Positions 1 to 59,385 of a stretch of DNA of 59,385 bases are shown piece after piece. The stretch's first letter is position 1, and each line of letters opens with the position of its first letter. The stretch spans positions 1 to 59,385 of IMG/VR virus record IMGVR_UViG_3300050821_023249; one strand, given 5' to 3'. Below the pieces are notes generated by a model. The model made no database searches. It saw nothing but the letters and a program-made list of their open reading frames with translations, and had not been told where the DNA came from. A program made the translations under genes and the position numbers. Source of the DNA: a virus.

Positions 1-83
1 TCCCATTTAAATTTGTAGGACATCAAGCGGTGGGTGTGGAACCTGCTCCTAAGTAGCTCTCCGTCAGCAGGTGTCGCGGAGCC

Positions 84-269
84 TTACAATTCTGAACCAT
101 GTTCGGCTGTGGGATCGAGAATGCAGGCGGCGTACTCTGTCGAATCGGGTACCGCAATTCCTCCATAGGAATCGGTAATCTGGTACATCCAACCGTCAGG
201 ACAGCGGCCAACATACTCAAGTTCCCTAGTGAACGTAGGCTCAGGATTTTGGTTATCAGGTGACATCAC
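84..269 (-). CDS. Small hypothetical protein (about 61 aa)
   Basis: Unrecognised. It lies 7 nt downstream of the exported-protein gene on the same strand, so the two probably form a two-gene operon driven by the promoter at 1073-1102. An AAAGGGAGGTGA sequence, almost the full anti-SD complement, runs into the start region, so the true start could be GTG (269) or the ATG one codon later. The product is acidic, with two cysteines and several aromatic residues, and shows no membrane segment. Positions 1-83 beyond it hold nothing I can assign. Confidence 0.55.
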   Translation of the reverse strand: MMSPDNQNPEPTFTRELEYVGRCPDGWMYQITDSYGGIAVPDSTEYAACILDPTAEHGSEL

Positions 270-276
270 CTCCCTT

Positions 277-1032
277 TCATTGCTTTTTGTAAGCTGCTAT
301 GCCCGCCAGCCAGTGGCCTCCTCCGCTTTCCGAACCATCTGCGTTGCGGCCCATCCAAGAACCAATGTAGACGCCCGTGGTTGGTGCAATCATGTCCTCA
401 GCGAAAACACATGTGGCCTTCCCCTCAAGCGTGTATCCCGGGCCAGATCGCACAACACCCCCGCTATTGGGCGGGCAGCTTTCCCCCCAAGCTAATATGA
501 GCGCGCCTGCTTCGGTGTCTATTGGTAGTGTCCAAGCGTAAGGGCAATCACCACCGTTGGTGCAATCCGGAAAGACAGAGTTCTGGTCCGCGTACGTGCC
601 TAAATTACCCGCGTCGAAATTCCAGTTCCCGTCGTAAATAAGGATAAGCACATCCGAAAACTGATCGCCTGAGAACGACAGTTGAACCCCGGTTGTACAC
701 GACACACCGACCCCGCAAAAGGAGCCGAAATTGGTGTGATACGAACAATTGCCCGTGAAGGTCACGCACTGGTCCCGGGTCCAAACATCGCCCCGGCTGT
801 CAGTTATTGTTCCCTGCGAACTGAATCTTGCGATGACTACTGCCATCGTGTTCGGTGGAGTCAGGAAGTAGCAGCCTGCTTGGGCAGAGCAAGCTACTGT
901 CGTACGGATTGGCAGAGACAAAAATGACGAACGCGACCGTACCGGAGCGAGAAAACAAATTCCAGCGAAAAGTAAAGCACTAACAAAAAGTGCTTGGCCT
1001 ATCGAAATGAAAACAGCGCGTAAATTTTTCAT
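277..1032 (-). CDS. Exported cysteine-rich protein, function unknown
   Basis: 251 aa. The N-terminus has a basic MKNLR followed by about 25 hydrophobic residues, a signal peptide or membrane anchor. The rest is rich in Gly, Ser, Thr and aromatics, with about 12 cysteines, which suggests a secreted beta-rich domain with disulfides; no catalytic motif is visible. A strong SD (AGGGAGG) sits 6 nt before the ATG, and a sigma70 promoter lies 40 nt upstream. It is transcribed away from the virion genes, so it looks like an independently expressed cargo (moron) gene. Function is not inferred. Confidence 0.7.
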   Translation of the reverse strand: MKNLRAVFISIGQALFVSALLFAGICFLAPVRSRSSFLSLPIRTTVACSAQAGCYFLTPPNTMAVVIARFSSQGTITDSRGDVWTRDQCVTFTGNCSYHTNFGSFCGVGVSCTTGVQLSFSGDQFSDVLILIYDGNWNFDAGNLGTYADQNSVFPDCTNGGDCPYAWTLPIDTEAGALILAWGESCPPNSGGVVRSGPGYTLEGKATCVFAEDMIAPTTGVYIGSWMGRNADGSESGGGHWLAGIAAYKKQ

Positions 1033-1072
1033 ATTTTCCTCCCTAGTTTTTCAAGCCCATGCTTGTTCGACA

Positions 1073-1102
1073 AATATACCACGGTGAAAAGATTTTTGTC
1101 AA
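1073..1102 (-). promoter_or_regulatory. Sigma70-type promoter for the exported-protein operon
   Basis: On the minus strand TTGACA (1097-1102) and TATATT (1073-1078) are separated by 18 nt. The expected start site leaves a leader of about 35 nt containing the SD of the 251-aa gene. Confidence 0.7.
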
Positions 1103-1109
1103 CTACTAA

Positions 1110-1202
1110 ATGAGAATAACTCCGGACGAAGCAAATCCTCAAGGCCAGATAAACCCAGACGATTTCAAAAGTGCTGCGGAAGTAGCGGGATGGTATGTAT
1201 AA
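1110..1202 (+). pseudogene. Orphan duplicate of the portal N-terminus
   Basis: A 30-codon reading frame whose first 24 residues match the start of the real portal gene (1587 on) at 18 positions, including ANPQGQI and DF-S-A-EV. After that it diverges and stops within the start of the HNH gene. The two copies differ at many nucleotides, so this is not a recent tandem duplication. It is best read as portal sequence from a related phage that arrived with the adjacent HNH endonuclease, or as what remains of the original 5' end after invasion. Confidence 0.75.
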
Positions 1203-1587
1203 GGACCGAAAATCTCCGGAAGTTAAGGCCAAAGAGAAAGCTAGGACTCTGCGGTGGATAAAAAGTAATCCAGAGAAGTATCGACGGGTTACGAAGAACC
1301 GAAATTTGAAAAAGAGTTTCGGTATCACACTAGAGGATTACGAACGGATGCACGCAGATCAAAACGGTCTGTGTGCTATTTGCCAGAAACCAGAAAAATA
1401 TAAAAGTGCGAATCCCCAAAGTTTAGGGCAACTACTGAGTCTAGCTGTAGACCACGATCATAATAGGAATCATGTTCGCGCTTTGCTGTGCATGGCCTGC
1501 AACAAAGGGTTAGGGTGTTTTGAAGAAGATATACTCCGTTTACAAGCTGCGATTGAATATATCAAGAAACATGCGGGAGAAAATTGA
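1195..1587 (+). CDS. HNH / recombination endonuclease VII-type homing nuclease
   Basis: 130 aa. The N-terminal third is basic and helical. The core has a C-x2-C zinc knuckle (CAICQ) near residues 60-63, the catalytic DHDH near residue 92, and a second knuckle (CMACNKGLG) near residue 104, the order seen in T4 endonuclease VII-type HNH proteins. The gene starts inside the end of the duplicated portal fragment, and its stop overlaps the portal ATG, so translation would be coupled. Such genes are usually free-standing homing endonucleases; a role in resolving branched DNA is possible but less likely given five other HNH genes nearby. Confidence 0.88.
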   Translation: MYKDRKSPEVKAKEKARTLRWIKSNPEKYRRVTKNRNLKKSFGITLEDYERMHADQNGLCAICQKPEKYKSANPQSLGQLLSLAVDHDHNRNHVRALLCMACNKGLGCFEEDILRLQAAIEYIKKHAGEN

Positions 1588-3710
1588 TGGCTAGGATAGA
1601 ACCAGATGCCGCAAACCCGCAAGGTCAAATTGACCCAAAAGATTTTATAAGTGCTTCCGAAGTTACTAAAGCGGGCGCGTTGCAGTTGGTTTGTCAGGAT
1701 GCGCAATCCAGTGAGGCTTGGTTAACTCAAAACTACTGGAATATCAGATGGCGTGAGGCGGATGCGCTGTATCAATCCCCGCCTTCGGTTCTCATGTGGG
1801 AAAATACCACAACGCCGCGTTCAAATGTAAATCGCTTCGTAGTTGCGGAAACTGTGAATGCAATTCACCCGCAAATCATGAACGGGCTATTTTATGAGCA
1901 GCCGCCATTCGTTCTGCGTCCGCGCCCGGTAATTACCCAGAACACTTCCCGGGCGATTTCCACGGTTATTGCACAGGAATTGGATGAAATAAACTTTCGG
2001 CAGGAAACCGATTGGGGGCTTTTTTCCTCGCTCAACTTCGGCACAGGTATTTGGAAATGGGGTTTTAAAACCTACCCGAAGAAAACCACGAAGTACGTTC
2101 CGGTAGGAAACACCGTTTCGGTGGCGGCTCCCCTCCCGAATGCTCCGGCCACGATTCTCGAAACACCAGAATCCCTGATGTACAAGCGGGTAGTCGGTGA
2201 AGAAGATGTTCACACACCGACTTTCGAAAACAAAGATATCCGTTATGTTTTGCCTGATCCGGCGCTCAAAGTCCCGGATATCCGCAAGGGCAAGTTTGTA
2301 ATCGACAAGATGTATCTCACGTACAAGGACCTGATTAAACTAGCGTCCGAAGAGTACGTGGATGAGGATCCAAAAACCGGAAAGCAAACGCTAAAGAAGC
2401 GCTACGATCTTCCGAGCGAAGCAGAAATCAAAGAGTGGTTTACTAAACCCAAAGAATTGCCTGCGGCTGGGGCGGCGGGCGAGTCCATGTCTCCGCAGGG
2501 CACGGCTTATATCCATCACGCCAAGCCTGCCTTTCAACCTTCGACCGCGGATCCACTAGACGAACCTCTAGAAGTTTTGGAGCGCTGGGACAACGATAAA
2601 GTCATCACGGTTTTAAATCGTGTAAAAGTCATACGAAACGAGCCGAACGAATTTGGAGTTATCCCTTTCCTCTCGCTTAATTGGTGGAATATTCCTGATG
2701 CTTTTTGGGGTCTCGGTCTTGGGCGCGTCATTGGTGTCGAACAAAGAGTTCAAGCGGGCCTCATTAACGCCTGTCTTGATTTGGCATCCCTTATCGTTAA
2801 TCCGATGTTCGTTCGGGCTCGTGGCGCGAATATTAACGAGCAGCAGATACGTCAACGAATTGGTGGAATCATCGCAGTTGACGGGGACACGCAAAAAGCC
2901 CTAACTCTACTCGAACAGCCGAGTATTCCCGCCGAAGTCGTGCAGCAAATTGCTTTGTCGCAATCCCGAGTTGCAACCACGTCCGGAGCGGACCAGCAAC
3001 TTACCATGGGTGTGAACACGGGTAAGGGCGGGGCCATGCGCACAGGCACGGGCGCTGCGGGTATGATTCAGGCAACCATGAATCGTATCGGCGGTTTTGC
3101 CGAAGCTTTCGTGCGTCAAGTCTACGAACCCTTTATCTACACAGTTCACAAACTGAACAAAGAGAAGATGCCGATTTCCTATATTCGGAAACTTCTCGGG
3201 GATAAGCTGGGCAAGGACTTCAAGTTCGACGCGAACGAGTTTTTGAACGCGCCCGCTGAGTTCGAAGTTCTGGCTGGTTCGCACTTAGCCGCAAAATCCC
3301 AGATGGCGCAGTCGCTGTTCATGATGCTCCAGCTTTTTGAGAATGCTCCTTTGATGCAGCAACTGAACGAAATCAATCTCAAGAAGGTGAACATAGAAGA
3401 ATTGTTCCACATGGTGCATGACATCTCCGGGTGGAAGAATTACTACGACATCATCCAAGACATGACGCCCGAAGAAATCCAAAGGCAGCAAGCGAAGTCG
3501 CAAGGTGCCCAGATGCAGGCCAAGTTGCAGGGTCAGATGGCCATGGAAGATAAGAAGTTCCAGAATAACCAGCAACTCATAGACCAGGAGAATGAAGGCC
3601 GAGCCGCACGGGATATTTTCCGCGTGATTGCGGAGAAGTCTGCGGAGCCAGAAGCACTACTTGGAGCAGAAGCCCCGTCCGCAGGAGTAGGAAGTTCTGA
3701 ACAAGGATAA
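1587..3710 (+). CDS. Portal protein
   Basis: 707 aa, within the size range of large podovirus portals. It would form the dodecameric ring at the capsid vertex through which DNA is packaged and ejected. The family features are a conserved N-terminal region, a central alpha/beta region with FGTGIWKWG near residue 150, a long segment containing VIPFLSLNWWNIPD and GLGLGRVIGVEQR near 365-395, and a Gln-rich C-terminal coiled coil (QQAKSQGAQMQAKLQGQ). ATG 1587 is chosen because GGGAGA precedes it by 6 nt and the HNH stop overlaps it. It heads the virion gene order portal, small protein, scaffold, capsid. Confidence 0.88.
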   Translation: MARIEPDAANPQGQIDPKDFISASEVTKAGALQLVCQDAQSSEAWLTQNYWNIRWREADALYQSPPSVLMWENTTTPRSNVNRFVVAETVNAIHPQIMNGLFYEQPPFVLRPRPVITQNTSRAISTVIAQELDEINFRQETDWGLFSSLNFGTGIWKWGFKTYPKKTTKYVPVGNTVSVAAPLPNAPATILETPESLMYKRVVGEEDVHTPTFENKDIRYVLPDPALKVPDIRKGKFVIDKMYLTYKDLIKLASEEYVDEDPKTGKQTLKKRYDLPSEAEIKEWFTKPKELPAAGAAGESMSPQGTAYIHHAKPAFQPSTADPLDEPLEVLERWDNDKVITVLNRVKVIRNEPNEFGVIPFLSLNWWNIPDAFWGLGLGRVIGVEQRVQAGLINACLDLASLIVNPMFVRARGANINEQQIRQRIGGIIAVDGDTQKALTLLEQPSIPAEVVQQIALSQSRVATTSGADQQLTMGVNTGKGGAMRTGTGAAGMIQATMNRIGGFAEAFVRQVYEPFIYTVHKLNKEKMPISYIRKLLGDKLGKDFKFDANEFLNAPAEFEVLAGSHLAAKSQMAQSLFMMLQLFENAPLMQQLNEINLKKVNIEELFHMVHDISGWKNYYDIIQDMTPEEIQRQQAKSQGAQMQAKLQGQMAMEDKKFQNNQQLIDQENEGRAARDIFRVIAEKSAEPEALLGAEAPSAGVGSSEQG
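3144..3158. promoter_or_regulatory. Near palindrome site, GTTCACAAACTGAAC
   Basis: One mismatch to the consensus, in the portal gene, read VHKLN. Confidence 0.45.
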
Positions 3711-3713
3711 TAC

Positions 3714-4100
3714 ATGAATGGCTCCGAGATCGAAACGGCCCCACGACGCCCCCAGATAAATCCACTCGCACTAGACGAGCCCCAAGAACTATCCGATACG
3801 GAAAAAATGGATTTGATAGCCGGAGACGATTCTCCGTACGCCAAAGCCATGAAAAAACTCATGCGGTGGGAGATAGCCAAATCCCGCGAAGCCGCAGAGG
3901 ATTGCGACCCGTCCGAAAAGGAAAAGCAGGTAGCCCTGCTCACGGTTTTGTATGCCCAGAAAAAGTTCTTCAATAGTTTAATGGGCGCAATTCTGTTCGA
4001 AAAAACAAGCCATCTATCCGATGTCCGTCAAAAAATCGCACAGGAAGAATTGCAAGACCGAGAAAAGCTTGAATCAATAATTCTCGCAAATCAAACTTAG
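3714..4100 (+). CDS. Hypothetical protein between portal and scaffold
   Basis: 128 aa, charged and predicted mainly helical, with no cysteine pattern or membrane segment. AAGGA precedes the ATG by 7 nt and the gene follows the portal stop by 3 nt, so it belongs to the virion operon. Its C-terminus overlaps the end of a convergent minus-strand gene by 4 nt. A head-assembly accessory role is only positional inference. Confidence 0.7.
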   Translation: MNGSEIETAPRRPQINPLALDEPQELSDTEKMDLIAGDDSPYAKAMKKLMRWEIAKSREAAEDCDPSEKEKQVALLTVLYAQKKFFNSLMGAILFEKTSHLSDVRQKIAQEELQDREKLESIILANQT

Positions 4101-4309
4101 ACGGTTATTCGGCACACCATACAAGTCCAGACAGGCGGTTCCCAACCGTAGTTAGACCCGGAATCCCAATAGGCTTTATGAACATGCTTGTTGGTGCCGC
4201 AGTTTGAGCATTGCGGCGGGGTTACTTTTTTGCAATTGCAGTCGCGATACGAACAAACACTCTCTTCGGCTTTAGGTTTTTTGTGTCCCATACTCTTTTT
4301 CCTGTCCAT
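4097..4309 (-). CDS. Small zinc-ribbon-like protein
   Basis: 70 aa with CSYRDCNC, CSNC and CMVC cysteine groups, which suggests one or two zinc sites. It overlaps the end of the upstream DruA/Mom-like gene by 88 nt in another frame. Two start codons are possible: ATG 4309 (AAGGA 8 nt upstream) and ATG 4291 (AGGA upstream). Probably co-transcribed with the 4222-4794 gene; function unknown. Confidence 0.55.
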   Translation of the reverse strand: MDRKKSMGHKKPKAEESVCSYRDCNCKKVTPPQCSNCGTNKHVHKAYWDSGSNYGWEPPVWTCMVCRITV

Positions 4310-4794
4310 GAGTCTGTTCCTTTTCCGGCCACCCGTTTACAGGTTTGGCCTTTCGTGATTCCAACTTCTGTCCAACCATCTCGTTTGTAGATTTCTCCAG
4401 TTCGAGGGAGTTCAATTAGTGTCTCGAACCCAACCACTTCGTCTCCATATTTCTTCTGCCAGTCCGTGGCAACCGTTTGACGGAATAGTTCAAGGACCTT
4501 CACAGTGAAGTTTCGAATCGGATATTTTCCGTGCGGTTCGACATGATAGAAAATGTTGTTCACAATGTGAACTAGCATCTGTCTTTTTGTTTCAGGTGTT
4601 ATCCCGAAAAATTTGTCTCGGCCAACCAAATGCAACGTGGCCGAACCGCCAACAATTCCACCATAGTATTGCCCGCCCCACAGCACGGTATAGCAGATGT
4701 TTCGGCCTACGAACCCTTTCGGGTTCGAATAGTGAACCGCCATGTCTGCCAGCAAACGCGGGTCAGTTCTTTTGATTCTTTCTAACCTAAGCAT
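4222..4794 (-). CDS. DruA (DUF4338)-like / Mom-like protein
   Basis: 191 aa from ATG 4794; an upstream extension of the frame is unlikely because it crosses the promoter and the scaffold gene. The pattern is VGR-x2-CY near residue 27, a GG-SA-L segment, RDKFFGI, IVNN, RN, DWQKKYG, FETL, then GEIYKRDGW-EVG-T-G. This order resembles the conserved half of DUF4338 proteins (Druantia DruA). Mom-type adenine-modification proteins of the acetyltransferase fold share some of the same look. Either reading points to DNA metabolism or modification. It is an isolated minus-strand gene between portal and scaffold, with a TATAAT promoter placed so that the mRNA would have almost no leader. It contains one exact copy (4558) and one near copy (4723) of the genome-wide palindrome. 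Confidence 0.5.
   Translation of the reverse strand: MLRLERIKRTDPRLLADMAVHYSNPKGFVGRNICYTVLWGGQYYGGIVGGSATLHLVGRDKFFGITPETKRQMLVHIVNNIFYHVEPHGKYPIRNFTVKVLELFRQTVATDWQKKYGDEVVGFETLIELPRTGEIYKRDGWTEVGITKGQTCKRVAGKGTDSWTGKRVWDTKNLKPKRVFVRIATAIAKK
4558..4572. promoter_or_regulatory. Palindrome site 1, GTTCACAATGTGAAC
   Basis: Exact TTCAC-WWW-GTGAAC, inside the DruA/Mom-like gene, read VHIVN on the minus strand. Confidence 0.75.
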
Positions 4795-4801
4795 CACGAA
4801 A

Positions 4802-4830
4802 ATTATACACCACGCGCCAATTAAGCGCAA
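4802..4830 (-). promoter_or_regulatory. Sigma70-type promoter giving a near-leaderless mRNA
   Basis: Minus-strand TTGCGC (4825-4830), 17 nt, TATAAT (4802-4807). Only 7 nt separate the -10 box from ATG 4794, so transcription should begin at or next to the start codon. Confidence 0.7.
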
Positions 4831-4839
4831 GGAGAAGTT

Positions 4840-5733
4840 ATGACAGAAGTAGCAGAAGCACCAAAGAAGTGGGTAAGGTCTTACCAACCGAAGGACGAAA
4901 ACGGATACCCTATCGGTCCGCCCCAGAAATTTGAAGCGGACACTCAACAGGAATTGATTGACAAGCTCGCTGCCGCGCACGAAAACGCGAGCGCTGCTTT
5001 GTACAAAACCCGCCAGCAAGTGAAGTTAGGCGCGATGCTCGAACCCGACCCGGACGAGCCTCTGCAAACGTTCGAATCGAAAACTCTCACCGCCGAGGAA
5101 CGGCTTAAAATTACTAAGCAACTGGCCGACCCAGCCACTGTGGTTGAAGGCTACAAAAGTTTATCAGAAGCCGTTTATGGAGCACCGCCTGAGAAGGTTC
5201 AGGAATCTCTCCGTGAACGTGAAATCAGTAAGCGCGTAGATTCCATCCGCGCTGCAATCGCCTTATTCGTCAAGGAAAATCCCGCGTACGTAGAGTGCGA
5301 AGGAAACTCCGACAAGATGAAAAAATACATGGAGAAAAATAATCTCCGATACACGGCGAAAAACCTCAAGATTGCTTTCGAAGATTTGTCCAGTGATGGT
5401 TTACTCACTGTGCGAACTCCGCAAGCGGCAGTACCAGTAACACCCGTTGTTACTCCTGTAACGACGAACGCACCCGCTGTGCCTGAGGCGATCCCTCCCG
5501 CACCGACAACTCCGGCCCCGGCGATCCCGGTTGAGCCTACGGAAGTGCGCCCCAAGAACTCGTCCAGCGGATTAGGACGCGAAAATTCCAGCGCAGTACC
5601 TGGAATCACACCACCTAAGACCCCGGGGATTTCTATCAGGGATATTAACAAAATGAGCGCCGCAGAATACCAAGACAAGCTGAAGGATCCTGAGTTCCGG
5701 AAAGCTGTCGAAGCTCTGTACGCCAAGAAATAA
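4840..5733 (+). CDS. Probable capsid scaffolding protein
   Basis: 297 aa lying directly before the major capsid gene, the usual place for a scaffold. The N-terminal half is charged and helical. Residues about 200-245 are a Pro/Ala/Thr/Val-rich linker, and the C-terminus ends with a short helix containing MSAAEY and a basic KK tail, as expected for scaffold-capsid contacts. SD AAGGAG lies 5 nt before ATG. The same MSAAEY segment recurs in the small protein at 8610-8801. No protease motif is visible. Confidence 0.75.
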   Translation: MTEVAEAPKKWVRSYQPKDENGYPIGPPQKFEADTQQELIDKLAAAHENASAALYKTRQQVKLGAMLEPDPDEPLQTFESKTLTAEERLKITKQLADPATVVEGYKSLSEAVYGAPPEKVQESLREREISKRVDSIRAAIALFVKENPAYVECEGNSDKMKKYMEKNNLRYTAKNLKIAFEDLSSDGLLTVRTPQAAVPVTPVVTPVTTNAPAVPEAIPPAPTTPAPAIPVEPTEVRPKNSSSGLGRENSSAVPGITPPKTPGISIRDINKMSAAEYQDKLKDPEFRKAVEALYAKK

Positions 5734-5771
5734 TATCCCGGCACACAAAATAAGTTTGAAGTAGGAATCAC

Positions 5772-6794
5772 ATGGCCGGATACAATCCAGCTAGCAACAC
5801 TACTTCCAACCTGCCTCAGTCTCGCGTTATCTACTACGATAAACGCTTCATTGAGAACCTGAAGGCTCAAACTCCGTTCGTCCGTTGCGCAGAACGGCGC
5901 GAACTTCCGCTCAACAGTGGAAACCAGCTTGAGCTTTTCATGTACAATACGTTCGGTGCAAACACCGCGCAGGTTTCGGAAGGCACGGTGCCCACGGGCA
6001 TCTCCGCTTCGGTCGGGACTACGACCGCCACAATTGGGGAGTACGCAGATTACGCGAACTTCTCTTCTCTTTCACTTGCCACCGCAATCGATCCAGTCGT
6101 CGAAAACGTTGGCCGCGAACTTTCTTACCGCCTTGGACAATCCTTGTCCGCAATTACCCGTGCAGTTGCTGACGGCGCAAACAGCGTCGATAGCTCTGTA
6201 AAGGTCACGATTGCTGGTGGTACGTCACTCGCGCTCGCAAACATCCGCGCTCAGGTCCAGTCTTTGGCTGGCCGCGCGGTTCAACCTTTCAACGAAGCAG
6301 AAGCTCTGATGGCGGGTGTGATCCACCCATTTGCCGTTGGCGACCTTCTGAACGATTCTTCGAATAACTCCGCAATCGACGTTCTCAAGCACACCGTGCC
6401 TGGATTGCAGCGCATGGACGACCTGGTTTCTATCGACTTGGCCGACACACTTGAGTTCCCGGCTTCCGGTGTCGCATTCTTCCAGTCCAACTTGGTTACG
6501 CTGACGACCGCGTATCAGGGTTCGGCGGCTGGGGTGGTGGCATACCGCACGTACATTTTCGGGAAAGACGGGGTCATAGCGATCAGATTAGGTGGTCGCG
6601 GAGATAATGCCATTGAAGATGGCAACTGGAGAAATATTGAGTGCAACATCGTCCAAAACGCTCCATTAAGCGTTGCGGATCCGAGCGGCCTCATCCCGGG
6701 TTGGACTTCGTATCGTGTTCACTACACAGCGAGCCTTCCTCCGGACACAACCATGCGTTTGCGCACGATTGACGCAACGAGTGCCATCTCCTAA
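5772..6794 (+). CDS. Major capsid protein, N4 gp56 family
   Basis: 340 aa, the typical length of N4 gp56-type HK97-fold capsid proteins. The N-terminus has the family-type Y-DKRFIENLK segment, then G-TVPTGI and IGEYADYANFSSLS near residues 75-105 and ITRAVADGANS near 140. SD AGGA precedes ATG by 6 nt. It is followed by an intrinsic terminator, consistent with a need for high expression. The upstream scaffold and portal support the call. Confidence 0.93.
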   Translation: MAGYNPASNTTSNLPQSRVIYYDKRFIENLKAQTPFVRCAERRELPLNSGNQLELFMYNTFGANTAQVSEGTVPTGISASVGTTTATIGEYADYANFSSLSLATAIDPVVENVGRELSYRLGQSLSAITRAVADGANSVDSSVKVTIAGGTSLALANIRAQVQSLAGRAVQPFNEAEALMAGVIHPFAVGDLLNDSSNNSAIDVLKHTVPGLQRMDDLVSIDLADTLEFPASGVAFFQSNLVTLTTAYQGSAAGVVAYRTYIFGKDGVIAIRLGGRGDNAIEDGNWRNIECNIVQNAPLSVADPSGLIPGWTSYRVHYTASLPPDTTMRLRTIDATSAIS

Positions 6795-6838
6795 CAATTA
6801 ACCATTGTTCGAACCTTCTAGAGCATTCGGACGCGACC

Positions 6839-6877
6839 GGGGCGGTTTTCTAGAAGCCGCCCTGCTTCGTTTTTTTT
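6839..6877 (+). terminator. Rho-independent terminator after the capsid gene
   Basis: GGGCGG (6840-6845) pairs with CCGCCC (6857-6862), extended by T-A and T-G pairs, around a short loop; a run of eight T follows at 6870-6877. Readthrough may still feed the next gene, whose SD begins 13 nt later. Confidence 0.8.
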
Positions 6878-6898
6878 CGTGCCTCCAAGGAGCCACAA

Positions 6899-7621
6899 GT
6901 GCCAAATTGTATTTATTGTGGAACTACAATTCCCCCCGATGTGGGTTTGCGTTGCGTGAAATGTAATACGCCCGCCAAACCCAAAAAAGGTTTTCAATAT
7001 TCCGACCAAGACTACGATAAAGAGTTTGCGTATGATCTGGATACGGTCGAGCCCCGAGTTTCAAAAATTTTAGAACAGACTGAGACGCGGGAAATGTCGA
7101 AGTCTTCGCAGCAAGCCAAAGAGGAATATCACCGCCTGTACGAACAGAACGTCGAGTCCCGGAAAGAATACCGCTGGGAAAATCAGGCCGAACTTCAACA
7201 AAAACGCGAAGGCCGAATTATTCACATGAACGAATTCATGCGCCTGCTACGGCAAGCCCTGCCTGTAGGCTACTCCGCTTGGTTCACCGAAAAAGGCGGC
7301 ATGGCTAATACTCTCGGACTTTATGTAGGTCATCCTGGACTTTTATCCGGTTGTACACATTTGAACGGCGAACCGCATTACGTTGGATTCGTACAAGTCC
7401 CGTGGATGCAGGAGTTCGAGGAATTACATTTTGACCGATACAACGTCCCGCTCGGATCCAAACGCCGCGGCTGGCGAACCATCCTATTGAAACTAATCGA
7501 GTCCAAGATTCTGACTGAATCCAAGGCTCATGAAGTTTTCGGAGCACCACTTGAAAATGCAATGGCCCGTCGTTACAGGCATTATTTGCACTTTCTGAGA
7601 AATAAAGGAAAACAGGCATGA
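6899..7621 (+). CDS. Hypothetical protein with N-terminal zinc ribbon
   Basis: 240 aa. Residues 4-22 carry CIYC and CVKC, a rubredoxin-type zinc ribbon. A charged helical region (about 60-105) follows, then a mixed domain containing GYSAWFTEKGG and YVGFVQVPWMQEFEELHFD. GTG 6899 is taken as the start because AAGGAG precedes it by 7 nt and no better start exists. I do not recognise the family. Its place after the capsid gene suggests a virion or assembly role only by position. Confidence 0.75.
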   Translation: MPNCIYCGTTIPPDVGLRCVKCNTPAKPKKGFQYSDQDYDKEFAYDLDTVEPRVSKILEQTETREMSKSSQQAKEEYHRLYEQNVESRKEYRWENQAELQQKREGRIIHMNEFMRLLRQALPVGYSAWFTEKGGMANTLGLYVGHPGLLSGCTHLNGEPHYVGFVQVPWMQEFEELHFDRYNVPLGSKRRGWRTILLKLIESKILTESKAHEVFGAPLENAMARRYRHYLHFLRNKGKQA

Positions 7622-8034
7622 TGGTTTGTTCTTTATGTCGCAAACAACCAAGGCATAGTAAAAGTTGGTGTTTGGAATGTACTCAGAAAAAAGCGAAACA
7701 ATACCAAACTACCTACCGTAAAAAACACCCTCAGTCCCACCGGGTGGAACGTCTTAGAAAAAGCCATCTCACTCTTTCTGAATACGAAATTCTAAAGCAA
7801 CATCAGAATTCCCGATGCGCTTTGTGCAGAAAGGAATACCCTATTTTTGATATCGACCACGACCACGGACATTGTCCGTATGCTAGGGCGTGCAAGGAGT
7901 GTATTCGAGGCTTACTCTGCCGTCTGTGCAATCGATATCACCTTCCGTGGTTGGAGAAAAATCTCCATCTACAAAGCGAATTTGTTAAGAATTACCTGAA
8001 ATCAAGGCCATTCTTAGAACAGTTAGCCGCCTAA
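7618..8034 (+). CDS. HNH / endonuclease VII-type homing nuclease
   Basis: 138 aa. CSLC near residue 4 and CLEC near 19 form an N-terminal zinc knuckle. The core has CALC, DIDHDHGHC and CIRGLLCRLCNRY, the endonuclease VII order of knuckle, DHDH and second knuckle. ATGA overlaps the stop of the upstream gene, with AAAGGA 8 nt before it. It separates the two capsid-proximal genes, as expected for a free-standing homing gene. Confidence 0.88.
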   Translation: MMVCSLCRKQPRHSKSWCLECTQKKAKQYQTTYRKKHPQSHRVERLRKSHLTLSEYEILKQHQNSRCALCRKEYPIFDIDHDHGHCPYARACKECIRGLLCRLCNRYHLPWLEKNLHLQSEFVKNYLKSRPFLEQLAA

Positions 8035-8063
8035 AAAAAAAATCGACCGCCGTAATTAACGGC
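8033..8063 (-). terminator. Weak possible minus-strand terminator
   Basis: On the minus strand GCCGT-AATTA-ACGGC (8049-8063) is followed after about 6 nt by a run of ten T (8033-8042). It could end transcripts from the minus-strand AAA+ gene about 740 nt upstream. The short stem and the gap before the T run make this uncertain. Confidence 0.3.
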
Positions 8064-8076
8064 CAAGGAGCAATAT

Positions 8077-8610
8077 ATGAGTAGTGAATTTGATAAAACG
8101 AACGACCCAATAGCGCAGTTTGCTGCCACTCTGCCGAGCAAAACCAACGTGGAAGTTTCAAACGAACTGGCCGCGCTGGAACTCGAAGAGAAACAGTTAG
8201 ACCTGGAAATCAAGCGCGAAACCGTAGCTAAGATTCGTGCGCAGCGAAACGCCAAACTGGACGAAGCCCGCGCAAAGATGATTGCTACGAAGCAATTCTT
8301 GGCGCAGCGCGAAGCCAACCAAGCAAATTGCAACCATCGTAAAGGTGGGATCGGTGCGGAAGCCGTCATGCGCGGCCAAGGCACGGACGCCATGTACGCG
8401 GTTATCAAGCACAAGCTCCCGAACGGAAGATATTTCGTTTTGTGCCAGCGATGCGGCAAGGAATGGCACCCAGGATTCCCATTGCTCGGTGAAAAAGAAA
8501 CTGCCGGATACCGTGAGGCTCTCAACTTCGCTACGGACAATTCTCCCAGCGGTTCCTCGACTTTTATTTTTGAACGCACCGAGTCTCTTGAGGAACGGAG
8601 CGCGGTCTAA
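8077..8610 (+). CDS. Coiled-coil protein with C-terminal zinc site
   Basis: 177 aa. Residues about 28-85 are a long charged coiled coil; CNH near residue 86 and CQRCGKEWH near 127 may bind zinc. AAGGAG lies 6 nt before ATG. It is linked by TAATG to the next gene. Function unknown; the virion neighbourhood suggests a head-associated or assembly factor. Confidence 0.72.
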   Translation: MSSEFDKTNDPIAQFAATLPSKTNVEVSNELAALELEEKQLDLEIKRETVAKIRAQRNAKLDEARAKMIATKQFLAQREANQANCNHRKGGIGAEAVMRGQGTDAMYAVIKHKLPNGRYFVLCQRCGKEWHPGFPLLGEKETAGYREALNFATDNSPSGSSTFIFERTESLEERSAV

Positions 8611-8801
8611 TGGCAAAAACAGTTCAACAGATGTCCGCAGCCGAATATAAAACTTGGTTGCTTGAGAATCCGGACGAAGCCAAAAAACTTGACGCCCCAA
8701 CTGCCGCGCCAGTAGTTCCAACCGTGGTGTGGCGAAACGGCGTGGCTGTTCAGATTGCGGACAACAGCCAACTCACCAAAAACGGGGTGGTTCAGGGTTA
8801 G
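8610..8801 (+). CDS. Small protein sharing the scaffold MSAAEY motif
   Basis: 63 aa, starting on the A of the previous stop (TAATG). The N-terminal helix QMSAAEYKTWL resembles the C-terminal helix of the scaffold (KMSAAEYQDKL), followed in both by an acidic-basic helix. The C-terminal half contains a Val-rich stretch. It may contact the same capsid surface as the scaffold, but that is inference. Its last 4 nt overlap the end of the convergent AAA+ gene. Confidence 0.65.
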   Translation: MAKTVQQMSAAEYKTWLLENPDEAKKLDAPTAAPVVPTVVWRNGVAVQIADNSQLTKNGVVQG

Positions 8802-10534
8802 ACTTTCTGCTCCCCTGTTGGTTTGAACCGTTTCACGAACTCGATGGTTTTGTTCGTAATCGGCTCATGCTTTGTTGCCTCTACCATAGCGGCCAGCTTT
8901 AGAAGGTTTTTGACATCTCGACCCGTAAGGTTGGGGTTCTCTTCTACGATCACATCTACCATTTTCGGGGCAATTTTGATTCCCGACGATTCTGCGAGCA
9001 CTTTCCAGATTCTTTTTTGGTCTTCCACGTTCGGCACTTTATATGGAAGTCTAGCTACGCAACGACTAGCAATAGCATCATCCACATCATCTGGGCGGTT
9101 TGTAGTCAAAAACAGAATATTGGATTGGTATTCCAGCACCCGCAAAAATACCCCCACAATGGCGTTTTGGCTCAGGTCGCTGCCGCGCTCGTGAACGTAT
9201 ACATCGGCCTCGTCCAAAAGCATTACAGCTTTCCAGCGTTTTGCCCGAGTGAACACTTTCAGGAGTTCATCCTCTAAGTCGTTCGGGTCTGTTCCCAACT
9301 GAGAACATTGCACTGAATAGAGGGCTCGCTCCTCGGATTCGGCATACACTTCAGCGGTCAAAGTTTTTCCGACGCCAGGTAATCCTGTCAGAAGAACCAC
9401 CGCACCCCCACCCTTTCCGGCAATGATATCCTTAAAGGTTTGGTCGCTATGGGATATCAACATTTTTACAAGGTCTTTCTGTTCAATCGGTAGAATCAAT
9501 TTTTCGGAGAGAGTTTTATCGTACACATACGGAGTTAGGTAGTTGAGATGGATTTGCAGGCGCAGGTGTCTTTTTAAATCGAATACAGCTACGAAAGGGT
9601 GAATCGGAACTTCAATCTCCGGTTCTTCGATATCGTTGTCCGCGGCAATTTCAGCAGCCTCCATATCCTCTTCCTCTGCGGAGGCTTGAATAAACAGCTT
9701 GTTTGTGTGGGATACCCAAAAGTAGCTATGAAGATACGCTTCTCGATCCGAGTCCCGCTCTTTTTCATCTTCTACGAACACATCAATTACAACGCGCGAG
9801 GGCGAACCATTTCTCTCCATTGTAACGGTATTAGTTCGATGCCAGTACCAAGAATCGCTCCGATTCGGGTTTCCGTCTAAATCATCAGTAGCGGTTCCAA
9901 CCGCGTAAAATTGTTTTCCGATTTCTGGAACCGTCTCCCCGAACCGTTTTGCTTCTACTAGATATTTTGCTCTAAGTTCGGGCGTTTCCATGTAGAAATT
10001 TTTACGGGCTAGAGTTTCCAAAACGGTGTACCCAATGCAGTCCTCGCTTTCAAAGTGGACGCGAGTTTCTTTTTTACCCCCAAACTGTTCGTGGATTAAA
10101 TCCATCGAGGTCCAAGCAGGTCGTACGTGGTCTCGGCCCCGTTCTTCTGGGTGGTATTCGATTTCATCTACATAGTAGGCAAGCCAAATATCCCCGTCTC
10201 CATCGTATTTCTTATAGAGCCGATGGCCTGGAACTTTACCAAGTGCCCGAACAAGAAGAGGTTTTAGATTGCGAACCGCACGAACTGTTGGAGAACCTTC
10301 ACCGACAAGTGCTTGTCGCCACACAGCGATATCTTTGAGGATGACTTTAATTCCATGGACGGTCGGGTGTTCTTGAAAAATTTTTTCGAACGCATCCAAT
10401 TGTTTCGGGGTTAGCGCGGCTAAATTCACGAACGCTTCTTTTTTCCAACTCCACGATTCTTCGTTATCGAGAAATGGTTTGAACAGCCTCAAACCGATTT
10501 CTTCAGCCACGCGCTTCGATAGACGGATTTCCAT
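8798..10534 (-). CDS. AAA+ ATPase
   Basis: 578 aa. The last 220 residues are a classical AAA+ module: Walker A GLPGVGKT near residue 384, Walker B VMLLDEAD near 437, sensor-like FLTTNRPDDVDDAIASR near 480 with the arginine-finger position, and a lid helix bundle with NLTGRDVKNLL. The N-terminal 300 residues do not match a domain I know and include a Glu-rich acidic loop near 290-310. It is an isolated minus-strand gene with its own promoter and an excellent SD (TAGGAGGGA). AAA+ proteins of this kind remodel protein complexes; the substrate is unknown. Confidence 0.85.
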   Translation of the reverse strand: MEIRLSKRVAEEIGLRLFKPFLDNEESWSWKKEAFVNLAALTPKQLDAFEKIFQEHPTVHGIKVILKDIAVWRQALVGEGSPTVRAVRNLKPLLVRALGKVPGHRLYKKYDGDGDIWLAYYVDEIEYHPEERGRDHVRPAWTSMDLIHEQFGGKKETRVHFESEDCIGYTVLETLARKNFYMETPELRAKYLVEAKRFGETVPEIGKQFYAVGTATDDLDGNPNRSDSWYWHRTNTVTMERNGSPSRVVIDVFVEDEKERDSDREAYLHSYFWVSHTNKLFIQASAEEEDMEAAEIAADNDIEEPEIEVPIHPFVAVFDLKRHLRLQIHLNYLTPYVYDKTLSEKLILPIEQKDLVKMLISHSDQTFKDIIAGKGGGAVVLLTGLPGVGKTLTAEVYAESEERALYSVQCSQLGTDPNDLEDELLKVFTRAKRWKAVMLLDEADVYVHERGSDLSQNAIVGVFLRVLEYQSNILFLTTNRPDDVDDAIASRCVARLPYKVPNVEDQKRIWKVLAESSGIKIAPKMVDVIVEENPNLTGRDVKNLLKLAAMVEATKHEPITNKTIEFVKRFKPTGEQKV

Positions 10535-10551
10535 AGTCCCTCCTATTTAGA

Positions 10552-10581
10552 AGTGTATCACAGAAAGGTAGCCGAATGCAA
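10552..10581 (-). promoter_or_regulatory. Sigma70-type promoter for the AAA+ gene
   Basis: Minus-strand TTGCAT (10576-10581), 18 nt, TACACT (10552-10557). It overlaps the start of the divergent glycosyltransferase gene. Confidence 0.6.
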
Positions 10582-11901
10582 TTCGCCTACGAACGTGCCC
10601 GAGTGGGCACCCGAGCGGCCCAGTGGATTAACCCCAAAAAAGACGAACTACTCATCCCTGACCGGAAAACCGCCTACGCACTAATCGAGAAGTTCGACGT
10701 ACAGTTACAGGCGAAACTGCCGCGGCACAAACGGGCTGAGATTTTGATTGCAAAAAGCATGATATATGAGGCTTTGGGCGATCAAAAGATGATGCAGGCC
10801 GCGGAAGAGGCTTTCAAGGTTACGAAAACCTCCACAACTGCCCACATGATGGCGGTCGCCCATCACCACTTTGGGCGGCTCCAAGAAGCCTGTAATTTTT
10901 ACACCTTAGCGTACCGTTTCCCGCACGAAGAGGGTTTTAACGTCGATCTGGCTTATACACAGGCCCTGCTATTCCAAGGCAGGTGGTCTGAGGCCCACAG
11001 GATGACGCTAGGACTGAAGAAACGGATGGTGTATGCCGCTTACCTGCCAGAATGGGACAGTCGGCCCTGTATGGCGCTCTCAATCGTTTCTGAGGGTGGT
11101 TTTGGGGACATAATTCAGTGCGGGCGGTGGATACCCATAATTCGAGAGATGGTCGCGAACGTAACAGTCTACCTGCCGCCATATTTCTTCGAAACTGGGT
11201 TTGTGGACCTGATGCGGAAGCAAAGTTGGTGCCCAGAGGTCAAACTCCTAACCGACTGTCCGCAGAATGTTCCAGCGGTCGGCTTTTTCGACCTGCCAGC
11301 TATTTTTGATGTCCAGCCAGATAACATTCCGCCTTCCCTCAGTTTCAAGGCGGATCCCATACGGGTAGCGAAATACCGAGATATTCGTAATTCGCGATTC
11401 CCGAATGCCAACCTCCCGACCGTGGGCTTCTGTTTCGCGGCCCGCCAGCAAGAGACTCCTTTAGTGCCGGACGGGACGTACCGAGCCCTCACAGAGCAAC
11501 AGGCGGAAAGAATTCTGGTTGCAGGATTCGAAAAAGTTCGCTTTGTGAACTTGCAAAAAGATTTGAAAATCGACCAGTTCGCAGCACCGCTTATTGCCCG
11601 GCCAGAAATCAATTCTTGGGAAGATACGTGCGCGATTATCGAGAATCTAGATTTTGTGATTTCAGTGGACACCGCGGTTTTTCATCTCGCAGCCGCCATG
11701 GGGAAACCCGTGATTTTGATTTTATCGGGGGCCTCGGATTGGAAATTTGGTCTAAACGATGAGACGTGCCGCTGGTATTCAAACGTACGAATCATTCGCA
11801 ACAATGGATTTGGTTTTGAAAACGCCGTCGAAAAGGTTATTCAGCTAGTCGAAAATGCCCAATTCCACAACCCAACTGTCGAAAATCACGCAATTCGCTA
11901 A
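10576..11901 (+). CDS. TPR-glycosyltransferase (GT9/GT41-like)
   Basis: 441 aa. Residues about 30-150 are helical and TPR-like (A-EAFKVTKTSTTAHMMAVAHHHFGRL-EA). The C-terminal half has a GT-B appearance with SVDTAVFHLAAAMGKPV near residue 362, the sugar-nucleotide binding motif of heptosyltransferase (GT9) and TPR-linked O-linked transferases. It would glycosylate a protein, cell-surface glycan or DNA; the substrate is not visible. AAAGG lies 7 nt before ATG. A near copy of the palindrome is at 11536-11550. Its last 47 nt overlap the start of the tail gene that follows. Confidence 0.8.
   Translation: MQFAYERARVGTRAAQWINPKKDELLIPDRKTAYALIEKFDVQLQAKLPRHKRAEILIAKSMIYEALGDQKMMQAAEEAFKVTKTSTTAHMMAVAHHHFGRLQEACNFYTLAYRFPHEEGFNVDLAYTQALLFQGRWSEAHRMTLGLKKRMVYAAYLPEWDSRPCMALSIVSEGGFGDIIQCGRWIPIIREMVANVTVYLPPYFFETGFVDLMRKQSWCPEVKLLTDCPQNVPAVGFFDLPAIFDVQPDNIPPSLSFKADPIRVAKYRDIRNSRFPNANLPTVGFCFAARQQETPLVPDGTYRALTEQQAERILVAGFEKVRFVNLQKDLKIDQFAAPLIARPEINSWEDTCAIIENLDFVISVDTAVFHLAAAMGKPVILILSGASDWKFGLNDETCRWYSNVRIIRNNGFGFENAVEKVIQLVENAQFHNPTVENHAIR
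11536..11550. promoter_or_regulatory. Near palindrome site, GTTCGCTTTGTGAAC
   Basis: One mismatch, in the glycosyltransferase gene, read VRFVN. Confidence 0.45.
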
Positions 11902-12925
11902 GACCTTCCCAGATCTTGCTCCCATGGTTCAGACCACTGCGGGCGGTTCTTCGCTCGAACCCGCTCTCACGGTTTCGTCCGATACCATGATTGAAATGAT
12001 TTCCCAGAACTTCAATTGGAAGTGGAATCGTTTTATCGTCCCGACCTTTTACACGAACGGTTTCCAACAGGATTACGCCCTGCCCGGTGTCGTGAATTTA
12101 GGCTGGCTCGAACACGGGGTTTTAATTGATATCAACAATACGGCGATTCCGAAACCAGTTTGGCCTTTAGAAGTTGTTCGCGATCTGGAATTTACTTCCA
12201 CCCAGTACGGTCGGCCCGGACAAATTTGCTGGCTTCCGAATGACCAACTTTATTATGCCACATGGGGCGCTCAAAACACGGGCAATTCCACAATCGGATT
12301 GAATCCCGGTCCCAATATGGTAATCGGAACTCTTCTGGGTGTGTACGCTGCGCCGATTAATCCTATTCTTCAAGTCCAGGATGCTTTCGGAAATCTCTGG
12401 GTTGTCACGACCTTTGGGACCACAGGCGCAACCAACCCCTTCGCCACGAACCAGAATCCTGTTTTTCCCTCCTCGAATAATCCCACCACTGTCGCAACTA
12501 CTGTCACGGACGGAACCGTAGTTTGGACTGCGGTAAATCCCAAAGGCATGGGCGTGCGCGTAAATCCAATTCCCCCGCAAACCGGAATCGTTTATCAATT
12601 TTATTTGGCTGCGCAGTACAGAGCTTTTGCGTTTTCGAACGGGCCGTTCACACAACTCAGCCAAACCATCGAACCCATACCCGACGATTTCGCGAAATAT
12701 TTCCGAGACGGATTCGTATCCATGATGTACGCGCACTCGCAGGATCCGCGGGTGCGTGCGAAATTTCAGGATATGTACAACAATTGGTTGAAGTCGCTAA
12801 ATGATTTTCGAAGGCAAGCGGATCGCGAGCGCGAAAATGCCGGATTTTACCCCAGCAGCCCGATTATACAGGGCCCAACTTTCGTAAACGCCGGGCCCGC
12901 CTACCCATTTATGCAAGGTTTCTAA
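11855..12925 (+). CDS. Tubular tail / adaptor protein, paralogue of 16301-17236
   Basis: 356 aa. The N-terminus (EPALTVSSDTMIEMISQNFN-WKWNR, then QQDYALP) and the C-terminal region (PIPDDFAKYF-DGF-S-MYAHS) align with the protein at 16301-17236, so both are probably forms of the T7 gp11-type tubular tail protein. Residues about 169-230 are an inserted repeat (Q-QDAFGNLW-VTTFGTTGAT-P ... VTDGTVVWT) also found several times in the 1394-aa protein. The ATG at 11855 has no clear SD and lies inside the upstream gene; the start could be ATG 11924. Confidence 0.75.
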   Translation: MPNSTTQLSKITQFAKTFPDLAPMVQTTAGGSSLEPALTVSSDTMIEMISQNFNWKWNRFIVPTFYTNGFQQDYALPGVVNLGWLEHGVLIDINNTAIPKPVWPLEVVRDLEFTSTQYGRPGQICWLPNDQLYYATWGAQNTGNSTIGLNPGPNMVIGTLLGVYAAPINPILQVQDAFGNLWVVTTFGTTGATNPFATNQNPVFPSSNNPTTVATTVTDGTVVWTAVNPKGMGVRVNPIPPQTGIVYQFYLAAQYRAFAFSNGPFTQLSQTIEPIPDDFAKYFRDGFVSMMYAHSQDPRVRAKFQDMYNNWLKSLNDFRRQADRERENAGFYPSSPIIQGPTFVNAGPAYPFMQGF

Positions 12926-13170
12926 TGTTGCATTTCACGATAACAAGCGCACAGGTCACGTACGTCCAGCCGCCGCCCGTGAATTCACAAAGTGAACAGA
13001 TTCCGAACACTACTTTTTTAAATGTTCAGACGGTGAATTCCAGCGAATTGGATAATCCCGGCACGAACCAACCCGCGGTAGCCAGCACTTTTCCGAGGGT
13101 GGCCGATCCCTGGATCGTGAATCCGAACTTAGTCCAAGTGTTCCCAGTGAACAATCCGCCAGCGCCATGA
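12925..13170 (+). CDS. Small Pro/Ser/Thr-rich structural protein 1
   Basis: 81 aa, low complexity (Pro, Asn, Val, Ser, Thr). It begins MLHFTITSAQV, a motif repeated at the starts of the next genes, and contains LDNPG shared with 13349-13819. It starts on the last base of the tail gene stop. One exact palindrome (12983) falls inside it, read as SQSEQ. Probably a minor virion or decoration protein by position. Confidence 0.6.
   Translation: MLHFTITSAQVTYVQPPPVNSQSEQIPNTTFLNVQTVNSSELDNPGTNQPAVASTFPRVADPWIVNPNLVQVFPVNNPPAP
12983..12997. promoter_or_regulatory. Palindrome site 2, ATTCACAAAGTGAAC
   Basis: Exact copy in the small structural gene 12925-13170, read SQSEQ. Confidence 0.75.
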
Positions 13171-13349
13171 CAGAAAACATAACCATCACATCCCAGCAAG
13201 CAACCGCTCCGCAGAGTCCGACACCCGGCGCGAAAACATGGGCCCAGTTTTACGGTACGCCCGCACTAACCCGAACCGTAACGGCTTCGGTTGTCGCGAA
13301 TCCCGTGAGTTCGAGCACAGCTACGATTAACATTCCGTTGGGGAATTAA
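13167..13349 (+). CDS. Small Pro/Ser/Thr-rich structural protein 2
   Basis: 60 aa beginning MTENITITSQQA, similar to its neighbours. ATGA overlaps the previous stop and TAATG links to the next gene, so the three small genes are translationally coupled. Function unknown. Confidence 0.55.
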   Translation: MTENITITSQQATAPQSPTPGAKTWAQFYGTPALTRTVTASVVANPVSSSTATINIPLGN

Positions 13350-13819
13350 TGTCCGAACTTCACACAACCATAACCGCCAGCCAAGTCAATCCGCAGCCTA
13401 GTCCGACTCCGAATCTGGCTACGAACACAGTAACACCAAATGCGAACTGGGACGCTTTTTCCAAGACGCCCGCAGTTCCCGTGGTGCCGTCTTCCACTCT
13501 GGATAATCCTGGAGTGGTTCACGCGCCTCCGGCGAGTTCTCCGAATGTCGCGCCGAGCACACACGACCCGGCTTTAATTATTACCACGGCAGATGCCCGA
13601 GCAACTTACCAATGGCCGGACGGTTCATGGCGGCAATATCCCGTAAACCAAACCGCTGAAAATCTCGCGTACGGAACAGGTCCACTCTACGCAAACGCGG
13701 GCGGGTTCGGCAGCAACAAAAATTCAGGAAGCACAGGGCCGGGGCAAACGTACAATGCAAACTCTTTTGCGCCGGGAGTCGGCTTCGCGCTCGTGCCGAA
13801 TAATAGCCCGTACAAATAG
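13349..13819 (+). CDS. Small structural protein 3, Pro/Ser-rich with WPDGSWRQYP motif
   Basis: 156 aa. It begins MSELHTTITASQV and has a long Pro/Thr/Ala linker including LDNPG. Residues about 90-115 (YQWPDGSWRQYPVN) and a Gly/Asn/Ser-rich C-terminus suggest a small beta domain. Third of the tandem set. Confidence 0.6.
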   Translation: MSELHTTITASQVNPQPSPTPNLATNTVTPNANWDAFSKTPAVPVVPSSTLDNPGVVHAPPASSPNVAPSTHDPALIITTADARATYQWPDGSWRQYPVNQTAENLAYGTGPLYANAGGFGSNKNSGSTGPGQTYNANSFAPGVGFALVPNNSPYK

Positions 13820-13821
13820 AG

Positions 13822-14232
13822 CTAGTCAAAATACTCTATTTTTTCAATGAAGCCGAGAATTTCTAGCGCTTCCACAGCGCACCCATAGTGAGTAACAAAA
13901 TGACGATTCTCTCTATGTTGGACAGTAAACTCGTCCGGGTTTGCGATTCCCTTCGGAAGCCCGATCCCAGTAAAAGCGCCGCCAGCATTTTGGGCTTGTA
14001 ACCCAATCGCGCTACGAATCTGTTGGGTTGTGATTTCTTTTACATTATAGTTGTTGGAATCGGGACCCCGTAGGGCTGTGAACACCTCCCACACAGCTTT
14101 CGCATATCTGGTCGTGGCGTGCCGTTCGTCGGGGTTCTCAATGTCATTGTTCATAAACGCGATAACATCTGAAATCAGTTTCCTAGCTTTTTTCTTCGCT
14201 TTAGAAGCATATTTTTCGTTGGGCGTTTTCAT
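13822..14232 (-). CDS. Hypothetical minus-strand cargo protein
   Basis: 136 aa, basic N-terminus and helical (a KAKKKARK cluster near residues 11-18), ending in a domain with ALEILGFIEKIEYFD. No family recognised. SD AGGAGGGAG is ideal. It is a single gene opposite to the virion genes, with a TTGACA promoter whose spacer holds a variant of the genome-wide palindrome, which suggests control separate from the late genes. Confidence 0.7.
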   Translation of the reverse strand: MKTPNEKYASKAKKKARKLISDVIAFMNNDIENPDERHATTRYAKAVWEVFTALRGPDSNNYNVKEITTQQIRSAIGLQAQNAGGAFTGIGLPKGIANPDEFTVQHRENRHFVTHYGCAVEALEILGFIEKIEYFD

Positions 14233-14249
14233 TACTCCCTCCTGTTTTC

Positions 14250-14278
14250 ATGTTCACATATTGAACAAACTATGTCAA
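14250..14278 (-). promoter_or_regulatory. Promoter with overlapping palindromic operator
   Basis: Minus-strand TTGACA (14273-14278) and GAACAT (14250-14255) are 17 nt apart. The 15-bp GTTCACATATTGAAC (14252-14266) fills the spacer and the -10 box. The same arrangement occurs at 22333-22361, so a repressor binding here would block RNA polymerase. Confidence 0.55.
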
Positions 14279-14643
14279 GCACTATTTTAACCAGCACCCA
14301 AAAAACTCTCCAGAGCGCCGAAAACCTTATTCCTTTGCCCGCTACAGGCCCAACCGCTCAGGTTTTTTCGCAAGGCGATTCCGTAACACAACTTCAGACC
14401 GTAACCAGTTCGGTGATTCAAACTTCGAATTCCGTTTCCGTCACGGACGGCACCACAGCGGATTCCACGGCTACCTACATTGGCTCGAACGGCGGAACGC
14501 CGATGTTTGCGATAAAAAATCCGAACGGAACCGCGCCACCGAATCTGAATAATCCCTTAGCCGCGCCCGCAATTCCCGGATTGACGCCGCAGGGTTTCAA
14601 CGATAACGGAACGATTTCACAGGGGTTAATTGGGAAACTATGA
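14272..14643 (+). CDS. Small Ser/Thr-rich structural protein 4
   Basis: 123 aa beginning MSSTILTSTQKT, again like the three small genes upstream. Low complexity in Thr, Ser, Asn and Pro, with a Gly/Pro-rich C-terminus. No clear SD; the start codon lies in the -35 region of the divergent promoter. Separated from its paralogues by the minus-strand gene. Confidence 0.55.
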   Translation: MSSTILTSTQKTLQSAENLIPLPATGPTAQVFSQGDSVTQLQTVTSSVIQTSNSVSVTDGTTADSTATYIGSNGGTPMFAIKNPNGTAPPNLNNPLAAPAIPGLTPQGFNDNGTISQGLIGKL

Positions 14644-15191
14644 GGGGTGTACAAACGGATTTAACAGGGCAAACCTTCGGGTATTTAATCGCTATTTCGT
14701 TTGTTGGTAGAACATCTAAGGGAACAGCAAAGTGGTTGTGTCGTTGTGTATGTGGAAAAGAAACCGTTGTACAAAACCCAAACCTTAGGTCAGGAAGCAC
14801 CAAAAGTTGTGGATGTAAACGAGAAGAATTGCGCATAAACAGAAAAAGACCCCTGCCTTTAGGTGAAGGTGCGAAACGGGCGATTCTCTCTAAGTATAAA
14901 AAGTGGGCACGACACAGAAACCATTCGTGGGAACTATCTGACGACCTGTTTTTTGGCCTCACTCAAAAGAATTGTTTCTACTGTGGGGACCCTCCTTCCA
15001 AACAGTATCTCGCGAGGCACTATGGCGCGTTTATCTACAATGGTGTAGATCGCTGCGACAACACAAAAGGATACACTCCAAATAATTGCGTTTCTTGTTG
15101 TAATACCTGCAATCTCGCCAAACGAAAGCTATCTATAAAAGATTTTATTCAGCACATCAGAAAAATAGCCAAATATACAGAAAGCCTATGA
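14640..15191 (+). CDS. HNH homing endonuclease with zinc-ribbon DNA-binding domain
   Basis: 183 aa. Residues about 7-60 are the DLTGQTFGYLIAIS ... CRCVCGKETVV ... STKSCGC module that precedes many phage HNH nucleases and recognises DNA. The catalytic part has CFYCGDPPS near residue 113, GVDRCDN and YTPNNCVSCCNTCNLAK near 150, the usual HNH arrangement. ATGA overlaps the upstream stop and its own TGA overlaps the next ATG, so it sits cleanly between two genes. Confidence 0.9.
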   Translation: MRGVQTDLTGQTFGYLIAISFVGRTSKGTAKWLCRCVCGKETVVQNPNLRSGSTKSCGCKREELRINRKRPLPLGEGAKRAILSKYKKWARHRNHSWELSDDLFFGLTQKNCFYCGDPPSKQYLARHYGAFIYNGVDRCDNTKGYTPNNCVSCCNTCNLAKRKLSIKDFIQHIRKIAKYTESL

Positions 15192-16300
15192 GTAGCGTCC
15201 TATTCGTTTTTGCCCGGCATGGCCGAACCGCAGGAAATCAAGACAACATCTACCGTAGTTTGTCGAACGAACCGTTCGCACAACTGGATGCTGCGGGCCG
15301 AGATGACGCCCGAGAATTAGGCATTTTCCTCAAAGGTTTGGGCTACGAATATCCGCTCATAATTACGGATACTCTGGACCGTACGAACGAAACAGCAAAA
15401 ATAGTCGCTGAGATTCTAGGCATCAAGGAAATTGTTCAGGATAAGCGCCTGCTCCCGCTAAAAATGGGCAAACTGACAGGCAAAAATAAAGATGCTAATC
15501 CGATAGATGAGTACCTGAAAAACCGCACGAAGAAAATACCGGACGGTGAAAACATGGTGGAATTCGACAAACGCCAAGCCTTGGTGTTTGCGGACATTCT
15601 GGAACTCGTCTCGACCCTGAAAAAACCAGTTCTAGTAATCGGCCACGGTTCGAACACTTCTTTTCTATATCACAAAGTGAACAAAGGCGGCAAGGAAGTC
15701 GGCTACGAAGGGCTTACCAATCCTGGTGGAGCTTCCCTGTTTACCAGATCCGGTATCACACCCGTTTTCAAATCACGGGCCAAGGAGCCAAAAGAACCCT
15801 TGGTTCAACTCAGCCGATGGTCCATAGAATTTGTGGGCGGCAAAGGCACGGACGGCAAACCAAAATCCTGCTTCAATTGCCACATGATGTATTCGAAGCA
15901 GAAAACCTGCTCGATTTTGGGTCCAGATATCATTATTGACCGATTGAACAAAGGCGAAAAACTTTACACTCCAGTTTGCGGCGAACACGATCCCGGCAAG
16001 CCCACGGAAACAGACAATCCAACTTACCCGTCTACCGAACTAGGCGCGGAAAAAGCCGATGAAGTTGGGCTCGAATGGGCCGAAGGCGACGGTACAAATT
16101 GCGGCGGCTACGAAAAAGGCGCTCCCTGTAAATATTTCATCGCGTCCGAAAAAGACAAAAACAAAGAACTAAAAGATGGTGTGTGCCTCGTTTTGAAAAA
16201 ATCGGACAACAAAGTGGATAGTGACGATTGTTGCGCCGCTCATGACGGTCCTTCCATGGAATGGCGTAACGCGGTCGAGTTGCTGAAAAAGGAAAAGTAA
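15188..16300 (+). CDS. Histidine phosphatase domain fused to a Cys-rich domain
   Basis: 370 aa. Residues 1-190 are a histidine (phosphoglycerate mutase-like) phosphatase: RHGRT at 10-14, the second histidine in VIGHGSN near 153, and an acidic residue between them. Residues about 225-350 form a separate Cys-rich part with CFNCHMMYSKQKTC, a lone VCGEHD, NCGGYEKGAPC and DDCC, which could bind metal or an iron-sulfur cluster. Lying between tail genes, it could be a virion component or act on a phosphorylated host molecule. The substrate is unknown. Confidence 0.8.
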   Translation: MSSVLFVFARHGRTAGNQDNIYRSLSNEPFAQLDAAGRDDARELGIFLKGLGYEYPLIITDTLDRTNETAKIVAEILGIKEIVQDKRLLPLKMGKLTGKNKDANPIDEYLKNRTKKIPDGENMVEFDKRQALVFADILELVSTLKKPVLVIGHGSNTSFLYHKVNKGGKEVGYEGLTNPGGASLFTRSGITPVFKSRAKEPKEPLVQLSRWSIEFVGGKGTDGKPKSCFNCHMMYSKQKTCSILGPDIIIDRLNKGEKLYTPVCGEHDPGKPTETDNPTYPSTELGAEKADEVGLEWAEGDGTNCGGYEKGAPCKYFIASEKDKNKELKDGVCLVLKKSDNKVDSDDCCAAHDGPSMEWRNAVELLKKEK

Positions 16301-17236
16301 TTGGCGACAACCATAACAGTTGCAGGTTCGATAGGATGGAGTCAGGCATTTGTTGGATTCAAAGGCTTGGCTATTGGTGTGGGTTCCGAACCAGCCATCA
16401 GCACTGCGAATATCATCCTGCAAACAATTATCGGGCCCCCGTTTTCATGGAATTGGAATCGCGCAAGCGTAACTTTCACGACAACTGCGGGCACGCAGGA
16501 TTATGTTCAGGCAACTACTGGTTTCGGTTTCATCGAAAAAGGAAGTTACAAAATCCCCGCCGCAACAATTACGAACACAGCCGCAACAGGGGGCGTAGCC
16601 ACCTACACTTCCGCGAACACTTTCAAGGCTGGGGATTTAGTAACGGTAACGGGCACCACGAACGGTTCCGGTGTTTTCAATATAACGAATCAAACCGTCG
16701 CGACTGCGACTTCCTCGCAATTCACAGTGAATCTAAATGCGTCGGTGGTGAGCGCGGGAGACACGGGAACTGCCACGGTCGGAACCACCACGGAGATTTC
16801 CGAAGTGTTCAACATTTTGGGCACGGGAAACGAACTCGGCTCGCCAACAAAACTCGCGCCACAAAAAGACGACAACGCTGGAAACATTACGTACCGCCTG
16901 CTCCCGATTCCAGACCGCACGTATACGGTTGAAGTCATTTACCAACAGCGCCCGACTTCTCTAATCAATAACGTGAGCAACACTTGGGCTCCGATTCCCG
17001 ACCACTATTCTTATATCTACCAATGGGGATTTTTGGCGCTCATCTACGCCTACAACAACGACAGCCGATGGGCGCAAGCCAGCCAAAAATTCGTGGCCGG
17101 ACTTCTGGGCGCTGCGGAAGGGCTAGAAGAGGAAGAAAAAAACATCTTCCAGAACGCTTGGCTGAACACTATCACCGAACAGCAAGTCACATCCGCTAAG
17201 GCTCAACAGGGCGTGGGTTCCAGGCAAATAGAATAA
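16301..17236 (+). CDS. Tubular tail protein A-like (T7 gp11 type)
   Basis: 311 aa. TTG is the start: AAAGGA lies 7 nt upstream and the stop of the phosphatase gene abuts it. The N-terminus (EPAISTANIILQTI ... FSWNWNR ... GTQDYVQ) and the C-terminal PIPDHYSYIYQWGFLALIYA segment match the paralogue at 11855. Residues about 92-163 are an inserted beta module (TYTSANTFKAGDLVTVTGTT, TVNLNA, AGDTG) that recurs in the following 1394-aa protein. It starts the classical pair of tubular tail A and B genes. Confidence 0.8.
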   Translation: MATTITVAGSIGWSQAFVGFKGLAIGVGSEPAISTANIILQTIIGPPFSWNWNRASVTFTTTAGTQDYVQATTGFGFIEKGSYKIPAATITNTAATGGVATYTSANTFKAGDLVTVTGTTNGSGVFNITNQTVATATSSQFTVNLNASVVSAGDTGTATVGTTTEISEVFNILGTGNELGSPTKLAPQKDDNAGNITYRLLPIPDRTYTVEVIYQQRPTSLINNVSNTWAPIPDHYSYIYQWGFLALIYAYNNDSRWAQASQKFVAGLLGAAEGLEEEEKNIFQNAWLNTITEQQVTSAKAQQGVGSRQIE

Positions 17237-20200
17237 TGAGTACATCTCTTCAAGCCGCGGGCGCTCACGCTGAAAAAGACACGCGCTGGGCACCGATTTT
17301 CACAAACAGATTTTTTCTGGGCCTAGTAACAAACAGGAATCCTCTGCGCAGTCCCGTGGGTGTGATTTACGAACAATACTATCACCTCGGCGGAACGGAC
17401 GCACTCATCGGCGGCGTAAACGTAGAAATTTCCCCAAGGCTTACAATTGCTCGGCGTCCAGGAAATACGGCGGGACTTTCCACTTTTATTTCATCCGCAA
17501 ATATTCCCGATGTGCCCGATTCGTTTTTCTCTTTCCACGAAATCGGCGGAAATATTCGAGTAATTGCGGACACACCTTCTGCGATTTATTTAATCGGCGG
17601 ATTCGCGAATGGTTCCGGCACCGCTTCGCAAGGCGTGATTCCGATTTTCACAAAAGCATCTGGAGCAGGCCAAAGTTTTTTTCAAGGCGTCGGGCAATCG
17701 CTTTATTTCAGCGACGCGAAAGAGCAGCAAAAATGGCTGGATTTTGGCGCAGGAAATCCTGGAAATAGTTTCGCAGCCATCACGAACACGGCTCTGACCA
17801 GTAATGTCGCCACGATTTCATCCATAAATAACTTTGCGCCCGGCCAAACGGTTGTACTTACGCAGACCACGAACGGTTCTGGCGCATTCAACGGCACTTT
17901 CGTAGTGACCGCCGCGAACACCACGCAATTCCAGTTCGCGCTCACCCACGCAAATATTGCATCGGCACCCGATACAGGCTTCGCGAACGGAACATGGAAC
18001 TGGGGAATTGTCGCGCCGCTTAGTGCGCCAACTCTAAATATCGTGGCGTCTGGATCCGCCGCAACTACATGGCAAGCCAGCACAGTTTTTTCCACCATGG
18101 GATTGATTGTTGATGCTAACGGAAATGTCCAGCAATTAACATCTGTAAATGCCCTCGGCGGAAACAATACACAGTTCGGCACAACCGGAAACGGTAATCC
18201 CAATTGGAACCAAACTCCGGGCGGAACCACCACGGACAATACAATTACGTGGACCAACTGGGGTCCGATTGGTGTTTGGTCTGCGCACGCAACTTTTCTA
18301 AACGATTCGATTGGTGGAACTCTTACCCAACCCGCAGTAATTTTTGACCCGAAAACTGGACACATTCAAGTCAACGGTGCCCCAGGTGGGGCGTCTGGAG
18401 TCACAGGCGGAAGTTACCCGAACTTTACAGGCACGCTTTACAGTTTCATCTGGGATGGCACGGTCAAGTGGTTCGACATTGGTGCTCCCGCACTCTGGCA
18501 AGGCAGTCATGCGTATGCGGCTTACCTAAACAATAGTCCCACCACGACTGCACACGCCGTAGCGGAACCGACTTTACCACCTAGCACGCAAACAATTTTT
18601 TGGCAAATTTCGGGCGGCGGAACCTCGGGTGCGAGCGGGACTCAGCCACCATTTTCCACGACCGTTGGAAATATCACATCTGATAACCAATTGACTTGGA
18701 TTGATCTTGGAACCGCAACATGGGCTGCGTCCACAAATTACACTCAGTGGACGGGCACGGCTCCAGTTTTTAGCGTTATCAAAGACACAAATGGTAATAT
18801 GCAAGTTTGTGTTGTCAGCGGAACTTCTGGTGCGAATCAGCCTCTCCCGCAGTGGATAGCCGCCCACGCCTATGCTCTGAACACCCAAATCGTAGACTCA
18901 AATTTGTTTGTTCAGAAAGTGACAACGAACGGAACCTCAGGTTCATCGAAAACTCTGAGCAATTCCGCCCTGACTTCGGGAATCGCAACTTATACGAGCG
19001 CAGCCCATGGATTTTCGGCGGGCCAGTTCGTAACTGTAACGGGCAGTACGAACAACGCAGCCTTCAATGTCACGAACGGTCTTATTGTAAGCACGACCAC
19101 AAACACCTTTACGGTAAATATCGCGCACGACAATATCGCATCTGCCGGAGATGTTGGAACTGCGGTGGCCGGGCCAACATGGAACACGACCCCGGGCGGA
19201 ACCACTACAGATGGCACAGTCACTTGGACAAACCAAGGAATCGAGAATGCCGGGGGTCGCCCAGCCGCGTGGGGGTTCAATTACGGCGACACTACGCCCG
19301 ATGGCACTGCAAAATGGGTGTGCGTAGGCCCGCCAGTTACTTGGGCTGCCAGTACACAATGGCATCTGCCGTCTGCGGGTTTCGCGCCACCAACGGCTTC
19401 CCAGCCCTACGGTGGGTCGGAAGTCAGCACAAACGGATTCGTGCAAGCTGTGATTCAATCTGGAAAATCTGCGGCGTCTCCGACTCCGAGTTTTTCCGCT
19501 ACGATTGGAAATTTCGTACTGGATCCTAGCACGGTCAATAATCAAATTATCTGGCGGAATATTTCTGCATTCAGCCAAAACTCATTGGCGTTCCAAAAAG
19601 GCTATGGCTACGTTTACTCTTTCAAATCTCGAACCGTAACAGATTTGTACGCTCCGCAAGCTACTGGTGGTGGCGGTGTTTTACTCGGGCAATCTGCGTC
19701 TACGCCAAGTCCTTTGGTGGACCAAGGGACAACTCCGACAGGCAGCGCGGACGGCACCGTTTCTACTTCTTCGCCAAGCGTTCAAATGGCCGTAGGCGTC
19801 AATTCCGGTTCCGTAATTTACGTGAGTGGAAAAGGCAGTCTGGATCCTCAGGTTGATACTATCTCTATTTTCCGGACATTTGACGGCGGTGCGACATTCT
19901 TCTGGCTCACGGATATCAAGGCACCTGCGCCAGTTGGCGGCATTGCCCAACCATGGACTTTTGCGGATTTTTTGCCGGACGTGGCGAGCAATCTTTTCTC
20001 CGGTTTGAACACCTTAGTTTTGGCTCCGATTAACCACGCCAGCGATCCCCCGCTCGCGGGAGCGGTGAATCTCACGCAATATTTCGGGCGTATTTTCTAC
20101 AGTGTCGGTTCAACTGTGTACTGCTCGCAAGGTCCGAATGTCGGCGGGTCGAGTCAGCCTCCAGGAAACGGCTACACACAATTCAACCCCGGGCAGTTCT

Positions 20201-21420
20201 GGACATTCCCACAACAGGTGTCTAGGTTAGTTCCCACACAGGTCGGACTCCTAACTTTTACCACGTCCGATGTCGGAATTATTTCTGGCGGGCCGAATAT
20301 TCTGACCCTGTTTTCAAACCTCTATATCCAGGGTCTTGGCCTGTCCACCTATAACGGATTGGCCGTGCGCGGCGGACTTATTGATTTATTCACTGCGGAC
20401 AGCCAAGTTGTTACTCTGGATCCGAACGCGGGCGGCTCGAAAGTTGGGTTTCCGATTGGCGACCAGTTTTTCAAATTCGGCTCCCAGACAACCACATATT
20501 CGCCTTCGACTGCGTACGTGGCATTTCACACACAGGGTTTGAACGACGAGGCTCTGTTCGTCGCGGATGGTTCTACCGGATGGTTCCGCGGAGTCACCAG
20601 CCTCGCACCAGATTCCGCAATCAGCGGGCCTGTGTGGAGTCCTAAAGCAAATATTGTTGGTGGCACAAAAGCCATTGCTTCGCTCGAAGTTTCACCCGGC
20701 CAGCACGCGCTTTTGCTGGGAGCCACGACTTCAAATCAACCAGTTCTTGTCCGTGACTCTACGTACACGACCTTTTCGGATAATAGTTCTGCGTATCCTG
20801 CGAACTTTATTTTCGGGTCCATGGTGCTCGCGAATCCCGGACAACTAGCGGAAATTGGATTCATCACCTGCGAATTCTACAAGGTCGGCACGTCCCCGAA
20901 ACTCTCCATTCTGTTGGATGAGGTAGTGGATTCCGTTCTATCAATTTTTGCAGCGGTACAAAGCGCGGGCAACACAACCTACACTTTCACACTCACGTCC
21001 GGATTTACGCCCGTGGTCGGGGACGATGTGAATATTACCGGAATGGCCGACGCCGGAAACAACGGGACTTTTGTTATCAATTCTTTGGGTGCGGGTACTT
21101 TTACGGTTGCGAATCCAAACGGAGTTACGCGGTCGGGACAAACCGGGGCAAGCACGAGTTTCGAAGATTTGTCCGCGTACGTAGCAACTGCAACAGGTCT
21201 GCCTCCGCAGGATTCTCCGTGGCGCTACGGACTCACCCTGACGGGAACTAGCTTGTACACAAACCGATATTATATGCAACAAAGCATCGGTGGAGGAATT
21301 CCGCCGCAAGGAACCTTCTGCCGTCATTGCCAAGTGCGGGTAGATTTTGGCTCGACCGACACCGTGCAAAACGAAATTTTAACGCAAAGCCTGTATGGTG
21401 CCCATTGGAACGAGATTTAG
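17236..21420 (+). CDS. Large tail hub protein (tubular tail B-like) with repeat modules
   Basis: 1394 aa. The N-terminal 180 residues and the region about 800-1230 look like the T7 gp12-type hub (TNRFFLGLVTNRNPL; SRLVPTQVGLLTFTTSDVGI; GLSTYNGLAVRGG). Between them are at least four Trp-rich repeats of the form W-A-T-Y, D-NGN-Q-V, GTSG, P-W, TTTDGTVTWTN-G. Beta modules of a second type lie near residues 182-254, 574-650 and 1238-1309. The second-type module at 574-650 is placed inside one of the Trp repeats. Such modules commonly bind glycans on the cell surface. ATG overlaps the previous stop. Confidence 0.82.
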   Translation: MSTSLQAAGAHAEKDTRWAPIFTNRFFLGLVTNRNPLRSPVGVIYEQYYHLGGTDALIGGVNVEISPRLTIARRPGNTAGLSTFISSANIPDVPDSFFSFHEIGGNIRVIADTPSAIYLIGGFANGSGTASQGVIPIFTKASGAGQSFFQGVGQSLYFSDAKEQQKWLDFGAGNPGNSFAAITNTALTSNVATISSINNFAPGQTVVLTQTTNGSGAFNGTFVVTAANTTQFQFALTHANIASAPDTGFANGTWNWGIVAPLSAPTLNIVASGSAATTWQASTVFSTMGLIVDANGNVQQLTSVNALGGNNTQFGTTGNGNPNWNQTPGGTTTDNTITWTNWGPIGVWSAHATFLNDSIGGTLTQPAVIFDPKTGHIQVNGAPGGASGVTGGSYPNFTGTLYSFIWDGTVKWFDIGAPALWQGSHAYAAYLNNSPTTTAHAVAEPTLPPSTQTIFWQISGGGTSGASGTQPPFSTTVGNITSDNQLTWIDLGTATWAASTNYTQWTGTAPVFSVIKDTNGNMQVCVVSGTSGANQPLPQWIAAHAYALNTQIVDSNLFVQKVTTNGTSGSSKTLSNSALTSGIATYTSAAHGFSAGQFVTVTGSTNNAAFNVTNGLIVSTTTNTFTVNIAHDNIASAGDVGTAVAGPTWNTTPGGTTTDGTVTWTNQGIENAGGRPAAWGFNYGDTTPDGTAKWVCVGPPVTWAASTQWHLPSAGFAPPTASQPYGGSEVSTNGFVQAVIQSGKSAASPTPSFSATIGNFVLDPSTVNNQIIWRNISAFSQNSLAFQKGYGYVYSFKSRTVTDLYAPQATGGGGVLLGQSASTPSPLVDQGTTPTGSADGTVSTSSPSVQMAVGVNSGSVIYVSGKGSLDPQVDTISIFRTFDGGATFFWLTDIKAPAPVGGIAQPWTFADFLPDVASNLFSGLNTLVLAPINHASDPPLAGAVNLTQYFGRIFYSVGSTVYCSQGPNVGGSSQPPGNGYTQFNPGQFWTFPQQVSRLVPTQVGLLTFTTSDVGIISGGPNILTLFSNLYIQGLGLSTYNGLAVRGGLIDLFTADSQVVTLDPNAGGSKVGFPIGDQFFKFGSQTTTYSPSTAYVAFHTQGLNDEALFVADGSTGWFRGVTSLAPDSAISGPVWSPKANIVGGTKAIASLEVSPGQHALLLGATTSNQPVLVRDSTYTTFSDNSSAYPANFIFGSMVLANPGQLAEIGFITCEFYKVGTSPKLSILLDEVVDSVLSIFAAVQSAGNTTYTFTLTSGFTPVVGDDVNITGMADAGNNGTFVINSLGAGTFTVANPNGVTRSGQTGASTSFEDLSAYVATATGLPPQDSPWRYGLTLTGTSLYTNRYYMQQSIGGGIPPQGTFCRHCQVRVDFGSTDTVQNEILTQSLYGAHWNEI

Positions 21421-21465
21421 CGCCCGACGCGCACGGTTTCAGGTTGTTTTTCTGGAACAGGAGCC

Positions 21466-22326
21466 TCAATCTTCCTCGGCATCGGGGTTCTTATCGGCTC
21501 CGAAATTCCAGTTCTCTTCGTCGTCCCGGTATTCATAACCATCCTCCTCTGGATTGTATAGCAAAGTTGGTTGCTCAACGAAAATCGGCACTCGGTAGGT
21601 TCGCAGAAAATCTAGCGTATCGGGACTGATTTCTCGGGCATAATTTCTGGTTAGATAGAATCGCTTCGGGTAGGCATACTGGGCACGCCAGCCTTGGTCG
21701 CCGCGAACATAACGGCCCCAACCATAAACCTGTCCGTAGATTCCCTTATATGTGGCACTGATAACTTCATCTAGGGTATCTTTAGCGTAGATTCCGCAGG
21801 AGCAGAATTCGGCGGGAACATTGTGTACAGGTGGGGCAGGAAGGATTCCCGCAGGATCAAAAACAGACGCTCGCCCCAGCGTGTTTCCCTCGGCTTTTCC
21901 GCAGTACGCGACCATCGGAATTCCAGGTCGCAAAAGATGCTTTTCATCGTCGTCGAAGAAGCTATTTTGCGAACGCAGGGCCATCTTTTTCAAATCTAAT
22001 TTCCACGCTCGCCAGCCAACTAAGGCTTCCATCATGTTGGTTTCGAATGGTTCGGAATCAGGTTTGTGTTCTCGCAAGGGCGGGGGAGAAAAGATTGAGT
22101 GGTTAAATTTGTAACTTACCCAACCGGCGACGATATGAGCGTTCACGGGTTGAGTAAACTGAGCCTTCAGTGATTCTACCATCTCTTTTGGATAATAGAT
22201 TACGTCCCCCGTCATTTTGGTGTCTGGTTCTTTCATCTCCATCAAATCGGGTAAAGGTTCTTTGGATGGCGGGATACCGAATTCCGCACGAATCCGGTCG
22301 CTTAGTTTTTTAAGATTCTCAAACAT
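21466..22326 (-). CDS. Unknown cargo protein with GWRAW / CSCGIYA motifs
   Basis: 286 aa from ATG 22324-22326. Residues about 105-260 carry GWRAWKLD, CSCGIYAKD, then GQVYGWGRYV and GWRAQYAYPKRFYL. I recall these as conserved blocks of an uncharacterised family in bacteria, phages and plasmids. Function unknown. An isolated minus-strand gene among tail genes, with a promoter that overlaps a palindrome variant and would give an almost leaderless mRNA. The C-terminus is strongly acidic. Confidence 0.7.
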   Translation of the reverse strand: MFENLKKLSDRIRAEFGIPPSKEPLPDLMEMKEPDTKMTGDVIYYPKEMVESLKAQFTQPVNAHIVAGWVSYKFNHSIFSPPPLREHKPDSEPFETNMMEALVGWRAWKLDLKKMALRSQNSFFDDDEKHLLRPGIPMVAYCGKAEGNTLGRASVFDPAGILPAPPVHNVPAEFCSCGIYAKDTLDEVISATYKGIYGQVYGWGRYVRGDQGWRAQYAYPKRFYLTRNYAREISPDTLDFLRTYRVPIFVEQPTLLYNPEEDGYEYRDDEENWNFGADKNPDAEED

Positions 22327-22332
22327 GGAGAT

Positions 22333-22361
22333 ATGTTCACATACGGAACGGAGTTTGTCAA
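22333..22361 (-). promoter_or_regulatory. Promoter with overlapping palindromic operator
   Basis: Minus-strand TTGACA (22356-22361), 17 nt, GAACAT (22333-22338); GTTCACATACGGAAC (22335-22349) overlaps the -10 box. Same geometry as at 14250-14278. Only 6 nt separate the -10 box from ATG 22326. Confidence 0.55.
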
Positions 22362-23673
22362 GCCCAAAATGGCCTCGATTTCTAAAAATCGCCAAACCGC
22401 ACAGGATATGATTAACGCAGGAAAACTAGTCCCTGCGCCGAATCCGATTGCGGATAAACCGCCTACTCCGGTTTCCCAGATCGCGACTAATCCGCTGTCT
22501 CCAAATCCATATCTGCGAACACCTCTGCCTGCTTCGTACTCGCAGCAACCCGACCAGCAAAGACAGTGGCAAAATAACGGGTCTATTCCACAAGTTCGAA
22601 TTCCGCCCACAAGTTTGACTTCGAATCCAATCGTAGGTGCGCAGGCCGCTTCTCAGAGCATCGTAATTCAGGAAACTGCAACAAACGTTGCTACGGTGAT
22701 TCCACCGCTGCGAATTCCTATCAACAAACAGACGGGAACTTCGTACATTATTCAACCGTCCGATTTAAATACGCTGGTTACTTTTTCGAACAATTCGGGC
22801 GGAACTATTTTTCTTCCTAGCCCGAGCGGAAACGCCAGCGGATTCGTACAGTTAATTTTCAAATCCTACGCGAACCCAACAAGTCCCGCAACAGGTGTAA
22901 CCGGAAATATTACGCTCACGACCGGAAACGCGGCTTTCGTGATTCTCGAATACGGTGGTGGCGGAACTAACGTCGGTGCAACTAGCGTTACGGACACTCT
23001 AGGAAATACGTACACTCCTTTCGACGGAGCGTTCCGTTTGCATTCTTTCGATGCCGCGTTTTTTTCGGGTTTGGGCGTCAATCTCGAAATTTGGTACTCC
23101 ACAGGAATTACAGGCGGCACAACGCAAATTTCCGCGGCTCCCGGGCTCGCGGGAGGTTATCTAAATATTTACGTTCTTGAGTACGCGGGAATTCCAGTGT
23201 CCAGTGCAATTATTGCGTACGGGAACAATTTCAGCGGCACTACAGCTTCGTCTCCTCTGACATTAACGACTACAGCTACGGGTGTGGGAAGCAACGATAT
23301 CGTCATCGGCATCATGGCAAATGATGCGGGCACGGGAACGGGAAGCAGTTTAACCACTCGAATCACCCCGGGTGGACTTTCCTACATTGGCGATCAGCCA
23401 TCTACTTCACCCGTTGCGAACGTAACGATGAGTTTCACGGGTACGGTAAATTACGCCGGGGTTGCCGCGGTGATGCAGATTTTGCCAGCAATGGGAGCGT
23501 TAATTCTCCCGACGTTTTGGTATTGCTGGATTGAGAACACAGGTTCGGGAACTTTCACCTTCCAGTCTCTATCCAAAATAGACGGAGCTTCGGCCAACCT
23601 TACAAGTTTGGCTCAGAACAAAGGTTTGTTGCTGGTTTTTGACGGTGCAAATTACTACACAATGCGCGGGTAA
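22333..23673 (+). CDS. Tail fibre / receptor-binding-like protein
   Basis: 446 aa if ATG 22333 is used (GGAG two bases upstream); ATG 22369 (MASISKN) is the alternative. The first 120 residues are a Pro/Asn/Ser-rich linker. Residues about 195-380 form a beta domain with SVTDTLGNTYTPF, EIWYSTGI, LEYAGI and DIVIGIMAND blocks, known from phage and bacterial surface proteins. The C-terminus (WIENTGSGTFTFQS, FDGANYYTM) looks like a fibre tip. An adhesin role is inferred from composition and position. Confidence 0.68.
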   Translation: MFTYGTEFVKPKMASISKNRQTAQDMINAGKLVPAPNPIADKPPTPVSQIATNPLSPNPYLRTPLPASYSQQPDQQRQWQNNGSIPQVRIPPTSLTSNPIVGAQAASQSIVIQETATNVATVIPPLRIPINKQTGTSYIIQPSDLNTLVTFSNNSGGTIFLPSPSGNASGFVQLIFKSYANPTSPATGVTGNITLTTGNAAFVILEYGGGGTNVGATSVTDTLGNTYTPFDGAFRLHSFDAAFFSGLGVNLEIWYSTGITGGTTQISAAPGLAGGYLNIYVLEYAGIPVSSAIIAYGNNFSGTTASSPLTLTTTATGVGSNDIVIGIMANDAGTGTGSSLTTRITPGGLSYIGDQPSTSPVANVTMSFTGTVNYAGVAAVMQILPAMGALILPTFWYCWIENTGSGTFTFQSLSKIDGASANLTSLAQNKGLLLVFDGANYYTMRG

Positions 23674-23685
23674 CACAAGGAAAAT

Positions 23686-23925
23686 ATGAACGGGGATGCA
23701 CTGGAATTGATGAAAGAACTTGGCCGAATCCACGCCGATCTGAAACAAGACATCGGAGGCGTACGAACCGATCTAGCGGGATTCAAAGGCAGTATCGAAG
23801 CCCGAGTTGGCGGTTTAGAAAAAGATGTCAAGGATGAGAAATTCTGGAACAACGTGAAAGCTGCGACTGGACCATTCATGGTTTTGCTCCATGTCGGTGC
23901 TAAAAAAATCGGGATTAACATCTAG
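23686..23925 (+). CDS. Small coiled-coil protein with C-terminal hydrophobic segment
   Basis: 79 aa. Residues 5-52 form a charged coiled coil, and about 58-72 (AATGPFMVLLHVGA) are hydrophobic. This layout recalls XhlA-type holin accessory proteins, but it could equally be a virion protein. AAGGA lies 6 nt before ATG. Confidence 0.6.
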   Translation: MNGDALELMKELGRIHADLKQDIGGVRTDLAGFKGSIEARVGGLEKDVKDEKFWNNVKAATGPFMVLLHVGAKKIGINI

Positions 23926-23927
23926 CC

Positions 23928-24314
23928 ATGCTCAAATCGCGCTCCGTAACTGAGAAGGACCGCACGAAATTAGAAGAGTGGATATCTGCCGATTCGGACC
24001 ACTCCGAAAAATGTAAACCAGATTTTTGGATTGCGCACGAAGATGGTGTTCGGCAATTCGCAATTCAGGATGAGCACGGCGATATTTTTTTCGTCCGGGC
24101 CGAAAACGTGTTACGCCTCCATATCCAGTTCGCGCCAAATCAGCGGATTCGCACGGCCAAAGCGATTGACGAATTCACTCCACTGATTGCGGCAGGAGCC
24201 AAAAAAGAGCGATACAAGCAACTAATTTTTGAATCCGTATTCAAACCTCTCATCAAATTTTTAGAAAAGCGCGGCTTTCATGCCAGCCCCGCAGAACAGG
24301 TCCACGATTTATGA
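23928..24314 (+). CDS. GNAT-like virion-cluster protein, copy 1
   Basis: 128 aa. Blocks QDEHGDIFFVRAENVLRLHI-QFAP, R-AKAIDEF and the final FLEKRGFHAS match the order in the next gene. The pattern (acidic DE-G, V/I-R-Q-NP, helix, GF near the end) resembles degenerate GNAT acetyltransferase domains found in podovirus internal-virion gene clusters. The catalytic activity is doubtful. Confidence 0.65.
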   Translation: MLKSRSVTEKDRTKLEEWISADSDHSEKCKPDFWIAHEDGVRQFAIQDEHGDIFFVRAENVLRLHIQFAPNQRIRTAKAIDEFTPLIAAGAKKERYKQLIFESVFKPLIKFLEKRGFHASPAEQVHDL

Positions 24315-24688
24315 TTTATGTCCGCAAAGTGAACAAAACCGATCCAGAAGGCCGAATCGCAGAAGAGTGGCTCGCGAACGACCCAGAACATCAAAAACTA
24401 GGTATCACGCCCGAACAAATCTGGGACGGAGAAGTCGCCCTTATTTATGACGAAGATGGACCAATTTACGCAATTCGTTTCCAAAAAGCCCTGCGGGTCG
24501 CCGTGCAATTCAATCCCCGAACCAAACTCAGAAACGCGAGAGCAGGTAAGGAAGTTGCTGAGTGGCTCCAAGGTTTGGCAAGGAACTCCAATTGTTCTGA
24601 AGTCATTGTGCGGGCAGGCGGTCGAGCCGCGAAATTCGTAAAGCGTCTCGGATTTTCGGATTTTGTAGGACAGTACCTAAAGGCATAA
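24311..24688 (+). CDS. GNAT-like virion-cluster protein, copy 2
   Basis: 125 aa, overlapping the previous stop by 4 nt. YDEDGPIYAIRFQKALRVAV-QFNP, R-ARAGKEVAEWL and KRLGF correspond to blocks of the upstream protein, so the two are tandem paralogues. A palindrome variant with two mismatches lies at 24320. Function unknown. Confidence 0.65.
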   Translation: MIYVRKVNKTDPEGRIAEEWLANDPEHQKLGITPEQIWDGEVALIYDEDGPIYAIRFQKALRVAVQFNPRTKLRNARAGKEVAEWLQGLARNSNCSEVIVRAGGRAAKFVKRLGFSDFVGQYLKA

Positions 24689-24691
24689 AAT

Positions 24692-25381
24692 ATGTGCGGA
24701 GCGAGTTCCCAGCAGAAATCAGCATTTGCCAACGAACAAAAAGTTTCTAATCTTTTGACCGAAGGGTTGCAGCAAATTGCCGGAGATAACCAGCTTATTC
24801 TCGGAAATTTGGTTAAAGGGTTAACTCCGATCCAAACTGCGGGGCCCAGCCAATTCGGATTCGCACCCGCGGAAGAAGCCGCCTTGCGTACGGACACAGC
24901 CGAACAATTGAACCAAGCAAGCGCCCAAACTGCAAATGCTGTTCGCGGGGCGGTCGCGTCCCGGGGTGGTGGAACAACCTATCTGCCTAGCGGTTCGGAA
25001 GCCTCGATTATCGGTTCGCTTGCACAGGATACCGCGGTAAAAGAAGCCGAAGCCCAATCCGCAATTACGGCAAAAGGTTACGACATTGGCCGACAGAATT
25101 GGGAGTTCGCCACGCAGGAACTAGCTACTGCGCCAGGTGAGCTTGAAAATCCGATTACGAACGCAGGAAGTGCAGCGAGCGGTGCAGCTAGTTCTGAAAT
25201 GCAAGGTGGAACCGCGATTACCGCTGCGAACCAAGCATGGGAGGGTCCAGTAGGGCAAATTATTGGTGGTGTGGCGGGCGGGGCTCTCAAGGGTGGAATT
25301 AACATTGGTGGAGGCGGGCCTGCAAATCTTCCGCTAAGTGATACCAGCGGTTCCACAAATCCAGGAACTGCGTACAGTTAA
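24692..25381 (+). CDS. Internal virion / DNA ejection protein (T7 gp14-like position)
   Basis: 229 aa. MCGASSQQKSA at the N-terminus, an Ala/Gln-rich helical middle (AEEAALRTDTAEQLNQAS) and a Gly/Ala-rich C-terminus with GPVGQIIGGVAGGALKGG, which may insert in a membrane. The size, composition and order before two large internal proteins fit the smallest ejection protein of podoviruses. AAAGG lies 8 nt before ATG. Confidence 0.65.
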   Translation: MCGASSQQKSAFANEQKVSNLLTEGLQQIAGDNQLILGNLVKGLTPIQTAGPSQFGFAPAEEAALRTDTAEQLNQASAQTANAVRGAVASRGGGTTYLPSGSEASIIGSLAQDTAVKEAEAQSAITAKGYDIGRQNWEFATQELATAPGELENPITNAGSAASGAASSEMQGGTAITAANQAWEGPVGQIIGGVAGGALKGGINIGGGGPANLPLSDTSGSTNPGTAYS

Positions 25382-25391
25382 GGCAAATGAC

Positions 25392-25802
25392 ATGATTCGA
25401 TACGAGGGGTTAGTTTTGGCGCTTGGGAAAATGAACGGATGTTTCGATGACCCGGAATCGCACGCATTCAAACTGCGTAATCCGCTTCTTCTCAAAACTT
25501 ACCGTCCGGAAAAGAAATGTGATTCAGACCACTACAGAATTTTTTCAAGTGTGATGGGCGGGTTTAAAGCCGGAATCGCAGACATGGTTGCAAAATGTTC
25601 GGGTAAAAATAACCGTCTGAGTGCAGAAAACGTACTCAAGGATTTGCTGTCCATATATGGATTCAACCACGAAGTTTCTACGCGCAAAATCGTACTTTTT
25701 CTCAGACGCGCACTCGACGACGAAGAGATTTCGCTAAACACAAAACTCACTTATTTTCAGGAATCGCCCGTAGAGGAACCAAACGATGGCAACCGACCCT
25801 AA
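25392..25802 (+). CDS. Hypothetical protein in the internal-virion cluster
   Basis: 136 aa from ATG 25392, which has AAGG 8 nt upstream and directly follows the previous stop. The sequence contains NGCFDDPESHAFKLRNPLLL near the start and a helical C-terminal part. Family not recognised. It overlaps the next gene by 17 nt. Confidence 0.65.
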   Translation: MIRYEGLVLALGKMNGCFDDPESHAFKLRNPLLLKTYRPEKKCDSDHYRIFSSVMGGFKAGIADMVAKCSGKNNRLSAENVLKDLLSIYGFNHEVSTRKIVLFLRRALDDEEISLNTKLTYFQESPVEEPNDGNRP

Positions 25803-27927
25803 CGCCGTAACCGCAACGAGTCCGAATATGGACCAAACTCAGATTCCGGCGAGTACGCAACTCCAGCCTCCCGCTCCGGGTCCGACCGCTCCAGCATCTA
25901 TTCCCGCGCAAGCGGCAACCCCACCGTCTCCCGGAAGTTCTTTCCGGCACCTAGCCCCGGCTATGATTGGTTCGATTCTGGGCTCGCTCGCAGGCACGCC
26001 AACTCCGAGTTATTCCGTGGACGAATCCGGAAAAATGGTAGCCACGCCTGCGGCTCCGCTCACAACTACCCAAAAAATAAAAGCCATCGCCGCGAACGCA
26101 CTCATCGGACTGTCCGCTCCGGCTCCCGAAAAAGAAAAAAGCGGACTCGCGAACGCTCTCGCAGGCGTGGGTGCGGGTGCCAAAGCCGTTCAGGAAAAAA
26201 ATCTGCAACAGGATACCCTAAAGCGTGCGCAAGCGCAGGAAAATTTCGAGACGCAACAGCAAACTACGCTGCGAAAATATCAGGTTGCGCACCAAAACGC
26301 CCTCACGATGTCCACTTATTTCGCGAACAAAAAACTCGCGAACGAAATGGACCCCCATTACAAACAGAACGAGAGTCTTTTCAACGCAGTTCAGGCTTCG
26401 CCGGAATTGGGTGCCCACGCACACGAACTTTCCGATTCACAAGTTGAACAAGAAGTGAAAAAAGACCCCACTTTTTGGGCTACGCACATAATCAAGCCTC
26501 TCGGATGGGCTCCGGAAACCGACGCGAACGGACAGCAGGTTATGGTGGACGGCCAGCCGAAATTCTACATGCGAATGGCTGTGATTGACGGTACGCAAGA
26601 TGGAAAAATCAAGGTTACTCCGGAAATGGCCGAGGATTTCCAGAAATACGGACCAATGGCGCGAATCCCGAACGCGGATTCCATCAAAGCCGGAGACGAG
26701 TACGAACTCACCTCTCTTTTACCTGCGATGAATCGCGTGGAAGAACAGCGAAAAGCGGTTTTGGATGGGTGGGCTAAGGCAGAATTGGGGTGGTCAACCG
26801 ACCCGAAAGATCCGACGAAGGAAAATCCTGTTTTGATTAATCGCGTTTTGCCGCCCGGGTCGCCAGATGCGGTGAAGCCATTGGGTCCTGTGACTCCGCT
26901 CCCGCTAAAACAAGAAGAAGGAAAAACCGAACTCCAGAAGGCGCAGGCTGCGGAAGCGGATGCCAAAGCGAAAGAGGCGCTCGCGAACGCCGCGTTGATT
27001 TCGGGAAATATCGGAAACGGCGGGCAAGCTGCGATTCCAGCCTATCTGGATGCCATCGGAAAACTGCCCGAGTCCTCTCAAGCTATTTTGCGAAATGTGC
27101 CTCCGATGCAGCAAGCGGCTCTTTTAAAAGTCGCGAACGGGGATGCTGACATAAATAAGATTTTTCCTACCCGCACTACGAAGGGTTCAGGACAGTTAGA
27201 CGCGGCCCATGCTGCTACTCTCACATCCCTGCTTAACCCGCGGTGGACGGAAGGATTGTATAACACGAAACAATCCGCTCAAAAGTCTTTCGCAGACGGG
27301 GAAGACGGAAAAGCCATCGCTTCGTTCGGTCAATTTCTTGTCCACGCAGATGACGTGAGGATGGGTTCGGACAGATTGCAGCGCACGAATAGCCCATGGT
27401 TCAACGAACCCATTAATACAATAAAATCCAAAGGCATGGGCAACCCCGGCGTTCCCGGACTTATGGCCGATATTTTTGCTGCCCGTAGTGAATGGCAGAA
27501 TTTCATCAAAAACGGGCACGCTTCGGACCTAGCAGACAGCGAGCAAGGCCGACAAATTATGAGTGATTCCTCCTCCCCTGCGCAAATTATGCGGGCGCTT
27601 CAGGAAATGGGAAAACAAGCGGTCGGGCGTCTCGACCAAATCGACGGAAAATGGCGCAGAACGTGGGGTGGACATTATCCCGGACTCATCACGGATTCCG
27701 CTCGAACCGCTGCGAACAATCTTGGTTTGGGGGATTATATCAAACAATACCCGTCCGAAAGTGGGGCTATGTTTGGAGTTCAGCCCAACAGCGAACAAAT
27801 CCAATCTCCAGATAATCCCGCCCAGCGTCCTGCGGGTGCAACAGGCATTGCTCCGGGCAGCGATGGAAAAATGTATTACCACGATATCCAAGGAAATATT
27901 CTGGGTCCCGCCCCGAACCTACCATAA
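25786..27927 (+). CDS. Large internal virion protein 1
   Basis: 713 aa. A Pro/Ala/Thr-rich N-terminus (1-45) is followed by GSILGSLAGTPTPSY, a long charged coiled region (130-250), an Ala/Glu helical segment near 380-410, and a helical C-terminal domain (about 450-690). No lysozyme or protease motif is visible. Size, low-complexity linkers and position between tail and host-interaction genes fit a DNA-ejection internal virion protein. AGAGGA lies 7 nt before ATG. Confidence 0.7.
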   Translation: MATDPNAVTATSPNMDQTQIPASTQLQPPAPGPTAPASIPAQAATPPSPGSSFRHLAPAMIGSILGSLAGTPTPSYSVDESGKMVATPAAPLTTTQKIKAIAANALIGLSAPAPEKEKSGLANALAGVGAGAKAVQEKNLQQDTLKRAQAQENFETQQQTTLRKYQVAHQNALTMSTYFANKKLANEMDPHYKQNESLFNAVQASPELGAHAHELSDSQVEQEVKKDPTFWATHIIKPLGWAPETDANGQQVMVDGQPKFYMRMAVIDGTQDGKIKVTPEMAEDFQKYGPMARIPNADSIKAGDEYELTSLLPAMNRVEEQRKAVLDGWAKAELGWSTDPKDPTKENPVLINRVLPPGSPDAVKPLGPVTPLPLKQEEGKTELQKAQAAEADAKAKEALANAALISGNIGNGGQAAIPAYLDAIGKLPESSQAILRNVPPMQQAALLKVANGDADINKIFPTRTTKGSGQLDAAHAATLTSLLNPRWTEGLYNTKQSAQKSFADGEDGKAIASFGQFLVHADDVRMGSDRLQRTNSPWFNEPINTIKSKGMGNPGVPGLMADIFAARSEWQNFIKNGHASDLADSEQGRQIMSDSSSPAQIMRALQEMGKQAVGRLDQIDGKWRRTWGGHYPGLITDSARTAANNLGLGDYIKQYPSESGAMFGVQPNSEQIQSPDNPAQRPAGATGIAPGSDGKMYYHDIQGNILGPAPNLP

Positions 27928-27930
27928 AAT

Positions 27931-29706
27931 ATGGCCGATCCGAACGATACACCTCAAGCGCAGGATTACTCCGGCGTACAACTCGATATGTCAAAATCCC
28001 AGCCATTGTCTGCGGCTCCTGCGGGCGTAACTTTGGATTTGAGTAAATCAAAACCGCTTCCAGATACAAACCCTGCGGCTCAGCCCGGCGCGATTCAAAC
28101 CCGAAAAGGCGGGCCTGTTCAGAATGTGAACACGATGCCACCACCGACCCGGGAAGACCAAGTGAATCAGGCCCAATCCGCAATCAGTTCCGCTTCTTCC
28201 TTGCCCGGACAAAGCATCGTGGCGGGAGTGGCAAAAGGTGCGTACCAAACAGGAATCGGTGCGAACCAGCTTCTCGCGAAAGCGGAACACGCAGTTGGAA
28301 TTCCTCTCACGGAGGAACAGGAAAGACTTCGCCAAGGCGATGTTTCTCCTTTTACGGAGGCTATGTCTAAAGGTGCCAACGTAGGTGAAAAAGCAGGTGA
28401 AGCAGGCGAAGAACTCGCAGAATGGGCTGCGGGCGACGAGGCTCTAAAAGGTGCGGTAAAAAGCCTCGGCTTAGTTCAGAAAATTGCCCAACACGCTCCG
28501 CATCTAATTGAACTCGCAGAAGACTATCCGAAGGCTACGAAATTTTTAGCTTCTCTTGTAAAAGGCGGCACAGTTGGTGGTGCCGAAGGCGCGGTAAAAA
28601 CAGGGTCTGCCGAAGGCGCGAAAGAAGGCGCGGAGGGTGGTGCAATCGGCGGTGTTGCCGGAGAAATAGTCGGTCCTGTGGTGAAAAAAGTAGCCAAAGC
28701 CGTTGGTTTAGGAAACACAGCCGAAGAAGAAATTATGAAGGCTGCCCAACCGTACAAAAAGAATTTCAAATTTATCGAGGATTGGGGCAAAGCCAAGGAC
28801 CGAATTGTTCAAGAGGTCGAAGAGAACGGTAAGTTCAAAGATATGGGCGAGGCTGCCGACCGAATCGGAGACGTGCGCCGCAAAATCTGGACAGATGAAG
28901 TGATGCCCGCAATCGACCGCCATGCTACGGAAACTTTCGATACCACGAAAGCCGCCGATGCGGTTCGTGCAAAAATCACGCCTGCGCTGCAAAAGAATTT
29001 TCCCGAAGATGCAAAAGTTCTTCAGCAAGTAGCCGACCGATACACCAGTGGAAGTCCGCTTTTTACGGGCGAAAAAACTGTCGGGGATGTAGAAAAAGAA
29101 ATCGAACTCTACAACGCCAAACTTTCGGACAAAGGGTATTGGAAAAAAACGCCTAAAGAACGGGCAATGATGGAAAAAGCTGATCCCCAAATTTCTGCGT
29201 GGCGAACTCTTTCCGATGAACTTCGGAGTTCACTTTATGAACATCTCGAAAAAAATCCTTTGCCGGGCGATCCTTCAAATATTAAGGAACTCAAGGATAC
29301 GTACGGGGCCATCGGAAATGTCGAGAACGAAATCCGCGGACAAGTTAATGTGGCGGGCCGGGCCAGAAATCTTAGCCTAAAACAGATTATCGGTTTGACC
29401 GCGGGCTTCGCGCATGGGGGCCCGGGCGGAATTGCAATCGCGGCATTGCCGATTATCGACAAACTTTACAACGAACCAACCGCTATGCTCAATCGAGCGG
29501 TTTCTAAAGCCGCTCCTGCGGGCCCCGTGAAAAAAGCTGCCCAAGCTGTAGCGGGCGCAGCCAGCAAAGCCCTAGAAAATGCTCCGGCAGCCGCGGGTTC
29601 CGCAATCGTGCGCGTACGAACCAGTGACGGGACTACACGGGAAATAAATTCCGACCAGTTGCCGGAAGCCCAGAAAATTGATCCGGGATTGAAAGTAGTG
29701 CCGTAA
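27931..29706 (+). CDS. Large internal virion protein 2
   Basis: 591 aa. The N-terminus has two copies of a short motif, GVQLDMSKSQPL and GVTLDLSKSKPL, about 15 residues apart. Residues about 90-250 are Gly/Ala/Glu-rich with glycine-zipper-like stretches that could enter a membrane; 260-480 are charged helices; 490-510 (IIGLTAGFAHGGPGGIAIAA) are hydrophobic. Two near copies of the palindrome occur (28117, 29228). An ejection-apparatus component by composition and order. Confidence 0.7.
   Translation: MADPNDTPQAQDYSGVQLDMSKSQPLSAAPAGVTLDLSKSKPLPDTNPAAQPGAIQTRKGGPVQNVNTMPPPTREDQVNQAQSAISSASSLPGQSIVAGVAKGAYQTGIGANQLLAKAEHAVGIPLTEEQERLRQGDVSPFTEAMSKGANVGEKAGEAGEELAEWAAGDEALKGAVKSLGLVQKIAQHAPHLIELAEDYPKATKFLASLVKGGTVGGAEGAVKTGSAEGAKEGAEGGAIGGVAGEIVGPVVKKVAKAVGLGNTAEEEIMKAAQPYKKNFKFIEDWGKAKDRIVQEVEENGKFKDMGEAADRIGDVRRKIWTDEVMPAIDRHATETFDTTKAADAVRAKITPALQKNFPEDAKVLQQVADRYTSGSPLFTGEKTVGDVEKEIELYNAKLSDKGYWKKTPKERAMMEKADPQISAWRTLSDELRSSLYEHLEKNPLPGDPSNIKELKDTYGAIGNVENEIRGQVNVAGRARNLSLKQIIGLTAGFAHGGPGGIAIAALPIIDKLYNEPTAMLNRAVSKAAPAGPVKKAAQAVAGAASKALENAPAAAGSAIVRVRTSDGTTREINSDQLPEAQKIDPGLKVVP
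28117..28131. promoter_or_regulatory. Near palindrome site, GTTCAGAATGTGAAC
   Basis: One mismatch, in internal virion protein 2, read VQNVN. Confidence 0.45.
29228..29242. promoter_or_regulatory. Near palindrome site, GTTCACTTTATGAAC
   Basis: One mismatch, in internal virion protein 2, read SSLYEH. Confidence 0.4.
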
Positions 29707-30927
29707 ATGGCCGACGAATCCGTAATCCAAACAGTTGCCCGAAATATTACTCCTGCTCCAGACACTTCGAATGCTGCGAAAGGCCCCGGGCACGAAATGG
29801 ATCCGGATTCGCCGCAATCTCAGGGTGTTCAGCAATATAACGAAAAATTCGGTTCACCGCTCGAACAAGCCTACGGACATGCGAAACAATTTCTGGACAC
29901 CCATGCGCAGCACTTATCTGAAAACGTGCTCAAACCTTTTAGGGAGGGCCTCGACCGGATGGCCGAAGATTTGCAAAATGCTGCGGAATCCGGACGTACA
30001 AAATCAGGCGGGGCTCTAAATCCCGTCACTCGCGCACTCGCGGGCGGAACAGGTGAACTTTTAAAAGCCGTTCCGGTCGGTAAGGACGTAAAATCTACCG
30101 CGGAAGCCGCAATTATGCCCCCCGCTATGAGTTTGGAGGAGCGAGAAGCCCTTACCGCAGAGCAAGAACTCGCCTTCAGCAAACTAGGGGGCCACAAAGT
30201 AGTGGAAGCCCCGCCAGAATTTGCTTATCGCGCCCGTCCAGTTGGACAGAAAGGCGTCTCTGCGGGGGATCGGCCAGTCGCCACAAGTTCTCTTGACAAA
30301 GCCAATACGTACAAAGAGAATTTAGAGAACATGACCGGGCAGCCGCACGAAGTTGTTCACATTCCGCTCAAAGGCACGAGCCATACAATTCATTCCGGCC
30401 CGAACGAAGGCGAAAAGTGGTACAGTTTCAAAAAAGATGTGCCCGAAGAAAATGTGAAGGCTCCGAAATCCAAGGAAGGCGGATCCGGAGGTGGCGAACC
30501 TCCGAGCACGCCTAAAAAACCATCCGCTCCGGAAGAAAAACCATCTCCAAAAGATGTGATTGAAGGCGCGGGTTTAAAATATAAAGGTGAACTTTCCAAA
30601 GGTTCCGGCGTTCACATGTTCGAGCATCCGGATCATCCCGGAAAAACCGCGGCATTAAATGAGGACCAAGTTACACCGAAAAATGTCAAGGAAAAAATGA
30701 CGAGCAAGCTCAAGGAATTTGGTGTCAAACCGATAAAATTCGGGGATTCCGAACTCGTCAAAAAAACGGATGCAGCTAAGGGTTTGAAAGAACCGAAAAA
30801 TGAGAGTCGAATCGTAGTGGAAGGCGTGGACGACAAAAAGCCGGAAGGAAAATATTCGGACAAGATAAAAATCGATCCGTTTTCACCTAATTACCGACCG
30901 AACAAAAAATCTATCAAAACCGCTTGA
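29707..30927 (+). CDS. Internal virion protein 3 with a possible enzymatic domain
   Basis: 406 aa starting right after the previous stop. Residues about 175-245 (FAYRARPVGQKGVSAGDRPV-ATSS, then HEVVHIPLKG) resemble folds of the ADP-ribosyltransferase type in having an YRAR strand and a later ATS segment, but catalytic residues cannot be confirmed. A Lys/Pro/Glu linker (255-285) leads to a C-terminal domain with GVHMFEHPDHPGKTAAL. Probably ejected with the DNA. Function uncertain. Confidence 0.6.
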   Translation: MADESVIQTVARNITPAPDTSNAAKGPGHEMDPDSPQSQGVQQYNEKFGSPLEQAYGHAKQFLDTHAQHLSENVLKPFREGLDRMAEDLQNAAESGRTKSGGALNPVTRALAGGTGELLKAVPVGKDVKSTAEAAIMPPAMSLEEREALTAEQELAFSKLGGHKVVEAPPEFAYRARPVGQKGVSAGDRPVATSSLDKANTYKENLENMTGQPHEVVHIPLKGTSHTIHSGPNEGEKWYSFKKDVPEENVKAPKSKEGGSGGGEPPSTPKKPSAPEEKPSPKDVIEGAGLKYKGELSKGSGVHMFEHPDHPGKTAALNEDQVTPKNVKEKMTSKLKEFGVKPIKFGDSELVKKTDAAKGLKEPKNESRIVVEGVDDKKPEGKYSDKIKIDPFSPNYRPNKKSIKTA

Positions 30928-30952
30928 CCTTTCCCAGCAACTATGATACCAT
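30924..30952 (+). promoter_or_regulatory. Sigma70-type promoter with near-leaderless output
   Basis: TTGACC (30924-30929), 17 nt, TACCAT (30947-30952). The next ATG (30960) is 7 nt beyond the -10 box, so the mRNA should start at or near the start codon. Confidence 0.65.
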
Positions 30953-30959
30953 ATTTTGA

Positions 30960-31151
30960 ATGAGAAGTGATGTTCGCGGGGCCCTCTACATCGGAGCGAT
31001 TATGGTTTTTGGAATTTTGTGCGAACTAGCCTATGAAAAATGGTATACGAACCCACCTCCTGCAATTCAGTGGCCAAAACCACCGCACGAACGAAAAAGA
31101 TATTGTAGCCCGTACCCGCCAGATGAGGATTGTTTAATGGTGAATATTTGA
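30960..31151 (+). CDS. Small membrane protein
   Basis: 63 aa. Residues about 8-24 form one transmembrane helix (ALYIGAIMVFGILCELA). The C-terminus is Pro-rich with two cysteines. It is probably the first gene of a transcript starting at 30924-30952. Position before a wall-hydrolase-like gene allows a lysis role, but nothing specific shows it. Confidence 0.6.
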   Translation: MRSDVRGALYIGAIMVFGILCELAYEKWYTNPPPAIQWPKPPHERKRYCSPYPPDEDCLMVNI

Positions 31152-31594
31152 AACGCAAACAACCAGAGGAAAATAAATTTCATGTAGGGAATGGCGCAGA
31201 CGGAAAGCACTATTGGATTACGCCTCCAGAATTGTACGAACGGCTCAATTCACAATATGAATTCGATTTTGATCCGTGTCCGCATCCGAAACCAGAAGAA
31301 TTCGATGGACTCACCGAAGAGTGGGGCCAGTCAAATTATGTGAATCCACCATTCGGATCAATTCTCCACCAAGGAAAGAAAAAAGGTCCAACAGCGTGGG
31401 CGAGAAAAGCAATCGCAGAAAACAAAAAAGGAAAGCGAGTTGTTTTGGTCTATCCAATCGATAAATGGGTTCTCATGCTTTTAGCCGCAGGCGCAAAGGT
31501 TTCAAATTTAGGAGATGTCCGCTGGCTCGCCACTGAGGACGGAACCGCAGGGAAAGGAACAGGCCGACATATTGCCTGTTTTGTGCTCGAATGA
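31130..31594 (+). CDS. dam: DNA N6-adenine methyltransferase (phage Dam family)
   Basis: About 154 aa, a usual length for the phage Dam family (PF05869). WITPPELYERLNS near residue 29, FDFDPCPHP near 45 and the catalytic NPPFG near 72 are typical; WLATEDGTAGKG and a hydrophobic end follow. It would methylate adenine in a short site and protect phage DNA or alter its regulation. The start is uncertain: TTG 31130 overlaps the previous gene, and TTG 31148 is the alternative. Confidence 0.85.
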   Translation: MFNGEYLKRKQPEENKFHVGNGADGKHYWITPPELYERLNSQYEFDFDPCPHPKPEEFDGLTEEWGQSNYVNPPFGSILHQGKKKGPTAWARKAIAENKKGKRVVLVYPIDKWVLMLLAAGAKVSNLGDVRWLATEDGTAGKGTGRHIACFVLE

Positions 31595-32040
31595 CGGGCA
31601 GCGATTTCATTAAAGCGGAAATGGTTCGGCTAGCTTATCTGGACGCCTTCTCGGAAGGGCTCGATGGAATGCGGGCCGTTTGCCATACCCTCAAACACAG
31701 AAATGACGCAGGTTGGTGGGGCGGCAACTGGACGGATTTACTTTCGAACCACAGAATGTACTCAGCCCGAATCGAACCGTACCCAGACACCTTGCCCGAT
31801 CCAAGAATTTATTCGGTGCAATGCCTGCTCCAAGAAATCGACGGGATTTTTTCGGGCGCACAAAAAGACGACGTGACAGTTCCAGCGAATCCGAGTTTTC
31901 AGGCGAACGTGTACAAACCCGCGCTTTGGTACGCGAGACTCGACCAAATAACCTCAGAAACCTTCTTAAATAATATTTCGCGCAAACCCGAGTTACACCC
32001 GCGGATTGCGCAGGTAGGGCAGATGTTCTTTTTCGCATGA
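31591..32040 (+). CDS. Cell-wall hydrolase-like protein (SleB-type fold)
   Basis: 149 aa. The order E near residue 22, G-RAVCHTLKHR, W-DLLS, DP-IYSVQCLLQEI-GIF, D-T-A, ALWYARL and HPRIAQVGQ-FF follows that of SleB-like cell-wall hydrolases, which cleave peptidoglycan. It has no signal peptide. ATGA overlaps the Dam stop. It may be an endolysin component or a virion-associated enzyme; weakly assigned. Confidence 0.5.
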   Translation: MTGSDFIKAEMVRLAYLDAFSEGLDGMRAVCHTLKHRNDAGWWGGNWTDLLSNHRMYSARIEPYPDTLPDPRIYSVQCLLQEIDGIFSGAQKDDVTVPANPSFQANVYKPALWYARLDQITSETFLNNISRKPELHPRIAQVGQMFFFA

Positions 32041-32519
32041 CCACTTCTAATTCCTACCTCCTTCAAGAATACGGAATCACTCTGGCCGAACGTCAAGCCA
32101 TCGTGGACGAACAAGGTGGAAAATGCGCCGCGTGCGGACGGGTATTCGATGGGACTGTTCGGATGGAAGTGGACCACGATCATAAGATTGCCCGAACGAA
32201 ACTAATCATCGAGCGGCTTCGGGATTGGAATTGGGCGGCATTTTTGAACGAGACCGACGCCAGTTGCATCGCGATTGGTTCAACCCGAAAAGAGGCCCGA
32301 AAAAAAGGCCAGCGTGAACTGTTACGCCGATCTGTGCGAGGTGTGCTCTGTGGTGGCAGGTACGCCGGATGCAACCGAAAAATCGGGCGCATCGACAAGA
32401 TTCCATGGCTTCAAGCGGTAACGCAATACTTGCAGAATCCCCCTGCAAGAAAAGTTTTAAGGATACCCAATGAAGAAACTAATCGCAGTCCTACTCCTAG
32501 TTCTGATTCTGCTGCCTAA
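32037..32519 (+). CDS. HNH / endonuclease VII-type nuclease with an insertion
   Basis: 160 aa. CAACG near residue 30 and MEVDHDHKIA near 49 are the first knuckle and catalytic motif; the matching SVRGVLCGGRYAGCNRKIG comes only near 102. The 45-50 residues between are a basic helical insertion absent from the two other endonuclease VII-type proteins here. ATGA overlaps the upstream stop and the end overlaps the protease gene by 50 nt. Confidence 0.85.
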   Translation: MTTSNSYLLQEYGITLAERQAIVDEQGGKCAACGRVFDGTVRMEVDHDHKIARTKLIIERLRDWNWAAFLNETDASCIAIGSTRKEARKKGQRELLRRSVRGVLCGGRYAGCNRKIGRIDKIPWLQAVTQYLQNPPARKVLRIPNEETNRSPTPSSDSAA

Positions 32520-33243
32520 TTCTGTTCGGTCGGCGGAAACCCGTCCGCAGTTTGTTCAGAAAGTGTATGCTTCGGTCGCGCTTCTTTATAAACAAACCGA
32601 AGACGGTGGAATGAAAATGACCTGCACGGCCACTGCGTACAAGAAATTAGACAAAGATGCGGGCTACCGATTTGTGAGTGCATCTCACTGCGTTTCCGGG
32701 GAAACGGACCAAGAGCAGAAAGCCTCGAAGTATTTCATCACTTTCGACACTACGGGTGAGAAAACTTTTATTCCGGCTTCGCTCGTGATGGCTGGAGACC
32801 GAAAAGTAGGTGATGATTTCTCTATTTTTGAGGTGAAAACCGCTGCTAAATTGGAAACCGTGCCTCTAGGGGACAGTGATAAACTTACAATTGGGGACGC
32901 AGTAGTGAACGTGGCTTCTCCGCTCGGCCTCGGTAAACAATTTTTTCAAGGGTATATTTCCGATACCGTGGTGGATAGACCCCCCCTGGATGCGGGCGAT
33001 GTACAATGGAAAGACGTAATTTTGGTCGCGATTGGCGGCGGGCCGGGTAGCAGCGGATCCTCAATTGTTTCGGAGGACCAACGGGCGATTATAGGATTTC
33101 TAGTCGGCAGTTTCGGAGAAGGCTCGAATATCGGCCATATTGTCGTGCCCGTTTCGAAGTTCAAGAAATTTGAAACGGCTGTAGATAACCATACCTACAA
33201 GAAAACCCCTCCGAAATCGGAAAGTCTTAAATCGCTGTTTTAG
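32470..33243 (+). CDS. Secreted trypsin-like serine protease
   Basis: 257 aa. Residues 1-21 are a clear signal peptide (MKKLIAVLLLVLILLPNSV, cleavage near RSA-ET). The chymotrypsin-fold triad is visible: His73 in SASHC, Asp117 in DDFSIFEV and Ser196 in GPGSSGSSIV. AAGGA lies 6 nt before ATG. A secreted, non-virion serine protease is unusual for a phage; it may act on envelope or extracellular proteins. Followed at once by a promoter for the next operon. Confidence 0.85.
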   Translation: MKKLIAVLLLVLILLPNSVRSAETRPQFVQKVYASVALLYKQTEDGGMKMTCTATAYKKLDKDAGYRFVSASHCVSGETDQEQKASKYFITFDTTGEKTFIPASLVMAGDRKVGDDFSIFEVKTAAKLETVPLGDSDKLTIGDAVVNVASPLGLGKQFFQGYISDTVVDRPPLDAGDVQWKDVILVAIGGGPGSSGSSIVSEDQRAIIGFLVGSFGEGSNIGHIVVPVSKFKKFETAVDNHTYKKTPPKSESLKSLF

Positions 33244-33272
33244 TTGACTTTTCAGCTAATCTGTGTTACCGT
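33244..33272 (+). promoter_or_regulatory. Sigma70-type promoter
   Basis: TTGACT (33244-33249), 17 nt, TACCGT (33267-33272). A GGAGG SD 4 nt before ATG 33289 follows, so the leader is short, about 10 nt. Confidence 0.65.
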
Positions 33273-33288
33273 GTTTGTCGGAGGATAG

Positions 33289-33600
33289 ATGGGACAACTG
33301 ATTCTGGCGGCAGTAGCAGGCGGGTTGATTCTTCTGTTCATTGCAACGACTCTGATTTATCGCGGTCTAGTGAAAGGCGCGGAAGCCGAACGGGACGAAG
33401 CCGTGACTTTGGCGGCGCAAGCCATGGAAGCAAAAACCGCCGCGGAAGAGGGTTTCGCACAAATCAAGAAAGTGTTCGAGGAGCGGATGAAACTGCCCAT
33501 TCAAGCAATTATGACCGATGAACAGGTAGATAACATCGCAAAATATCTTGCCAGCCGTTTGCTGACTGCAAATCAAATCACTTCCATCAAGGCATCATGA
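33289..33600 (+). CDS. Membrane-anchored coiled-coil protein
   Basis: 103 aa with one N-terminal transmembrane helix (about 3-24) and an Ala/Glu/Lys coiled coil (27-70). This is the layout of inner-membrane spanins (Rz) and of some phage membrane adaptors. No Rz1-type lipoprotein gene is embedded in it, so the spanin call stays open. Confidence 0.6.
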   Translation: MGQLILAAVAGGLILLFIATTLIYRGLVKGAEAERDEAVTLAAQAMEAKTAAEEGFAQIKKVFEERMKLPIQAIMTDEQVDNIAKYLASRLLTANQITSIKAS

Positions 33601-33812
33601 CAGACTTCGAAAAATTTGCTACGGACCATACCGTTCATAATCACTGTTCTGGATGCGGGGGTTGTATGCTCGATCCGCGAACTAAACCACAATTAGTGAG
33701 CCAAGTTTGGTGTGTCGCGTGTTTCAGAAATATTGACGCGAAACTGCCCGCCACCGCCTCTCGTCCTTGGCGTGGAGGAGTGGTATTTGATGGGGAATTA
33801 AGGTCCGCATGA
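33597..33812 (+). CDS. Small zinc-finger-like protein
   Basis: 71 aa. HNHCSGCGGC near residues 14-23 and CVACF near 39 give a probable zinc site. ATGA overlaps the previous stop; it overlaps the next gene by 4 nt. Function unknown. Confidence 0.6.
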   Translation: MTDFEKFATDHTVHNHCSGCGGCMLDPRTKPQLVSQVWCVACFRNIDAKLPATASRPWRGGVVFDGELRSA

Positions 33813-34525
33813 GCGATACAATCACTCAAAAAATTCAAGCGGATTATTCGTGGCTCACTCACCATCTTCTTTTGCTCGGGCTTACGGGTGCGCTCGTACT
33901 GGGTTCGGTTTACGGAGTCGAAGCGCTTCTAGCAAAACACGCCCACGAAGCTGCTTTGGATAAACAAGCCTTCGCTCAAACCCTGCTCCAGCAAAACCAG
34001 CAATTTCAGCAACAGACCCAGGCAACGATAAATTCCCTCGCGCAGCAAAATGCCACGCTCCAAGCCGAAGTCGGTTCGCTCGCAAATGCAATTGCCAGTC
34101 GGGACGCGCAACTCCGAACACAGCAGGCACAAGTTCCCCAACTCACACCCGATCAATTGTCCGTAGAATGGCAGAAAGATATCAAAAACGCGGGCAATAT
34201 AAAACCTTCTACGGGCGGCTATTTAGTGGACCAGCAAGCCGCGATTGCGAGCGTTCAGGCCATCGAAGCTGTTCCTGTGCTCGAACAGGATGTTTCAGAT
34301 TTGCAAAAACAAAACTCCAGCCTGCAAGTTCAGTTTGTGAACGAAGTAGCTATCTACAACGACGAGAAAAAAGCGCACGCTTCGGACAATGCGTCGAATA
34401 CCGCCACAATCTCCGCAAAAGATGCGGAGATTAAAGATATCAAAGCGCAGGCCCGCAAGAGCAAATTAAAATGGTTCGGGCTAGGATTTTTGGCGGGATT
34501 TTTCGCACGGACGGCGGGGTTGTGA
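33809..34525 (+). CDS. Membrane coiled-coil protein with two terminal hydrophobic segments
   Basis: 238 aa. A transmembrane helix at about 18-40 (HHLLLLGLTGALVLGSVYGV), a long Gln/Ala-rich coiled coil at about 45-215, and a C-terminal hydrophobic segment (GLGFLAGFFARTAG). It may span the periplasm or form a membrane-tethered rod. A near copy of the palindrome is at 34328 (one mismatch). A role in lysis or in DNA ejection is possible. Confidence 0.6.
   Translation: MSDTITQKIQADYSWLTHHLLLLGLTGALVLGSVYGVEALLAKHAHEAALDKQAFAQTLLQQNQQFQQQTQATINSLAQQNATLQAEVGSLANAIASRDAQLRTQQAQVPQLTPDQLSVEWQKDIKNAGNIKPSTGGYLVDQQAAIASVQAIEAVPVLEQDVSDLQKQNSSLQVQFVNEVAIYNDEKKAHASDNASNTATISAKDAEIKDIKAQARKSKLKWFGLGFLAGFFARTAGL
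34328..34342. promoter_or_regulatory. Near palindrome site, GTTCAGTTTGTGAAC
   Basis: One mismatch, in the two-anchor coiled-coil gene, read VQFVN. Confidence 0.45.
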
Positions 34526-34959
34526 TAGTAGACGGGAAACCACGACTTTATATTCCATGCCCGAATTGTCCAAACGGTTCGTGGCGTGGCGACCATCTCT
34601 CCATTGGTTTCAAAACCCATTGGGCCTGTGAAAGCTGCCATTGGTATTCGAATATCGAACGAATCAGCGAGGGTCAATTCAAAGTTGAAGGCCGCAGCGA
34701 AAAAGAAACACCTGTCACGGTCACTCTAAAGTCTGTCACCGAACCGCCAATCTATCTGAAATTGAACGCTTGGAAATACGCACACAGTCAGAAAGATACT
34801 CCAGAAGAGTACGCTGGGCACCAAGAATATTTTTACAACGAACACACTTGTCCGACGAACTGGACTCGCGAAATAGAGCAGATTATTTTTCAGGGCGACA
34901 CAGACCCGCACGGAGTTTTTCAGTTTGTTTCAGTCGTGGACGGACACTTAGAAACATGA
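34522..34959 (+). CDS. Zinc-binding protein of unknown function
   Basis: About 146 aa from GTG 34522, which overlaps the previous stop (GTGA); an ATG at 34471 would extend it into the upstream gene. CPNCPNGSW near residue 13 and CESCHWY near 37 form a zinc ribbon like that of primases or topoisomerases. The rest is a mixed, acidic domain. Next to several small zinc proteins. Confidence 0.6.
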   Translation: MIVDGKPRLYIPCPNCPNGSWRGDHLSIGFKTHWACESCHWYSNIERISEGQFKVEGRSEKETPVTVTLKSVTEPPIYLKLNAWKYAHSQKDTPEEYAGHQEYFYNEHTCPTNWTREIEQIIFQGDTDPHGVFQFVSVVDGHLET

Positions 34960-35090
34960 ACTTCTGCGAACTGTGCGGGTTAACCGAAGATGACGGGGCT
35001 AATCTCGACTTCTGTTCGGATTGTGAACAGACTTTTTGCTCCGGGTGCGCCGGAGCCCATGAAGAGTATTGTTTAGGTCTAGGAGAATAG
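34956..35090 (+). CDS. 44-aa cysteine-rich protein
   Basis: Eight cysteines in CELC, CSDC, CSGC spacing, a RING/B-box-like spacing, with an acidic tail. ATGA overlaps the previous stop and the next ATG follows its stop directly. A palindrome variant with two mismatches lies at 35014. Too short for a firm family call. Confidence 0.6.
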   Translation: MNFCELCGLTEDDGANLDFCSDCEQTFCSGCAGAHEEYCLGLGE

Positions 35091-36281
35091 ATGGCTGGAT
35101 ATTCTGTCAGACAGTGCCCGAACTGTAAGGAAACGAAAAAGTTCCGGAAAGACTGCCTGACCTGCGGATGTGTGAAAAACGCTTGGAAAGGACAGCCTTC
35201 TGCGGTTCCAACCATTGCGCCTCCTACGCCACAGCAACAGGTTGATATCGAACTCGAAAAACTTCGGGTCAAAAAAGAAGGCCATGGTACCACTATTTCG
35301 ATCCTCCAAGAACGGGTGCTCCAACTCGAAAAAGAGAACGAAGCCCTTCTAAAAATTTCAGCAGCTACTCCGCAAATCATTGATGTGCTGCCAAAGGCTC
35401 CAACAAACAAATCCGAATCCGCAGCGGTCCTAGTTTGGTCCGATTGGCATATCGAAGAGGAAGTTCGCGCCGAGGCGGTAGGTAATAAAAATGAGTTCAA
35501 TTTGGAAATCGCGGATCGGCGGTTTCAAAATCTTCTGCATGGTGGGCTGGCTTGGTATAAAATTGAGAGTCAAAAAACCACCATTAAAACTATCGTGATC
35601 GCTGCGCTCGGGGACTTCATTTCCGGGAGTATCCACGAAGATTTGGCGGAAAGTAACCTACTCCCACCAGTCGAGGCAATTTATAAAGCGCAAGGAATGC
35701 TTGTTAGCGGCGTGAAATTCATCCTAGACAACACGCCCGAAGACGTGGAAATTATTTTTGTCGGCCACTCCGGAAATCACGGGCGCATGACGAAAAAACA
35801 GCGGATCGCTACGGAAGCCGGGAATTCGCTCGAACTTTATATGTTCTACAGCATTCGGGATTTTTTCAAAAACGAAAAACGAGTGAAGTTTGTAATCTCG
35901 ACAGGCTACCACTCGTTCGTACGATTTTTCGAAGGTCAATACGAAGTCCGTTTTCACCACGGTCACATGGTGAACTACCAAGGGGGAGTCGGAGGCATCA
36001 CGATCCCGGTCAACAAAGCCATCGCCCAGTGGAATAAGGCACACCCAGTCAACCTCGACGTATTCGGCCACTTCCACACCCGTTTCGACGGGGGGAACTT
36101 CATTGCAAACGGGTCTCTTATCGGATACAATGCGTACGCTGTCAGCATCAAGGCAAGCTACGAAAAACCTAGCCAAACTTTCTTTCTGATTAATAAAGAG
36201 TTTGGTGAGAAAACGATGGTCGCTCCAATATTTGTCGAACATGAACTTTCCGCAGACGGGTTAAAAACTCAACCATGGTGA
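35091..36281 (+). CDS. Metallophosphoesterase with zinc ribbon and coiled coil
   Basis: 396 aa. Residues 9-27 are a zinc ribbon (CPNC ... CLTCGC); about 50-90 are a coiled coil. From residue 112 a calcineurin-type phosphoesterase follows: [14 protein letters not shown] near 166, GHSGNHGR near 225 with the NH motif, HHGH near 290 and GHFHTRF near 325. Together these bind two metals and cleave phosphodiesters, often acting as a nuclease in phage genomes. It lies directly before recA, which supports a DNA-processing role. GGAG precedes ATG by 5 nt. Confidence 0.88.
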
Positions 36282-36285
36282 GAAA

Positions 36286-37269
36286 TTGAAGAAGGAGCTA
36301 ACAGAAGCAATTGCGCTCGTCCGTAAGCAGCATGGAATCACCAGTATCATGCAACTTGGTTCGACAGACAAGCTAAAAGTAGACGTGATTCCCTCTGGCT
36401 CGCTTGCCGTGGATATCGCTCTCGGAATCGGTGGTTTCCCCCGCGGGCGTGTAGTGGAAATTTATGGCCCGGAAAGCGGTGGAAAAACCACACTCACTCT
36501 TCACCTAATTGCAGAAGCTCAAAAACTCGGCGGGGAATGTGCTTTTATCGACGCCGAACACGCCTTTGATCCTGTTTACGCCCGAAAATTGAATATCGAT
36601 ACGGACAAACTTCTTATTTCACAGCCCGACAACGGCGAACAGGCGCTCGAAATAGCGGAAACTTTAATCAAAGGCGGGATTGATGTAGTGATTATTGATT
36701 CAGTGGCCGCTCTGGTGCCTCGCGCCGAACTCGAAGGCGAAATGGGTGATCCGCAAATGGGTCTGCAAGCCCGGATGATGTCTCAGGCGCTCCGAAAACT
36801 CACGGCCATCACCGCAAAATCCAATACCTGCCTTGTTTTTATCAACCAGATTCGCGAAAAAATAGGCGTGATGTTCGGCAATCCAGAAACCACAACTGGT
36901 GGCCGGGCGCTCAAATTCTACGCAAGCATCCGCGTGGATATCCGCCGAATCGGTAAACCCTCCGAAACCGATGGAGTGAAAACCTCTAATCCCATAAAGC
37001 TGAAAATAGTGAAGAACAAATTGGCTGCGCCTTTCAAGGAAGTCGAAACCGCTATTATCTACGGCGAAGGCATTTCCAAAGAGGCCGACTTAATTACTTT
37101 CGGAGTAGAAAAAGGATTGATTGAAAAATCCGGCTCGTGGTACACTGTGAATGGCGACCGAATTGGCCAAGGCGCGGAAAACGCCCGGGTATGTTTAAAA
37201 AATAATCCTGAGTTGCGAAACCGATTGGAATCCACTTTGCGGAATTTGTATTTTCCGGAGGCGAAATGA
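36286..37269 (+). CDS. recA: RecA recombinase
   Basis: 327 aa, nearly the length of bacterial RecA and without a UvsX-type divergence. Walker [10 protein letters not shown] near residue 61, the DAEHA-DP segment, Walker [10 protein letters not shown] near 131, L1 [20 protein letters not shown] and L2 [22 protein letters not shown] are all intact. It forms filaments on ssDNA for strand exchange and could also trigger LexA-type cleavage. TTG 36286 is the only start that keeps the normal N-terminus. Its C-terminus lacks a long acidic tail. Confidence 0.95.
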
Positions 37270-37433
37270 CATATTCTGAAAACCGGGCCGCACTCATCGT
37301 CAGAATAAAAGCAAATCGACAACAGTGTGAATTAGCCTTATCCCCTTTTCTCGGGATAGAAGATTTTTATATTTTCGATGATCTTCTTTCTGGTGAAAAG
37401 TTTATCATTCACAAAAAAGAAATCGATGAGTAA
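37266..37433 (+). CDS. Small hypothetical protein (55 aa)
   Basis: Starts at ATGA overlapping the recA stop and overlaps the start of the next gene by 8 nt, as expected in a tightly coupled operon. Charged and helical at the start, then a [13 protein letters not shown] segment. No family recognised. Confidence 0.55.
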
Positions 37434-37821
37434 CCCCGCACCGTACAAATTTTGTGAAGCCCACATGAAACCAAGCATCGGCCCCAACCGATGCCATGAA
37501 TGTTTTGGTGCCCAACCAAACCCCACGAACGAACCTGTTCACAAAGTGAACACTACACCTCCAAGCACAAAACTCCAAGAAAACGGAAGTATTGTGCAAC
37601 AAAATGTAGTGCCCGAACCCGCCCTCACCGATCCCACCGCTCAAAAAGTAGTCGAAGCCGCCCAGAATTATGCCCGAGCAATCGAAACCGTAAAAATAAT
37701 CTCCGAACAATTAACAGAAGCCAAGGAACTCGTGGCTGCGCTCGAAAAACAACTCAAAGGAAACCAGGATTTGGCAGATGCCGCGCAAAACGAACTACGG
37801 GAAGCGACGGTGAAAAAATGA
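37426..37821 (+). CDS. Zinc-knuckle and coiled-coil protein
   Basis: 131 aa from ATG 37426. CEAH and CHECFG near residues 10-27 could bind zinc; a Pro/Asn/Thr-rich linker follows and residues about 70-128 form a coiled coil. An exact palindrome at 37537-37551 reads VHKVN. Function unknown. Confidence 0.6.
   Translation: MSNPAPYKFCEAHMKPSIGPNRCHECFGAQPNPTNEPVHKVNTTPPSTKLQENGSIVQQNVVPEPALTDPTAQKVVEAAQNYARAIETVKIISEQLTEAKELVAALEKQLKGNQDLADAAQNELREATVKK
37537..37551. promoter_or_regulatory. Palindrome site 3, GTTCACAAAGTGAAC
   Basis: Exact copy in the zinc-knuckle/coiled-coil gene after recA, read VHKVN. Confidence 0.75.
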
Positions 37822-38606
37822 GAGTTTTGGTACTCGGAGACCTAATCGTAGACAAGTACAGAATGTGTATGGCTACTCGGCTGTGTCCAGAAGGTCCTGT
37901 TCCCGTATTGGTCGAAGAAAAAAGTTTTGAGTCCCAAGGCGGGGCAGGATTGGTTGCGAACCAACTTATTGAATTGGCCGGAAAAGAGAGCGTGGTTTTC
38001 ATCCCCGGAACGATTTCAACGAAGGAGAGAGTTTTTGCAGACGACCGATTGATGCTCCGAATTGACCGTGATTCCCCCGAACCTTTAGATTCGAAATTTT
38101 ATGGCAGAAACATCGCGGCGCAATTGAAATCCCCACCCGACGCGATTATTGTTTCGGATTACGGAAAAGGTTCTTTCACTGGTGCGCTTTCCCGAGATAT
38201 TGTTCGGGCCGCAGACACTTTAAAAATTCCAGTTTTCGTGGACGCAAAAAATTCATGGGATGCCTATTGGGGTTGTTTCGCAATGTTTCCGAACAAAACG
38301 GAAACAAATTATCACAAACTATGCGGAAGCATGGCAAAACACGTCATCAATAAATTAGGCCCTGATGGGTGTTCAGTAGACGGAAATCCGATCTCAACAA
38401 AAAACCATCCAGTCCGAGACACAACCGGAGCCGGAGATTGCTTTCTCGCCGCATTCGTGTACAAGTATTTAGATACCGCTCCGCAATTTCGAACCGCACA
38501 GCATGATTTAGAAGAATGCGCCCGATTCGCTAACAAAGTTGCAGGCATCAGTGTGGAATTTGTGGGCACTCACGTAGTTACGAGAGCAGAACTTGAAAAT
38601 AATTGA
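37818..38606 (+). CDS. PfkB-family sugar kinase (HldE/RfaE kinase-like)
   Basis: 262 aa, shorter than the usual kinase of about 310. GDLIVDKY at the N-terminus, GGAGLVANQL near residue 41, VSDYGKG near 112 and DTTGAGD at 201-207 (anion hole and catalytic Asp) match heptose-7-phosphate/ribokinase-type enzymes; the VSDYGKG block is typical of HldE. It would phosphorylate a sugar or nucleoside. Part of the ATP-binding lobe appears shortened. Overlaps its neighbours by 4 and 14 nt. Confidence 0.83.
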   Translation: MRVLVLGDLIVDKYRMCMATRLCPEGPVPVLVEEKSFESQGGAGLVANQLIELAGKESVVFIPGTISTKERVFADDRLMLRIDRDSPEPLDSKFYGRNIAAQLKSPPDAIIVSDYGKGSFTGALSRDIVRAADTLKIPVFVDAKNSWDAYWGCFAMFPNKTETNYHKLCGSMAKHVINKLGPDGCSVDGNPISTKNHPVRDTTGAGDCFLAAFVYKYLDTAPQFRTAQHDLEECARFANKVAGISVEFVGTHVVTRAELENN

Positions 38607-39270
38607 GCCGTCTTTCGAAATTCTGACTCCGTGGGGTTCACTTAATGAACAGGTGGGCGTTCAACTGCTACAGTTCATAGAGCGGATGGCTCGAATTTCG
38701 CACCGTTCGGAAGACAAACAAACTCCCGATTCGTGGAAAAGATTTATACAAGCAGTTGTATTGGAACACGGGGATTGGAGCGTAGTCGAGCACGCCTCGC
38801 TCACCGTAATTTTCAGAGTTGACCGTGGAGTTACGCACGAACTCGTCCGGCACAGACTTTTTTCATTTACACAAGAGAGCACAAGGTTCGTGAATTACGG
38901 AAAATCCGAACTCGAATTCATACAACCTGCCCGAATCGAAGAAGGCGGGCATGTCTATTCCAATATTCCAACATGGGAGCGAGCCGTCGCGGTTTCCGAA
39001 CAAGCCTATCTTGAACTTCTGCGAAACGGAGTGCGCCCTCAGGAAGCCCGCTCAGTTCTACCAAATGCGCTCGCGGCTACCATATCGGTAACTGGAAATC
39101 TCAGATCATGGCGGTGGCTGCTTTTGGCTCGAACAACGAAGGAGACGCATCCAGATTTTAAAAGAGTCACAGTTCCTTTGCTCGCGGAATTTCAGAAAAA
39201 CATCCCGTTACTTTTTGACGACATAGTACCCGAACAAAAACAATCTCAGGCTTTTGCGAGGCCACATTGA
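38593..39270 (+). CDS. thyX: Flavin-dependent thymidylate synthase
   Basis: 225 aa. The ThyX signature is seen as RHRLFSFTQES-TRFVNY near residues 87-103, with LEHGDWSVVEHASLTV near 56 and LPNALAATISVTGNLRSW near 155. It makes dTMP from dUMP using FAD and methylene-tetrahydrofolate. TTG 38593 is the start that keeps the full N-terminus. Lies with other nucleotide genes. Confidence 0.95.
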   Translation: MKIIEPSFEILTPWGSLNEQVGVQLLQFIERMARISHRSEDKQTPDSWKRFIQAVVLEHGDWSVVEHASLTVIFRVDRGVTHELVRHRLFSFTQESTRFVNYGKSELEFIQPARIEEGGHVYSNIPTWERAVAVSEQAYLELLRNGVRPQEARSVLPNALAATISVTGNLRSWRWLLLARTTKETHPDFKRVTVPLLAEFQKNIPLLFDDIVPEQKQSQAFARPH

Positions 39271-39605
39271 AATCTGTCTATCTAATCGGTTCGCTCCGGA
39301 ATGAAGCCGTCCCAGAATTCGGGCAAGAATTACGAAAAATAGGATTGGACGTTTTCGATGATTGGTATGGGGCCGGAAAAATTGCGGACGATTCATGGCA
39401 GGCATACGAAAATTTACGTGGCCGGAATTTCGCGGATGCTTTGGCAGGATACGCCGCCCGGCATGTTTTCCATTTTGATAAAACTCATTTGGACCGCTGT
39501 GACGCAGCTATTCTACTCCTCCCTGCCGGAAAGAGCGGCCACCTCGAACTAGGCTATATGATTGGTTCTGGAAAACCAGGCTTTATTTGGGAATTATATA
39601 GCTAA
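39267..39605 (+). pseudogene. Nucleoside 2-deoxyribosyltransferase-like gene, 5' part, split by a transposon
   Basis: The first 107 codons are phage-derived: a VYLIGSLRN start, a DDWYGAG segment, and HLELGYMIG with the catalytic-type Glu of this family. At 39589 the transposon begins, and the last residues (WELYS) are encoded by its terminal repeat. Removing the element and one target copy restores a 144-aa frame ending in the 3' part at 41649-41761. TTG 39267 overlaps the thyX stop. The truncated protein might retain the active site but lacks the last 37 residues. Confidence 0.85.
39581..39588 (+). repeat. 8-bp target-site duplication, left copy
   Basis: CTTTATTT immediately outside the left terminal inverted repeat, identical to 41641-41648. 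Confidence 0.9.
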
Positions 39606-39610
39606 CTCCC
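39589..39610 (+). repeat. Left terminal inverted repeat
   Basis: Begins GGGAATTATATAG and ends ACTCCC; pairs with 41619-41640 with two mismatches. Confidence 0.88.
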
Positions 39611-39681
39611 GTATGAAAACAAAGGACTTATAACCCCTGTGTTTTCAGTACGTACCAGTACTAAATAGTTTGAGAAAGTAC

Positions 39682-39710
39682 TTGACTCCCTTGAGGTAGT
39701 TATGTACACT
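39682..39710 (+). promoter_or_regulatory. Promoter inside the transposon left end
   Basis: TTGACT (39682-39687), 17 nt, TACACT (39705-39710). The -35 box lies in TTGACTCCCTTGA, the 13-bp inverted match to the right end of the element, so transposase binding could affect cargo transcription. Confidence 0.72.
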
Positions 39711-39731
39711 GTATCTAGTGGAGGCAATCAC

Positions 39732-39938
39732 ATGGGACTCGGAAACAACAGAGATTACAAAACAAGAGCCGCCAGAATCACTCGCAATCTCATGGCTCAT
39801 CAGATTCTAATGGAGCGCAATATGCTGGCTGGCGAGTCGAGAGAAGAAGCATCCAAATCAGCAATGCGAGAATTGAAAGGAATGACCAAACTTCAATCCG
39901 AGCGATTGATAGAACGGCATACAGGGAGCGGACTGTGA
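39732..39938 (+). CDS. Transposon cargo protein 1
   Basis: 68 aa from ATG 39732, with GGAGG 7 nt upstream. Basic and helical (NNRDYKTRAARITRNLMAHQ), with an AMRELKGMTKLQSERLIER segment. It may bind nucleic acid; no family recognised. An upstream ATG at 39702 lies in the promoter and is not used. Confidence 0.65.
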   Translation: MGLGNNRDYKTRAARITRNLMAHQILMERNMLAGESREEASKSAMRELKGMTKLQSERLIERHTGSGL

Positions 39939-40312
39939 TTTGCAAATGTGGGCATCATCGGGCCGACCACATGGGCATGGGGCCATCTCGCGGAAAGCCG
40001 ATTATGTCCGCTTGCTGCATTTCAGAGTGCGGCTGCATTGAGTGGCGTCCAAAAAGAAACAGAGACGATGCCCACGCATTCTGCCGTGAGTTGTTAAAAC
40101 GAACCATGACAGAAGTACGCCAACACTTCACCGCCGAAGAGATAAAGGGAGCGTGGGTCTACGACGCTGGCGGAAGAAAAGAATATGAGTTTCACGGTGC
40201 GAACAAAGAATACTTTCATGGTCTGGACGCTGACTGTGCGTGGAGCGCAAAAGCAACGGGGTGGTCGAGGATGCTGCACACTAAATTAGAAGGAAGAAAG
40301 GCGGAACTATGA
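39935..40312 (+). CDS. Transposon cargo protein 2, zinc-binding N-terminus
   Basis: 125 aa. CKCGHHRADH near residue 3 and CCISECGCIEW near 27 form a metal site; the C-terminal part is helical with several His and Trp residues. GTG start overlapping the previous stop. Function unknown. Confidence 0.62.
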   Translation: MICKCGHHRADHMGMGPSRGKPIMSACCISECGCIEWRPKRNRDDAHAFCRELLKRTMTEVRQHFTAEEIKGAWVYDAGGRKEYEFHGANKEYFHGLDADCAWSAKATGWSRMLHTKLEGRKAEL

Positions 40313-40449
40313 TTCGTCGATTCATTAACTGGCTTATTGGCGAGTGCTATTGCGAACAACCTGAGCCACTACAAATCGCAGCGGAAGCGGGAATTTGCAA
40401 CCGTTGTAAGCGTCGTCTTTGGGGCGAAGATTTCAATCATTGGCTATGA
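40309..40449 (+). CDS. Transposon cargo protein 3 (46 aa)
   Basis: MIRRFINWLIG then CYC and CNRC, a small zinc-type protein with an amphipathic N-terminus. ATGA overlaps the previous stop. Confidence 0.5.
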   Translation: MIRRFINWLIGECYCEQPEPLQIAAEAGICNRCKRRLWGEDFNHWL

Positions 40450-40464
40450 GAAAGGGAGCAAACC

Positions 40465-40581
40465 ATGAACACGGAAGCAATCAGCTTGATATTAGTAATC
40501 GTAGGTTTTGTGTTCTTTCCCGCTATTTTGATGGTTTATAGTTCCTATTTAGACTTAAAAGTGATAGCAGGAAAACAATGA
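40465..40581 (+). CDS. Transposon cargo protein 4, single-pass membrane peptide (38 aa)
   Basis: Residues about 5-26 (AISLILVIVGFVFFPAILMV) form one transmembrane helix. GGGAG lies 7 nt before ATG. Its last 4 nt overlap the transposase start. Confidence 0.55.
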   Translation: MNTEAISLILVIVGFVFFPAILMVYSSYLDLKVIAGKQ

Positions 40582-41495
40582 GCCGCTCCACTATCAGCAC
40601 GTTCAAGCTATTTGAACTGTTCCCCGATGAACCTACCGCTCGCAAGTATCTGGAGGGGCGTCTGTGGCCTAACGGTGTTACCTGTCCTCAATGCAAGAGC
40701 AAAGAGCGCATCACGGTTCGCAAGGATGGCTTCTATCGTTGCAATGCTGACAAGCTGGACTTCACTGTGAGAACAGGAACTATTTTCGAGCGGTCGCACG
40801 TTCCTCTTCACAAGTGGCTGTATGCGATGTACCTGCTAGTGACCGCTCGCAAGGGAATCTCTTCCCTGCAACTCGGAAAGGAAATCGGTATCACGCAAAA
40901 GTCCGCATGGTTTGTTCTCCACAGGCTCCGAGAGGCTTGCGGCACCAAACTGGAAATGCTCAAGGGCACAGTCGAAGTGGACGAAACGTTCTTCGGGGGC
41001 GAAGAGAACAATCGCCACATGTACGACCGCATCCACAAGCCAAGAGAACGCTCGGAGAAAGTAGCCGTCATTGGCATCCGCGAACGTGGCGGAAATACTT
41101 ATGCGGCTGTGACTGACAGCATCGGTGGACTCGCCCTCCGCACCGCTGTTCAAAAGAACGTACTGCCCGGCTCCCGCGTTATCTCGGATGAGGCTCCCGG
41201 CTACAAACGTCTAGGTTCCGAAGGCTACAAACACGAAGCCGTGAAGCACGTTGCTGGTGAATACGTCCGTGGGACGGCTCACACGAACGGAATTGAGTCG
41301 GTTTGGGCTGTGATGAAACGTGGGATGCACGGCGTCTATCATCACGCCGACCGCAAGCACGTGGGACGCTACGTTAACGAGTTTACCTTTCGCCTGAATC
41401 AAGGGAACGTCAGCAGGCACACCACGGAGCGTCTGGATAGTTTTGTGGACGCCGTAGCAGGCAAGAGACTGACGTTTGAGGCTCTGACCGCATGA
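40578..41495 (+). CDS. tnp: IS1595-family transposase
   Basis: 305 aa. An N-terminal zinc ribbon (CPQC ... RCNADKLDFTVRTGTIFE) is followed by a helix-turn-helix region and the IS1595-type catalytic domain: VDETFFGG near residue 135, ISDEAPGY near 202 and the HTNGIESVWAVMKRGMHGVYH block near 235. All catalytic residues are present, so the enzyme looks functional. It would cut and join DNA at the element ends. Confidence 0.93.
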   Translation: MSRSTISTFKLFELFPDEPTARKYLEGRLWPNGVTCPQCKSKERITVRKDGFYRCNADKLDFTVRTGTIFERSHVPLHKWLYAMYLLVTARKGISSLQLGKEIGITQKSAWFVLHRLREACGTKLEMLKGTVEVDETFFGGEENNRHMYDRIHKPRERSEKVAVIGIRERGGNTYAAVTDSIGGLALRTAVQKNVLPGSRVISDEAPGYKRLGSEGYKHEAVKHVAGEYVRGTAHTNGIESVWAVMKRGMHGVYHHADRKHVGRYVNEFTFRLNQGNVSRHTTERLDSFVDAVAGKRLTFEALTA

Positions 41496-41635
41496 AAATC
41501 CTAGATGCCGTCACGGACGTTGTGCTCGCTTACAAGCCCAAACCAAAGACTAAAGCCGCAAAGCGTAGAGCACGAAGGAATAAGCGTGCGGAGAAAACTA
41601 AGGCCAAGTCAAAATCAAGGGAGTCAACTATATAA
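41492..41635 (+). CDS. Short Lys/Arg-rich protein at the transposon end (47 aa)
   Basis: From residue 14 on it is almost entirely Lys, Arg, Ala and Thr (KAAKRRARRNKRAEKTKAK), and the last codons are in the right inverted repeat. ATGA overlaps the transposase stop. It may be a DNA-binding peptide or simply a coding frame left by the element end. Confidence 0.45.
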   Translation: MKILDAVTDVVLAYKPKPKTKAAKRRARRNKRAEKTKAKSKSRESTI

Positions 41636-41640
41636 TTCCC
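41619..41640 (-). repeat. Right terminal inverted repeat
   Basis: GGGAGTCAACTATATAATTC and CC; inverted match to 39589-39610 with 20 of 22 bases identical. Confidence 0.88.
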
Positions 41641-41648
41641 CTTTATTT
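41641..41648 (+). repeat. 8-bp target-site duplication, right copy
   Basis: CTTTATTT directly after the right inverted repeat, identical to 39581-39588. Confidence 0.9.
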
Positions 41649-41761
41649 TGATGGACAAAGAACCGGAACGCTACGACGTGATGTACAATTTCGCGACCGG
41701 GGTATATTTTTCTCGAAAAGAACTACTTGACGAATTAGCCCTAGATGTGGTACCATTCTGA
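41649..41761 (+). pseudogene. 3' part of the split deoxyribosyltransferase-like gene
   Basis: Reads in frame with the 5' part once the transposon is removed: GKPGFI joins LMDKEPERYDVMYNFATGVY. This is the usual end of the family. An ATG at 41651 could start a 36-aa remnant, but no SD is present. The promoter of the Nudix gene overlaps its end. Confidence 0.85.
41727..41756 (+). promoter_or_regulatory. Sigma70-type promoter with near-leaderless output
   Basis: TTGACG (41727-41732), 18 nt, TACCAT (41751-41756). ATG 41763 follows after 6 nt. Confidence 0.6.
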
Positions 41762-41762
41762 T

Positions 41763-42206
41763 ATGAAACGCTACGTAGTTGGATTCATGTTTTCGGGAGA
41801 TGGTTTGGATGTCTGTTTAATTCTGAAAAATCGTCCTGAGTGGCAGGCTGGAAAATTCAACGGTGTGGGCGGCAAGATAGAACCAACCGACCAAAGTTCC
41901 GCTGCCGCGATGTGCCGAGAATTTTTCGAGGAAACAGGAGTAAACACGGACGAGTGCGAGTGGGATAATTTCCTACTCATGCGATGCGATAAAGAATCAA
42001 AAATTCCGGGCAATACAAATCCTTTCGAAATATATTTCTTCCGAGCATTCTCAACCAAAATCTGGAATGTCGGAACCACCACAGACGAAATGATTTCCAT
42101 AGTTTTGGCCGACGACCTTCCTGGAAACGTGGTTCCAAATCTCAAATGGCTCGTTCCCATGGCTCGAAATCGAAACATGCTGTACGGAGAAGTGACCGTA
42201 AAGTGA
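41763..42206 (+). CDS. Nudix hydrolase
   Basis: 147 aa. The Nudix box GGKIEPTDQSSAAAMCREFF-EETG is complete (residues about 37-60). It hydrolyses a nucleoside diphosphate linked to another group; members of this type often remove oxidised dNTPs. Its start lies next to a promoter, so expression survives the upstream transposon insertion. Confidence 0.88.
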   Translation: MKRYVVGFMFSGDGLDVCLILKNRPEWQAGKFNGVGGKIEPTDQSSAAAMCREFFEETGVNTDECEWDNFLLMRCDKESKIPGNTNPFEIYFFRAFSTKIWNVGTTTDEMISIVLADDLPGNVVPNLKWLVPMARNRNMLYGEVTVK

Positions 42207-42622
42207 AGGTTTACCTCGCAGCCGCGTTTTCTCGCCAATCTGAAATTAAGGTTGTGGCAGAAAAATTGCGACAAGCGGGAGTTGAAATCACTTCAAGGTG
42301 GATCGACGCAGAGACGATATACAAAAAACCTACGCGGCTTCGCACCGAAGACGGCTTTCACGACATCCAAGACCTTCGAGCCGCCGACATTCTTGTTCGC
42401 TTCACGGATACGCCTAGCGGCCCAACCGTTCCGTCCCGATTAGTCTCATGCGCCCGTATGTTTGAATTTGGAATGGCATGGGAACGTGGGATGCCAATCT
42501 TCGTGGTTGGCGGAAAACAAAACGTTTTTGATTATCTCCCGAACATTGTTCACTTTGTGAACGAGGAAAGTTTGTTGAGTTATTTTAGAAATTTAGAACC
42601 GTCATTGGACAGAATTCTATGA
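42203..42622 (+). CDS. Nucleoside 2-deoxyribosyltransferase-like protein
   Basis: 139 aa from GTG 42203 (GTGA overlaps the Nudix stop). KVYLAAAFSRQ at the start, an IDA segment, DLRAADILVRFTD near 57 and ARMFEFGMAWERGMPIFVVG near 85 give the fold and catalytic Glu. It is a divergent relative of the split gene at 39267. It would exchange or cleave bases of deoxynucleosides. An exact palindrome at 42548 reads VHFVN. Confidence 0.75.
   Translation: MKVYLAAAFSRQSEIKVVAEKLRQAGVEITSRWIDAETIYKKPTRLRTEDGFHDIQDLRAADILVRFTDTPSGPTVPSRLVSCARMFEFGMAWERGMPIFVVGGKQNVFDYLPNIVHFVNEESLLSYFRNLEPSLDRIL
42548..42562. promoter_or_regulatory. Palindrome site 4, GTTCACTTTGTGAAC
   Basis: Exact copy in the deoxyribosyltransferase-like gene, read VHFVN. 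Confidence 0.75.
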
Positions 42623-43050
42623 GCGAAAAATGGGACCGCCGCTATCTCGAACTAGCCAAACACGTCGCTCAGTGGAGTAAGGATCCGAGCACGAAAACCG
42701 GGGCTGTGATTGTTTCGCCGGATAATTTTGTGGTTGGCCTCGGTTACAACGGATTTCCGCACGGCGTGGAAGATACCAGTTACCGCCTCAACGAACGTGA
42801 ACTCAAATACAAACTCATCGTGCATTGCGAGCGTAACGCGATTATCTCGGCCCGGCAGAATCTTTCAGGAAGCACCCTTTACACTTATCCGTTCATGTCC
42901 TGTGCTCCGTGCGCGGGCATGGTAATTCAAGCCGGAATCAAACGCTGTGTTTCGTATGTGAACAATAATCCCCGCTGGCAGGCGGATTTCGAACTCACCA
43001 AAACCATGTTTCAAGAAGCTGGCGTCACACTAAATCTCTACGAGGAATAA
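42619..43050 (+). CDS. dCMP/CMP deaminase
   Basis: 143 aa. The zinc motifs HCERNAI near residue 71 and CAPCAGM near 95 are intact, with the dCMP deaminase-type KDPSTKTGAVIV block near 21. It makes dUMP from dCMP, the substrate of the ThyX encoded 3.5 kb upstream. ATGA overlaps the previous stop. Confidence 0.92.
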   Translation: MSEKWDRRYLELAKHVAQWSKDPSTKTGAVIVSPDNFVVGLGYNGFPHGVEDTSYRLNERELKYKLIVHCERNAIISARQNLSGSTLYTYPFMSCAPCAGMVIQAGIKRCVSYVNNNPRWQADFELTKTMFQEAGVTLNLYEE

Positions 43051-43051
43051 A

Positions 43052-43519
43052 ATGGCTGATTTGAAGGATTCTGGGACTCGCCAGGAATTCAAAACTGGGG
43101 CTGTGCGTGATACCGCAGGAAATAAACCCCTGCTCGAACTCATCCCAGAATGGGCCTCGCTCGCGTACGGATGGGTGCTCGAAGCGGGCATGAGAAAATA
43201 TTCCGCCCGCAATTGGGAAAAAGGGATGCCGATCTCCCGGTATATTTCTTCTGCAAAGCGGCATCTTGCGGCCTACTCTCTCGGTTTTCGGGATGAACCC
43301 CATCTTTGGCAGGCTTTTTGGAATATCGGCGGGGCGATACACACGCAAATTTTGGTGTATTTAGGGGTTTATCCGGCAGAATTTTATGATTTACCGAACC
43401 ACATAGGAAAAGAGCAGGCACCGATTTTATCTGAATTCGAGCGCGAACGAATCGATGCGATGATTAAGAGTTCGAAGGATTCGAATCCGCAACGACCTTC
43501 TGGCGGTTGCGTGAGTTAG
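43052..43519 (+). CDS. DUF5664 protein, dATP/dGTP diphosphohydrolase N-terminal-like
   Basis: 155 aa. GTRQEFKTGAVRDTAGNKP-LLELIP, AGMRKYSARNWEKGMPISRYI, SAKRHLAAY and WNIGGAIHT are the conserved blocks of DUF5664, a domain tied to phage purine dNTP pyrophosphohydrolases. The C-terminal MazG-like part seen in some members is missing. It would alter dNTP pools. Its last 56 nt overlap the convergent small gene. Confidence 0.78.
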   Translation: MADLKDSGTRQEFKTGAVRDTAGNKPLLELIPEWASLAYGWVLEAGMRKYSARNWEKGMPISRYISSAKRHLAAYSLGFRDEPHLWQAFWNIGGAIHTQILVYLGVYPAEFYDLPNHIGKEQAPILSEFERERIDAMIKSSKDSNPQRPSGGCVS

Positions 43520-43700
43520 TTCTGAAAATAATCTCTTCGTTCGATTTTCCTTCTTTACATCCACACTTACCCCAATCGTAGCTGCAACCGTTTTTACCGT
43601 GCGCCCAGTTCGAGTGTCCGCAAACTAAACAATTTTTGTTTCCGTATTCGTTCAGCAAATCCATAGCTTTTTCACGTCCCAAATCTTCCAGCCTGCTCAT
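43464..43700 (-). CDS. Small cysteine/histidine-rich protein
   Basis: 78 aa. CLVCGHSNWAHGKNGC and KCGCKEG give a likely metal-binding centre. Last gene of the minus-strand operon; its start overlaps the DNA polymerase stop by 4 nt. Function unknown. Confidence 0.65.
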   Translation of the reverse strand: MSRLEDLGREKAMDLLNEYGNKNCLVCGHSNWAHGKNGCSYDWGKCGCKEGKSNEEIIFRTNSRNRQKVVADSNPSNS

Positions 43701-45964
43701 CCCTTTTTATACACCTTTCCCTCCCAACCTTCCGCCGCAAGCAACAATCCCGGCGCATACTCCGGCACGAACTCCATACAAAACTTCAAATCCGACAGTC
43801 CAGGCGCGAACGGATCATCATCCTCTTCGGCTACGGCTTCGTCATGCGCGTGAAACACTAGGTTCATGCCCATTTCATCCGCCAAAATCATTCCGTGCGT
43901 GAACACATCCCGGCTAAATCCTTGGTCCCCGTTCTCCGTTATTTTTCCCCCGTAGGTGTATACCGATCCCCATTTGTTTCCTTTTCCAATTTGGCCCACA
44001 CCGTGGCCAATCCCATCGTACATAATTTTATCGCGTTCGTACTCTTCTCCGTCTGACTGTCTGCGAGCGATCTCCGTCTCAACTCGGGCATTTATATAGT
44101 GCAAGCCACGTCCAGATGGCAGAATAATCCGCAAAATGAATGTGCCGTCTTTCCGAGCCCGCCGCTGAAAAATACACTTTCCAACTTTCACAGTTTGCCC
44201 GGTTTTTAGAACTTTCACTGCGGCTTTTTGGTATTGGTCCCACAGTTCCACGACTTCGGGATATGAATCCCGGAAAGTCTCCCAAGCCAGATAGGATTGC
44301 TCCGCAGTGAGTTTTACGCCCATGTTTTTCGCGTAGCCCATCAAGCCAGTCAAAACAATATTACCCTGCCCGTCATCCTCGGTTTTGGCTTCATAAACAA
44401 AAACTGCGTTCGGATGCTGCGAACAGTGTCGCGCGTGCGGGTCTTTTTTATACCGGACCTCTTTTTTGCAAACCGCGCAATATCGAACTGCGCCCGGCCC
44501 AAGTCCGTACCCGGCTCCAAGAACCGCGGGCTTTGAGGTTTGTCTTTTTTCCGCGGCGTCTTTATCTTTTTCCTTATACGCCTTTATCAAAATTGCGTAC
44601 GCGATGTGGTACATTTTCGTGCCGAAATCAATGTACGGATCTCGGCCATCTCGGAAAACTTGCAGGATGGCATCGCAGTTCGCCAGCCAGCCGAGCACCC
44701 GATTTTCAATTGCGGATAGGTCACACACCACCAGTTTTTTTCCTTCGGGAGCCTGAATCGCAGACCGAATGCAGGAAGTGGTCATTCCAATAATTGAAGG
44801 AAATCCCGGCTGCGGATCGAACCAAGTTTTTATTTCGGCTTCCGTGGCGTCGTAATTTTCGATTCCGAGCGAAATCAGTTCGAGCGCCCGGTCGTAGTGT
44901 TTTTCTATTTCCTTATCCGGACGGGGCAAATTTTGCGGTTGGAAACTTTTGCCTTTTTCACCACCGCCTTTTCCGGACCAACGGCCCGTGCGAGACGCTC
45001 CCATAAAAGAAAAAGCGTGACGCAAACGGTCATCCTCACTGAGCAGGCTCAACAAATTCTCGAATTTCATGTACGAAATTTTCGCGGTCTCTTTTCGCAA
45101 TTCCAGAGCCCGCCGACACAGAGCCGTAATTCCAGAATCCTGTGCCAGAGCCGCTTTCACAAAATTCTTTCCGAGCGACATATGCGGATATTGCTGCGTC
45201 TGCGCCCATTTCAGAAATTGGTCGCGGGAGTTGGGATTCGCGACTTCAGTAATTTCTTTCAATTTCGTGGTGAGCCGTTTTTTGGATTCCAAGGAGAGCG
45301 CCAGAGCGTTTTGTACGAATTTGCGGTTTACAGGAATGCCGCGGTCATTTATTTTTTGGTCGAGGATCCAGGCGCGGCGTTCGGATTCGGGCAAAGGAAT
45401 ATTCGAAACCAGTTTCAGGATTGCCCGTTCCGCAACCACGTCCTGTTTACAGTAGGAACCGAATAATTCCCAATCCCGAGGTTCGTCCTCCCAGTTATGA
45501 AACTGTGGCTCTGAGATTCCGAACAAAGTTTCCTCGCCGCCTTTATGGTAGGGCATTGAGAATTTTTTAATGAGGCGTTTTCCGTCCGCAATCTTGGCGA
45601 GATCGGGAGGCAAACCAATAGCCATGCCAGCATCTGCAAGATGGCCGGGCAGCGAAAGGTGTCTAGCCCAGACCATCGGATCGACCCAGCGCGAGGTAGG
45701 AAGTTCTATTTTTAATGGATATCGGAAAATGAAGCGTTCGAAGGCGGTGTTCCAAGCAACTAACTCCACGTCCGATTCGAGTGCTTCCTGAACTTCTGGT
45801 GGAATTCTGCCGCCATGCGGAAACCAGAGCGCAGGCTCATCGTCATCGAACGCCCACGCAAGCATCAGGGGCCGCGTGGAAGGATGTTTTGCGTAATTGT
45901 CAAGGCCGACTAGTTTTATGTCTGCGACACTAGCTGTTTCGAAGTCGAGGAAGAGTTTGGTCAC
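43697..45964 (-). CDS. Family A DNA polymerase
   Basis: 755 aa. The N-terminal 3'-5' exonuclease has FLDFETASV (residue 5) and WNTAFERF (Exo II). Polymerase motif A is VVCDLSAIENR near 409, motif B RQTSKPAVLGAGYGLG near 473, and motif C HAHDEAV near 706. Between motifs B and C, about residues 490-530, is an extra Cys/His segment (CAVCKKEV ... HARHCSQHP) that looks like a zinc finger. It replicates the phage genome with the primase-helicase. It is placed on the opposite strand to the other replication genes. Confidence 0.93.
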   Translation of the reverse strand: MTKLFLDFETASVADIKLVGLDNYAKHPSTRPLMLAWAFDDDEPALWFPHGGRIPPEVQEALESDVELVAWNTAFERFIFRYPLKIELPTSRWVDPMVWARHLSLPGHLADAGMAIGLPPDLAKIADGKRLIKKFSMPYHKGGEETLFGISEPQFHNWEDEPRDWELFGSYCKQDVVAERAILKLVSNIPLPESERRAWILDQKINDRGIPVNRKFVQNALALSLESKKRLTTKLKEITEVANPNSRDQFLKWAQTQQYPHMSLGKNFVKAALAQDSGITALCRRALELRKETAKISYMKFENLLSLLSEDDRLRHAFSFMGASRTGRWSGKGGGEKGKSFQPQNLPRPDKEIEKHYDRALELISLGIENYDATEAEIKTWFDPQPGFPSIIGMTTSCIRSAIQAPEGKKLVVCDLSAIENRVLGWLANCDAILQVFRDGRDPYIDFGTKMYHIAYAILIKAYKEKDKDAAEKRQTSKPAVLGAGYGLGPGAVRYCAVCKKEVRYKKDPHARHCSQHPNAVFVYEAKTEDDGQGNIVLTGLMGYAKNMGVKLTAEQSYLAWETFRDSYPEVVELWDQYQKAAVKVLKTGQTVKVGKCIFQRRARKDGTFILRIILPSGRGLHYINARVETEIARRQSDGEEYERDKIMYDGIGHGVGQIGKGNKWGSVYTYGGKITENGDQGFSRDVFTHGMILADEMGMNLVFHAHDEAVAEEDDDPFAPGLSDLKFCMEFVPEYAPGLLLAAEGWEGKVYKKG

Positions 45965-46221
45965 TAGAATCCGAAAAAGTCTCTGATACGCTCGAAAAAT
46001 GTAGGTTGGATTTGAGGGTCTGAAACGACAGTGGACAGTTGGTTTATCAGGTCCGCCAAAATCGGGAGATTCGCTCGCGCAATTGTCATACTCGCTTTAT
46101 CTCCGTCTGATGTGGTCCACACCGATCCATGTACTCCATCTAAATCCACAAAAACATTTTCCCATCCATGGTCACGAACGCGGATTGTCACTCCGCAGGG
46201 CAATTTCTTAGTCAAATTCAC
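45964..46221 (-). CDS. Hypothetical protein upstream of DNA polymerase
   Basis: 85 aa. GTG 46221 has AAGGAG 7 nt upstream. A beta-rich N-terminus (CGVTIRVRDHGWENVFVDLD) is followed by a helix. Its stop overlaps the polymerase start, so the two are coupled. No family recognised. Confidence 0.65.
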   Translation of the reverse strand: MNLTKKLPCGVTIRVRDHGWENVFVDLDGVHGSVWTTSDGDKASMTIARANLPILADLINQLSTVVSDPQIQPTFFERIRDFFGF

Positions 46222-46381
46222 AGGTTCTCTCCTTGTTCACTATGTGAACAGCGTACGGTTTTGACGCGCACGAAAAACAAGCAGGCTGATATTCCCCTTT
46301 TTCATCCCTGCGTCCGTAGCCCTCTTCTTTGTGGGAGCAGAAATAACAATCTCCGTTTTCGGCGGTCCATTTAGCGGTCAT
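46208..46381 (-). CDS. 57-aa zinc-ribbon protein
   Basis: CYFCSHKEEGYGR and ACFSCASKP form a zinc ribbon. ATGA overlaps the previous stop; its end overlaps the next gene by 14 nt. An exact palindrome (46235-46249) is read as VHIVN. Function unknown. Confidence 0.6.
   Translation of the reverse strand: MTAKWTAENGDCYFCSHKEEGYGRRDEKGEYQPACFSCASKPYAVHIVNKERTCEFD
46235..46249. promoter_or_regulatory. Palindrome site 5, GTTCACTATGTGAAC
   Basis: Exact copy in the minus-strand zinc-ribbon gene, read VHIVN, 14 nt upstream of the start of the next gene. Confidence 0.75.
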
Positions 46382-46539
46382 ATTCGTATAATTTTCGGTT
46401 TCTCCGTTGGCGCGGGTTCCTGCCTGTAATGCAATTTCTGGTTTTTAGGGGAACCATGGTGTGTTCCATAGTAATTCCACCCAAGCGAGAAACCTGCGAA
46501 AACCAGTAAGAGAAACCCGGCGATTGCTCGAAAATTCAT
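46378..46539 (-). CDS. 53-aa membrane-anchored protein, first gene of the polymerase operon
   Basis: An N-terminal transmembrane helix or signal (AIAGFLLLVFAGFSLGW) and a short charged tail. GGGAGGGG 4 nt before ATG is a strong SD. It lies about 70 nt downstream of a near-consensus promoter. Function unknown. Confidence 0.62.
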   Translation of the reverse strand: MNFRAIAGFLLLVFAGFSLGWNYYGTHHGSPKNQKLHYRQEPAPTEKPKIIRI

Positions 46540-46616
46540 ACAACCCCTCCCTGCGGATAATTTCTACTTCTGGGCCGTCCTCTGCGGGATCGGACTTTTT
46601 GCTCATCGTGCGAACA

Positions 46617-46645
46617 ATTCTATCCTATCCCAAAAACCCTGTCAA
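46617..46645 (-). promoter_or_regulatory. Near-consensus promoter of the DNA polymerase operon
   Basis: Minus-strand TTGACA (46640-46645), 17 nt, TAGAAT (46617-46622). It is divergent from the recombination promoter at 46668-46696. Confidence 0.82.
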
Positions 46646-46667
46646 GCAAAATCTTTTGAAAAAGATG

Positions 46668-46696
46668 TTGCATTTTAGGAAAACCTGTGGTACTAT
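46668..46696 (+). promoter_or_regulatory. Promoter of the recombination/replication operon
   Basis: TTGCAT (46668-46673), 17 nt, TACTAT (46691-46696), then SD AGGAGG and the TTG start of the ERF gene. The two divergent -35 boxes are only 22 nt apart. Confidence 0.75.
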
Positions 46697-46714
46697 GTTT
46701 TCAGGAGGATTGAG

Positions 46715-47698
46715 TTGAGCGAAACCGAAATTACATATTCACAAAGTGAACAGGTCAACGAGCTAGTCGCGGCCCTCGCAAAAGCCAAGCTGAAGTATGG
46801 GGAAGTTGTTAAAAGTAAAGAAAATAAATACACAGGGTCCCTATATGCCGATTTGCAGGATTTGATGAATGCCGCCGAACGGCCCCTAGCTGAGGAAGGT
46901 TTGGTAATCGTTCATTTTCCGCTCGAACGCATCGAGCAAAAGAAGGCCGGAGCCCTAACTAAGCTAATTCATGCGTCCGGACAGTTCTTCGGGAATCAGT
47001 TCCTTATGCCCGCTACTGGCAAAGCCTCTGGCGGCGCAGAAAAACTGGATGCCCAAACCGTGACAGGCGGCGTAACTTACGCTAAACGCTGCAATTACGG
47101 TGCTTTAGCCGGATTGGTAGGTGAAGCAGACGATGACGGAAACGCCCTGGCGGACAAATCCGACTCTCGACCCCCAGTTCCGCCGACGAAAGCACCAAAA
47201 GCACCCCCCGTAAACCAAGCGAAAGCTAATACAGGTGGGGATCGCCCGAATTCACATAGTGAACAATCGGCGGTTCCGAAGGCGGTTATTCCTCCGGCAG
47301 AGCCCGTAAAGACCCCCACGCCGCAACCAGCAGCCACGCAGACGAACGATCCCAGTTTTAACGATGTTGTGCCTGTCCAAGCGACTTTTCCCCTAGAATC
47401 GCCTGCCAGCACGTCTCAGCCGGATACAAGCGAAAAACCCACAAAATCTCAACTTGATACGTACACAGCCAAGGTTCGAGACGAAATTCGGCCTGCTCTG
47501 GAACGGGCAGGGTTAAAAGCATCGAAAAATGCCACGGTGGGAGCCAAACTCAAAAATTACCTAGTGTCCGCTTTTGGGACGAACGGGGCCAAGGACCTTA
47601 CGGACTTGACAATTTCGCAGTGGGATGCTTTTATGAATACATACAACACAACCGATTCTGCTTCGTTCGCGGCTTTGGTTGAGGGAGGGAATAAGTGA
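46715..47698 (+). CDS. erf: ERF-type single-strand annealing protein
   Basis: 327 aa. TTG 46715 lies 6 nt after AGGAGG. Residues about 10-150 are the ERF domain (KYTGSLYADLQDLMNAAERPLAEEGL, QTVTGGVTYAKRCNYGALAGLVGEADDDG). A Pro/Ala/Thr linker (150-240) and a C-terminal helical domain follow. It anneals complementary DNA during phage recombination. Two exact palindromes (46737, 47250) occur in its N-terminus and linker, read as SQSEQ and SHSEQ. Confidence 0.92.
   Translation: MSETEITYSQSEQVNELVAALAKAKLKYGEVVKSKENKYTGSLYADLQDLMNAAERPLAEEGLVIVHFPLERIEQKKAGALTKLIHASGQFFGNQFLMPATGKASGGAEKLDAQTVTGGVTYAKRCNYGALAGLVGEADDDGNALADKSDSRPPVPPTKAPKAPPVNQAKANTGGDRPNSHSEQSAVPKAVIPPAEPVKTPTPQPAATQTNDPSFNDVVPVQATFPLESPASTSQPDTSEKPTKSQLDTYTAKVRDEIRPALERAGLKASKNATVGAKLKNYLVSAFGTNGAKDLTDLTISQWDAFMNTYNTTDSASFAALVEGGNK
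46737..46751. promoter_or_regulatory. Palindrome site 6, ATTCACAAAGTGAAC
   Basis: Exact copy near the start of the ERF gene, about 40 nt downstream of its promoter, read SQSEQ. Confidence 0.78.
47250..47264. promoter_or_regulatory. Palindrome site 7, ATTCACATAGTGAAC
   Basis: Exact copy in the linker of the ERF gene, read SHSEQ. Confidence 0.75.
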
Positions 47699-47829
47699 GC
47701 GAAAATCCACAAAGCGAACCAAAAACCAGAAAGGTTCGGTCGGATAAAGGTGTTCCAAGAGGGAAGTACAAGCCTCGAACGAAAAAGGATGGCGCAAGTG
47801 AAACTGAGAATAAAAAACAGCCCGACTAA
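47695..47829 (+). CDS. Small basic protein (44 aa)
   Basis: GTG start overlapping the ERF stop, with GGGAGGG upstream. Lys/Arg-rich middle (KTRKVRSDKGVPRGKYKPRT). A degraded palindrome (47705-47719) encodes PQSEP. Function unknown; nucleic-acid binding is plausible. Confidence 0.55.
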   Translation: MSENPQSEPKTRKVRSDKGVPRGKYKPRTKKDGASETENKKQPD

Positions 47830-48076
47830 GCCGGAGCCAGTTTTTACGCTTCTCCTTGAAGGCGGGGACGATGGGGCTCAACTACTCATCGAAGATGAAG
47901 CCGGAAATCGCGCGGGTCTCATCCAAATAAACGTGGAAGGCGGACTTCTGGATATTCAAAAATCTCTTCATTACGGCAATTTTAAGGGATTTCCTATTCG
48001 GCACATAACATTTTTTCCGAACAGTCAATGTCAAAAAAGTTCTGCATCCGTGATTTACGATAGGGAGGTAAGATGA
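47798..48076 (+). CDS. Hypothetical protein upstream of ssb
   Basis: 92 aa from GTG 47798 (AAGGA 8 nt upstream); ATG 47789 is also possible. Beta-rich, with TLLLEGGDDGAQLLIEDEAG and INVEGGLLDIQ. No family recognised. Its end overlaps the SSB start. Confidence 0.6.
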   Translation: MKLRIKNSPTKPEPVFTLLLEGGDDGAQLLIEDEAGNRAGLIQINVEGGLLDIQKSLHYGNFKGFPIRHITFFPNSQCQKSSASVIYDREVR

Positions 48077-48441
48077 ATTCCGTCGCGCTCATCGGGCGTT
48101 TAGGCCGCGATCCGGAAACCCGCTATACTACGGGCGGAAAAGCCGTCACGAACTTTTCCATAGCCGTGGATTACGGTTTTGGTGACAAAAAAACCACAAG
48201 CTGGATCCCAGTGGTCGCGTGGGAAAAGACCGCCGAGCTTGCGCAACAATATTTAGGCAAGGGTTCGCAAGTCGCGGTCACAGGAAGGTTACAGGAACGT
48301 TCGTGGCAGGATAAAGAAGGAAACAAACGGACAGTTCTGGAAGTGATCGCGATTGGCTTGGATTTTTTGACGAAGGTGGAAAAGAAAAACAGTTCACAAA
48401 GTGAACAGCCGGAAATCCCAGACGAAGATATTCCTTTTTAG
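48073..48441 (+). CDS. ssb: Single-stranded DNA-binding protein
   Basis: 122 aa. A complete OB fold: NSVALIGRLGRDPETRYT, VTNFSIAVDY, WIPVVAWEKTAELAQQYLGKG and VAVTGRLQERSW. It ends with the acidic DEDIPF tip used to recruit partner proteins. An exact palindrome (48392-48406) lies in the linker just before the tip. SD GGGAGG 5 nt before ATG. Confidence 0.95.
   Translation: MNSVALIGRLGRDPETRYTTGGKAVTNFSIAVDYGFGDKKTTSWIPVVAWEKTAELAQQYLGKGSQVAVTGRLQERSWQDKEGNKRTVLEVIAIGLDFLTKVEKKNSSQSEQPEIPDEDIPF
48392..48406. promoter_or_regulatory. Palindrome site 8, GTTCACAAAGTGAAC
   Basis: Exact copy near the end of ssb, read SQSEQ, about 45 nt before the structured intergenic region. Confidence 0.75.
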
Positions 48442-48449
48442 TACGAGTT

Positions 48450-48586
48450 GCCCGCAAGGTCACTCTCCGCGGAAGCCGAAGCTCATACCCAAGTGTTCAC
48501 GGTAAGCGGACAGCGGGCTTATGAAACACCACAGAGAAGGGAAAGCCGCCGCTAACAACTAGGCTTGGCAGTTCGGAGAGACGAAC
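48450..48586 (+). ncRNA. Structured intergenic RNA candidate after ssb
   Basis: A 148-nt gap between tightly packed genes has no reading frame but several complementary stretches. GCCCGC (48450-48455) pairs with GCGGGC (48513-18), and TCCGC (48466-70) inside it pairs with GCGGA (48506-10). AAGCC (48543-47) pairs with GGCTT (48562-66). GTTCG (48571-75) pairs with CGAAC (48582-86), with the GAGAGA loop 9 nt before the next ATG and possibly serving as SD. It could be a small RNA or a leader controlling the 70-aa gene and helicase. No known class matches. Confidence 0.5.
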
Positions 48587-48589
48587 ATT

Positions 48590-48802
48590 ATGCTCAAAAA
48601 ACTAATCGATCTGTTTTTCCAGTATGAAAAATTGACGATTTACCCAGAAGACCTGCGCACAATTTTGGGCTATCAAAAACGACTTGCCCGAAACAGATTG
48701 GATAATCCTGATTCGCACGCCGCGCCCGCGAAAAAATATCAACTAATCCGCATCTACAACGGGCAAAAAGAAAAATTTGAGTACGAGACTCCGTGCAACT
48801 AA
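48590..48802 (+). CDS. Hypothetical protein (70 aa)
   Basis: Basic, helical N-terminus with KLTIYPEDLRTILGYQKRLA. Its only SD-like sequence is in the hairpin loop just upstream. It overlaps the helicase start by 10 nt. Function unknown. Confidence 0.6.
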   Translation: MLKKLIDLFFQYEKLTIYPEDLRTILGYQKRLARNRLDNPDSHAAPAKKYQLIRIYNGQKEKFEYETPCN

Positions 48803-50505
48803 ATCCAGAACAAATTCAAGCAATTAATTTCCAAGAAGGGGCCGTAAACGTACTCAGCACAGCGGGGGCAGGGAAAACTACGGTCATCTGCGAAAGGGTA
48901 CGCAGGCTTTTTCGAGAAGGCGCAACACCAGACGATCTATTGGTGCTCACGTTCACTAAGGAAGCCGCCGAAAATTTAGAGGTACGCCTGAAACTCAAAA
49001 TACCAAAAGATCAAAGAGGAGGCTTTCGCACTTTTCACTCATTCTGCTTAAATCTTGTTCGTCGGGAAGCTAGATACCTGCCGTATGGGCTATCCAGTGA
49101 ACCTTTTCCAGATGGCCCCGTTCTCTCGAAATTATTGCTTACCGCAATGAAAGAAAACGGAATTCGACGTAAGCAATTCGAAGAAGTGCGGGCGTATATC
49201 TCGAAAAAGAAAAGGGAGCGAATCCCGCCAAACACGATTTTGGACAATGATAACGTTTACGACGATCCGATGTTTTTTCGAGCATACCAGAAATACGAAC
49301 AATCCCTTCGAGACGGAGGAATGCTCGACTTCGACGCCATGATCGTGGAGGCGGTTAATATTTTGGAGAATTATTCCGGAGTTCGCGACCGTTGGCAGTT
49401 TCGGTGGCTTATGGCGGATGAGGGCCAAGACACCGACTCACTTCAGTTTAAATTGCTCCAACTGATTTCCGAGACGCACAAAAACATTATGGTTGTCGGG
49501 GATTTCAATCAATGTATTTATTCCTTCCGCGGTTCGAATCCCGAGAACTTAGTACAATTTGAAAATTGGTTTCCAGGTGCGCAAACTATTTTGCTTCCCG
49601 AGAACTATCGCTCGACCGAAACGATTGTAGCCTATGGAAAAAAGCACGCACCACTGAAAAACGAACTGTCCGAAACCATGCGAACCCAGAATCCTCTAGG
49701 TGTGCCAATTGAATACCGAATGTATCCCGGCCCGTCTGAGGAAGCAGAAGCCACACTTTCCGAGGCCATCAAAGACCCCGCAGGATCGGCTGTTCTGGCG
49801 CGGACAAATAATCAAATTGGAGTGTACGAATCTCTAGCTTTGCAGCACAACATAAAATTCAACTTGCTCGGCCAAAGCGGTCTCTGGAATAAATCAGAAG
49901 TGAATCTCTTGGTGAATTTTGCCGCATTCTGCTCGCAAGATCGCCAGCCAACAAAAAGTTCAGAAGAACAGTTGCTATCGCATCGAAGGCGAATTCGTAA
50001 TCTCCCTGCAACCGAAGCCCTGCAAGAGATTATGGGAGTGCTAAATCTAGAAAGTTGGTATGCAAACGATGATTACGCAAACGACGAGAATTTTGCAATC
50101 AGCAATTTACGAACGGTTGTCGATATCTCAAAAAGATTCCGCACACTTAATGAATTCTTGAATCATGCCCGCAGAGCCGCCCACGTTCGCAAACACAAAA
50201 AAGCTGTTACATTCGGAACAATCCACGCGGCTAAAGGATTGGAGTTCGATCATGTATTCGTAATAGGCGTTCAGGAGCGAAAACTCCCTCACGAACGAGG
50301 CGATTTCGAAGAAGAAAAACGTCTGTTTTACGTGTCCATTTCTCGGCCTGCGAAACGGCTTAGGATTTCTTTTGCCGGAACTCCGTCGCCATTTATTGTG
50401 GACGAATTGACGCCGGAAATTCGCCAGCAACTTCACAAAAACGCACAAACAGTTGAAAAAATTCAAAAACAACAGGAGCTATTCCCATCGCTTACCTCTA
50501 CATAA
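48793..50505 (+). CDS. SF1 DNA helicase, UvrD/Rep type
   Basis: 570 aa. Motifs in order: NPEQIQAI Q-motif, Walker A TAGAGKTT near 23, LTFTKEAAENL (Ia), ADEGQDTDSLQ (II) near 210, GDFNQCIYSFRGSNP (III), LPENYRST (IV), TIHAAKGLEFDHVFV (V) near 475, and YVSISRPAKRL (VI). A 3'-5' helicase that unwinds DNA. GTG start. The downstream gene is a RecB/Cas4-type nuclease, a pairing that recalls AddAB/RecBC end processing. Confidence 0.93.
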   Translation: MQLNPEQIQAINFQEGAVNVLSTAGAGKTTVICERVRRLFREGATPDDLLVLTFTKEAAENLEVRLKLKIPKDQRGGFRTFHSFCLNLVRREARYLPYGLSSEPFPDGPVLSKLLLTAMKENGIRRKQFEEVRAYISKKKRERIPPNTILDNDNVYDDPMFFRAYQKYEQSLRDGGMLDFDAMIVEAVNILENYSGVRDRWQFRWLMADEGQDTDSLQFKLLQLISETHKNIMVVGDFNQCIYSFRGSNPENLVQFENWFPGAQTILLPENYRSTETIVAYGKKHAPLKNELSETMRTQNPLGVPIEYRMYPGPSEEAEATLSEAIKDPAGSAVLARTNNQIGVYESLALQHNIKFNLLGQSGLWNKSEVNLLVNFAAFCSQDRQPTKSSEEQLLSHRRRIRNLPATEALQEIMGVLNLESWYANDDYANDENFAISNLRTVVDISKRFRTLNEFLNHARRAAHVRKHKKAVTFGTIHAAKGLEFDHVFVIGVQERKLPHERGDFEEEKRLFYVSISRPAKRLRISFAGTPSPFIVDELTPEIRQQLHKNAQTVEKIQKQQELFPSLTST

Positions 50506-51653
50506 ATGCCCAAGGCCGCGAGGTCAGAAGCCATTCATATAGCGCCGGATCGCTTTTTCACGAATGCGCCCAGAAATATAAACTTGCCCGACTCGATGGA
50601 TGGAAAGAGCGCGAACAAAGAGCTTCGCAGCAATTCGGAATCGCTCTGGAATCCGCCATCAAAACCTACCACGAACTTGACCTAGAGGAAGCCCTCAAGG
50701 ATTTTCGAAATCTCTGGGCCGCCCAGCGTGGACAGGATTTGAAATACACGGCTACGGAACAAAATTGGGAAGTTCTGGCAAAATCCGGCGAGGAAATGAT
50801 CCGGCTTTACGACCTGCGCCTGCCGCTTTTTCCGATTGATCCCCGAAATGTAAAATTCCAAATCAAATATTACAAGGAACTTTTTCCGGGCGATACAAAC
50901 CTTTCAGGAATCGAGTTCGTGGCCTATATCGACATGGTGACCAAATCCCGAGCTACTCTGGGCGACAGCATGATCGTGGATATTAAAACGTCCGGCAAGG
51001 CTTTCGACTCAACGCCCGGAATGCTTTCGTTAGACCAACAGCTACGAAGCTATGCTTGGGTTACGGGCGTTCCGGACGTGGCGTTTTTGAATTTTATAAA
51101 GACGGGCCGAAGCGTAGACCGAGGGGATTACGTCGCGCTTCTGGAAAACCATCCCTCTGGAATCAATGCGGGCACAGGCATGGTTGTGGCTGCTCTGGAT
51201 AAAGGCGACGAATTCGCGACAGGCGATCTGGCCTATTTAGTCGCGTCCGAAGCATTAATTGACGACATGAATCAGGCGCAGGGCTACAAAAACGGAAAAT
51301 TGGAACAGACGAACGCAGCCAAAGAACGAAAATTAAACTGGCTCAAAACCTATGCTTTGCGGGTCCCGTTTGAAACCTTCACAAAACAAAAAATTCAGTT
51401 TGTGAACGCACATATCGGCCTGAACGAACAGTTAGAAACTGCCCGCCAGATTGGACAAGACGTAGCGCAAATCGTGTATTCTAACCAAGAAAATTTTTGG
51501 CCCCTGCAAGGCGGTATCAGATTTCCAAACGATAAATGTGTTCGCTGCCAGTTTCGCGGAAACTGCTTGACAAATCCGCAGTTAAGAGATACACTAGTAT
51601 TTCGCTCCGATGAGGAATGGGATGCCCCGCAAGCGGACTCCGAAGAAAACTAA
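50487..51653 (+). CDS. Cas4/RecB-type nuclease with unusual start
   Basis: About 388 aa. SHSYSAGSLFHECAQKYKLA at the N-terminus and CVRCQFRGNC near the C-terminus would hold a 4Fe-4S cluster as in Cas4/AddB. The PD-(D/E)XK core is ID-MVTK ... DSMIVDIKTSGK. The conserved N-terminus lies upstream of any ATG, GTG or TTG: the frame opens at 50457 and the first usual start (TTG 50739) would remove the Fe-S cysteine. ATC 50487 has AGGAG 8 nt upstream and gives MAYLYINAQG, so initiation at ATC or a mutated ATG is likely. A -1 shift from the helicase at the A run 50456-50461 is the alternative. Confidence 0.8.
   Translation: MAYLYINAQGREVRSHSYSAGSLFHECAQKYKLARLDGWKEREQRASQQFGIALESAIKTYHELDLEEALKDFRNLWAAQRGQDLKYTATEQNWEVLAKSGEEMIRLYDLRLPLFPIDPRNVKFQIKYYKELFPGDTNLSGIEFVAYIDMVTKSRATLGDSMIVDIKTSGKAFDSTPGMLSLDQQLRSYAWVTGVPDVAFLNFIKTGRSVDRGDYVALLENHPSGINAGTGMVVAALDKGDEFATGDLAYLVASEALIDDMNQAQGYKNGKLEQTNAAKERKLNWLKTYALRVPFETFTKQKIQFVNAHIGLNEQLETARQIGQDVAQIVYSNQENFWPLQGGIRFPNDKCVRCQFRGNCLTNPQLRDTLVFRSDEEWDAPQADSEEN
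51393..51407. promoter_or_regulatory. Near palindrome site, ATTCAGTTTGTGAAC
   Basis: One mismatch, in the Cas4-type nuclease gene, read IQFVN. Confidence 0.45.
51567..51595 (+). promoter_or_regulatory. Internal promoter for the primase-helicase segment
   Basis: TTGACA (51567-51572), 17 nt, TACACT (51590-51595), within the end of the nuclease gene. The 51622 gene with its GAGGA SD follows. Confidence 0.72.
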
Positions 51654-51756
51654 AATTTGCAACCTCTGCGGCGGTTCCGGATGGATAGATTTCTACTCCG
51701 TCTGGGTAATGTTCAAGTGTGGCCGATGCTTCGGTAGCGGGAAAATGCGTGCCTGA
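51622..51756 (+). CDS. 44-aa DnaJ-type zinc finger protein
   Basis: CNLCGGSG and CGRCFGSG are two CxxCxGxG motifs, together one DnaJ-type zinc site. Basic N-terminus (MPRKRTPKKTK). GAGGA lies before ATG. It overlaps the next gene by 8 nt. Confidence 0.65.
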   Translation: MPRKRTPKKTKICNLCGGSGWIDFYSVWVMFKCGRCFGSGKMRA

Positions 51757-52585
51757 ACTCACCCGATTCGATTTCCATGTAAATAGGTTTCTCCATTCAG
51801 ATGACGTAGAAAGCATGACCGCCGAAGAAGTCGGGCAGTATATTCTTCTGCTTGTCCATTCTTTTCTAAAAGATGAAGCCTCCCTCCCAGATGATCCCGC
51901 GGTTCTGGCTCGCTACGCCCGAGTGAAAAAAGTCTCCGATTTAGTGATGAAAAAATTCCCTCTCGTGAAAATTAACGGGGTCCCGCGGCGGCAGAACGGG
52001 CCGCTCTACCAAGAATATTTACGAGCGAAGGCGCGTTCGGAAGGAGGTCGTAAAGCGGTCGCAGAACGGTGGGAGAACGATAGTAATACGAACGTAATAC
52101 CACCGCATAACGAATCTAAGCCAGTGGTAGATACCCATACCATACCATACCAATCCATACCAACCCACACCACACCCAACCATTCTTCTCTGGGTTCGGG
52201 CACATGGAAAACTCTTGCAATTCGATTCCGAGGTGTTCTAGGGAAATTTATTTCCTCTACGAAAACTAACAAACAAAAATATTCGGAGTTCTGTTCACAA
52301 TACGGAGAGGACCGAGTTCTCGAAGTTTTTAACCAATGGGCTGATCAAAACAAAAGTTGGGTAGCCGATAAATCCGACGCCTTGTTTTTCTTTTGGAAAG
52401 AACTGCCCGACATGGTTGAGGCAGAATCCTCCGCACAAAAAAGCCAGGAGCCGGAAATTCCAGAGGAACAGGTAGCCGCCGCTATTATGCAGCAATCTTC
52501 GGATCGACAAAAAGAAATTGCCCGAGAGTTGGAAGAATTAGCCAACGCGAAAAAATGGGAACAGGACCATAAGGATGAAATATGA
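51749..52585 (+). CDS. DUF1376-type replication initiator-like protein
   Basis: 278 aa from GTG 51749. FDFHVNRFLHS-D, MTAEEVGQYILLLVHSF and LKDEASLPDDPAVLARYARV form the DUF1376 (YdaU-like) winged-helix domain found in phage replication genes. A linker with imperfect CCATAC repeats in DNA follows, then a helical region and an acidic coiled C-terminus likely to contact the helicase. It directly precedes the primase-helicase, so it may load it at the origin. Confidence 0.75.
   Translation: MPELTRFDFHVNRFLHSDDVESMTAEEVGQYILLLVHSFLKDEASLPDDPAVLARYARVKKVSDLVMKKFPLVKINGVPRRQNGPLYQEYLRAKARSEGGRKAVAERWENDSNTNVIPPHNESKPVVDTHTIPYQSIPTHTTPNHSSLGSGTWKTLAIRFRGVLGKFISSTKTNKQKYSEFCSQYGEDRVLEVFNQWADQNKSWVADKSDALFFFWKELPDMVEAESSAQKSQEPEIPEEQVAAAIMQQSSDRQKEIARELEELANAKKWEQDHKDEI
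52130..52185 (+). repeat. Imperfect CCATAC / CCACAC repeats in the initiator gene
   Basis: About nine pyrimidine-biased near repeats (ACCCATACCATACCATACCA, then AATCCATACC, AACCCACACC and ACACCCAACC). They encode a Pro/Thr/Ile-rich linker. Such repeats inside an initiator gene can serve as binding sites or as a simple-sequence linker. Confidence 0.6.
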
Positions 52586-52767
52586 TTGTTTCCGAGCTAA
52601 TCAAAGAACTTCAGAAACAAAATCCTAATGCTAGAGTTTTTCATGCTTACGACGGTGATGTTGTGGTGGAAGAATCTGGAATTGTGGAAGGAATTGAAAG
52701 AGAAGAACAGATTGGTATTTGTTGGTGGCGAGTTCAGGTAGGGGATGTTGTTATTTTGAGTGCTTAA
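52582..52767 (+). CDS. Hypothetical protein (61 aa)
   Basis: An acidic beta-rich small protein (LIKELQKQNPNARVFHAYDG, VVVEESG). ATGA overlaps the previous stop, and the next ATG overlaps its stop. No family recognised. Confidence 0.6.
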   Translation: MIVSELIKELQKQNPNARVFHAYDGDVVVEESGIVEGIEREEQIGICWWRVQVGDVVILSA

Positions 52768-54611
52768 TGTACACTCCCAAACAAATCAACGACCTGAAAT
52801 CCGACCTGTCACTCTGGCAGTTGGTACAGGAGCGGGTTCCTTCGCTCGAACAGGTCGGGCAGGAGTTTAAAGGAATTTGCCCGTTCCATTCGGAGAACAC
52901 GGCTTCGTTCACATTGCGGACAGACGACGGGGTGTGGCTATTTAAGTGTTTTGGTTGCGGAAAACAGGGGAATGTTTTACAGTTTATTCAGTATGTGGAC
53001 AACATCAGTTTCAACCAAGCCGTAGAAAAAGTAGCCAACTTTCTAGGTTGGAAGAGAGGAAAAGAAAGTGTCGAACAAACCTTTAAGCCCCTCAAGGAAG
53101 AAAAAGAAGCCGTTACCATCCCAATCGATAGACTCGCTGAGGCAGAGCGTGCTCTTGCAAATTCAGCAGTTGGATTGGGTTGGCTTAAATCGCGTGGCCT
53201 TACACTTAGCACTGCAAAAAATTTCCACATCGGGTATGTCCAATCCGCCAAAGCAGTCAATCCTCACCATCAGTGGGTCGGAGAAGGATGGATACTATTT
53301 CCGACTATAGACGGCGATAAAATAACGGCTTTGAAATACCGCTCAGTCAAGGCCAAGGATTTCCTGTACAAAACAGGAATGAAAACCAGTCTGTTCAATC
53401 TCCAGAATGTGGATCCATTTGAGGACTGTTTTGTGGTGGAAGGCGAGCCCGACGCCATGGTTTTGGCGCAGGCGGGATTCGTCGCTGTAGCGTACCCAGG
53501 AGCCAGCTATAACCCTACGCCCGACGAACGGGACGCGCTCACACGGGCCAATCGTATTTTTTTGGCGGGCGACATGGATAATCCCGGCCAAGCCGCTATG
53601 ACGAAGCTCTGGACCGAATTACGCGAACGAACCTTTAAAATCGAATGGCCGCAAGGAATGAAAGATGCTAATCAAACCTATTTGGAAAAGTGCGCAGGTG
53701 ATGTGGAAGTTTTTAGGCAGGAAGTCGAGGCTCTCAAGAAAAAAGCACTCGAACAACCGATCCCTTTCGTCTACGATCTCCGGCAAACCCTCCGCGGGGC
53801 GGCTTACACGAAGCCCATGGATGACCCTGCCAGATTGAGATTTCCGTGGTCTAATATCGACCCATGGTGTGCAGTTTTACCAGGGGATATTATGGCGGTC
53901 TCTGCGACCGAAACGGGCACGGGAAAAACAAGCTGGGTGATGGACATCCTTTTGGAAAATACCGTGAAGTACGGAAAAGTAGCTGTAAACTATTCGGGAG
54001 AGGTTCCTCCGAAACAGTATTCAGTTCGCGCTGCTGCGTATCTTTTGCAGAAAAATAAAGACGAAATTACCGAGCAGGATTTGCACACGGCGGCGGATCT
54101 TCTGAAAGATGCCCAGTTTTACAACGGCTACAAGCCGGGCGCGAATTGGCGCGAAGTCATTGAACTTTTGGAATGGGCAAAGCGGCGGCTTGGCGCAGAT
54201 ATTTTAGTGGTGGACCACCTGCATTTTCTTACCCGCTCCGAACGGGACGAAACCCGGGCGCAGGCCGAAGCCATGCGGATGCTCAAAGATTTAGCCGTGA
54301 AATACAACGTGATTATGATTGTTTTGGGCCAGCCGCGAAAACCTCTTGCAAACCACCGCGGCAGGGAGGCCGTGACACAGGATTTAAAAGGCAGCGAGAG
54401 CTTCGGCTCAGACGCCAGCCAAGTTTTTATTTTACACCGTGACCGAAAATCCAATGGGGACGACGAAAACATGCCTATTTTCGATCCTGTGTGTAAGATT
54501 AAGCTTGATAAAAGTAGAGAATCAGAGCCCCGTGCAACTAAGCTTTTCTTTGACGGCGCTAGGTGTACATTTGGTTTGTTAGAAAGAAACTATAATGAGT
54601 ATGAGCAATAG
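52767..54611 (+). CDS. Bifunctional DNA primase-helicase
   Basis: 614 aa, organised like T7 gp4. The CHC2 zinc finger has CPFH near residue 38 and CFGCGKQG near 61. The Toprim part has VVEGEPDAMVLAQAG near 224 and LAGDMDNPGQ near 268. The DnaB-type helicase has Walker A ATETGTGKTS near 381, Walker B ILVVDHLHF near 479, and GSESFGSDASQVF near 545. It primes and unwinds at the fork. ATG 52767 overlaps the upstream stop; earlier in-frame starts lie inside another gene. Confidence 0.95.
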   Translation: MYTPKQINDLKSDLSLWQLVQERVPSLEQVGQEFKGICPFHSENTASFTLRTDDGVWLFKCFGCGKQGNVLQFIQYVDNISFNQAVEKVANFLGWKRGKESVEQTFKPLKEEKEAVTIPIDRLAEAERALANSAVGLGWLKSRGLTLSTAKNFHIGYVQSAKAVNPHHQWVGEGWILFPTIDGDKITALKYRSVKAKDFLYKTGMKTSLFNLQNVDPFEDCFVVEGEPDAMVLAQAGFVAVAYPGASYNPTPDERDALTRANRIFLAGDMDNPGQAAMTKLWTELRERTFKIEWPQGMKDANQTYLEKCAGDVEVFRQEVEALKKKALEQPIPFVYDLRQTLRGAAYTKPMDDPARLRFPWSNIDPWCAVLPGDIMAVSATETGTGKTSWVMDILLENTVKYGKVAVNYSGEVPPKQYSVRAAAYLLQKNKDEITEQDLHTAADLLKDAQFYNGYKPGANWREVIELLEWAKRRLGADILVVDHLHFLTRSERDETRAQAEAMRMLKDLAVKYNVIMIVLGQPRKPLANHRGREAVTQDLKGSESFGSDASQVFILHRDRKSNGDDENMPIFDPVCKIKLDKSRESEPRATKLFFDGARCTFGLLERNYNEYEQ

Positions 54612-55104
54612 TGGGCGTTTTTGGAGAAACGGGAAAAAGAAGTGCCCTAAATGTGGAAAAAGGAAGCCTGAGACCGAATATTATAAGAGCAAATCCAGTG
54701 TGAATGGATCAAACACTGAAGGTTTTATCGGATGGTGCAAGACATGCCACAATCACAAAGGGCTCCTCTATAGGAGGGGAGTCAAAAGACTAGTTTTTTC
54801 TTGGTACGGAGGAAAGTGTATTTGTTGTCAGGAACGATGGATTGATTTTCTCACCCTCGACCATGTAAACGACGATGGGTACAAAGACAATATACTTGAC
54901 CATAGAGGGATTCGGCGCAGGCTTGGAGGATGGACGGAGTATTTGAGAATTAAAAATCTGGGGTATGAAAATCGACCAAAAGATCGGCAGGTTCTCTGTT
55001 TTAACTGCCAATGGGGGAAGGTGATTAATAAAGGATTTTGTTCTCACCATCCAAGAATAGATTTGCGAATCAGAAAGGAACTACATGAGTACGAGACGAA
55101 CTGA
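54595..55104 (+). CDS. HNH homing endonuclease
   Basis: 169 aa. CPKCGKRKPETEYYK and CKTCHNHK form an N-terminal zinc domain; the catalytic part is CICCQERWIDFLTLDHVNDDG near residues 77-97 with a final CFNCQWGK. It begins within the last 17 nt of the primase-helicase gene. Its end overlaps the next small gene, whose start (ATGAGTACGAG) resembles the junction at 54595 (ATGAGTATGAG). Confidence 0.88.
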   Translation: MSMSNSGRFWRNGKKKCPKCGKRKPETEYYKSKSSVNGSNTEGFIGWCKTCHNHKGLLYRRGVKRLVFSWYGGKCICCQERWIDFLTLDHVNDDGYKDNILDHRGIRRRLGGWTEYLRIKNLGYENRPKDRQVLCFNCQWGKVINKGFCSHHPRIDLRIRKELHEYETN

Positions 55105-55255
55105 AGCCGCAGACTTAGTGGACGGCCACATGGCCCAGCGGCTTTACGATTTGCAACGCGACCCCGTTAGATACCAAGAAATGTGGGCACGTCTAGAAAA
55201 ACAAGCAGAGGAAATAAATGAACGAAGCCATCCAAGTTCTAGCTTCACAAAGTGA
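55085..55255 (+). CDS. Small protein (56 aa) ending in a palindrome
   Basis: Basic and helical (TRRTEAADLVDGHMAQRLYD, RYQEMWARLEKQAEE). AAGGA lies 5 nt before ATG. Its stop codon TGA is part of the exact palindrome at 55243-55257; this is the one frame of the palindrome that must end translation. It overlaps the next gene by 38 nt. Confidence 0.6.
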   Translation: MSTRRTEAADLVDGHMAQRLYDLQRDPVRYQEMWARLEKQAEEINERSHPSSSFTK

Positions 55256-55898
55256 ACAGCTAGTCGCGCATCCAAGCAGTATTTTCGAACAAATCGACTC
55301 GCTCATCCAAAATCTTTTATCCGCAGAATCCCGATTGGACCACGGATACGCGAAACTCGGTCTTCTGCTTACCGAAGTGTCCGAACAGGAACTTTGGCGC
55401 GAAGCTGGATTCGAATGTTTCGATGATTATTTGGTCGAAACCGCCGACAAACACCATCGCGGACGCACAATGCTTTGGCATTATTTTACGGCTGTTCGAG
55501 AAATGAAACCCTATCTCACCGAAGGCCAGATGAACGAAATGGGGATTTCGAAACTCGGGGTGCTCAAAAAAGCCACGAAGGAATTGGGCTTTCCGCCGAA
55601 CCAAGAAGTAATCGATACGGCGCTCGACCCGAAAAAAACTGTTTCGGACGTGCGCAAAGCTGTCGCGCAAAATCATAAATTAACAGAGCCAGAGCAGGAA
55701 GGCAGTTGGTTCGATCTCGGCGGATTTTTCGTGACGAACGAGGAAAAATTAGTAATCAAGGAAGGTTTCGAGGCTAGTTGGAGAACGGATCCCGTAATCC
55801 AAAAGTCCGTGAAGGAAACGGTTCGCACGAAAGAAGGTTTGCTCCGGCTGTGCATGGACTATCTCAGTTCACATAGTGAACAAGGTGAAGCGGCGTGA
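55218..55898 (+). CDS. Helix-turn-helix-like DNA-binding protein
   Basis: 226 aa. Residues about 45-115 have the layout of a phage HTH domain: YAKLGLLLTEVSEQELWREA-GFECFDDYLVETADKHHRGR, then ISKLGVLKKATKELG. A C-terminal helical region follows. Its gene carries exact palindromes at both ends (55243 read SQSEQ, 55867 read SHSEQ). This makes it a candidate for the protein that binds these sites, but that is inference. GAGGAAAT precedes ATG. Confidence 0.65.
   Translation: MNEAIQVLASQSEQLVAHPSSIFEQIDSLIQNLLSAESRLDHGYAKLGLLLTEVSEQELWREAGFECFDDYLVETADKHHRGRTMLWHYFTAVREMKPYLTEGQMNEMGISKLGVLKKATKELGFPPNQEVIDTALDPKKTVSDVRKAVAQNHKLTEPEQEGSWFDLGGFFVTNEEKLVIKEGFEASWRTDPVIQKSVKETVRTKEGLLRLCMDYLSSHSEQGEAA
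55243..55257. promoter_or_regulatory. Palindrome site 9, CTTCACAAAGTGAAC
   Basis: Exact 14-bp core at the start of the HTH-like gene (read SQSEQ); in the other frame its TGA ends the 56-aa gene. Confidence 0.75.
55867..55881. promoter_or_regulatory. Palindrome site 10, GTTCACATAGTGAAC
   Basis: Exact copy at the end of the HTH-like gene, read SHSEQ. Confidence 0.75.
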
Positions 55899-56089
55899 AG
55901 GCCGAAGACAAGTACGAATACGAACTCATCACCGACCGGGTAGCTAAGAAACTAAATATGATGTCCGAATCCCGGTTGGCGGAAAAAGTAAATCAAGCGT
56001 GTCTGACCTCTGGATTCGGGAGAGAAGTTTTGCGACTGAATACGCGGGATGTGAAATTTCTAACAGATTGCGGGGTTAAGGTGGAATGA
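55895..56089 (+). CDS. Hypothetical protein (64 aa)
   Basis: GTG start overlapping the previous stop, AAGG upstream. Charged and helical; no motif recognised. Overlaps the next gene by 4 nt. Confidence 0.58.
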   Translation: MKAEDKYEYELITDRVAKKLNMMSESRLAEKVNQACLTSGFGREVLRLNTRDVKFLTDCGVKVE

Positions 56090-56427
56090 AGTCCAAACAC
56101 TTCCTTATCGAGTTCCCCGCTCTTTCGCACTATGTAGTTCATGTCGAAATCAGTTCGGACATCAAGAAATCCCTATTGAAGTATCCGCCGACGAAAAGTA
56201 TTGAAATGGAAGAAAATACTCATGGATTGGCGGTCCACACGGACAATGCTTTTAGCTACATTTTTCTTCCGTACGACACGTCCGCAGGAGATATCGCGCA
56301 CGAAGCGTGGCATGTGATTCGGCACATGATGGAATATTTAAGTATCGAACTAGACAACGAAGCCGTAGCCTACCATCTTGGTTACATGGTGAACAAAATT
56401 TTCAGGTTTTTGCGTGGGCGGAAATGA
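56086..56427 (+). CDS. Putative HExxH zinc metallopeptidase
   Basis: 113 aa. HEAWH at 72-76 followed by a second acidic position (DNEA near 90-93) is the zinc-binding pattern of small gluzincin-type peptidases. The N-terminal half is a beta domain. Similar short HExxH proteins are known in phages without a known substrate. A different HExxH protein is encoded at 57744. Confidence 0.65.
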   Translation: MKSKHFLIEFPALSHYVVHVEISSDIKKSLLKYPPTKSIEMEENTHGLAVHTDNAFSYIFLPYDTSAGDIAHEAWHVIRHMMEYLSIELDNEAVAYHLGYMVNKIFRFLRGRK

Positions 56428-56774
56428 GCAAAGTCTGGGTCCAACTCGGGGATAACGGCGAGGCTGTTCGGATTTTCAAGAATCAAAAGGAAATGTTTTT
56501 CAGTTGCCCGGTGGATCGCGAAGCCTGTATGGAACGGTCGGTTGCTACGGGACAGATTCGAGCGGCTATCTGGGCCCGGCAGAATGGAATCTGTATTCGA
56601 TGCCCGAATCTGCTAACCAGTGGTGGAATGCACATGCACGAAAAGGCACATCGCGGGCGTGGTGGCGATATTTCCCTCGAAAATTCCGAGGGATTATGTT
56701 ACCAATGCCATCTAGGAGAATTGGGTGTGCATCCAGAGAAACAACTCATGTTCACAAAGCGGAGGGACAAGTGA
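56424..56774 (+). CDS. HNH endonuclease
   Basis: 116 aa. CIRCPNLLTSGG near residue 52, MHMHEKAHRGRGGDIS with the catalytic-type His pair near 68, and GLCYQCHLGELG near 90 form a classical HNH fold with zinc knuckles. ATGA overlaps the previous stop and GTGA links to the next gene. Confidence 0.88.
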   Translation: MSKVWVQLGDNGEAVRIFKNQKEMFFSCPVDREACMERSVATGQIRAAIWARQNGICIRCPNLLTSGGMHMHEKAHRGRGGDISLENSEGLCYQCHLGELGVHPEKQLMFTKRRDK

Positions 56775-57010
56775 CTTTTCCTTACACGCACCAGTGCACA
56801 GATGATTGTGAGCTAATTTTAGAGCCCGTTCCGGGGGCAGACGCGTGGCCTCGCCGCCTTTTGTGCCAAACGCACGGCTACCCCGGAGAACGCCGCAACG
56901 AAACGATTCCGAACACAGCGGAACTCGAAAAACGGAATAACTATGTAGAAGAAATAGCTTCGCCTGCGGACGTGTACGAAATCGGTGGAAAGGAAGTTTC
57001 GCAGTACTAA
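56771..57010 (+). CDS. Hypothetical Cys-containing protein (79 aa)
   Basis: HQCTDDCELIL and LLCQTHG suggest a single metal site. The GTG start follows GGAGGGACAA and overlaps the HNH stop. The rest is acidic. Function unknown. Confidence 0.58.
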   Translation: MTFPYTHQCTDDCELILEPVPGADAWPRRLLCQTHGYPGERRNETIPNTAELEKRNNYVEEIASPADVYEIGGKEVSQY

Positions 57011-57013
57011 TTT

Positions 57014-57142
57014 ATGGAATGCCCGAACTGTAGTAGCCAAAACATTCACGCGCACGACACTTATTGTGACGATGAACATGAAGAAGGCGATTGCTTTTCT
57101 TTTTATTGCGATGAGTGCGGAGAAGGATTCGACAACGAATGA
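57014..57142 (+). CDS. 42-aa acidic zinc-ribbon protein
   Basis: CPNC at 3-6 and CDEC near 32, with a Cys/His/Asp/Glu-rich middle, a typical small zinc ribbon. Overlaps the next start by 4 nt. Confidence 0.55.
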   Translation: MECPNCSSQNIHAHDTYCDDEHEEGDCFSFYCDECGEGFDNE

Positions 57143-57735
57143 GTTTACGTCCCGCACTCGTCCATTCCTGTTTTGACCAGAATCGCGTGTTCCAGTTCAT
57201 GGAGCCCTTCTTCTCTGCGAACCTAACCAAAGCGGATTTAAGGGAACTTTGGGAACAGGCGTCGGCACATCTCGGAGAAATACGGCCAAAAAATTGCCGC
57301 TGTTCTTACCGAGTGACCGTGGAAGAAGCCGATCTTTTGGTGAAAAACGGAATCGCAGATTATCTGATTACGGATTGGCGATACAACGAGGAAAAGAAAA
57401 CATTTTTTCCTGCGCCGAATCTGAATTTGGTTTGGGGCGGAAAACAAGCCGAAGATTTAGGATTAATCAAGGCTTCGTACGCAGCGAAAACGCCAAGGGT
57501 GATGACTTTGGAGCGGGCAAACTTGGAACGAGCGTACGTGGACGGACGACAGGATGAAATCGACAGAATCGAAATCTGGGGAGAGTTAGCCCGAGAAGTC
57601 ATAGCCGACCTGACGACCGAATATTGGCCCGAACTGGACGATCCGTTCAAAGGCCGGGCGGTGCTTCCGCTAATCGGATTTGACCAGCGCTCGCAGCCAG
57701 GAAAAAGTGTTGACAAAGACTCTGGAATTTGGTAG
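57139..57735 (+). CDS. Hypothetical protein (198 aa)
   Basis: ATG 57139 overlaps the previous stop. The N-terminal part has CFDQNRVFQFMEPFFSANLT, the middle CRCSYRVTVEEADLLVKNGI, and the C-terminal half is helical and charged. No family recognised. The promoter for the next gene overlaps its end. Confidence 0.65.
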   Translation: MSLRPALVHSCFDQNRVFQFMEPFFSANLTKADLRELWEQASAHLGEIRPKNCRCSYRVTVEEADLLVKNGIADYLITDWRYNEEKKTFFPAPNLNLVWGGKQAEDLGLIKASYAAKTPRVMTLERANLERAYVDGRQDEIDRIEIWGELAREVIADLTTEYWPELDDPFKGRAVLPLIGFDQRSQPGKSVDKDSGIW

Positions 57736-57738
57736 GGT
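57710..57738 (+). promoter_or_regulatory. Sigma70-type promoter with near-leaderless output
   Basis: TTGACA (57710-57715), 17 nt, TAGGGT (57733-57738). ATG 57744 follows after 5 nt. Confidence 0.65.
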
Positions 57739-57743
57739 AAGGT

Positions 57744-58247
57744 ATGAGTAGTCAAGAAAAATTCATAATTGCTTATTTGTTCGTGATTCTTATTCTCGTT
57801 GGGTTCGTGGCAGGCTACCAGGCTGGTCACCCAGTGAACAAAAAGTGTGATTGCGGAAACATCTGCTCCACGACGAGTTCACATTGTGAACTAAAAGAGT
57901 GCCCGAAGCACAAAACCGCAGGCGAGCCGCTTTCGAACAAACAACTCCAAGCGTGGTTTGACGGCTTGAACGAAGAATATTTTATGAGCCGCCTGCCCAG
58001 AGCCGCCGTGACGTGGGGCGATCTCACGATTTTGAAAGATATGGGCGTCACGATGCACCCCGAAGGAAATTTCATAATTATTATTGACCGGGACACAAAC
58101 CGAACCAAGTCAACCACGGAAGAAACTATTTCGCACGAAACCTGTCACGTAGCCACATGGGATTTGGAAATGGATGCGCACGGACCAAAATTCCAAGCCT
58201 GTATGGTGAATCTGGCAAACAAAGGTGCGTTCGAGGGGATATGGTAA
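57744..58247 (+). CDS. Membrane-anchored SprT-like metallopeptidase
   Basis: 167 aa. Residues 8-28 are a transmembrane helix; a Cys-rich linker (CDCGNIC ... HCELKEC) follows. From about 65 the SprT-like layout is visible: LNEEYFMSRLPRAAVTWGDL, then HETCH at 131-135 and HGPKFQACM with the third histidine at 146. SprT-type proteins cleave proteins on DNA; here the anchor would place the domain at the membrane. An exact palindrome (57877) lies in the linker. Confidence 0.75.
   Translation: MSSQEKFIIAYLFVILILVGFVAGYQAGHPVNKKCDCGNICSTTSSHCELKECPKHKTAGEPLSNKQLQAWFDGLNEEYFMSRLPRAAVTWGDLTILKDMGVTMHPEGNFIIIIDRDTNRTKSTTEETISHETCHVATWDLEMDAHGPKFQACMVNLANKGAFEGIW
57877..57891. promoter_or_regulatory. 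Palindrome site 11, GTTCACATTGTGAAC
   Basis: Exact copy in the SprT-like gene after its membrane helix, read SHCEL. Confidence 0.75.
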
Positions 58248-58444
58248 ATCCAGACAGTCCATGGAACTGCTACTCTTGGGTCCCAAAAGGCATGGAAAAC
58301 ATACAAGATGAAAACGAGCCGCAAGATTCTGTTCGAGTGTTGCCGACTTTTGATGATGGAAATCCAGGAGCAGAAACACTCCCGGGAAGCGCTGATTCGG
58401 GCGCTAATCAGAGAGGAGGCACAGCCAGTAAAAATACCGACTGA
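58241..58444 (+). CDS. Possible small protein (67 aa)
   Basis: Starts in the overlap with the previous stop. The first 18 residues (VNPDSPWNCYSWVPKG) look coded, but the rest is low complexity and overlaps the next candidate in another frame. Either only the first part is translated or one of the two frames is spurious. Confidence 0.35.
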   Translation: MVNPDSPWNCYSWVPKGMENIQDENEPQDSVRVLPTFDDGNPGAETLPGSADSGANQRGGTASKNTD

Positions 58445-58529
58445 CGATGAAGTGAATGAGCGTATAAATCAGCTTCAGGAGGTGGCTAAAAAGAACTTGA
58501 CAAACCAAAAAGAGGGTAGTAAACTGTAG
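58308..58529 (+). CDS. Small helical protein (73 aa)
   Basis: Charged, strongly helical (EIQEQKHSREALIRALIRE, DDEVNERINQLQEVAKK). No clear SD. It overlaps the frame at 58241 and the promoter at 58497. Function unknown. Confidence 0.5.
   Translation: MKTSRKILFECCRLLMMEIQEQKHSREALIRALIREEAQPVKIPTDDEVNERINQLQEVAKKNLTNQKEGSKL
58497..58525 (+). promoter_or_regulatory. Near-consensus promoter of the transglycosylase gene
   Basis: TTGACA (58497-58502), 17 nt, TAAACT (58520-58525). The resulting leader of about 65 nt contains a strong hairpin. Confidence 0.8.
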
Positions 58530-58548
58530 TAGAAATAGCATCATCACG

Positions 58549-58581
58549 GGGGCTGTTTCGCCGTGGCGGTGGGGCAGCCCC
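58549..58581 (+). promoter_or_regulatory. 5' leader hairpin before the transglycosylase gene
   Basis: GGGGCTG (58549-55) pairs with CAGCCCC (58575-81), and CGCC-GT-GGCG nests inside the loop. No T run follows, so it is not a terminator. GTGGGG/CCCCAC gives an alternative fold that ends 5 nt before the SD AAAGGA. It may control translation or stability. Confidence 0.5.
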
Positions 58582-58595
58582 ACTTCAAAGGAAAA

Positions 58596-59168
58596 ATGAC
58601 CGAAAAAACCAAATCCATTTTTGCTTTCTTCGTCGGCCTGCTTTTGCTGATTTTGATTGCTGCGCTCGGGTCTCCGGCTAGTTCACATAGTGAACCCGCA
58701 CTTAGATTTATGCCCGTGCCTCCGAAACTGGAATATAGCATTTTCCGCACGGGCGGGCTCGAAGTCGCAAAAGTTTTTGGGCGCACGCAAGGCTGCTACG
58801 AGGCGGATGCAGAATTAATCGAAGAAGTGAATTCGGCGGCGACGCGAACGGGACTCGATCCAAAAATAGTGGCCGCAACCGTAGCGGTGGAGTCTGGGTG
58901 TAACCAACTGGCGATTTCCAGCCGAGGGGCTGTAGGGTTAATGCAAATCCGGCCTGCCATTTGGTGCGAAAAGTACGATTGTACGAAAACATACAATTTT
59001 CTGAATCGACACGATAACGTACAAGTCGGTGTTTTCATCCTGTCCGATCTAGTGAACCAGTATGGAATTCAGGAAGGTGTGCGCAGATACCAAGGAATTG
59101 GCCGAGGCTGTGAAACCTGCGATGATTTGTATGCAGAGAAAATTTTGAAGTTAGCGGGGAGGAAGTAA
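58596..59168 (+). CDS. Membrane-anchored lytic transglycosylase (SLT)
   Basis: 190 aa from ATG 58596 (AAAGGA upstream). Residues 7-25 are a signal anchor. The SLT domain begins near 70: the catalytic Glu99 in AVESGCNQLAIS, then SRGAVGLMQIRP and the NVQVGVFILSDLV and RYQGIG blocks. It cleaves peptidoglycan glycan chains. It may be the lysis enzyme (signal-anchor type). An exact palindrome (58681) lies just after the anchor. Confidence 0.88.
   Translation: MTEKTKSIFAFFVGLLLLILIAALGSPASSHSEPALRFMPVPPKLEYSIFRTGGLEVAKVFGRTQGCYEADAELIEEVNSAATRTGLDPKIVAATVAVESGCNQLAISSRGAVGLMQIRPAIWCEKYDCTKTYNFLNRHDNVQVGVFILSDLVNQYGIQEGVRRYQGIGRGCETCDDLYAEKILKLAGRK
58681..58695. promoter_or_regulatory. Palindrome site 12, GTTCACATAGTGAAC
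   Basis: Exact copy in the transglycosylase gene after its membrane anchor, read SHSEP. Confidence 0.75.
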
Positions 59169-59385
59169 TGGAAAAACTCAAGATTGTATCTCGATGGGAC
59201 AGTAACACGATTTTATATCAAGCAGAAGCCGAATCTTTTCGGGCGTTAATTTTAGCTGCGATTAAGAGCAGTGCGAACCTAAGCAGTGCGGACCTAAGCG
59301 GTGCGGACCTACGCAGTGCGGACCTAGGCGGTGCGGACCTAGGCGGTGCGAACCTAGGCGGTGCGGACCTAGGCGGTGCGGACCT
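59168..59385 (+). CDS. Pentapeptide-repeat protein, cut by the window end
   Basis: ATG overlaps the previous stop; GAGGAA is upstream. After 33 residues of ordinary sequence it changes to repeats of A(D/N)LxX (SANLSSADLSGADLRSADLG). Such proteins form a right-handed beta-helix that can mimic DNA, as in gyrase inhibitors. The end lies outside the window. Confidence 0.85.
   Translation, partial: MEKLKIVSRWDSNTILYQAEAESFRALILAAIKSSANLSSADLSGADLRSADLGGADLGGANLGGADLGGAD
59267..59385 (+). repeat. 15-bp tandem repeat array
   Basis: Eight units of about AGCGGTGCGGACCTA, differing at few bases, continuing past the window end. The near identity of units suggests recent expansion by slippage. Confidence 0.9.

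Follow-up and report, generated by a model that had tools for sequence, protein, structure and literature searches.

The 59,385-nt window (the whole stretch of viral DNA analysed here) contains a 15 bp palindrome repeated at dispersed positions, which raises the questions of whether selection maintains it as DNA and which protein would read it. The first-pass annotation proposed twelve exact copies and all twelve were found: TTCACWWWGTGAAC is present at 12 places (20 strand matches), compared with a mean of 0.01 copies and a largest count of 1 in 100 dinucleotide shuffles. TTCAC-N3-GTGAA is the invariant part, with an all-A/T centre at 12 of 12 window sites, and the outer G/C is degenerate, exact GTTCACWWWGTGAAC being present at eight sites. 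With the same arms separated by 1 bp there are two instances in the window, and with spacers of 2, 4 or 5 bp there are none. Seven more window places are one base off GTTCACWWWGTGAAC (at least six one-mismatch copies had been predicted). The two-armed site is as a dimer would read it, in agreement with the earlier suggestion.

The window is a fragment of a 95,523 bp soil phage contig (IMGVR_UViG_3300021171_000004, hereafter G001), with 100% identity at three loci and one difference among the 849 bases compared at the window start; searching the phage collection for near-identical DNA with window positions 1–25000 and 25001–50000 gave no match. Loci were fetched by single queries (polymerase 3, primase 1, 226-aa protein 2, recombinase 1), and gene contexts in G001 were taken from ORFs and orthology, the gene caller having reached only 63% of the contig. 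There are 23 copies of TTCAC-N3-GTGAA in G001 and 19 in a relative, G016. Fourteen of the 23 lie inside the 96 listed G001 genes and the other nine are intergenic or in doubtful ORFs, so that being embedded in genes, as first described, does not hold as a rule. No supported gene is present at the 46235 site, which had been placed in one; it lies upstream of minus-strand ORF 45964–46221, 13 bp from its start, and has a counterpart in the corresponding G016 gap. The reading frames were correctly given for the eight S[QH]xE sites, and VHxVN is read by three in-ORF sites rather than four. Ten of the 12 window sites fall in the final 37% of the window (P = 0.0015, for a boundary picked after the sites were seen), in keeping with the proposed concentration in the early/replication half. 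Many in-gene sites are near gene ends or in linker-looking stretches. No promoter pattern at fixed spacing was seen around the sites.

Table 1. Palindromic sites and associated genes in the window.
Feature	Position	Strand	Context
ParB/Noc/KorB-like HTH-domain protein (predicted fold, ~residues 18–156), 226 aa	55218..55898	+	candidate binder
Presumed HNH-like protein	56307..56774	+	close downstream of candidate binder
Site GTTCACAATGTGAAC	4558..4572		in minus-strand ORF 4222-5019 (VHIVN)
Site ATTCACAAAGTGAAC	12983..12997		in ORF 12925-13170 (SQSEQ)
Site GTTCACAAAGTGAAC	37537..37551		in ORF 37378-37821 (VHKVN)
Site GTTCACTTTGTGAAC	42548..42562		in ORF 42146-42622 (VHFVN)
Site GTTCACTATGTGAAC	46235..46249		intergenic, between DNA polymerase/45964-46221 block (-) and Erf/SSB block (+)
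Site ATTCACAAAGTGAAC	46737..46751		~codon 8 of Erf-like gene 46715-47698
Site ATTCACATAGTGAAC	47250..47264		within Erf-like gene 46715-47698 (SHSEQ)
Site GTTCACAAAGTGAAC	48392..48406		close to 3' end of presumed SSB-like gene 48073-48441
Site CTTCACAAAGTGAAC	55243..55257		5' end of ParB-like gene 55218-55898
Site GTTCACATAGTGAAC	55867..55881		3' end of ParB-like gene 55218-55898
Site GTTCACATTGTGAAC	57877..57891		in ORF 57744-58247 (SHCE)
Site GTTCACATAGTGAAC	58681..58695		in ORF 58563-59168 (SHSEP)
One-mismatch site GTTCACAAACTGAAC	3144..3158
One-mismatch site GTTCGCTTTGTGAAC	11536..11550
One-mismatch site GTTCACATATTGAAC	14252..14266
One-mismatch site GTTCAGAATGTGAAC	28117..28131
One-mismatch site GTTCACTTTATGAAC	29228..29242
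One-mismatch site GTTCAGTTTGTGAAC	34328..34342
One-mismatch site GTTCACTTAATGAAC	38636..38650

Selection at these sites works on DNA and not on protein, because sites at matching places outlast their diverged flanks, once in another reading frame, and because their number exceeds that obtained by codon resampling. A count equal to that in codon-shuffled genes had been set beforehand as a refutation of DNA-level selection; resampling the codons of the 96 listed genes (n = 1000) gave a mean of 0.34 sites and a maximum of four, compared with 14 observed, and the proposal stands. Some, and not all, of the sites are common to G001 and G016: 12 of the 19 G016 sites can be mapped on G001, and five of these have a G001 site no more than 150 bp away (P = 0.0016; null mean 0.94). 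Six places shared by the two genomes were compared, and at five of them the site is much better kept than both flanks, rather than varying like its neighbours; at the sixth, which is intergenic, the right flank is kept too. The 55243 site is identical to that of G016 at 15 of 15 positions, with flanks matching at 8 of 30 and 6 of 30. The 13 core bases at 48392 are identical in the G016 orthologue of a gene that we take to be SSB-like, and the 47250 site has a counterpart at the corresponding place in the G016 Erf-like orthologue. One matching site is read in a different frame in the two genomes. For the minus-strand ORF around the 4558 site, the one homologue, in G004, is partial (54% over 64 aa).

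The best candidate for a protein binding these sites is the 226-aa product of 55218–55898, whose gene bears a site in five of five genomes (product of window fractions 5e-4). For its AlphaFold model, HTH domains of ParB, Noc, KorB and SopB account for 14 of the 15 top VIA-align rows (Z 7.6–4.7), with a KorB-operator structure at row 12 (Z 5.9), and for the model of a diverged homologue in G040 ranks 1–10 are all ParB/Noc (Z 8.0–6.6), the KorB-operator structure being absent among the best 50 rows; Z values of 8.0 or below can, according to the tool's warning, reflect a common arrangement, and the model pLDDT is 67. Foldseek searches against the PDB gave E-values above 0.5, the closest hits in BFVD (E 0.016) are phage proteins that have not been characterised, and searches of Pfam and PDB sequences gave no ParB match. 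In PHROGs, all five homologues weakly match one family of unknown function (best 0.0016), and one matches a ParB-like family at 0.25. The predicted resemblance to the ParB/Noc fold is a moderate one, seen in the two models and not at sequence level. The ParB_N CTPase domain (PF02195) was found in none of seven records, with a control signal in 11 of 14 genomes, and a ParA-type ATPase (PF13614) was likewise found in none of the seven, with a control signal in 14 of 14. Searches of annotated phages with the 226-aa and G040 queries, and of plasmids with the G040 query, did not find a homologue.

Homologues of the candidate are present in four relatives, G016, G040, G042 and G043, of which G042 and G043 are fragments. 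By blastp, only three G001 ORFs match these four and none of eight other relatives. An initial reading that the protein is missing from two of the eight, G002 and Tunturi_3, was rejected, profile searches having found remote homologues in both; the other six are 40–70 kb records, in which absence proves little.

Homologues of the 226-aa protein are accompanied by other dispersed motifs. G040 has its own 15-mer, GTCC-N7-GGAC (for example GTCCATTATTCGGAC), in 56 copies, and 12 and 30 copies are present in G042 and G043, both of which were found after the pairing had been proposed and fitted, and both of which fit (2/2). A dispersed 15-mer beyond log10P -6.7 is present in none of 46 unrelated contigs. 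Two homologue types thus co-occur with a dispersed motif of their own, and since the genomes are related these co-occurrences represent few independent events. Together with the ParB/Noc fold predicted for two models, the motif in the later-found contigs bears out the initial choice of the 226-aa protein as a DNA-binding candidate. In the GTCC sites the arms are symmetric and the centre is not, and in two of three phages their orientation is biased relative to transcription (55 versus 14 in G040 and G043 together; 24 versus 7 for intergenic sites); in G042 it is reversed, with seven the same and three opposite. They are also enriched at gene starts, at 16 of 98 compared with a random mean of 3.1 and a maximum of 10. 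A third pairing is suggestive: G002 contains TTCTA-N5-TAGAA with up to one mismatch at 15 places (two of them overlapping) against 0.9–1.3 expected, with 0 of 15 inside the gene for its remote homologue. The best palindrome in Tunturi_3, AAGCT-N5-AGCTT (11 versus 4 expected), was judged to be chance and was rejected as a motif. ParB-fold phage proteins devoid of the CTPase domain, each with about 12–60 dispersed 15 bp sites, probably constitute a silencing or organising system of Tunturi_3-kind podophages, in which three specificities or more (GTTCAC-N3-GTGAAC, GTCC-N7-GGAC and TTCTA-N5-TAGAA) have co-diverged.

We favour, with a probability of about 0.55, the interpretation that the palindromes are operators of the 226-aa protein, whose most likely action would be to silence early transcription, or to block its path, from many sites. 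The half-sites GTTCAC and GTGAAC would be read by a dimer over the 3 bp A/T centre; with about two dozen sites, mainly in the early and replication arc, the protein could act on many early genes simultaneously, and on its own gene as well. To our knowledge, dispersed multi-site control is known in few phage groups, those using other protein folds. If correct, this interpretation would connect DNA binding of the partition type with the control of phage genes, the lineage-specific protein–site pairs would be natural material for the evolution of specificity, and there would be a handle on regulation in phages whose hosts are probably Acidobacteriota. An earlier description of this protein–site system was not found among the titles and opening abstract lines of the open-access papers searched. 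Because lytic cycles are reported for Tunturi isolates (PMC11924767), a lysogeny repressor cannot be taken as established.

The logic would be comparable to that of stoperators and of KorB with its OB sites, in silencing or blocking early transcription. In plasmid RK2 the OB sites are palindromic, dispersed and about twelve in number. KorB is described as a ParB-type protein and a CTP-binding clamp working with KorA, with OB sites near or far from promoters serving silencing (PMC11790492, in part); our DNA-binding candidate is likewise ParB-type in predicted fold, but ParB_N was not found in the records searched. The stoperators of cluster A mycobacteriophages are outlined as dispersed 13 bp sites, up to 30 per genome, with one predominant orientation to transcription and motifs that are alike and not identical from phage to phage (PMC6550527, in part), and as asymmetric sites recognised by a two-domain repressor that is monomeric (PMC9283540, in part). 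The likeness to stoperators of L5 and its kin, which had been noted from the outset, extends to tens of dispersed sites per genome (23 and 19; 56, 12 and 30), to a motif that varies with the protein, and, in two of the three GTCC phages, to an orientation bias (G040 and G043; 3 versus 7 in G042), while the palindromic sites have a mild bias of the centre (20 versus 5). Unlike stoperators, the sites in G001 and G016 are palindromic and often in genes, and the candidate has a ParB-like predicted fold. The SPBRE of SPbeta is a repeated 15 bp element at intergenic regions, bound by the master repressor MrpR, which has a tyrosine-recombinase fold (PMC10516654, in part); the present sites are also a repeated 15 bp phage element, but most of those in G001 lie in listed genes.

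It is possible, if unlikely, that the same protein compacts, anchors or segregates the genome of the phage, or what its replication yields, in the manner of Noc or SopB, without direct control of transcription. The ParB/Noc/SopB fold in two models is consistent with this, as are the closeness of the candidate and primase genes in G001, G040, G042 and G043, and the sharing of only part of the sites between G001 and G016, such that they may act in aggregate. The excerpted account of parS (TGTTTCAC-GTGAAACA) and NBS (TATTTCCC-GGGAAATA) gives the latter as spread widely over the chromosome (PMC7383237), and dispersed sites are seen here too; TTCAC/GTGAA arms recur, and Noc/ParB are the top-ranked folds of the models, but here 3 bp separate the arms and the candidate has neither ParB_N nor a sequence-level family match (one weak PHROG row excepted). 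That neither ParB_N nor a ParA-type ATPase (PF13614) was found in any of the seven records searched argues against such a role, and weakens the ParA-dependent form of the partition option raised earlier. The strand bias of GTCC sites in two of three phages and their enrichment at gene starts are unexpected for a pure organiser, and are more in line with transcriptional silencing by the 226-aa protein.

Ownership of the sites by another protein is improbable. The product of 56307–56774, which we presume from its sequence to be HNH-like and which could act in nicking or recombination, accompanies the candidate binder in all five strongly site-bearing genomes, its gene having the same blastp presence pattern as the ParB-like gene, but a self-cutting nuclease with 23 targets seems unlikely. 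A tyrosine recombinase has a precedent in MrpR, a recombinase-fold repressor with repeated 15 bp sites (PMC10516654, in part); the recombinase family is present in G001, G016 and G040, but also in G002 and Tunturi_3, both devoid of TTCAC-N3-GTGAA sites, and searches did not find it in the GTCC-bearing fragments G042 and G043. A host regulator such as LexA would leave the association of motif and phage protein unexplained.

We consider it very unlikely that the palindromes form stem-loops in early transcripts for an RNA-binding protein, although the full palindrome would give a perfect 6 bp stem with a 3-nt loop and its centre, read along the main coding strand, is A-rich (A.A 20 versus T.T 5). 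G001 and G016 have 19 one-mismatch variants (counting those with outer G and C); pairing is kept by G-U in four and broken in 15, close to the 1 in 6 that chance would give, and of the nine transitions four keep pairing and five break it, a weak test since near-sites may be decayed. A small mobile palindromic element in tolerant protein linkers, with no regulatory role, would suit the gene-end and linker-like positions of many in-gene sites but is scarcely credible, given that copies have just the site and a weak flanking preference in common, that one-mismatch copies are frequent (45 copies with up to one mismatch against 3.2 expected), that sites occupy the same places in diverged genomes, and that the motif letters vary by clade.

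A viral scan with the exact motif matched at least 117 stretches and, among the matches listed, only two besides G001 (L023 and L029) had two TTCAC-N3-GTGAA, which is, by our estimate, roughly what chance would give in a collection of this size. Searched against Rfam, the window and L178 gave only a tRNA. The bacterial-genome scan led to one MAG contig, labelled Bacteroidetes and bearing a related capsid gene; the genome to which it belongs contains TTCACN3GTGAA, with up to one mismatch, 177 times compared with 125 for the reversed control pattern, a small excess.

The palindrome proposed in the first-pass annotation to occur in twelve copies was confirmed at all 12 TTCACWWWGTGAAC places in the window, compared with 0.01 in dinucleotide shuffles. 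All TTCAC-N3-GTGAA of the window are A/T at the centre; the same arms at other spacings are near absent. Loci L005, L038 and L047 match the window at 100%, and the window is therefore part of a longer record; it starts at position 36,152 of phage contig G001 (IMGVR_UViG_3300021171_000004, 95,523 bp), where a comparison of 849 bases shows a single difference. G001 contains 23 sites, 19 of which fall in a 37.4-kb arc with replication genes that spans the contig ends (P 4e-5, for an arc picked after the sites were seen). The two ends of the contig carry similar repeats, which suggests rather than proves a circular map, and the repeat shared by the window end and the G001 start suggests a circular genome broken at these repeats, which look like pentapeptide-repeat coding.

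Codon-shuffled genes do not reach the observed number of palindromes, which supports the earlier proposal that selection acts on the DNA: 14 sites lie in the 96 listed G001 genes, whereas synonymous codons drawn from pooled usage with peptides kept give 0.34 on average and never more than 4 (1000 runs). This null is conservative because the peptides that it keeps are themselves enriched, with nine S[QH][SC]E peptides (0.37 expected for SQSE+SHSE) and four VHxVN peptides (0.09 expected). The description of the sites as embedded in genes holds for these 14; the other 9 of the 23 are outside listed genes, either intergenic or in doubtful ORFs.

Relatives were gathered by capsid protein, and 6 of the 37 records scanned have at least one exact TTCACN3GTGAA. 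The related phage G016 (94 kb) has 19 sites, 15 with an A/T centre, and shares 21 kb of alignable DNA with G001, in segments of 63–81% identity. Twelve of the 19 can be mapped onto G001 and 7 cannot; five of the mapped sites have a G001 site no more than 150 bp away (P 0.0016; mean under the null 0.94). In the SSB-like genes of the two phages the site is identical at 13/15 positions and the flanks at 11/30 and 15/30, and at the 5′ ends of the candidate binder gene the site is 15/15 with flanks of 8/30 and 6/30. One further gene has the site translated as SQSE in one of the two phages but as HSVN in its counterpart. The gene names SSB and HNH, as used here, are putative and taken from the sequence. 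Four fragments from this clade (clade A), G004, G005, G006 and G021, each have 1–4 exact copies plus looser ones, and exact copies are absent from the more distant relatives G002, G010, G026, G028, G036, G037, G011 and Tunturi_3. The capsid protein is 96–97% identical in phages such as G006 and G016, with DNA elsewhere aligning at about 63–81%. Among named phages, Tunturi_3 of Tunturiibacter has the most similar capsid protein (64.7%), so that an Acidobacteriota host is a likely inference.

Coordinates of sites, candidate genes and other features
Feature	Location	Remark
Site	window 46235	outside listed genes, 13 bp before an ORF start
Site	window 4558	in a minus-strand ORF omitted from the 96-gene list
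ORF with shared presence pattern (blastp)	G001 61489-61953	virion-gene region
ORF with shared presence pattern (blastp)	window 55218-55898	226-aa protein
ORF with shared presence pattern (blastp)		HNH-like protein, close downstream of the 226-aa gene
Gene with site in both phages	G001 4053-4442	
Capsid protein	window 5772-6794	
Repeat	window 59271-59385; L008 1-115 (G001 start)	same repeat, 94%
Homologue gp71	Tunturi_3 55680-56444	
Conserved non-coding stretch	L178 7962-8135; L199 19576-19755 (-)	directly 3′ of a site common to G001 and G016
tRNA-Asn gene beside short tyrosine recombinase	L178 10993-12091 (G001); L199 15299-15969 (G016)	
Long capsid match	L154 10001-11523; L168; L170; L173; L175	

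Using blastp of G001 ORFs against G016, G040, G042, G043 and eight other genomes, three ORFs were found to match in the four named genomes and in none of the eight others. For one of these, the 226-aa protein, the AlphaFold model has a pLDDT of 67 (residues 21–150 mostly >80, with dips to 65), and its best VIA-align match is Noc-NBS (Z 7.6 over 113 residues, rmsd 3.8). Of the 15 highest rows 14 are ParB, Noc, KorB or SopB; the exception, at rank 7, is unrelated (Z 6.8). For the G040 homologue, which is 28% identical, ranks 1–10 are all ParB/Noc (Z 8.0–6.6) and unrelated rows appear from 6.0 down, the two models having three sequences in common in their alignments. Foldseek against PDB gave E-values >0.5 for both models, and BFVD ranks two uncharacterised phage proteins first for the 226-aa model (E 0.016 and 0.024), ahead of ParB-named matches at E 0.2 and worse. 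A ParB match was absent from Pfam and PDB sequence profiles, and in PHROGs was limited to a single weak row. We regard the predicted ParB-like fold as a lead of moderate strength and not as a family assignment.

In five genomes the protein co-occurs with strongly enriched dispersed palindromes. G040 (110 kb) came in only through encoding a homologue, and contains GTCC-N7-GGAC 56 times, most frequently as GTCCATTATTCGGAC; 63 places differ from this form by at most 2 mismatches. Two homologue-bearing contigs found afterwards, L253/G042 and L254/G043, then served as a test of the pairing and have 12 and 30 copies. Palindrome enrichment (log10P) is -14 to -46 in five homologue-bearing genomes and -3 to -8 in eight comparison genomes, one of which, G006, is a clade-A fragment; among 46 unrelated contigs 8 kb or longer, all obtained by scanning for a single clade-A motif, none is beyond -6.7. 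The five pairings are not five independent events, because G040, G042 and G043 belong to a single clade, and some 20 proteins are common to G040 and G001. Searching with a profile built from the five homologues brought up a remote one in G002 (E 1.2e-5). This genome had already shown the strongest palindrome of all relatives lacking clade-A sites, namely TTCTA-N5-TAGAA, with 5 exact copies and 15 places at no more than one mismatch (two overlapping), versus 0.9–1.3. Adding G002 to the profile gave a match to gp71 of Tunturi_3 (2.8e-8), a phage in which no convincing dispersed motif was seen. Two clades thus show a strong pairing, a third gives a suggestive one, and in a fourth none is seen.

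Partition and multi-site silencing were considered as roles for such a protein. The TTCAC/GTGAA half-sites are like the parS and NBS half-sites of ParB and Noc (PMC7383237). Profile searches of 7 records found neither a ParB_N domain nor a ParA-type AAA_31. The asymmetric centre keeps a single strand relation to neighbouring conserved genes at 55 of the 69 sites scored in G040 and G043 (17 of their 86 were left unscored), including 24 of 31 intergenic ones; the relation holds at 43/63 in G040 under a cruder gene set and at only 3/10 in G042. Of the 98 sites, 16 fall in the interval from -15 to 30 bp upstream of a conserved ORF start, where randomly chosen places average 3.1. On the strand relation, the gene-start placement and the domain searches, we favour multi-site silencing over partition with moderate confidence. 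A site lies within the candidate's own gene in 5/5 genomes, which is weaker evidence in the GTCC clade because it codes a conserved peptide there. An integrase-family protein is present in 5 of 7 records; for the Tunturi phages, lytic cycles are reported, but Tunturi 3–5 have recombinase or integrase genes (PMC11924767).

Several other features were seen in these phages. At five loci the capsid match is several hundred bases longer than the residues require, as if the genes were interrupted; Rfam gave no family at threshold on these loci. About 175 non-coding bases conserved between G001 and G016 have a predicted common fold with both-side changes in 7/34 pairs (two sequences only) and single-strand z of -2.7 and -4.5 (slightly shorter stretches used), and are possibly a structured phage RNA; a search of L178 with Rfam gave no match there. 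The tRNA-Asn gene beside the recombinase is a possible attachment site, and the recombinase reads HSLKH in G001 and HAIRH in G016.
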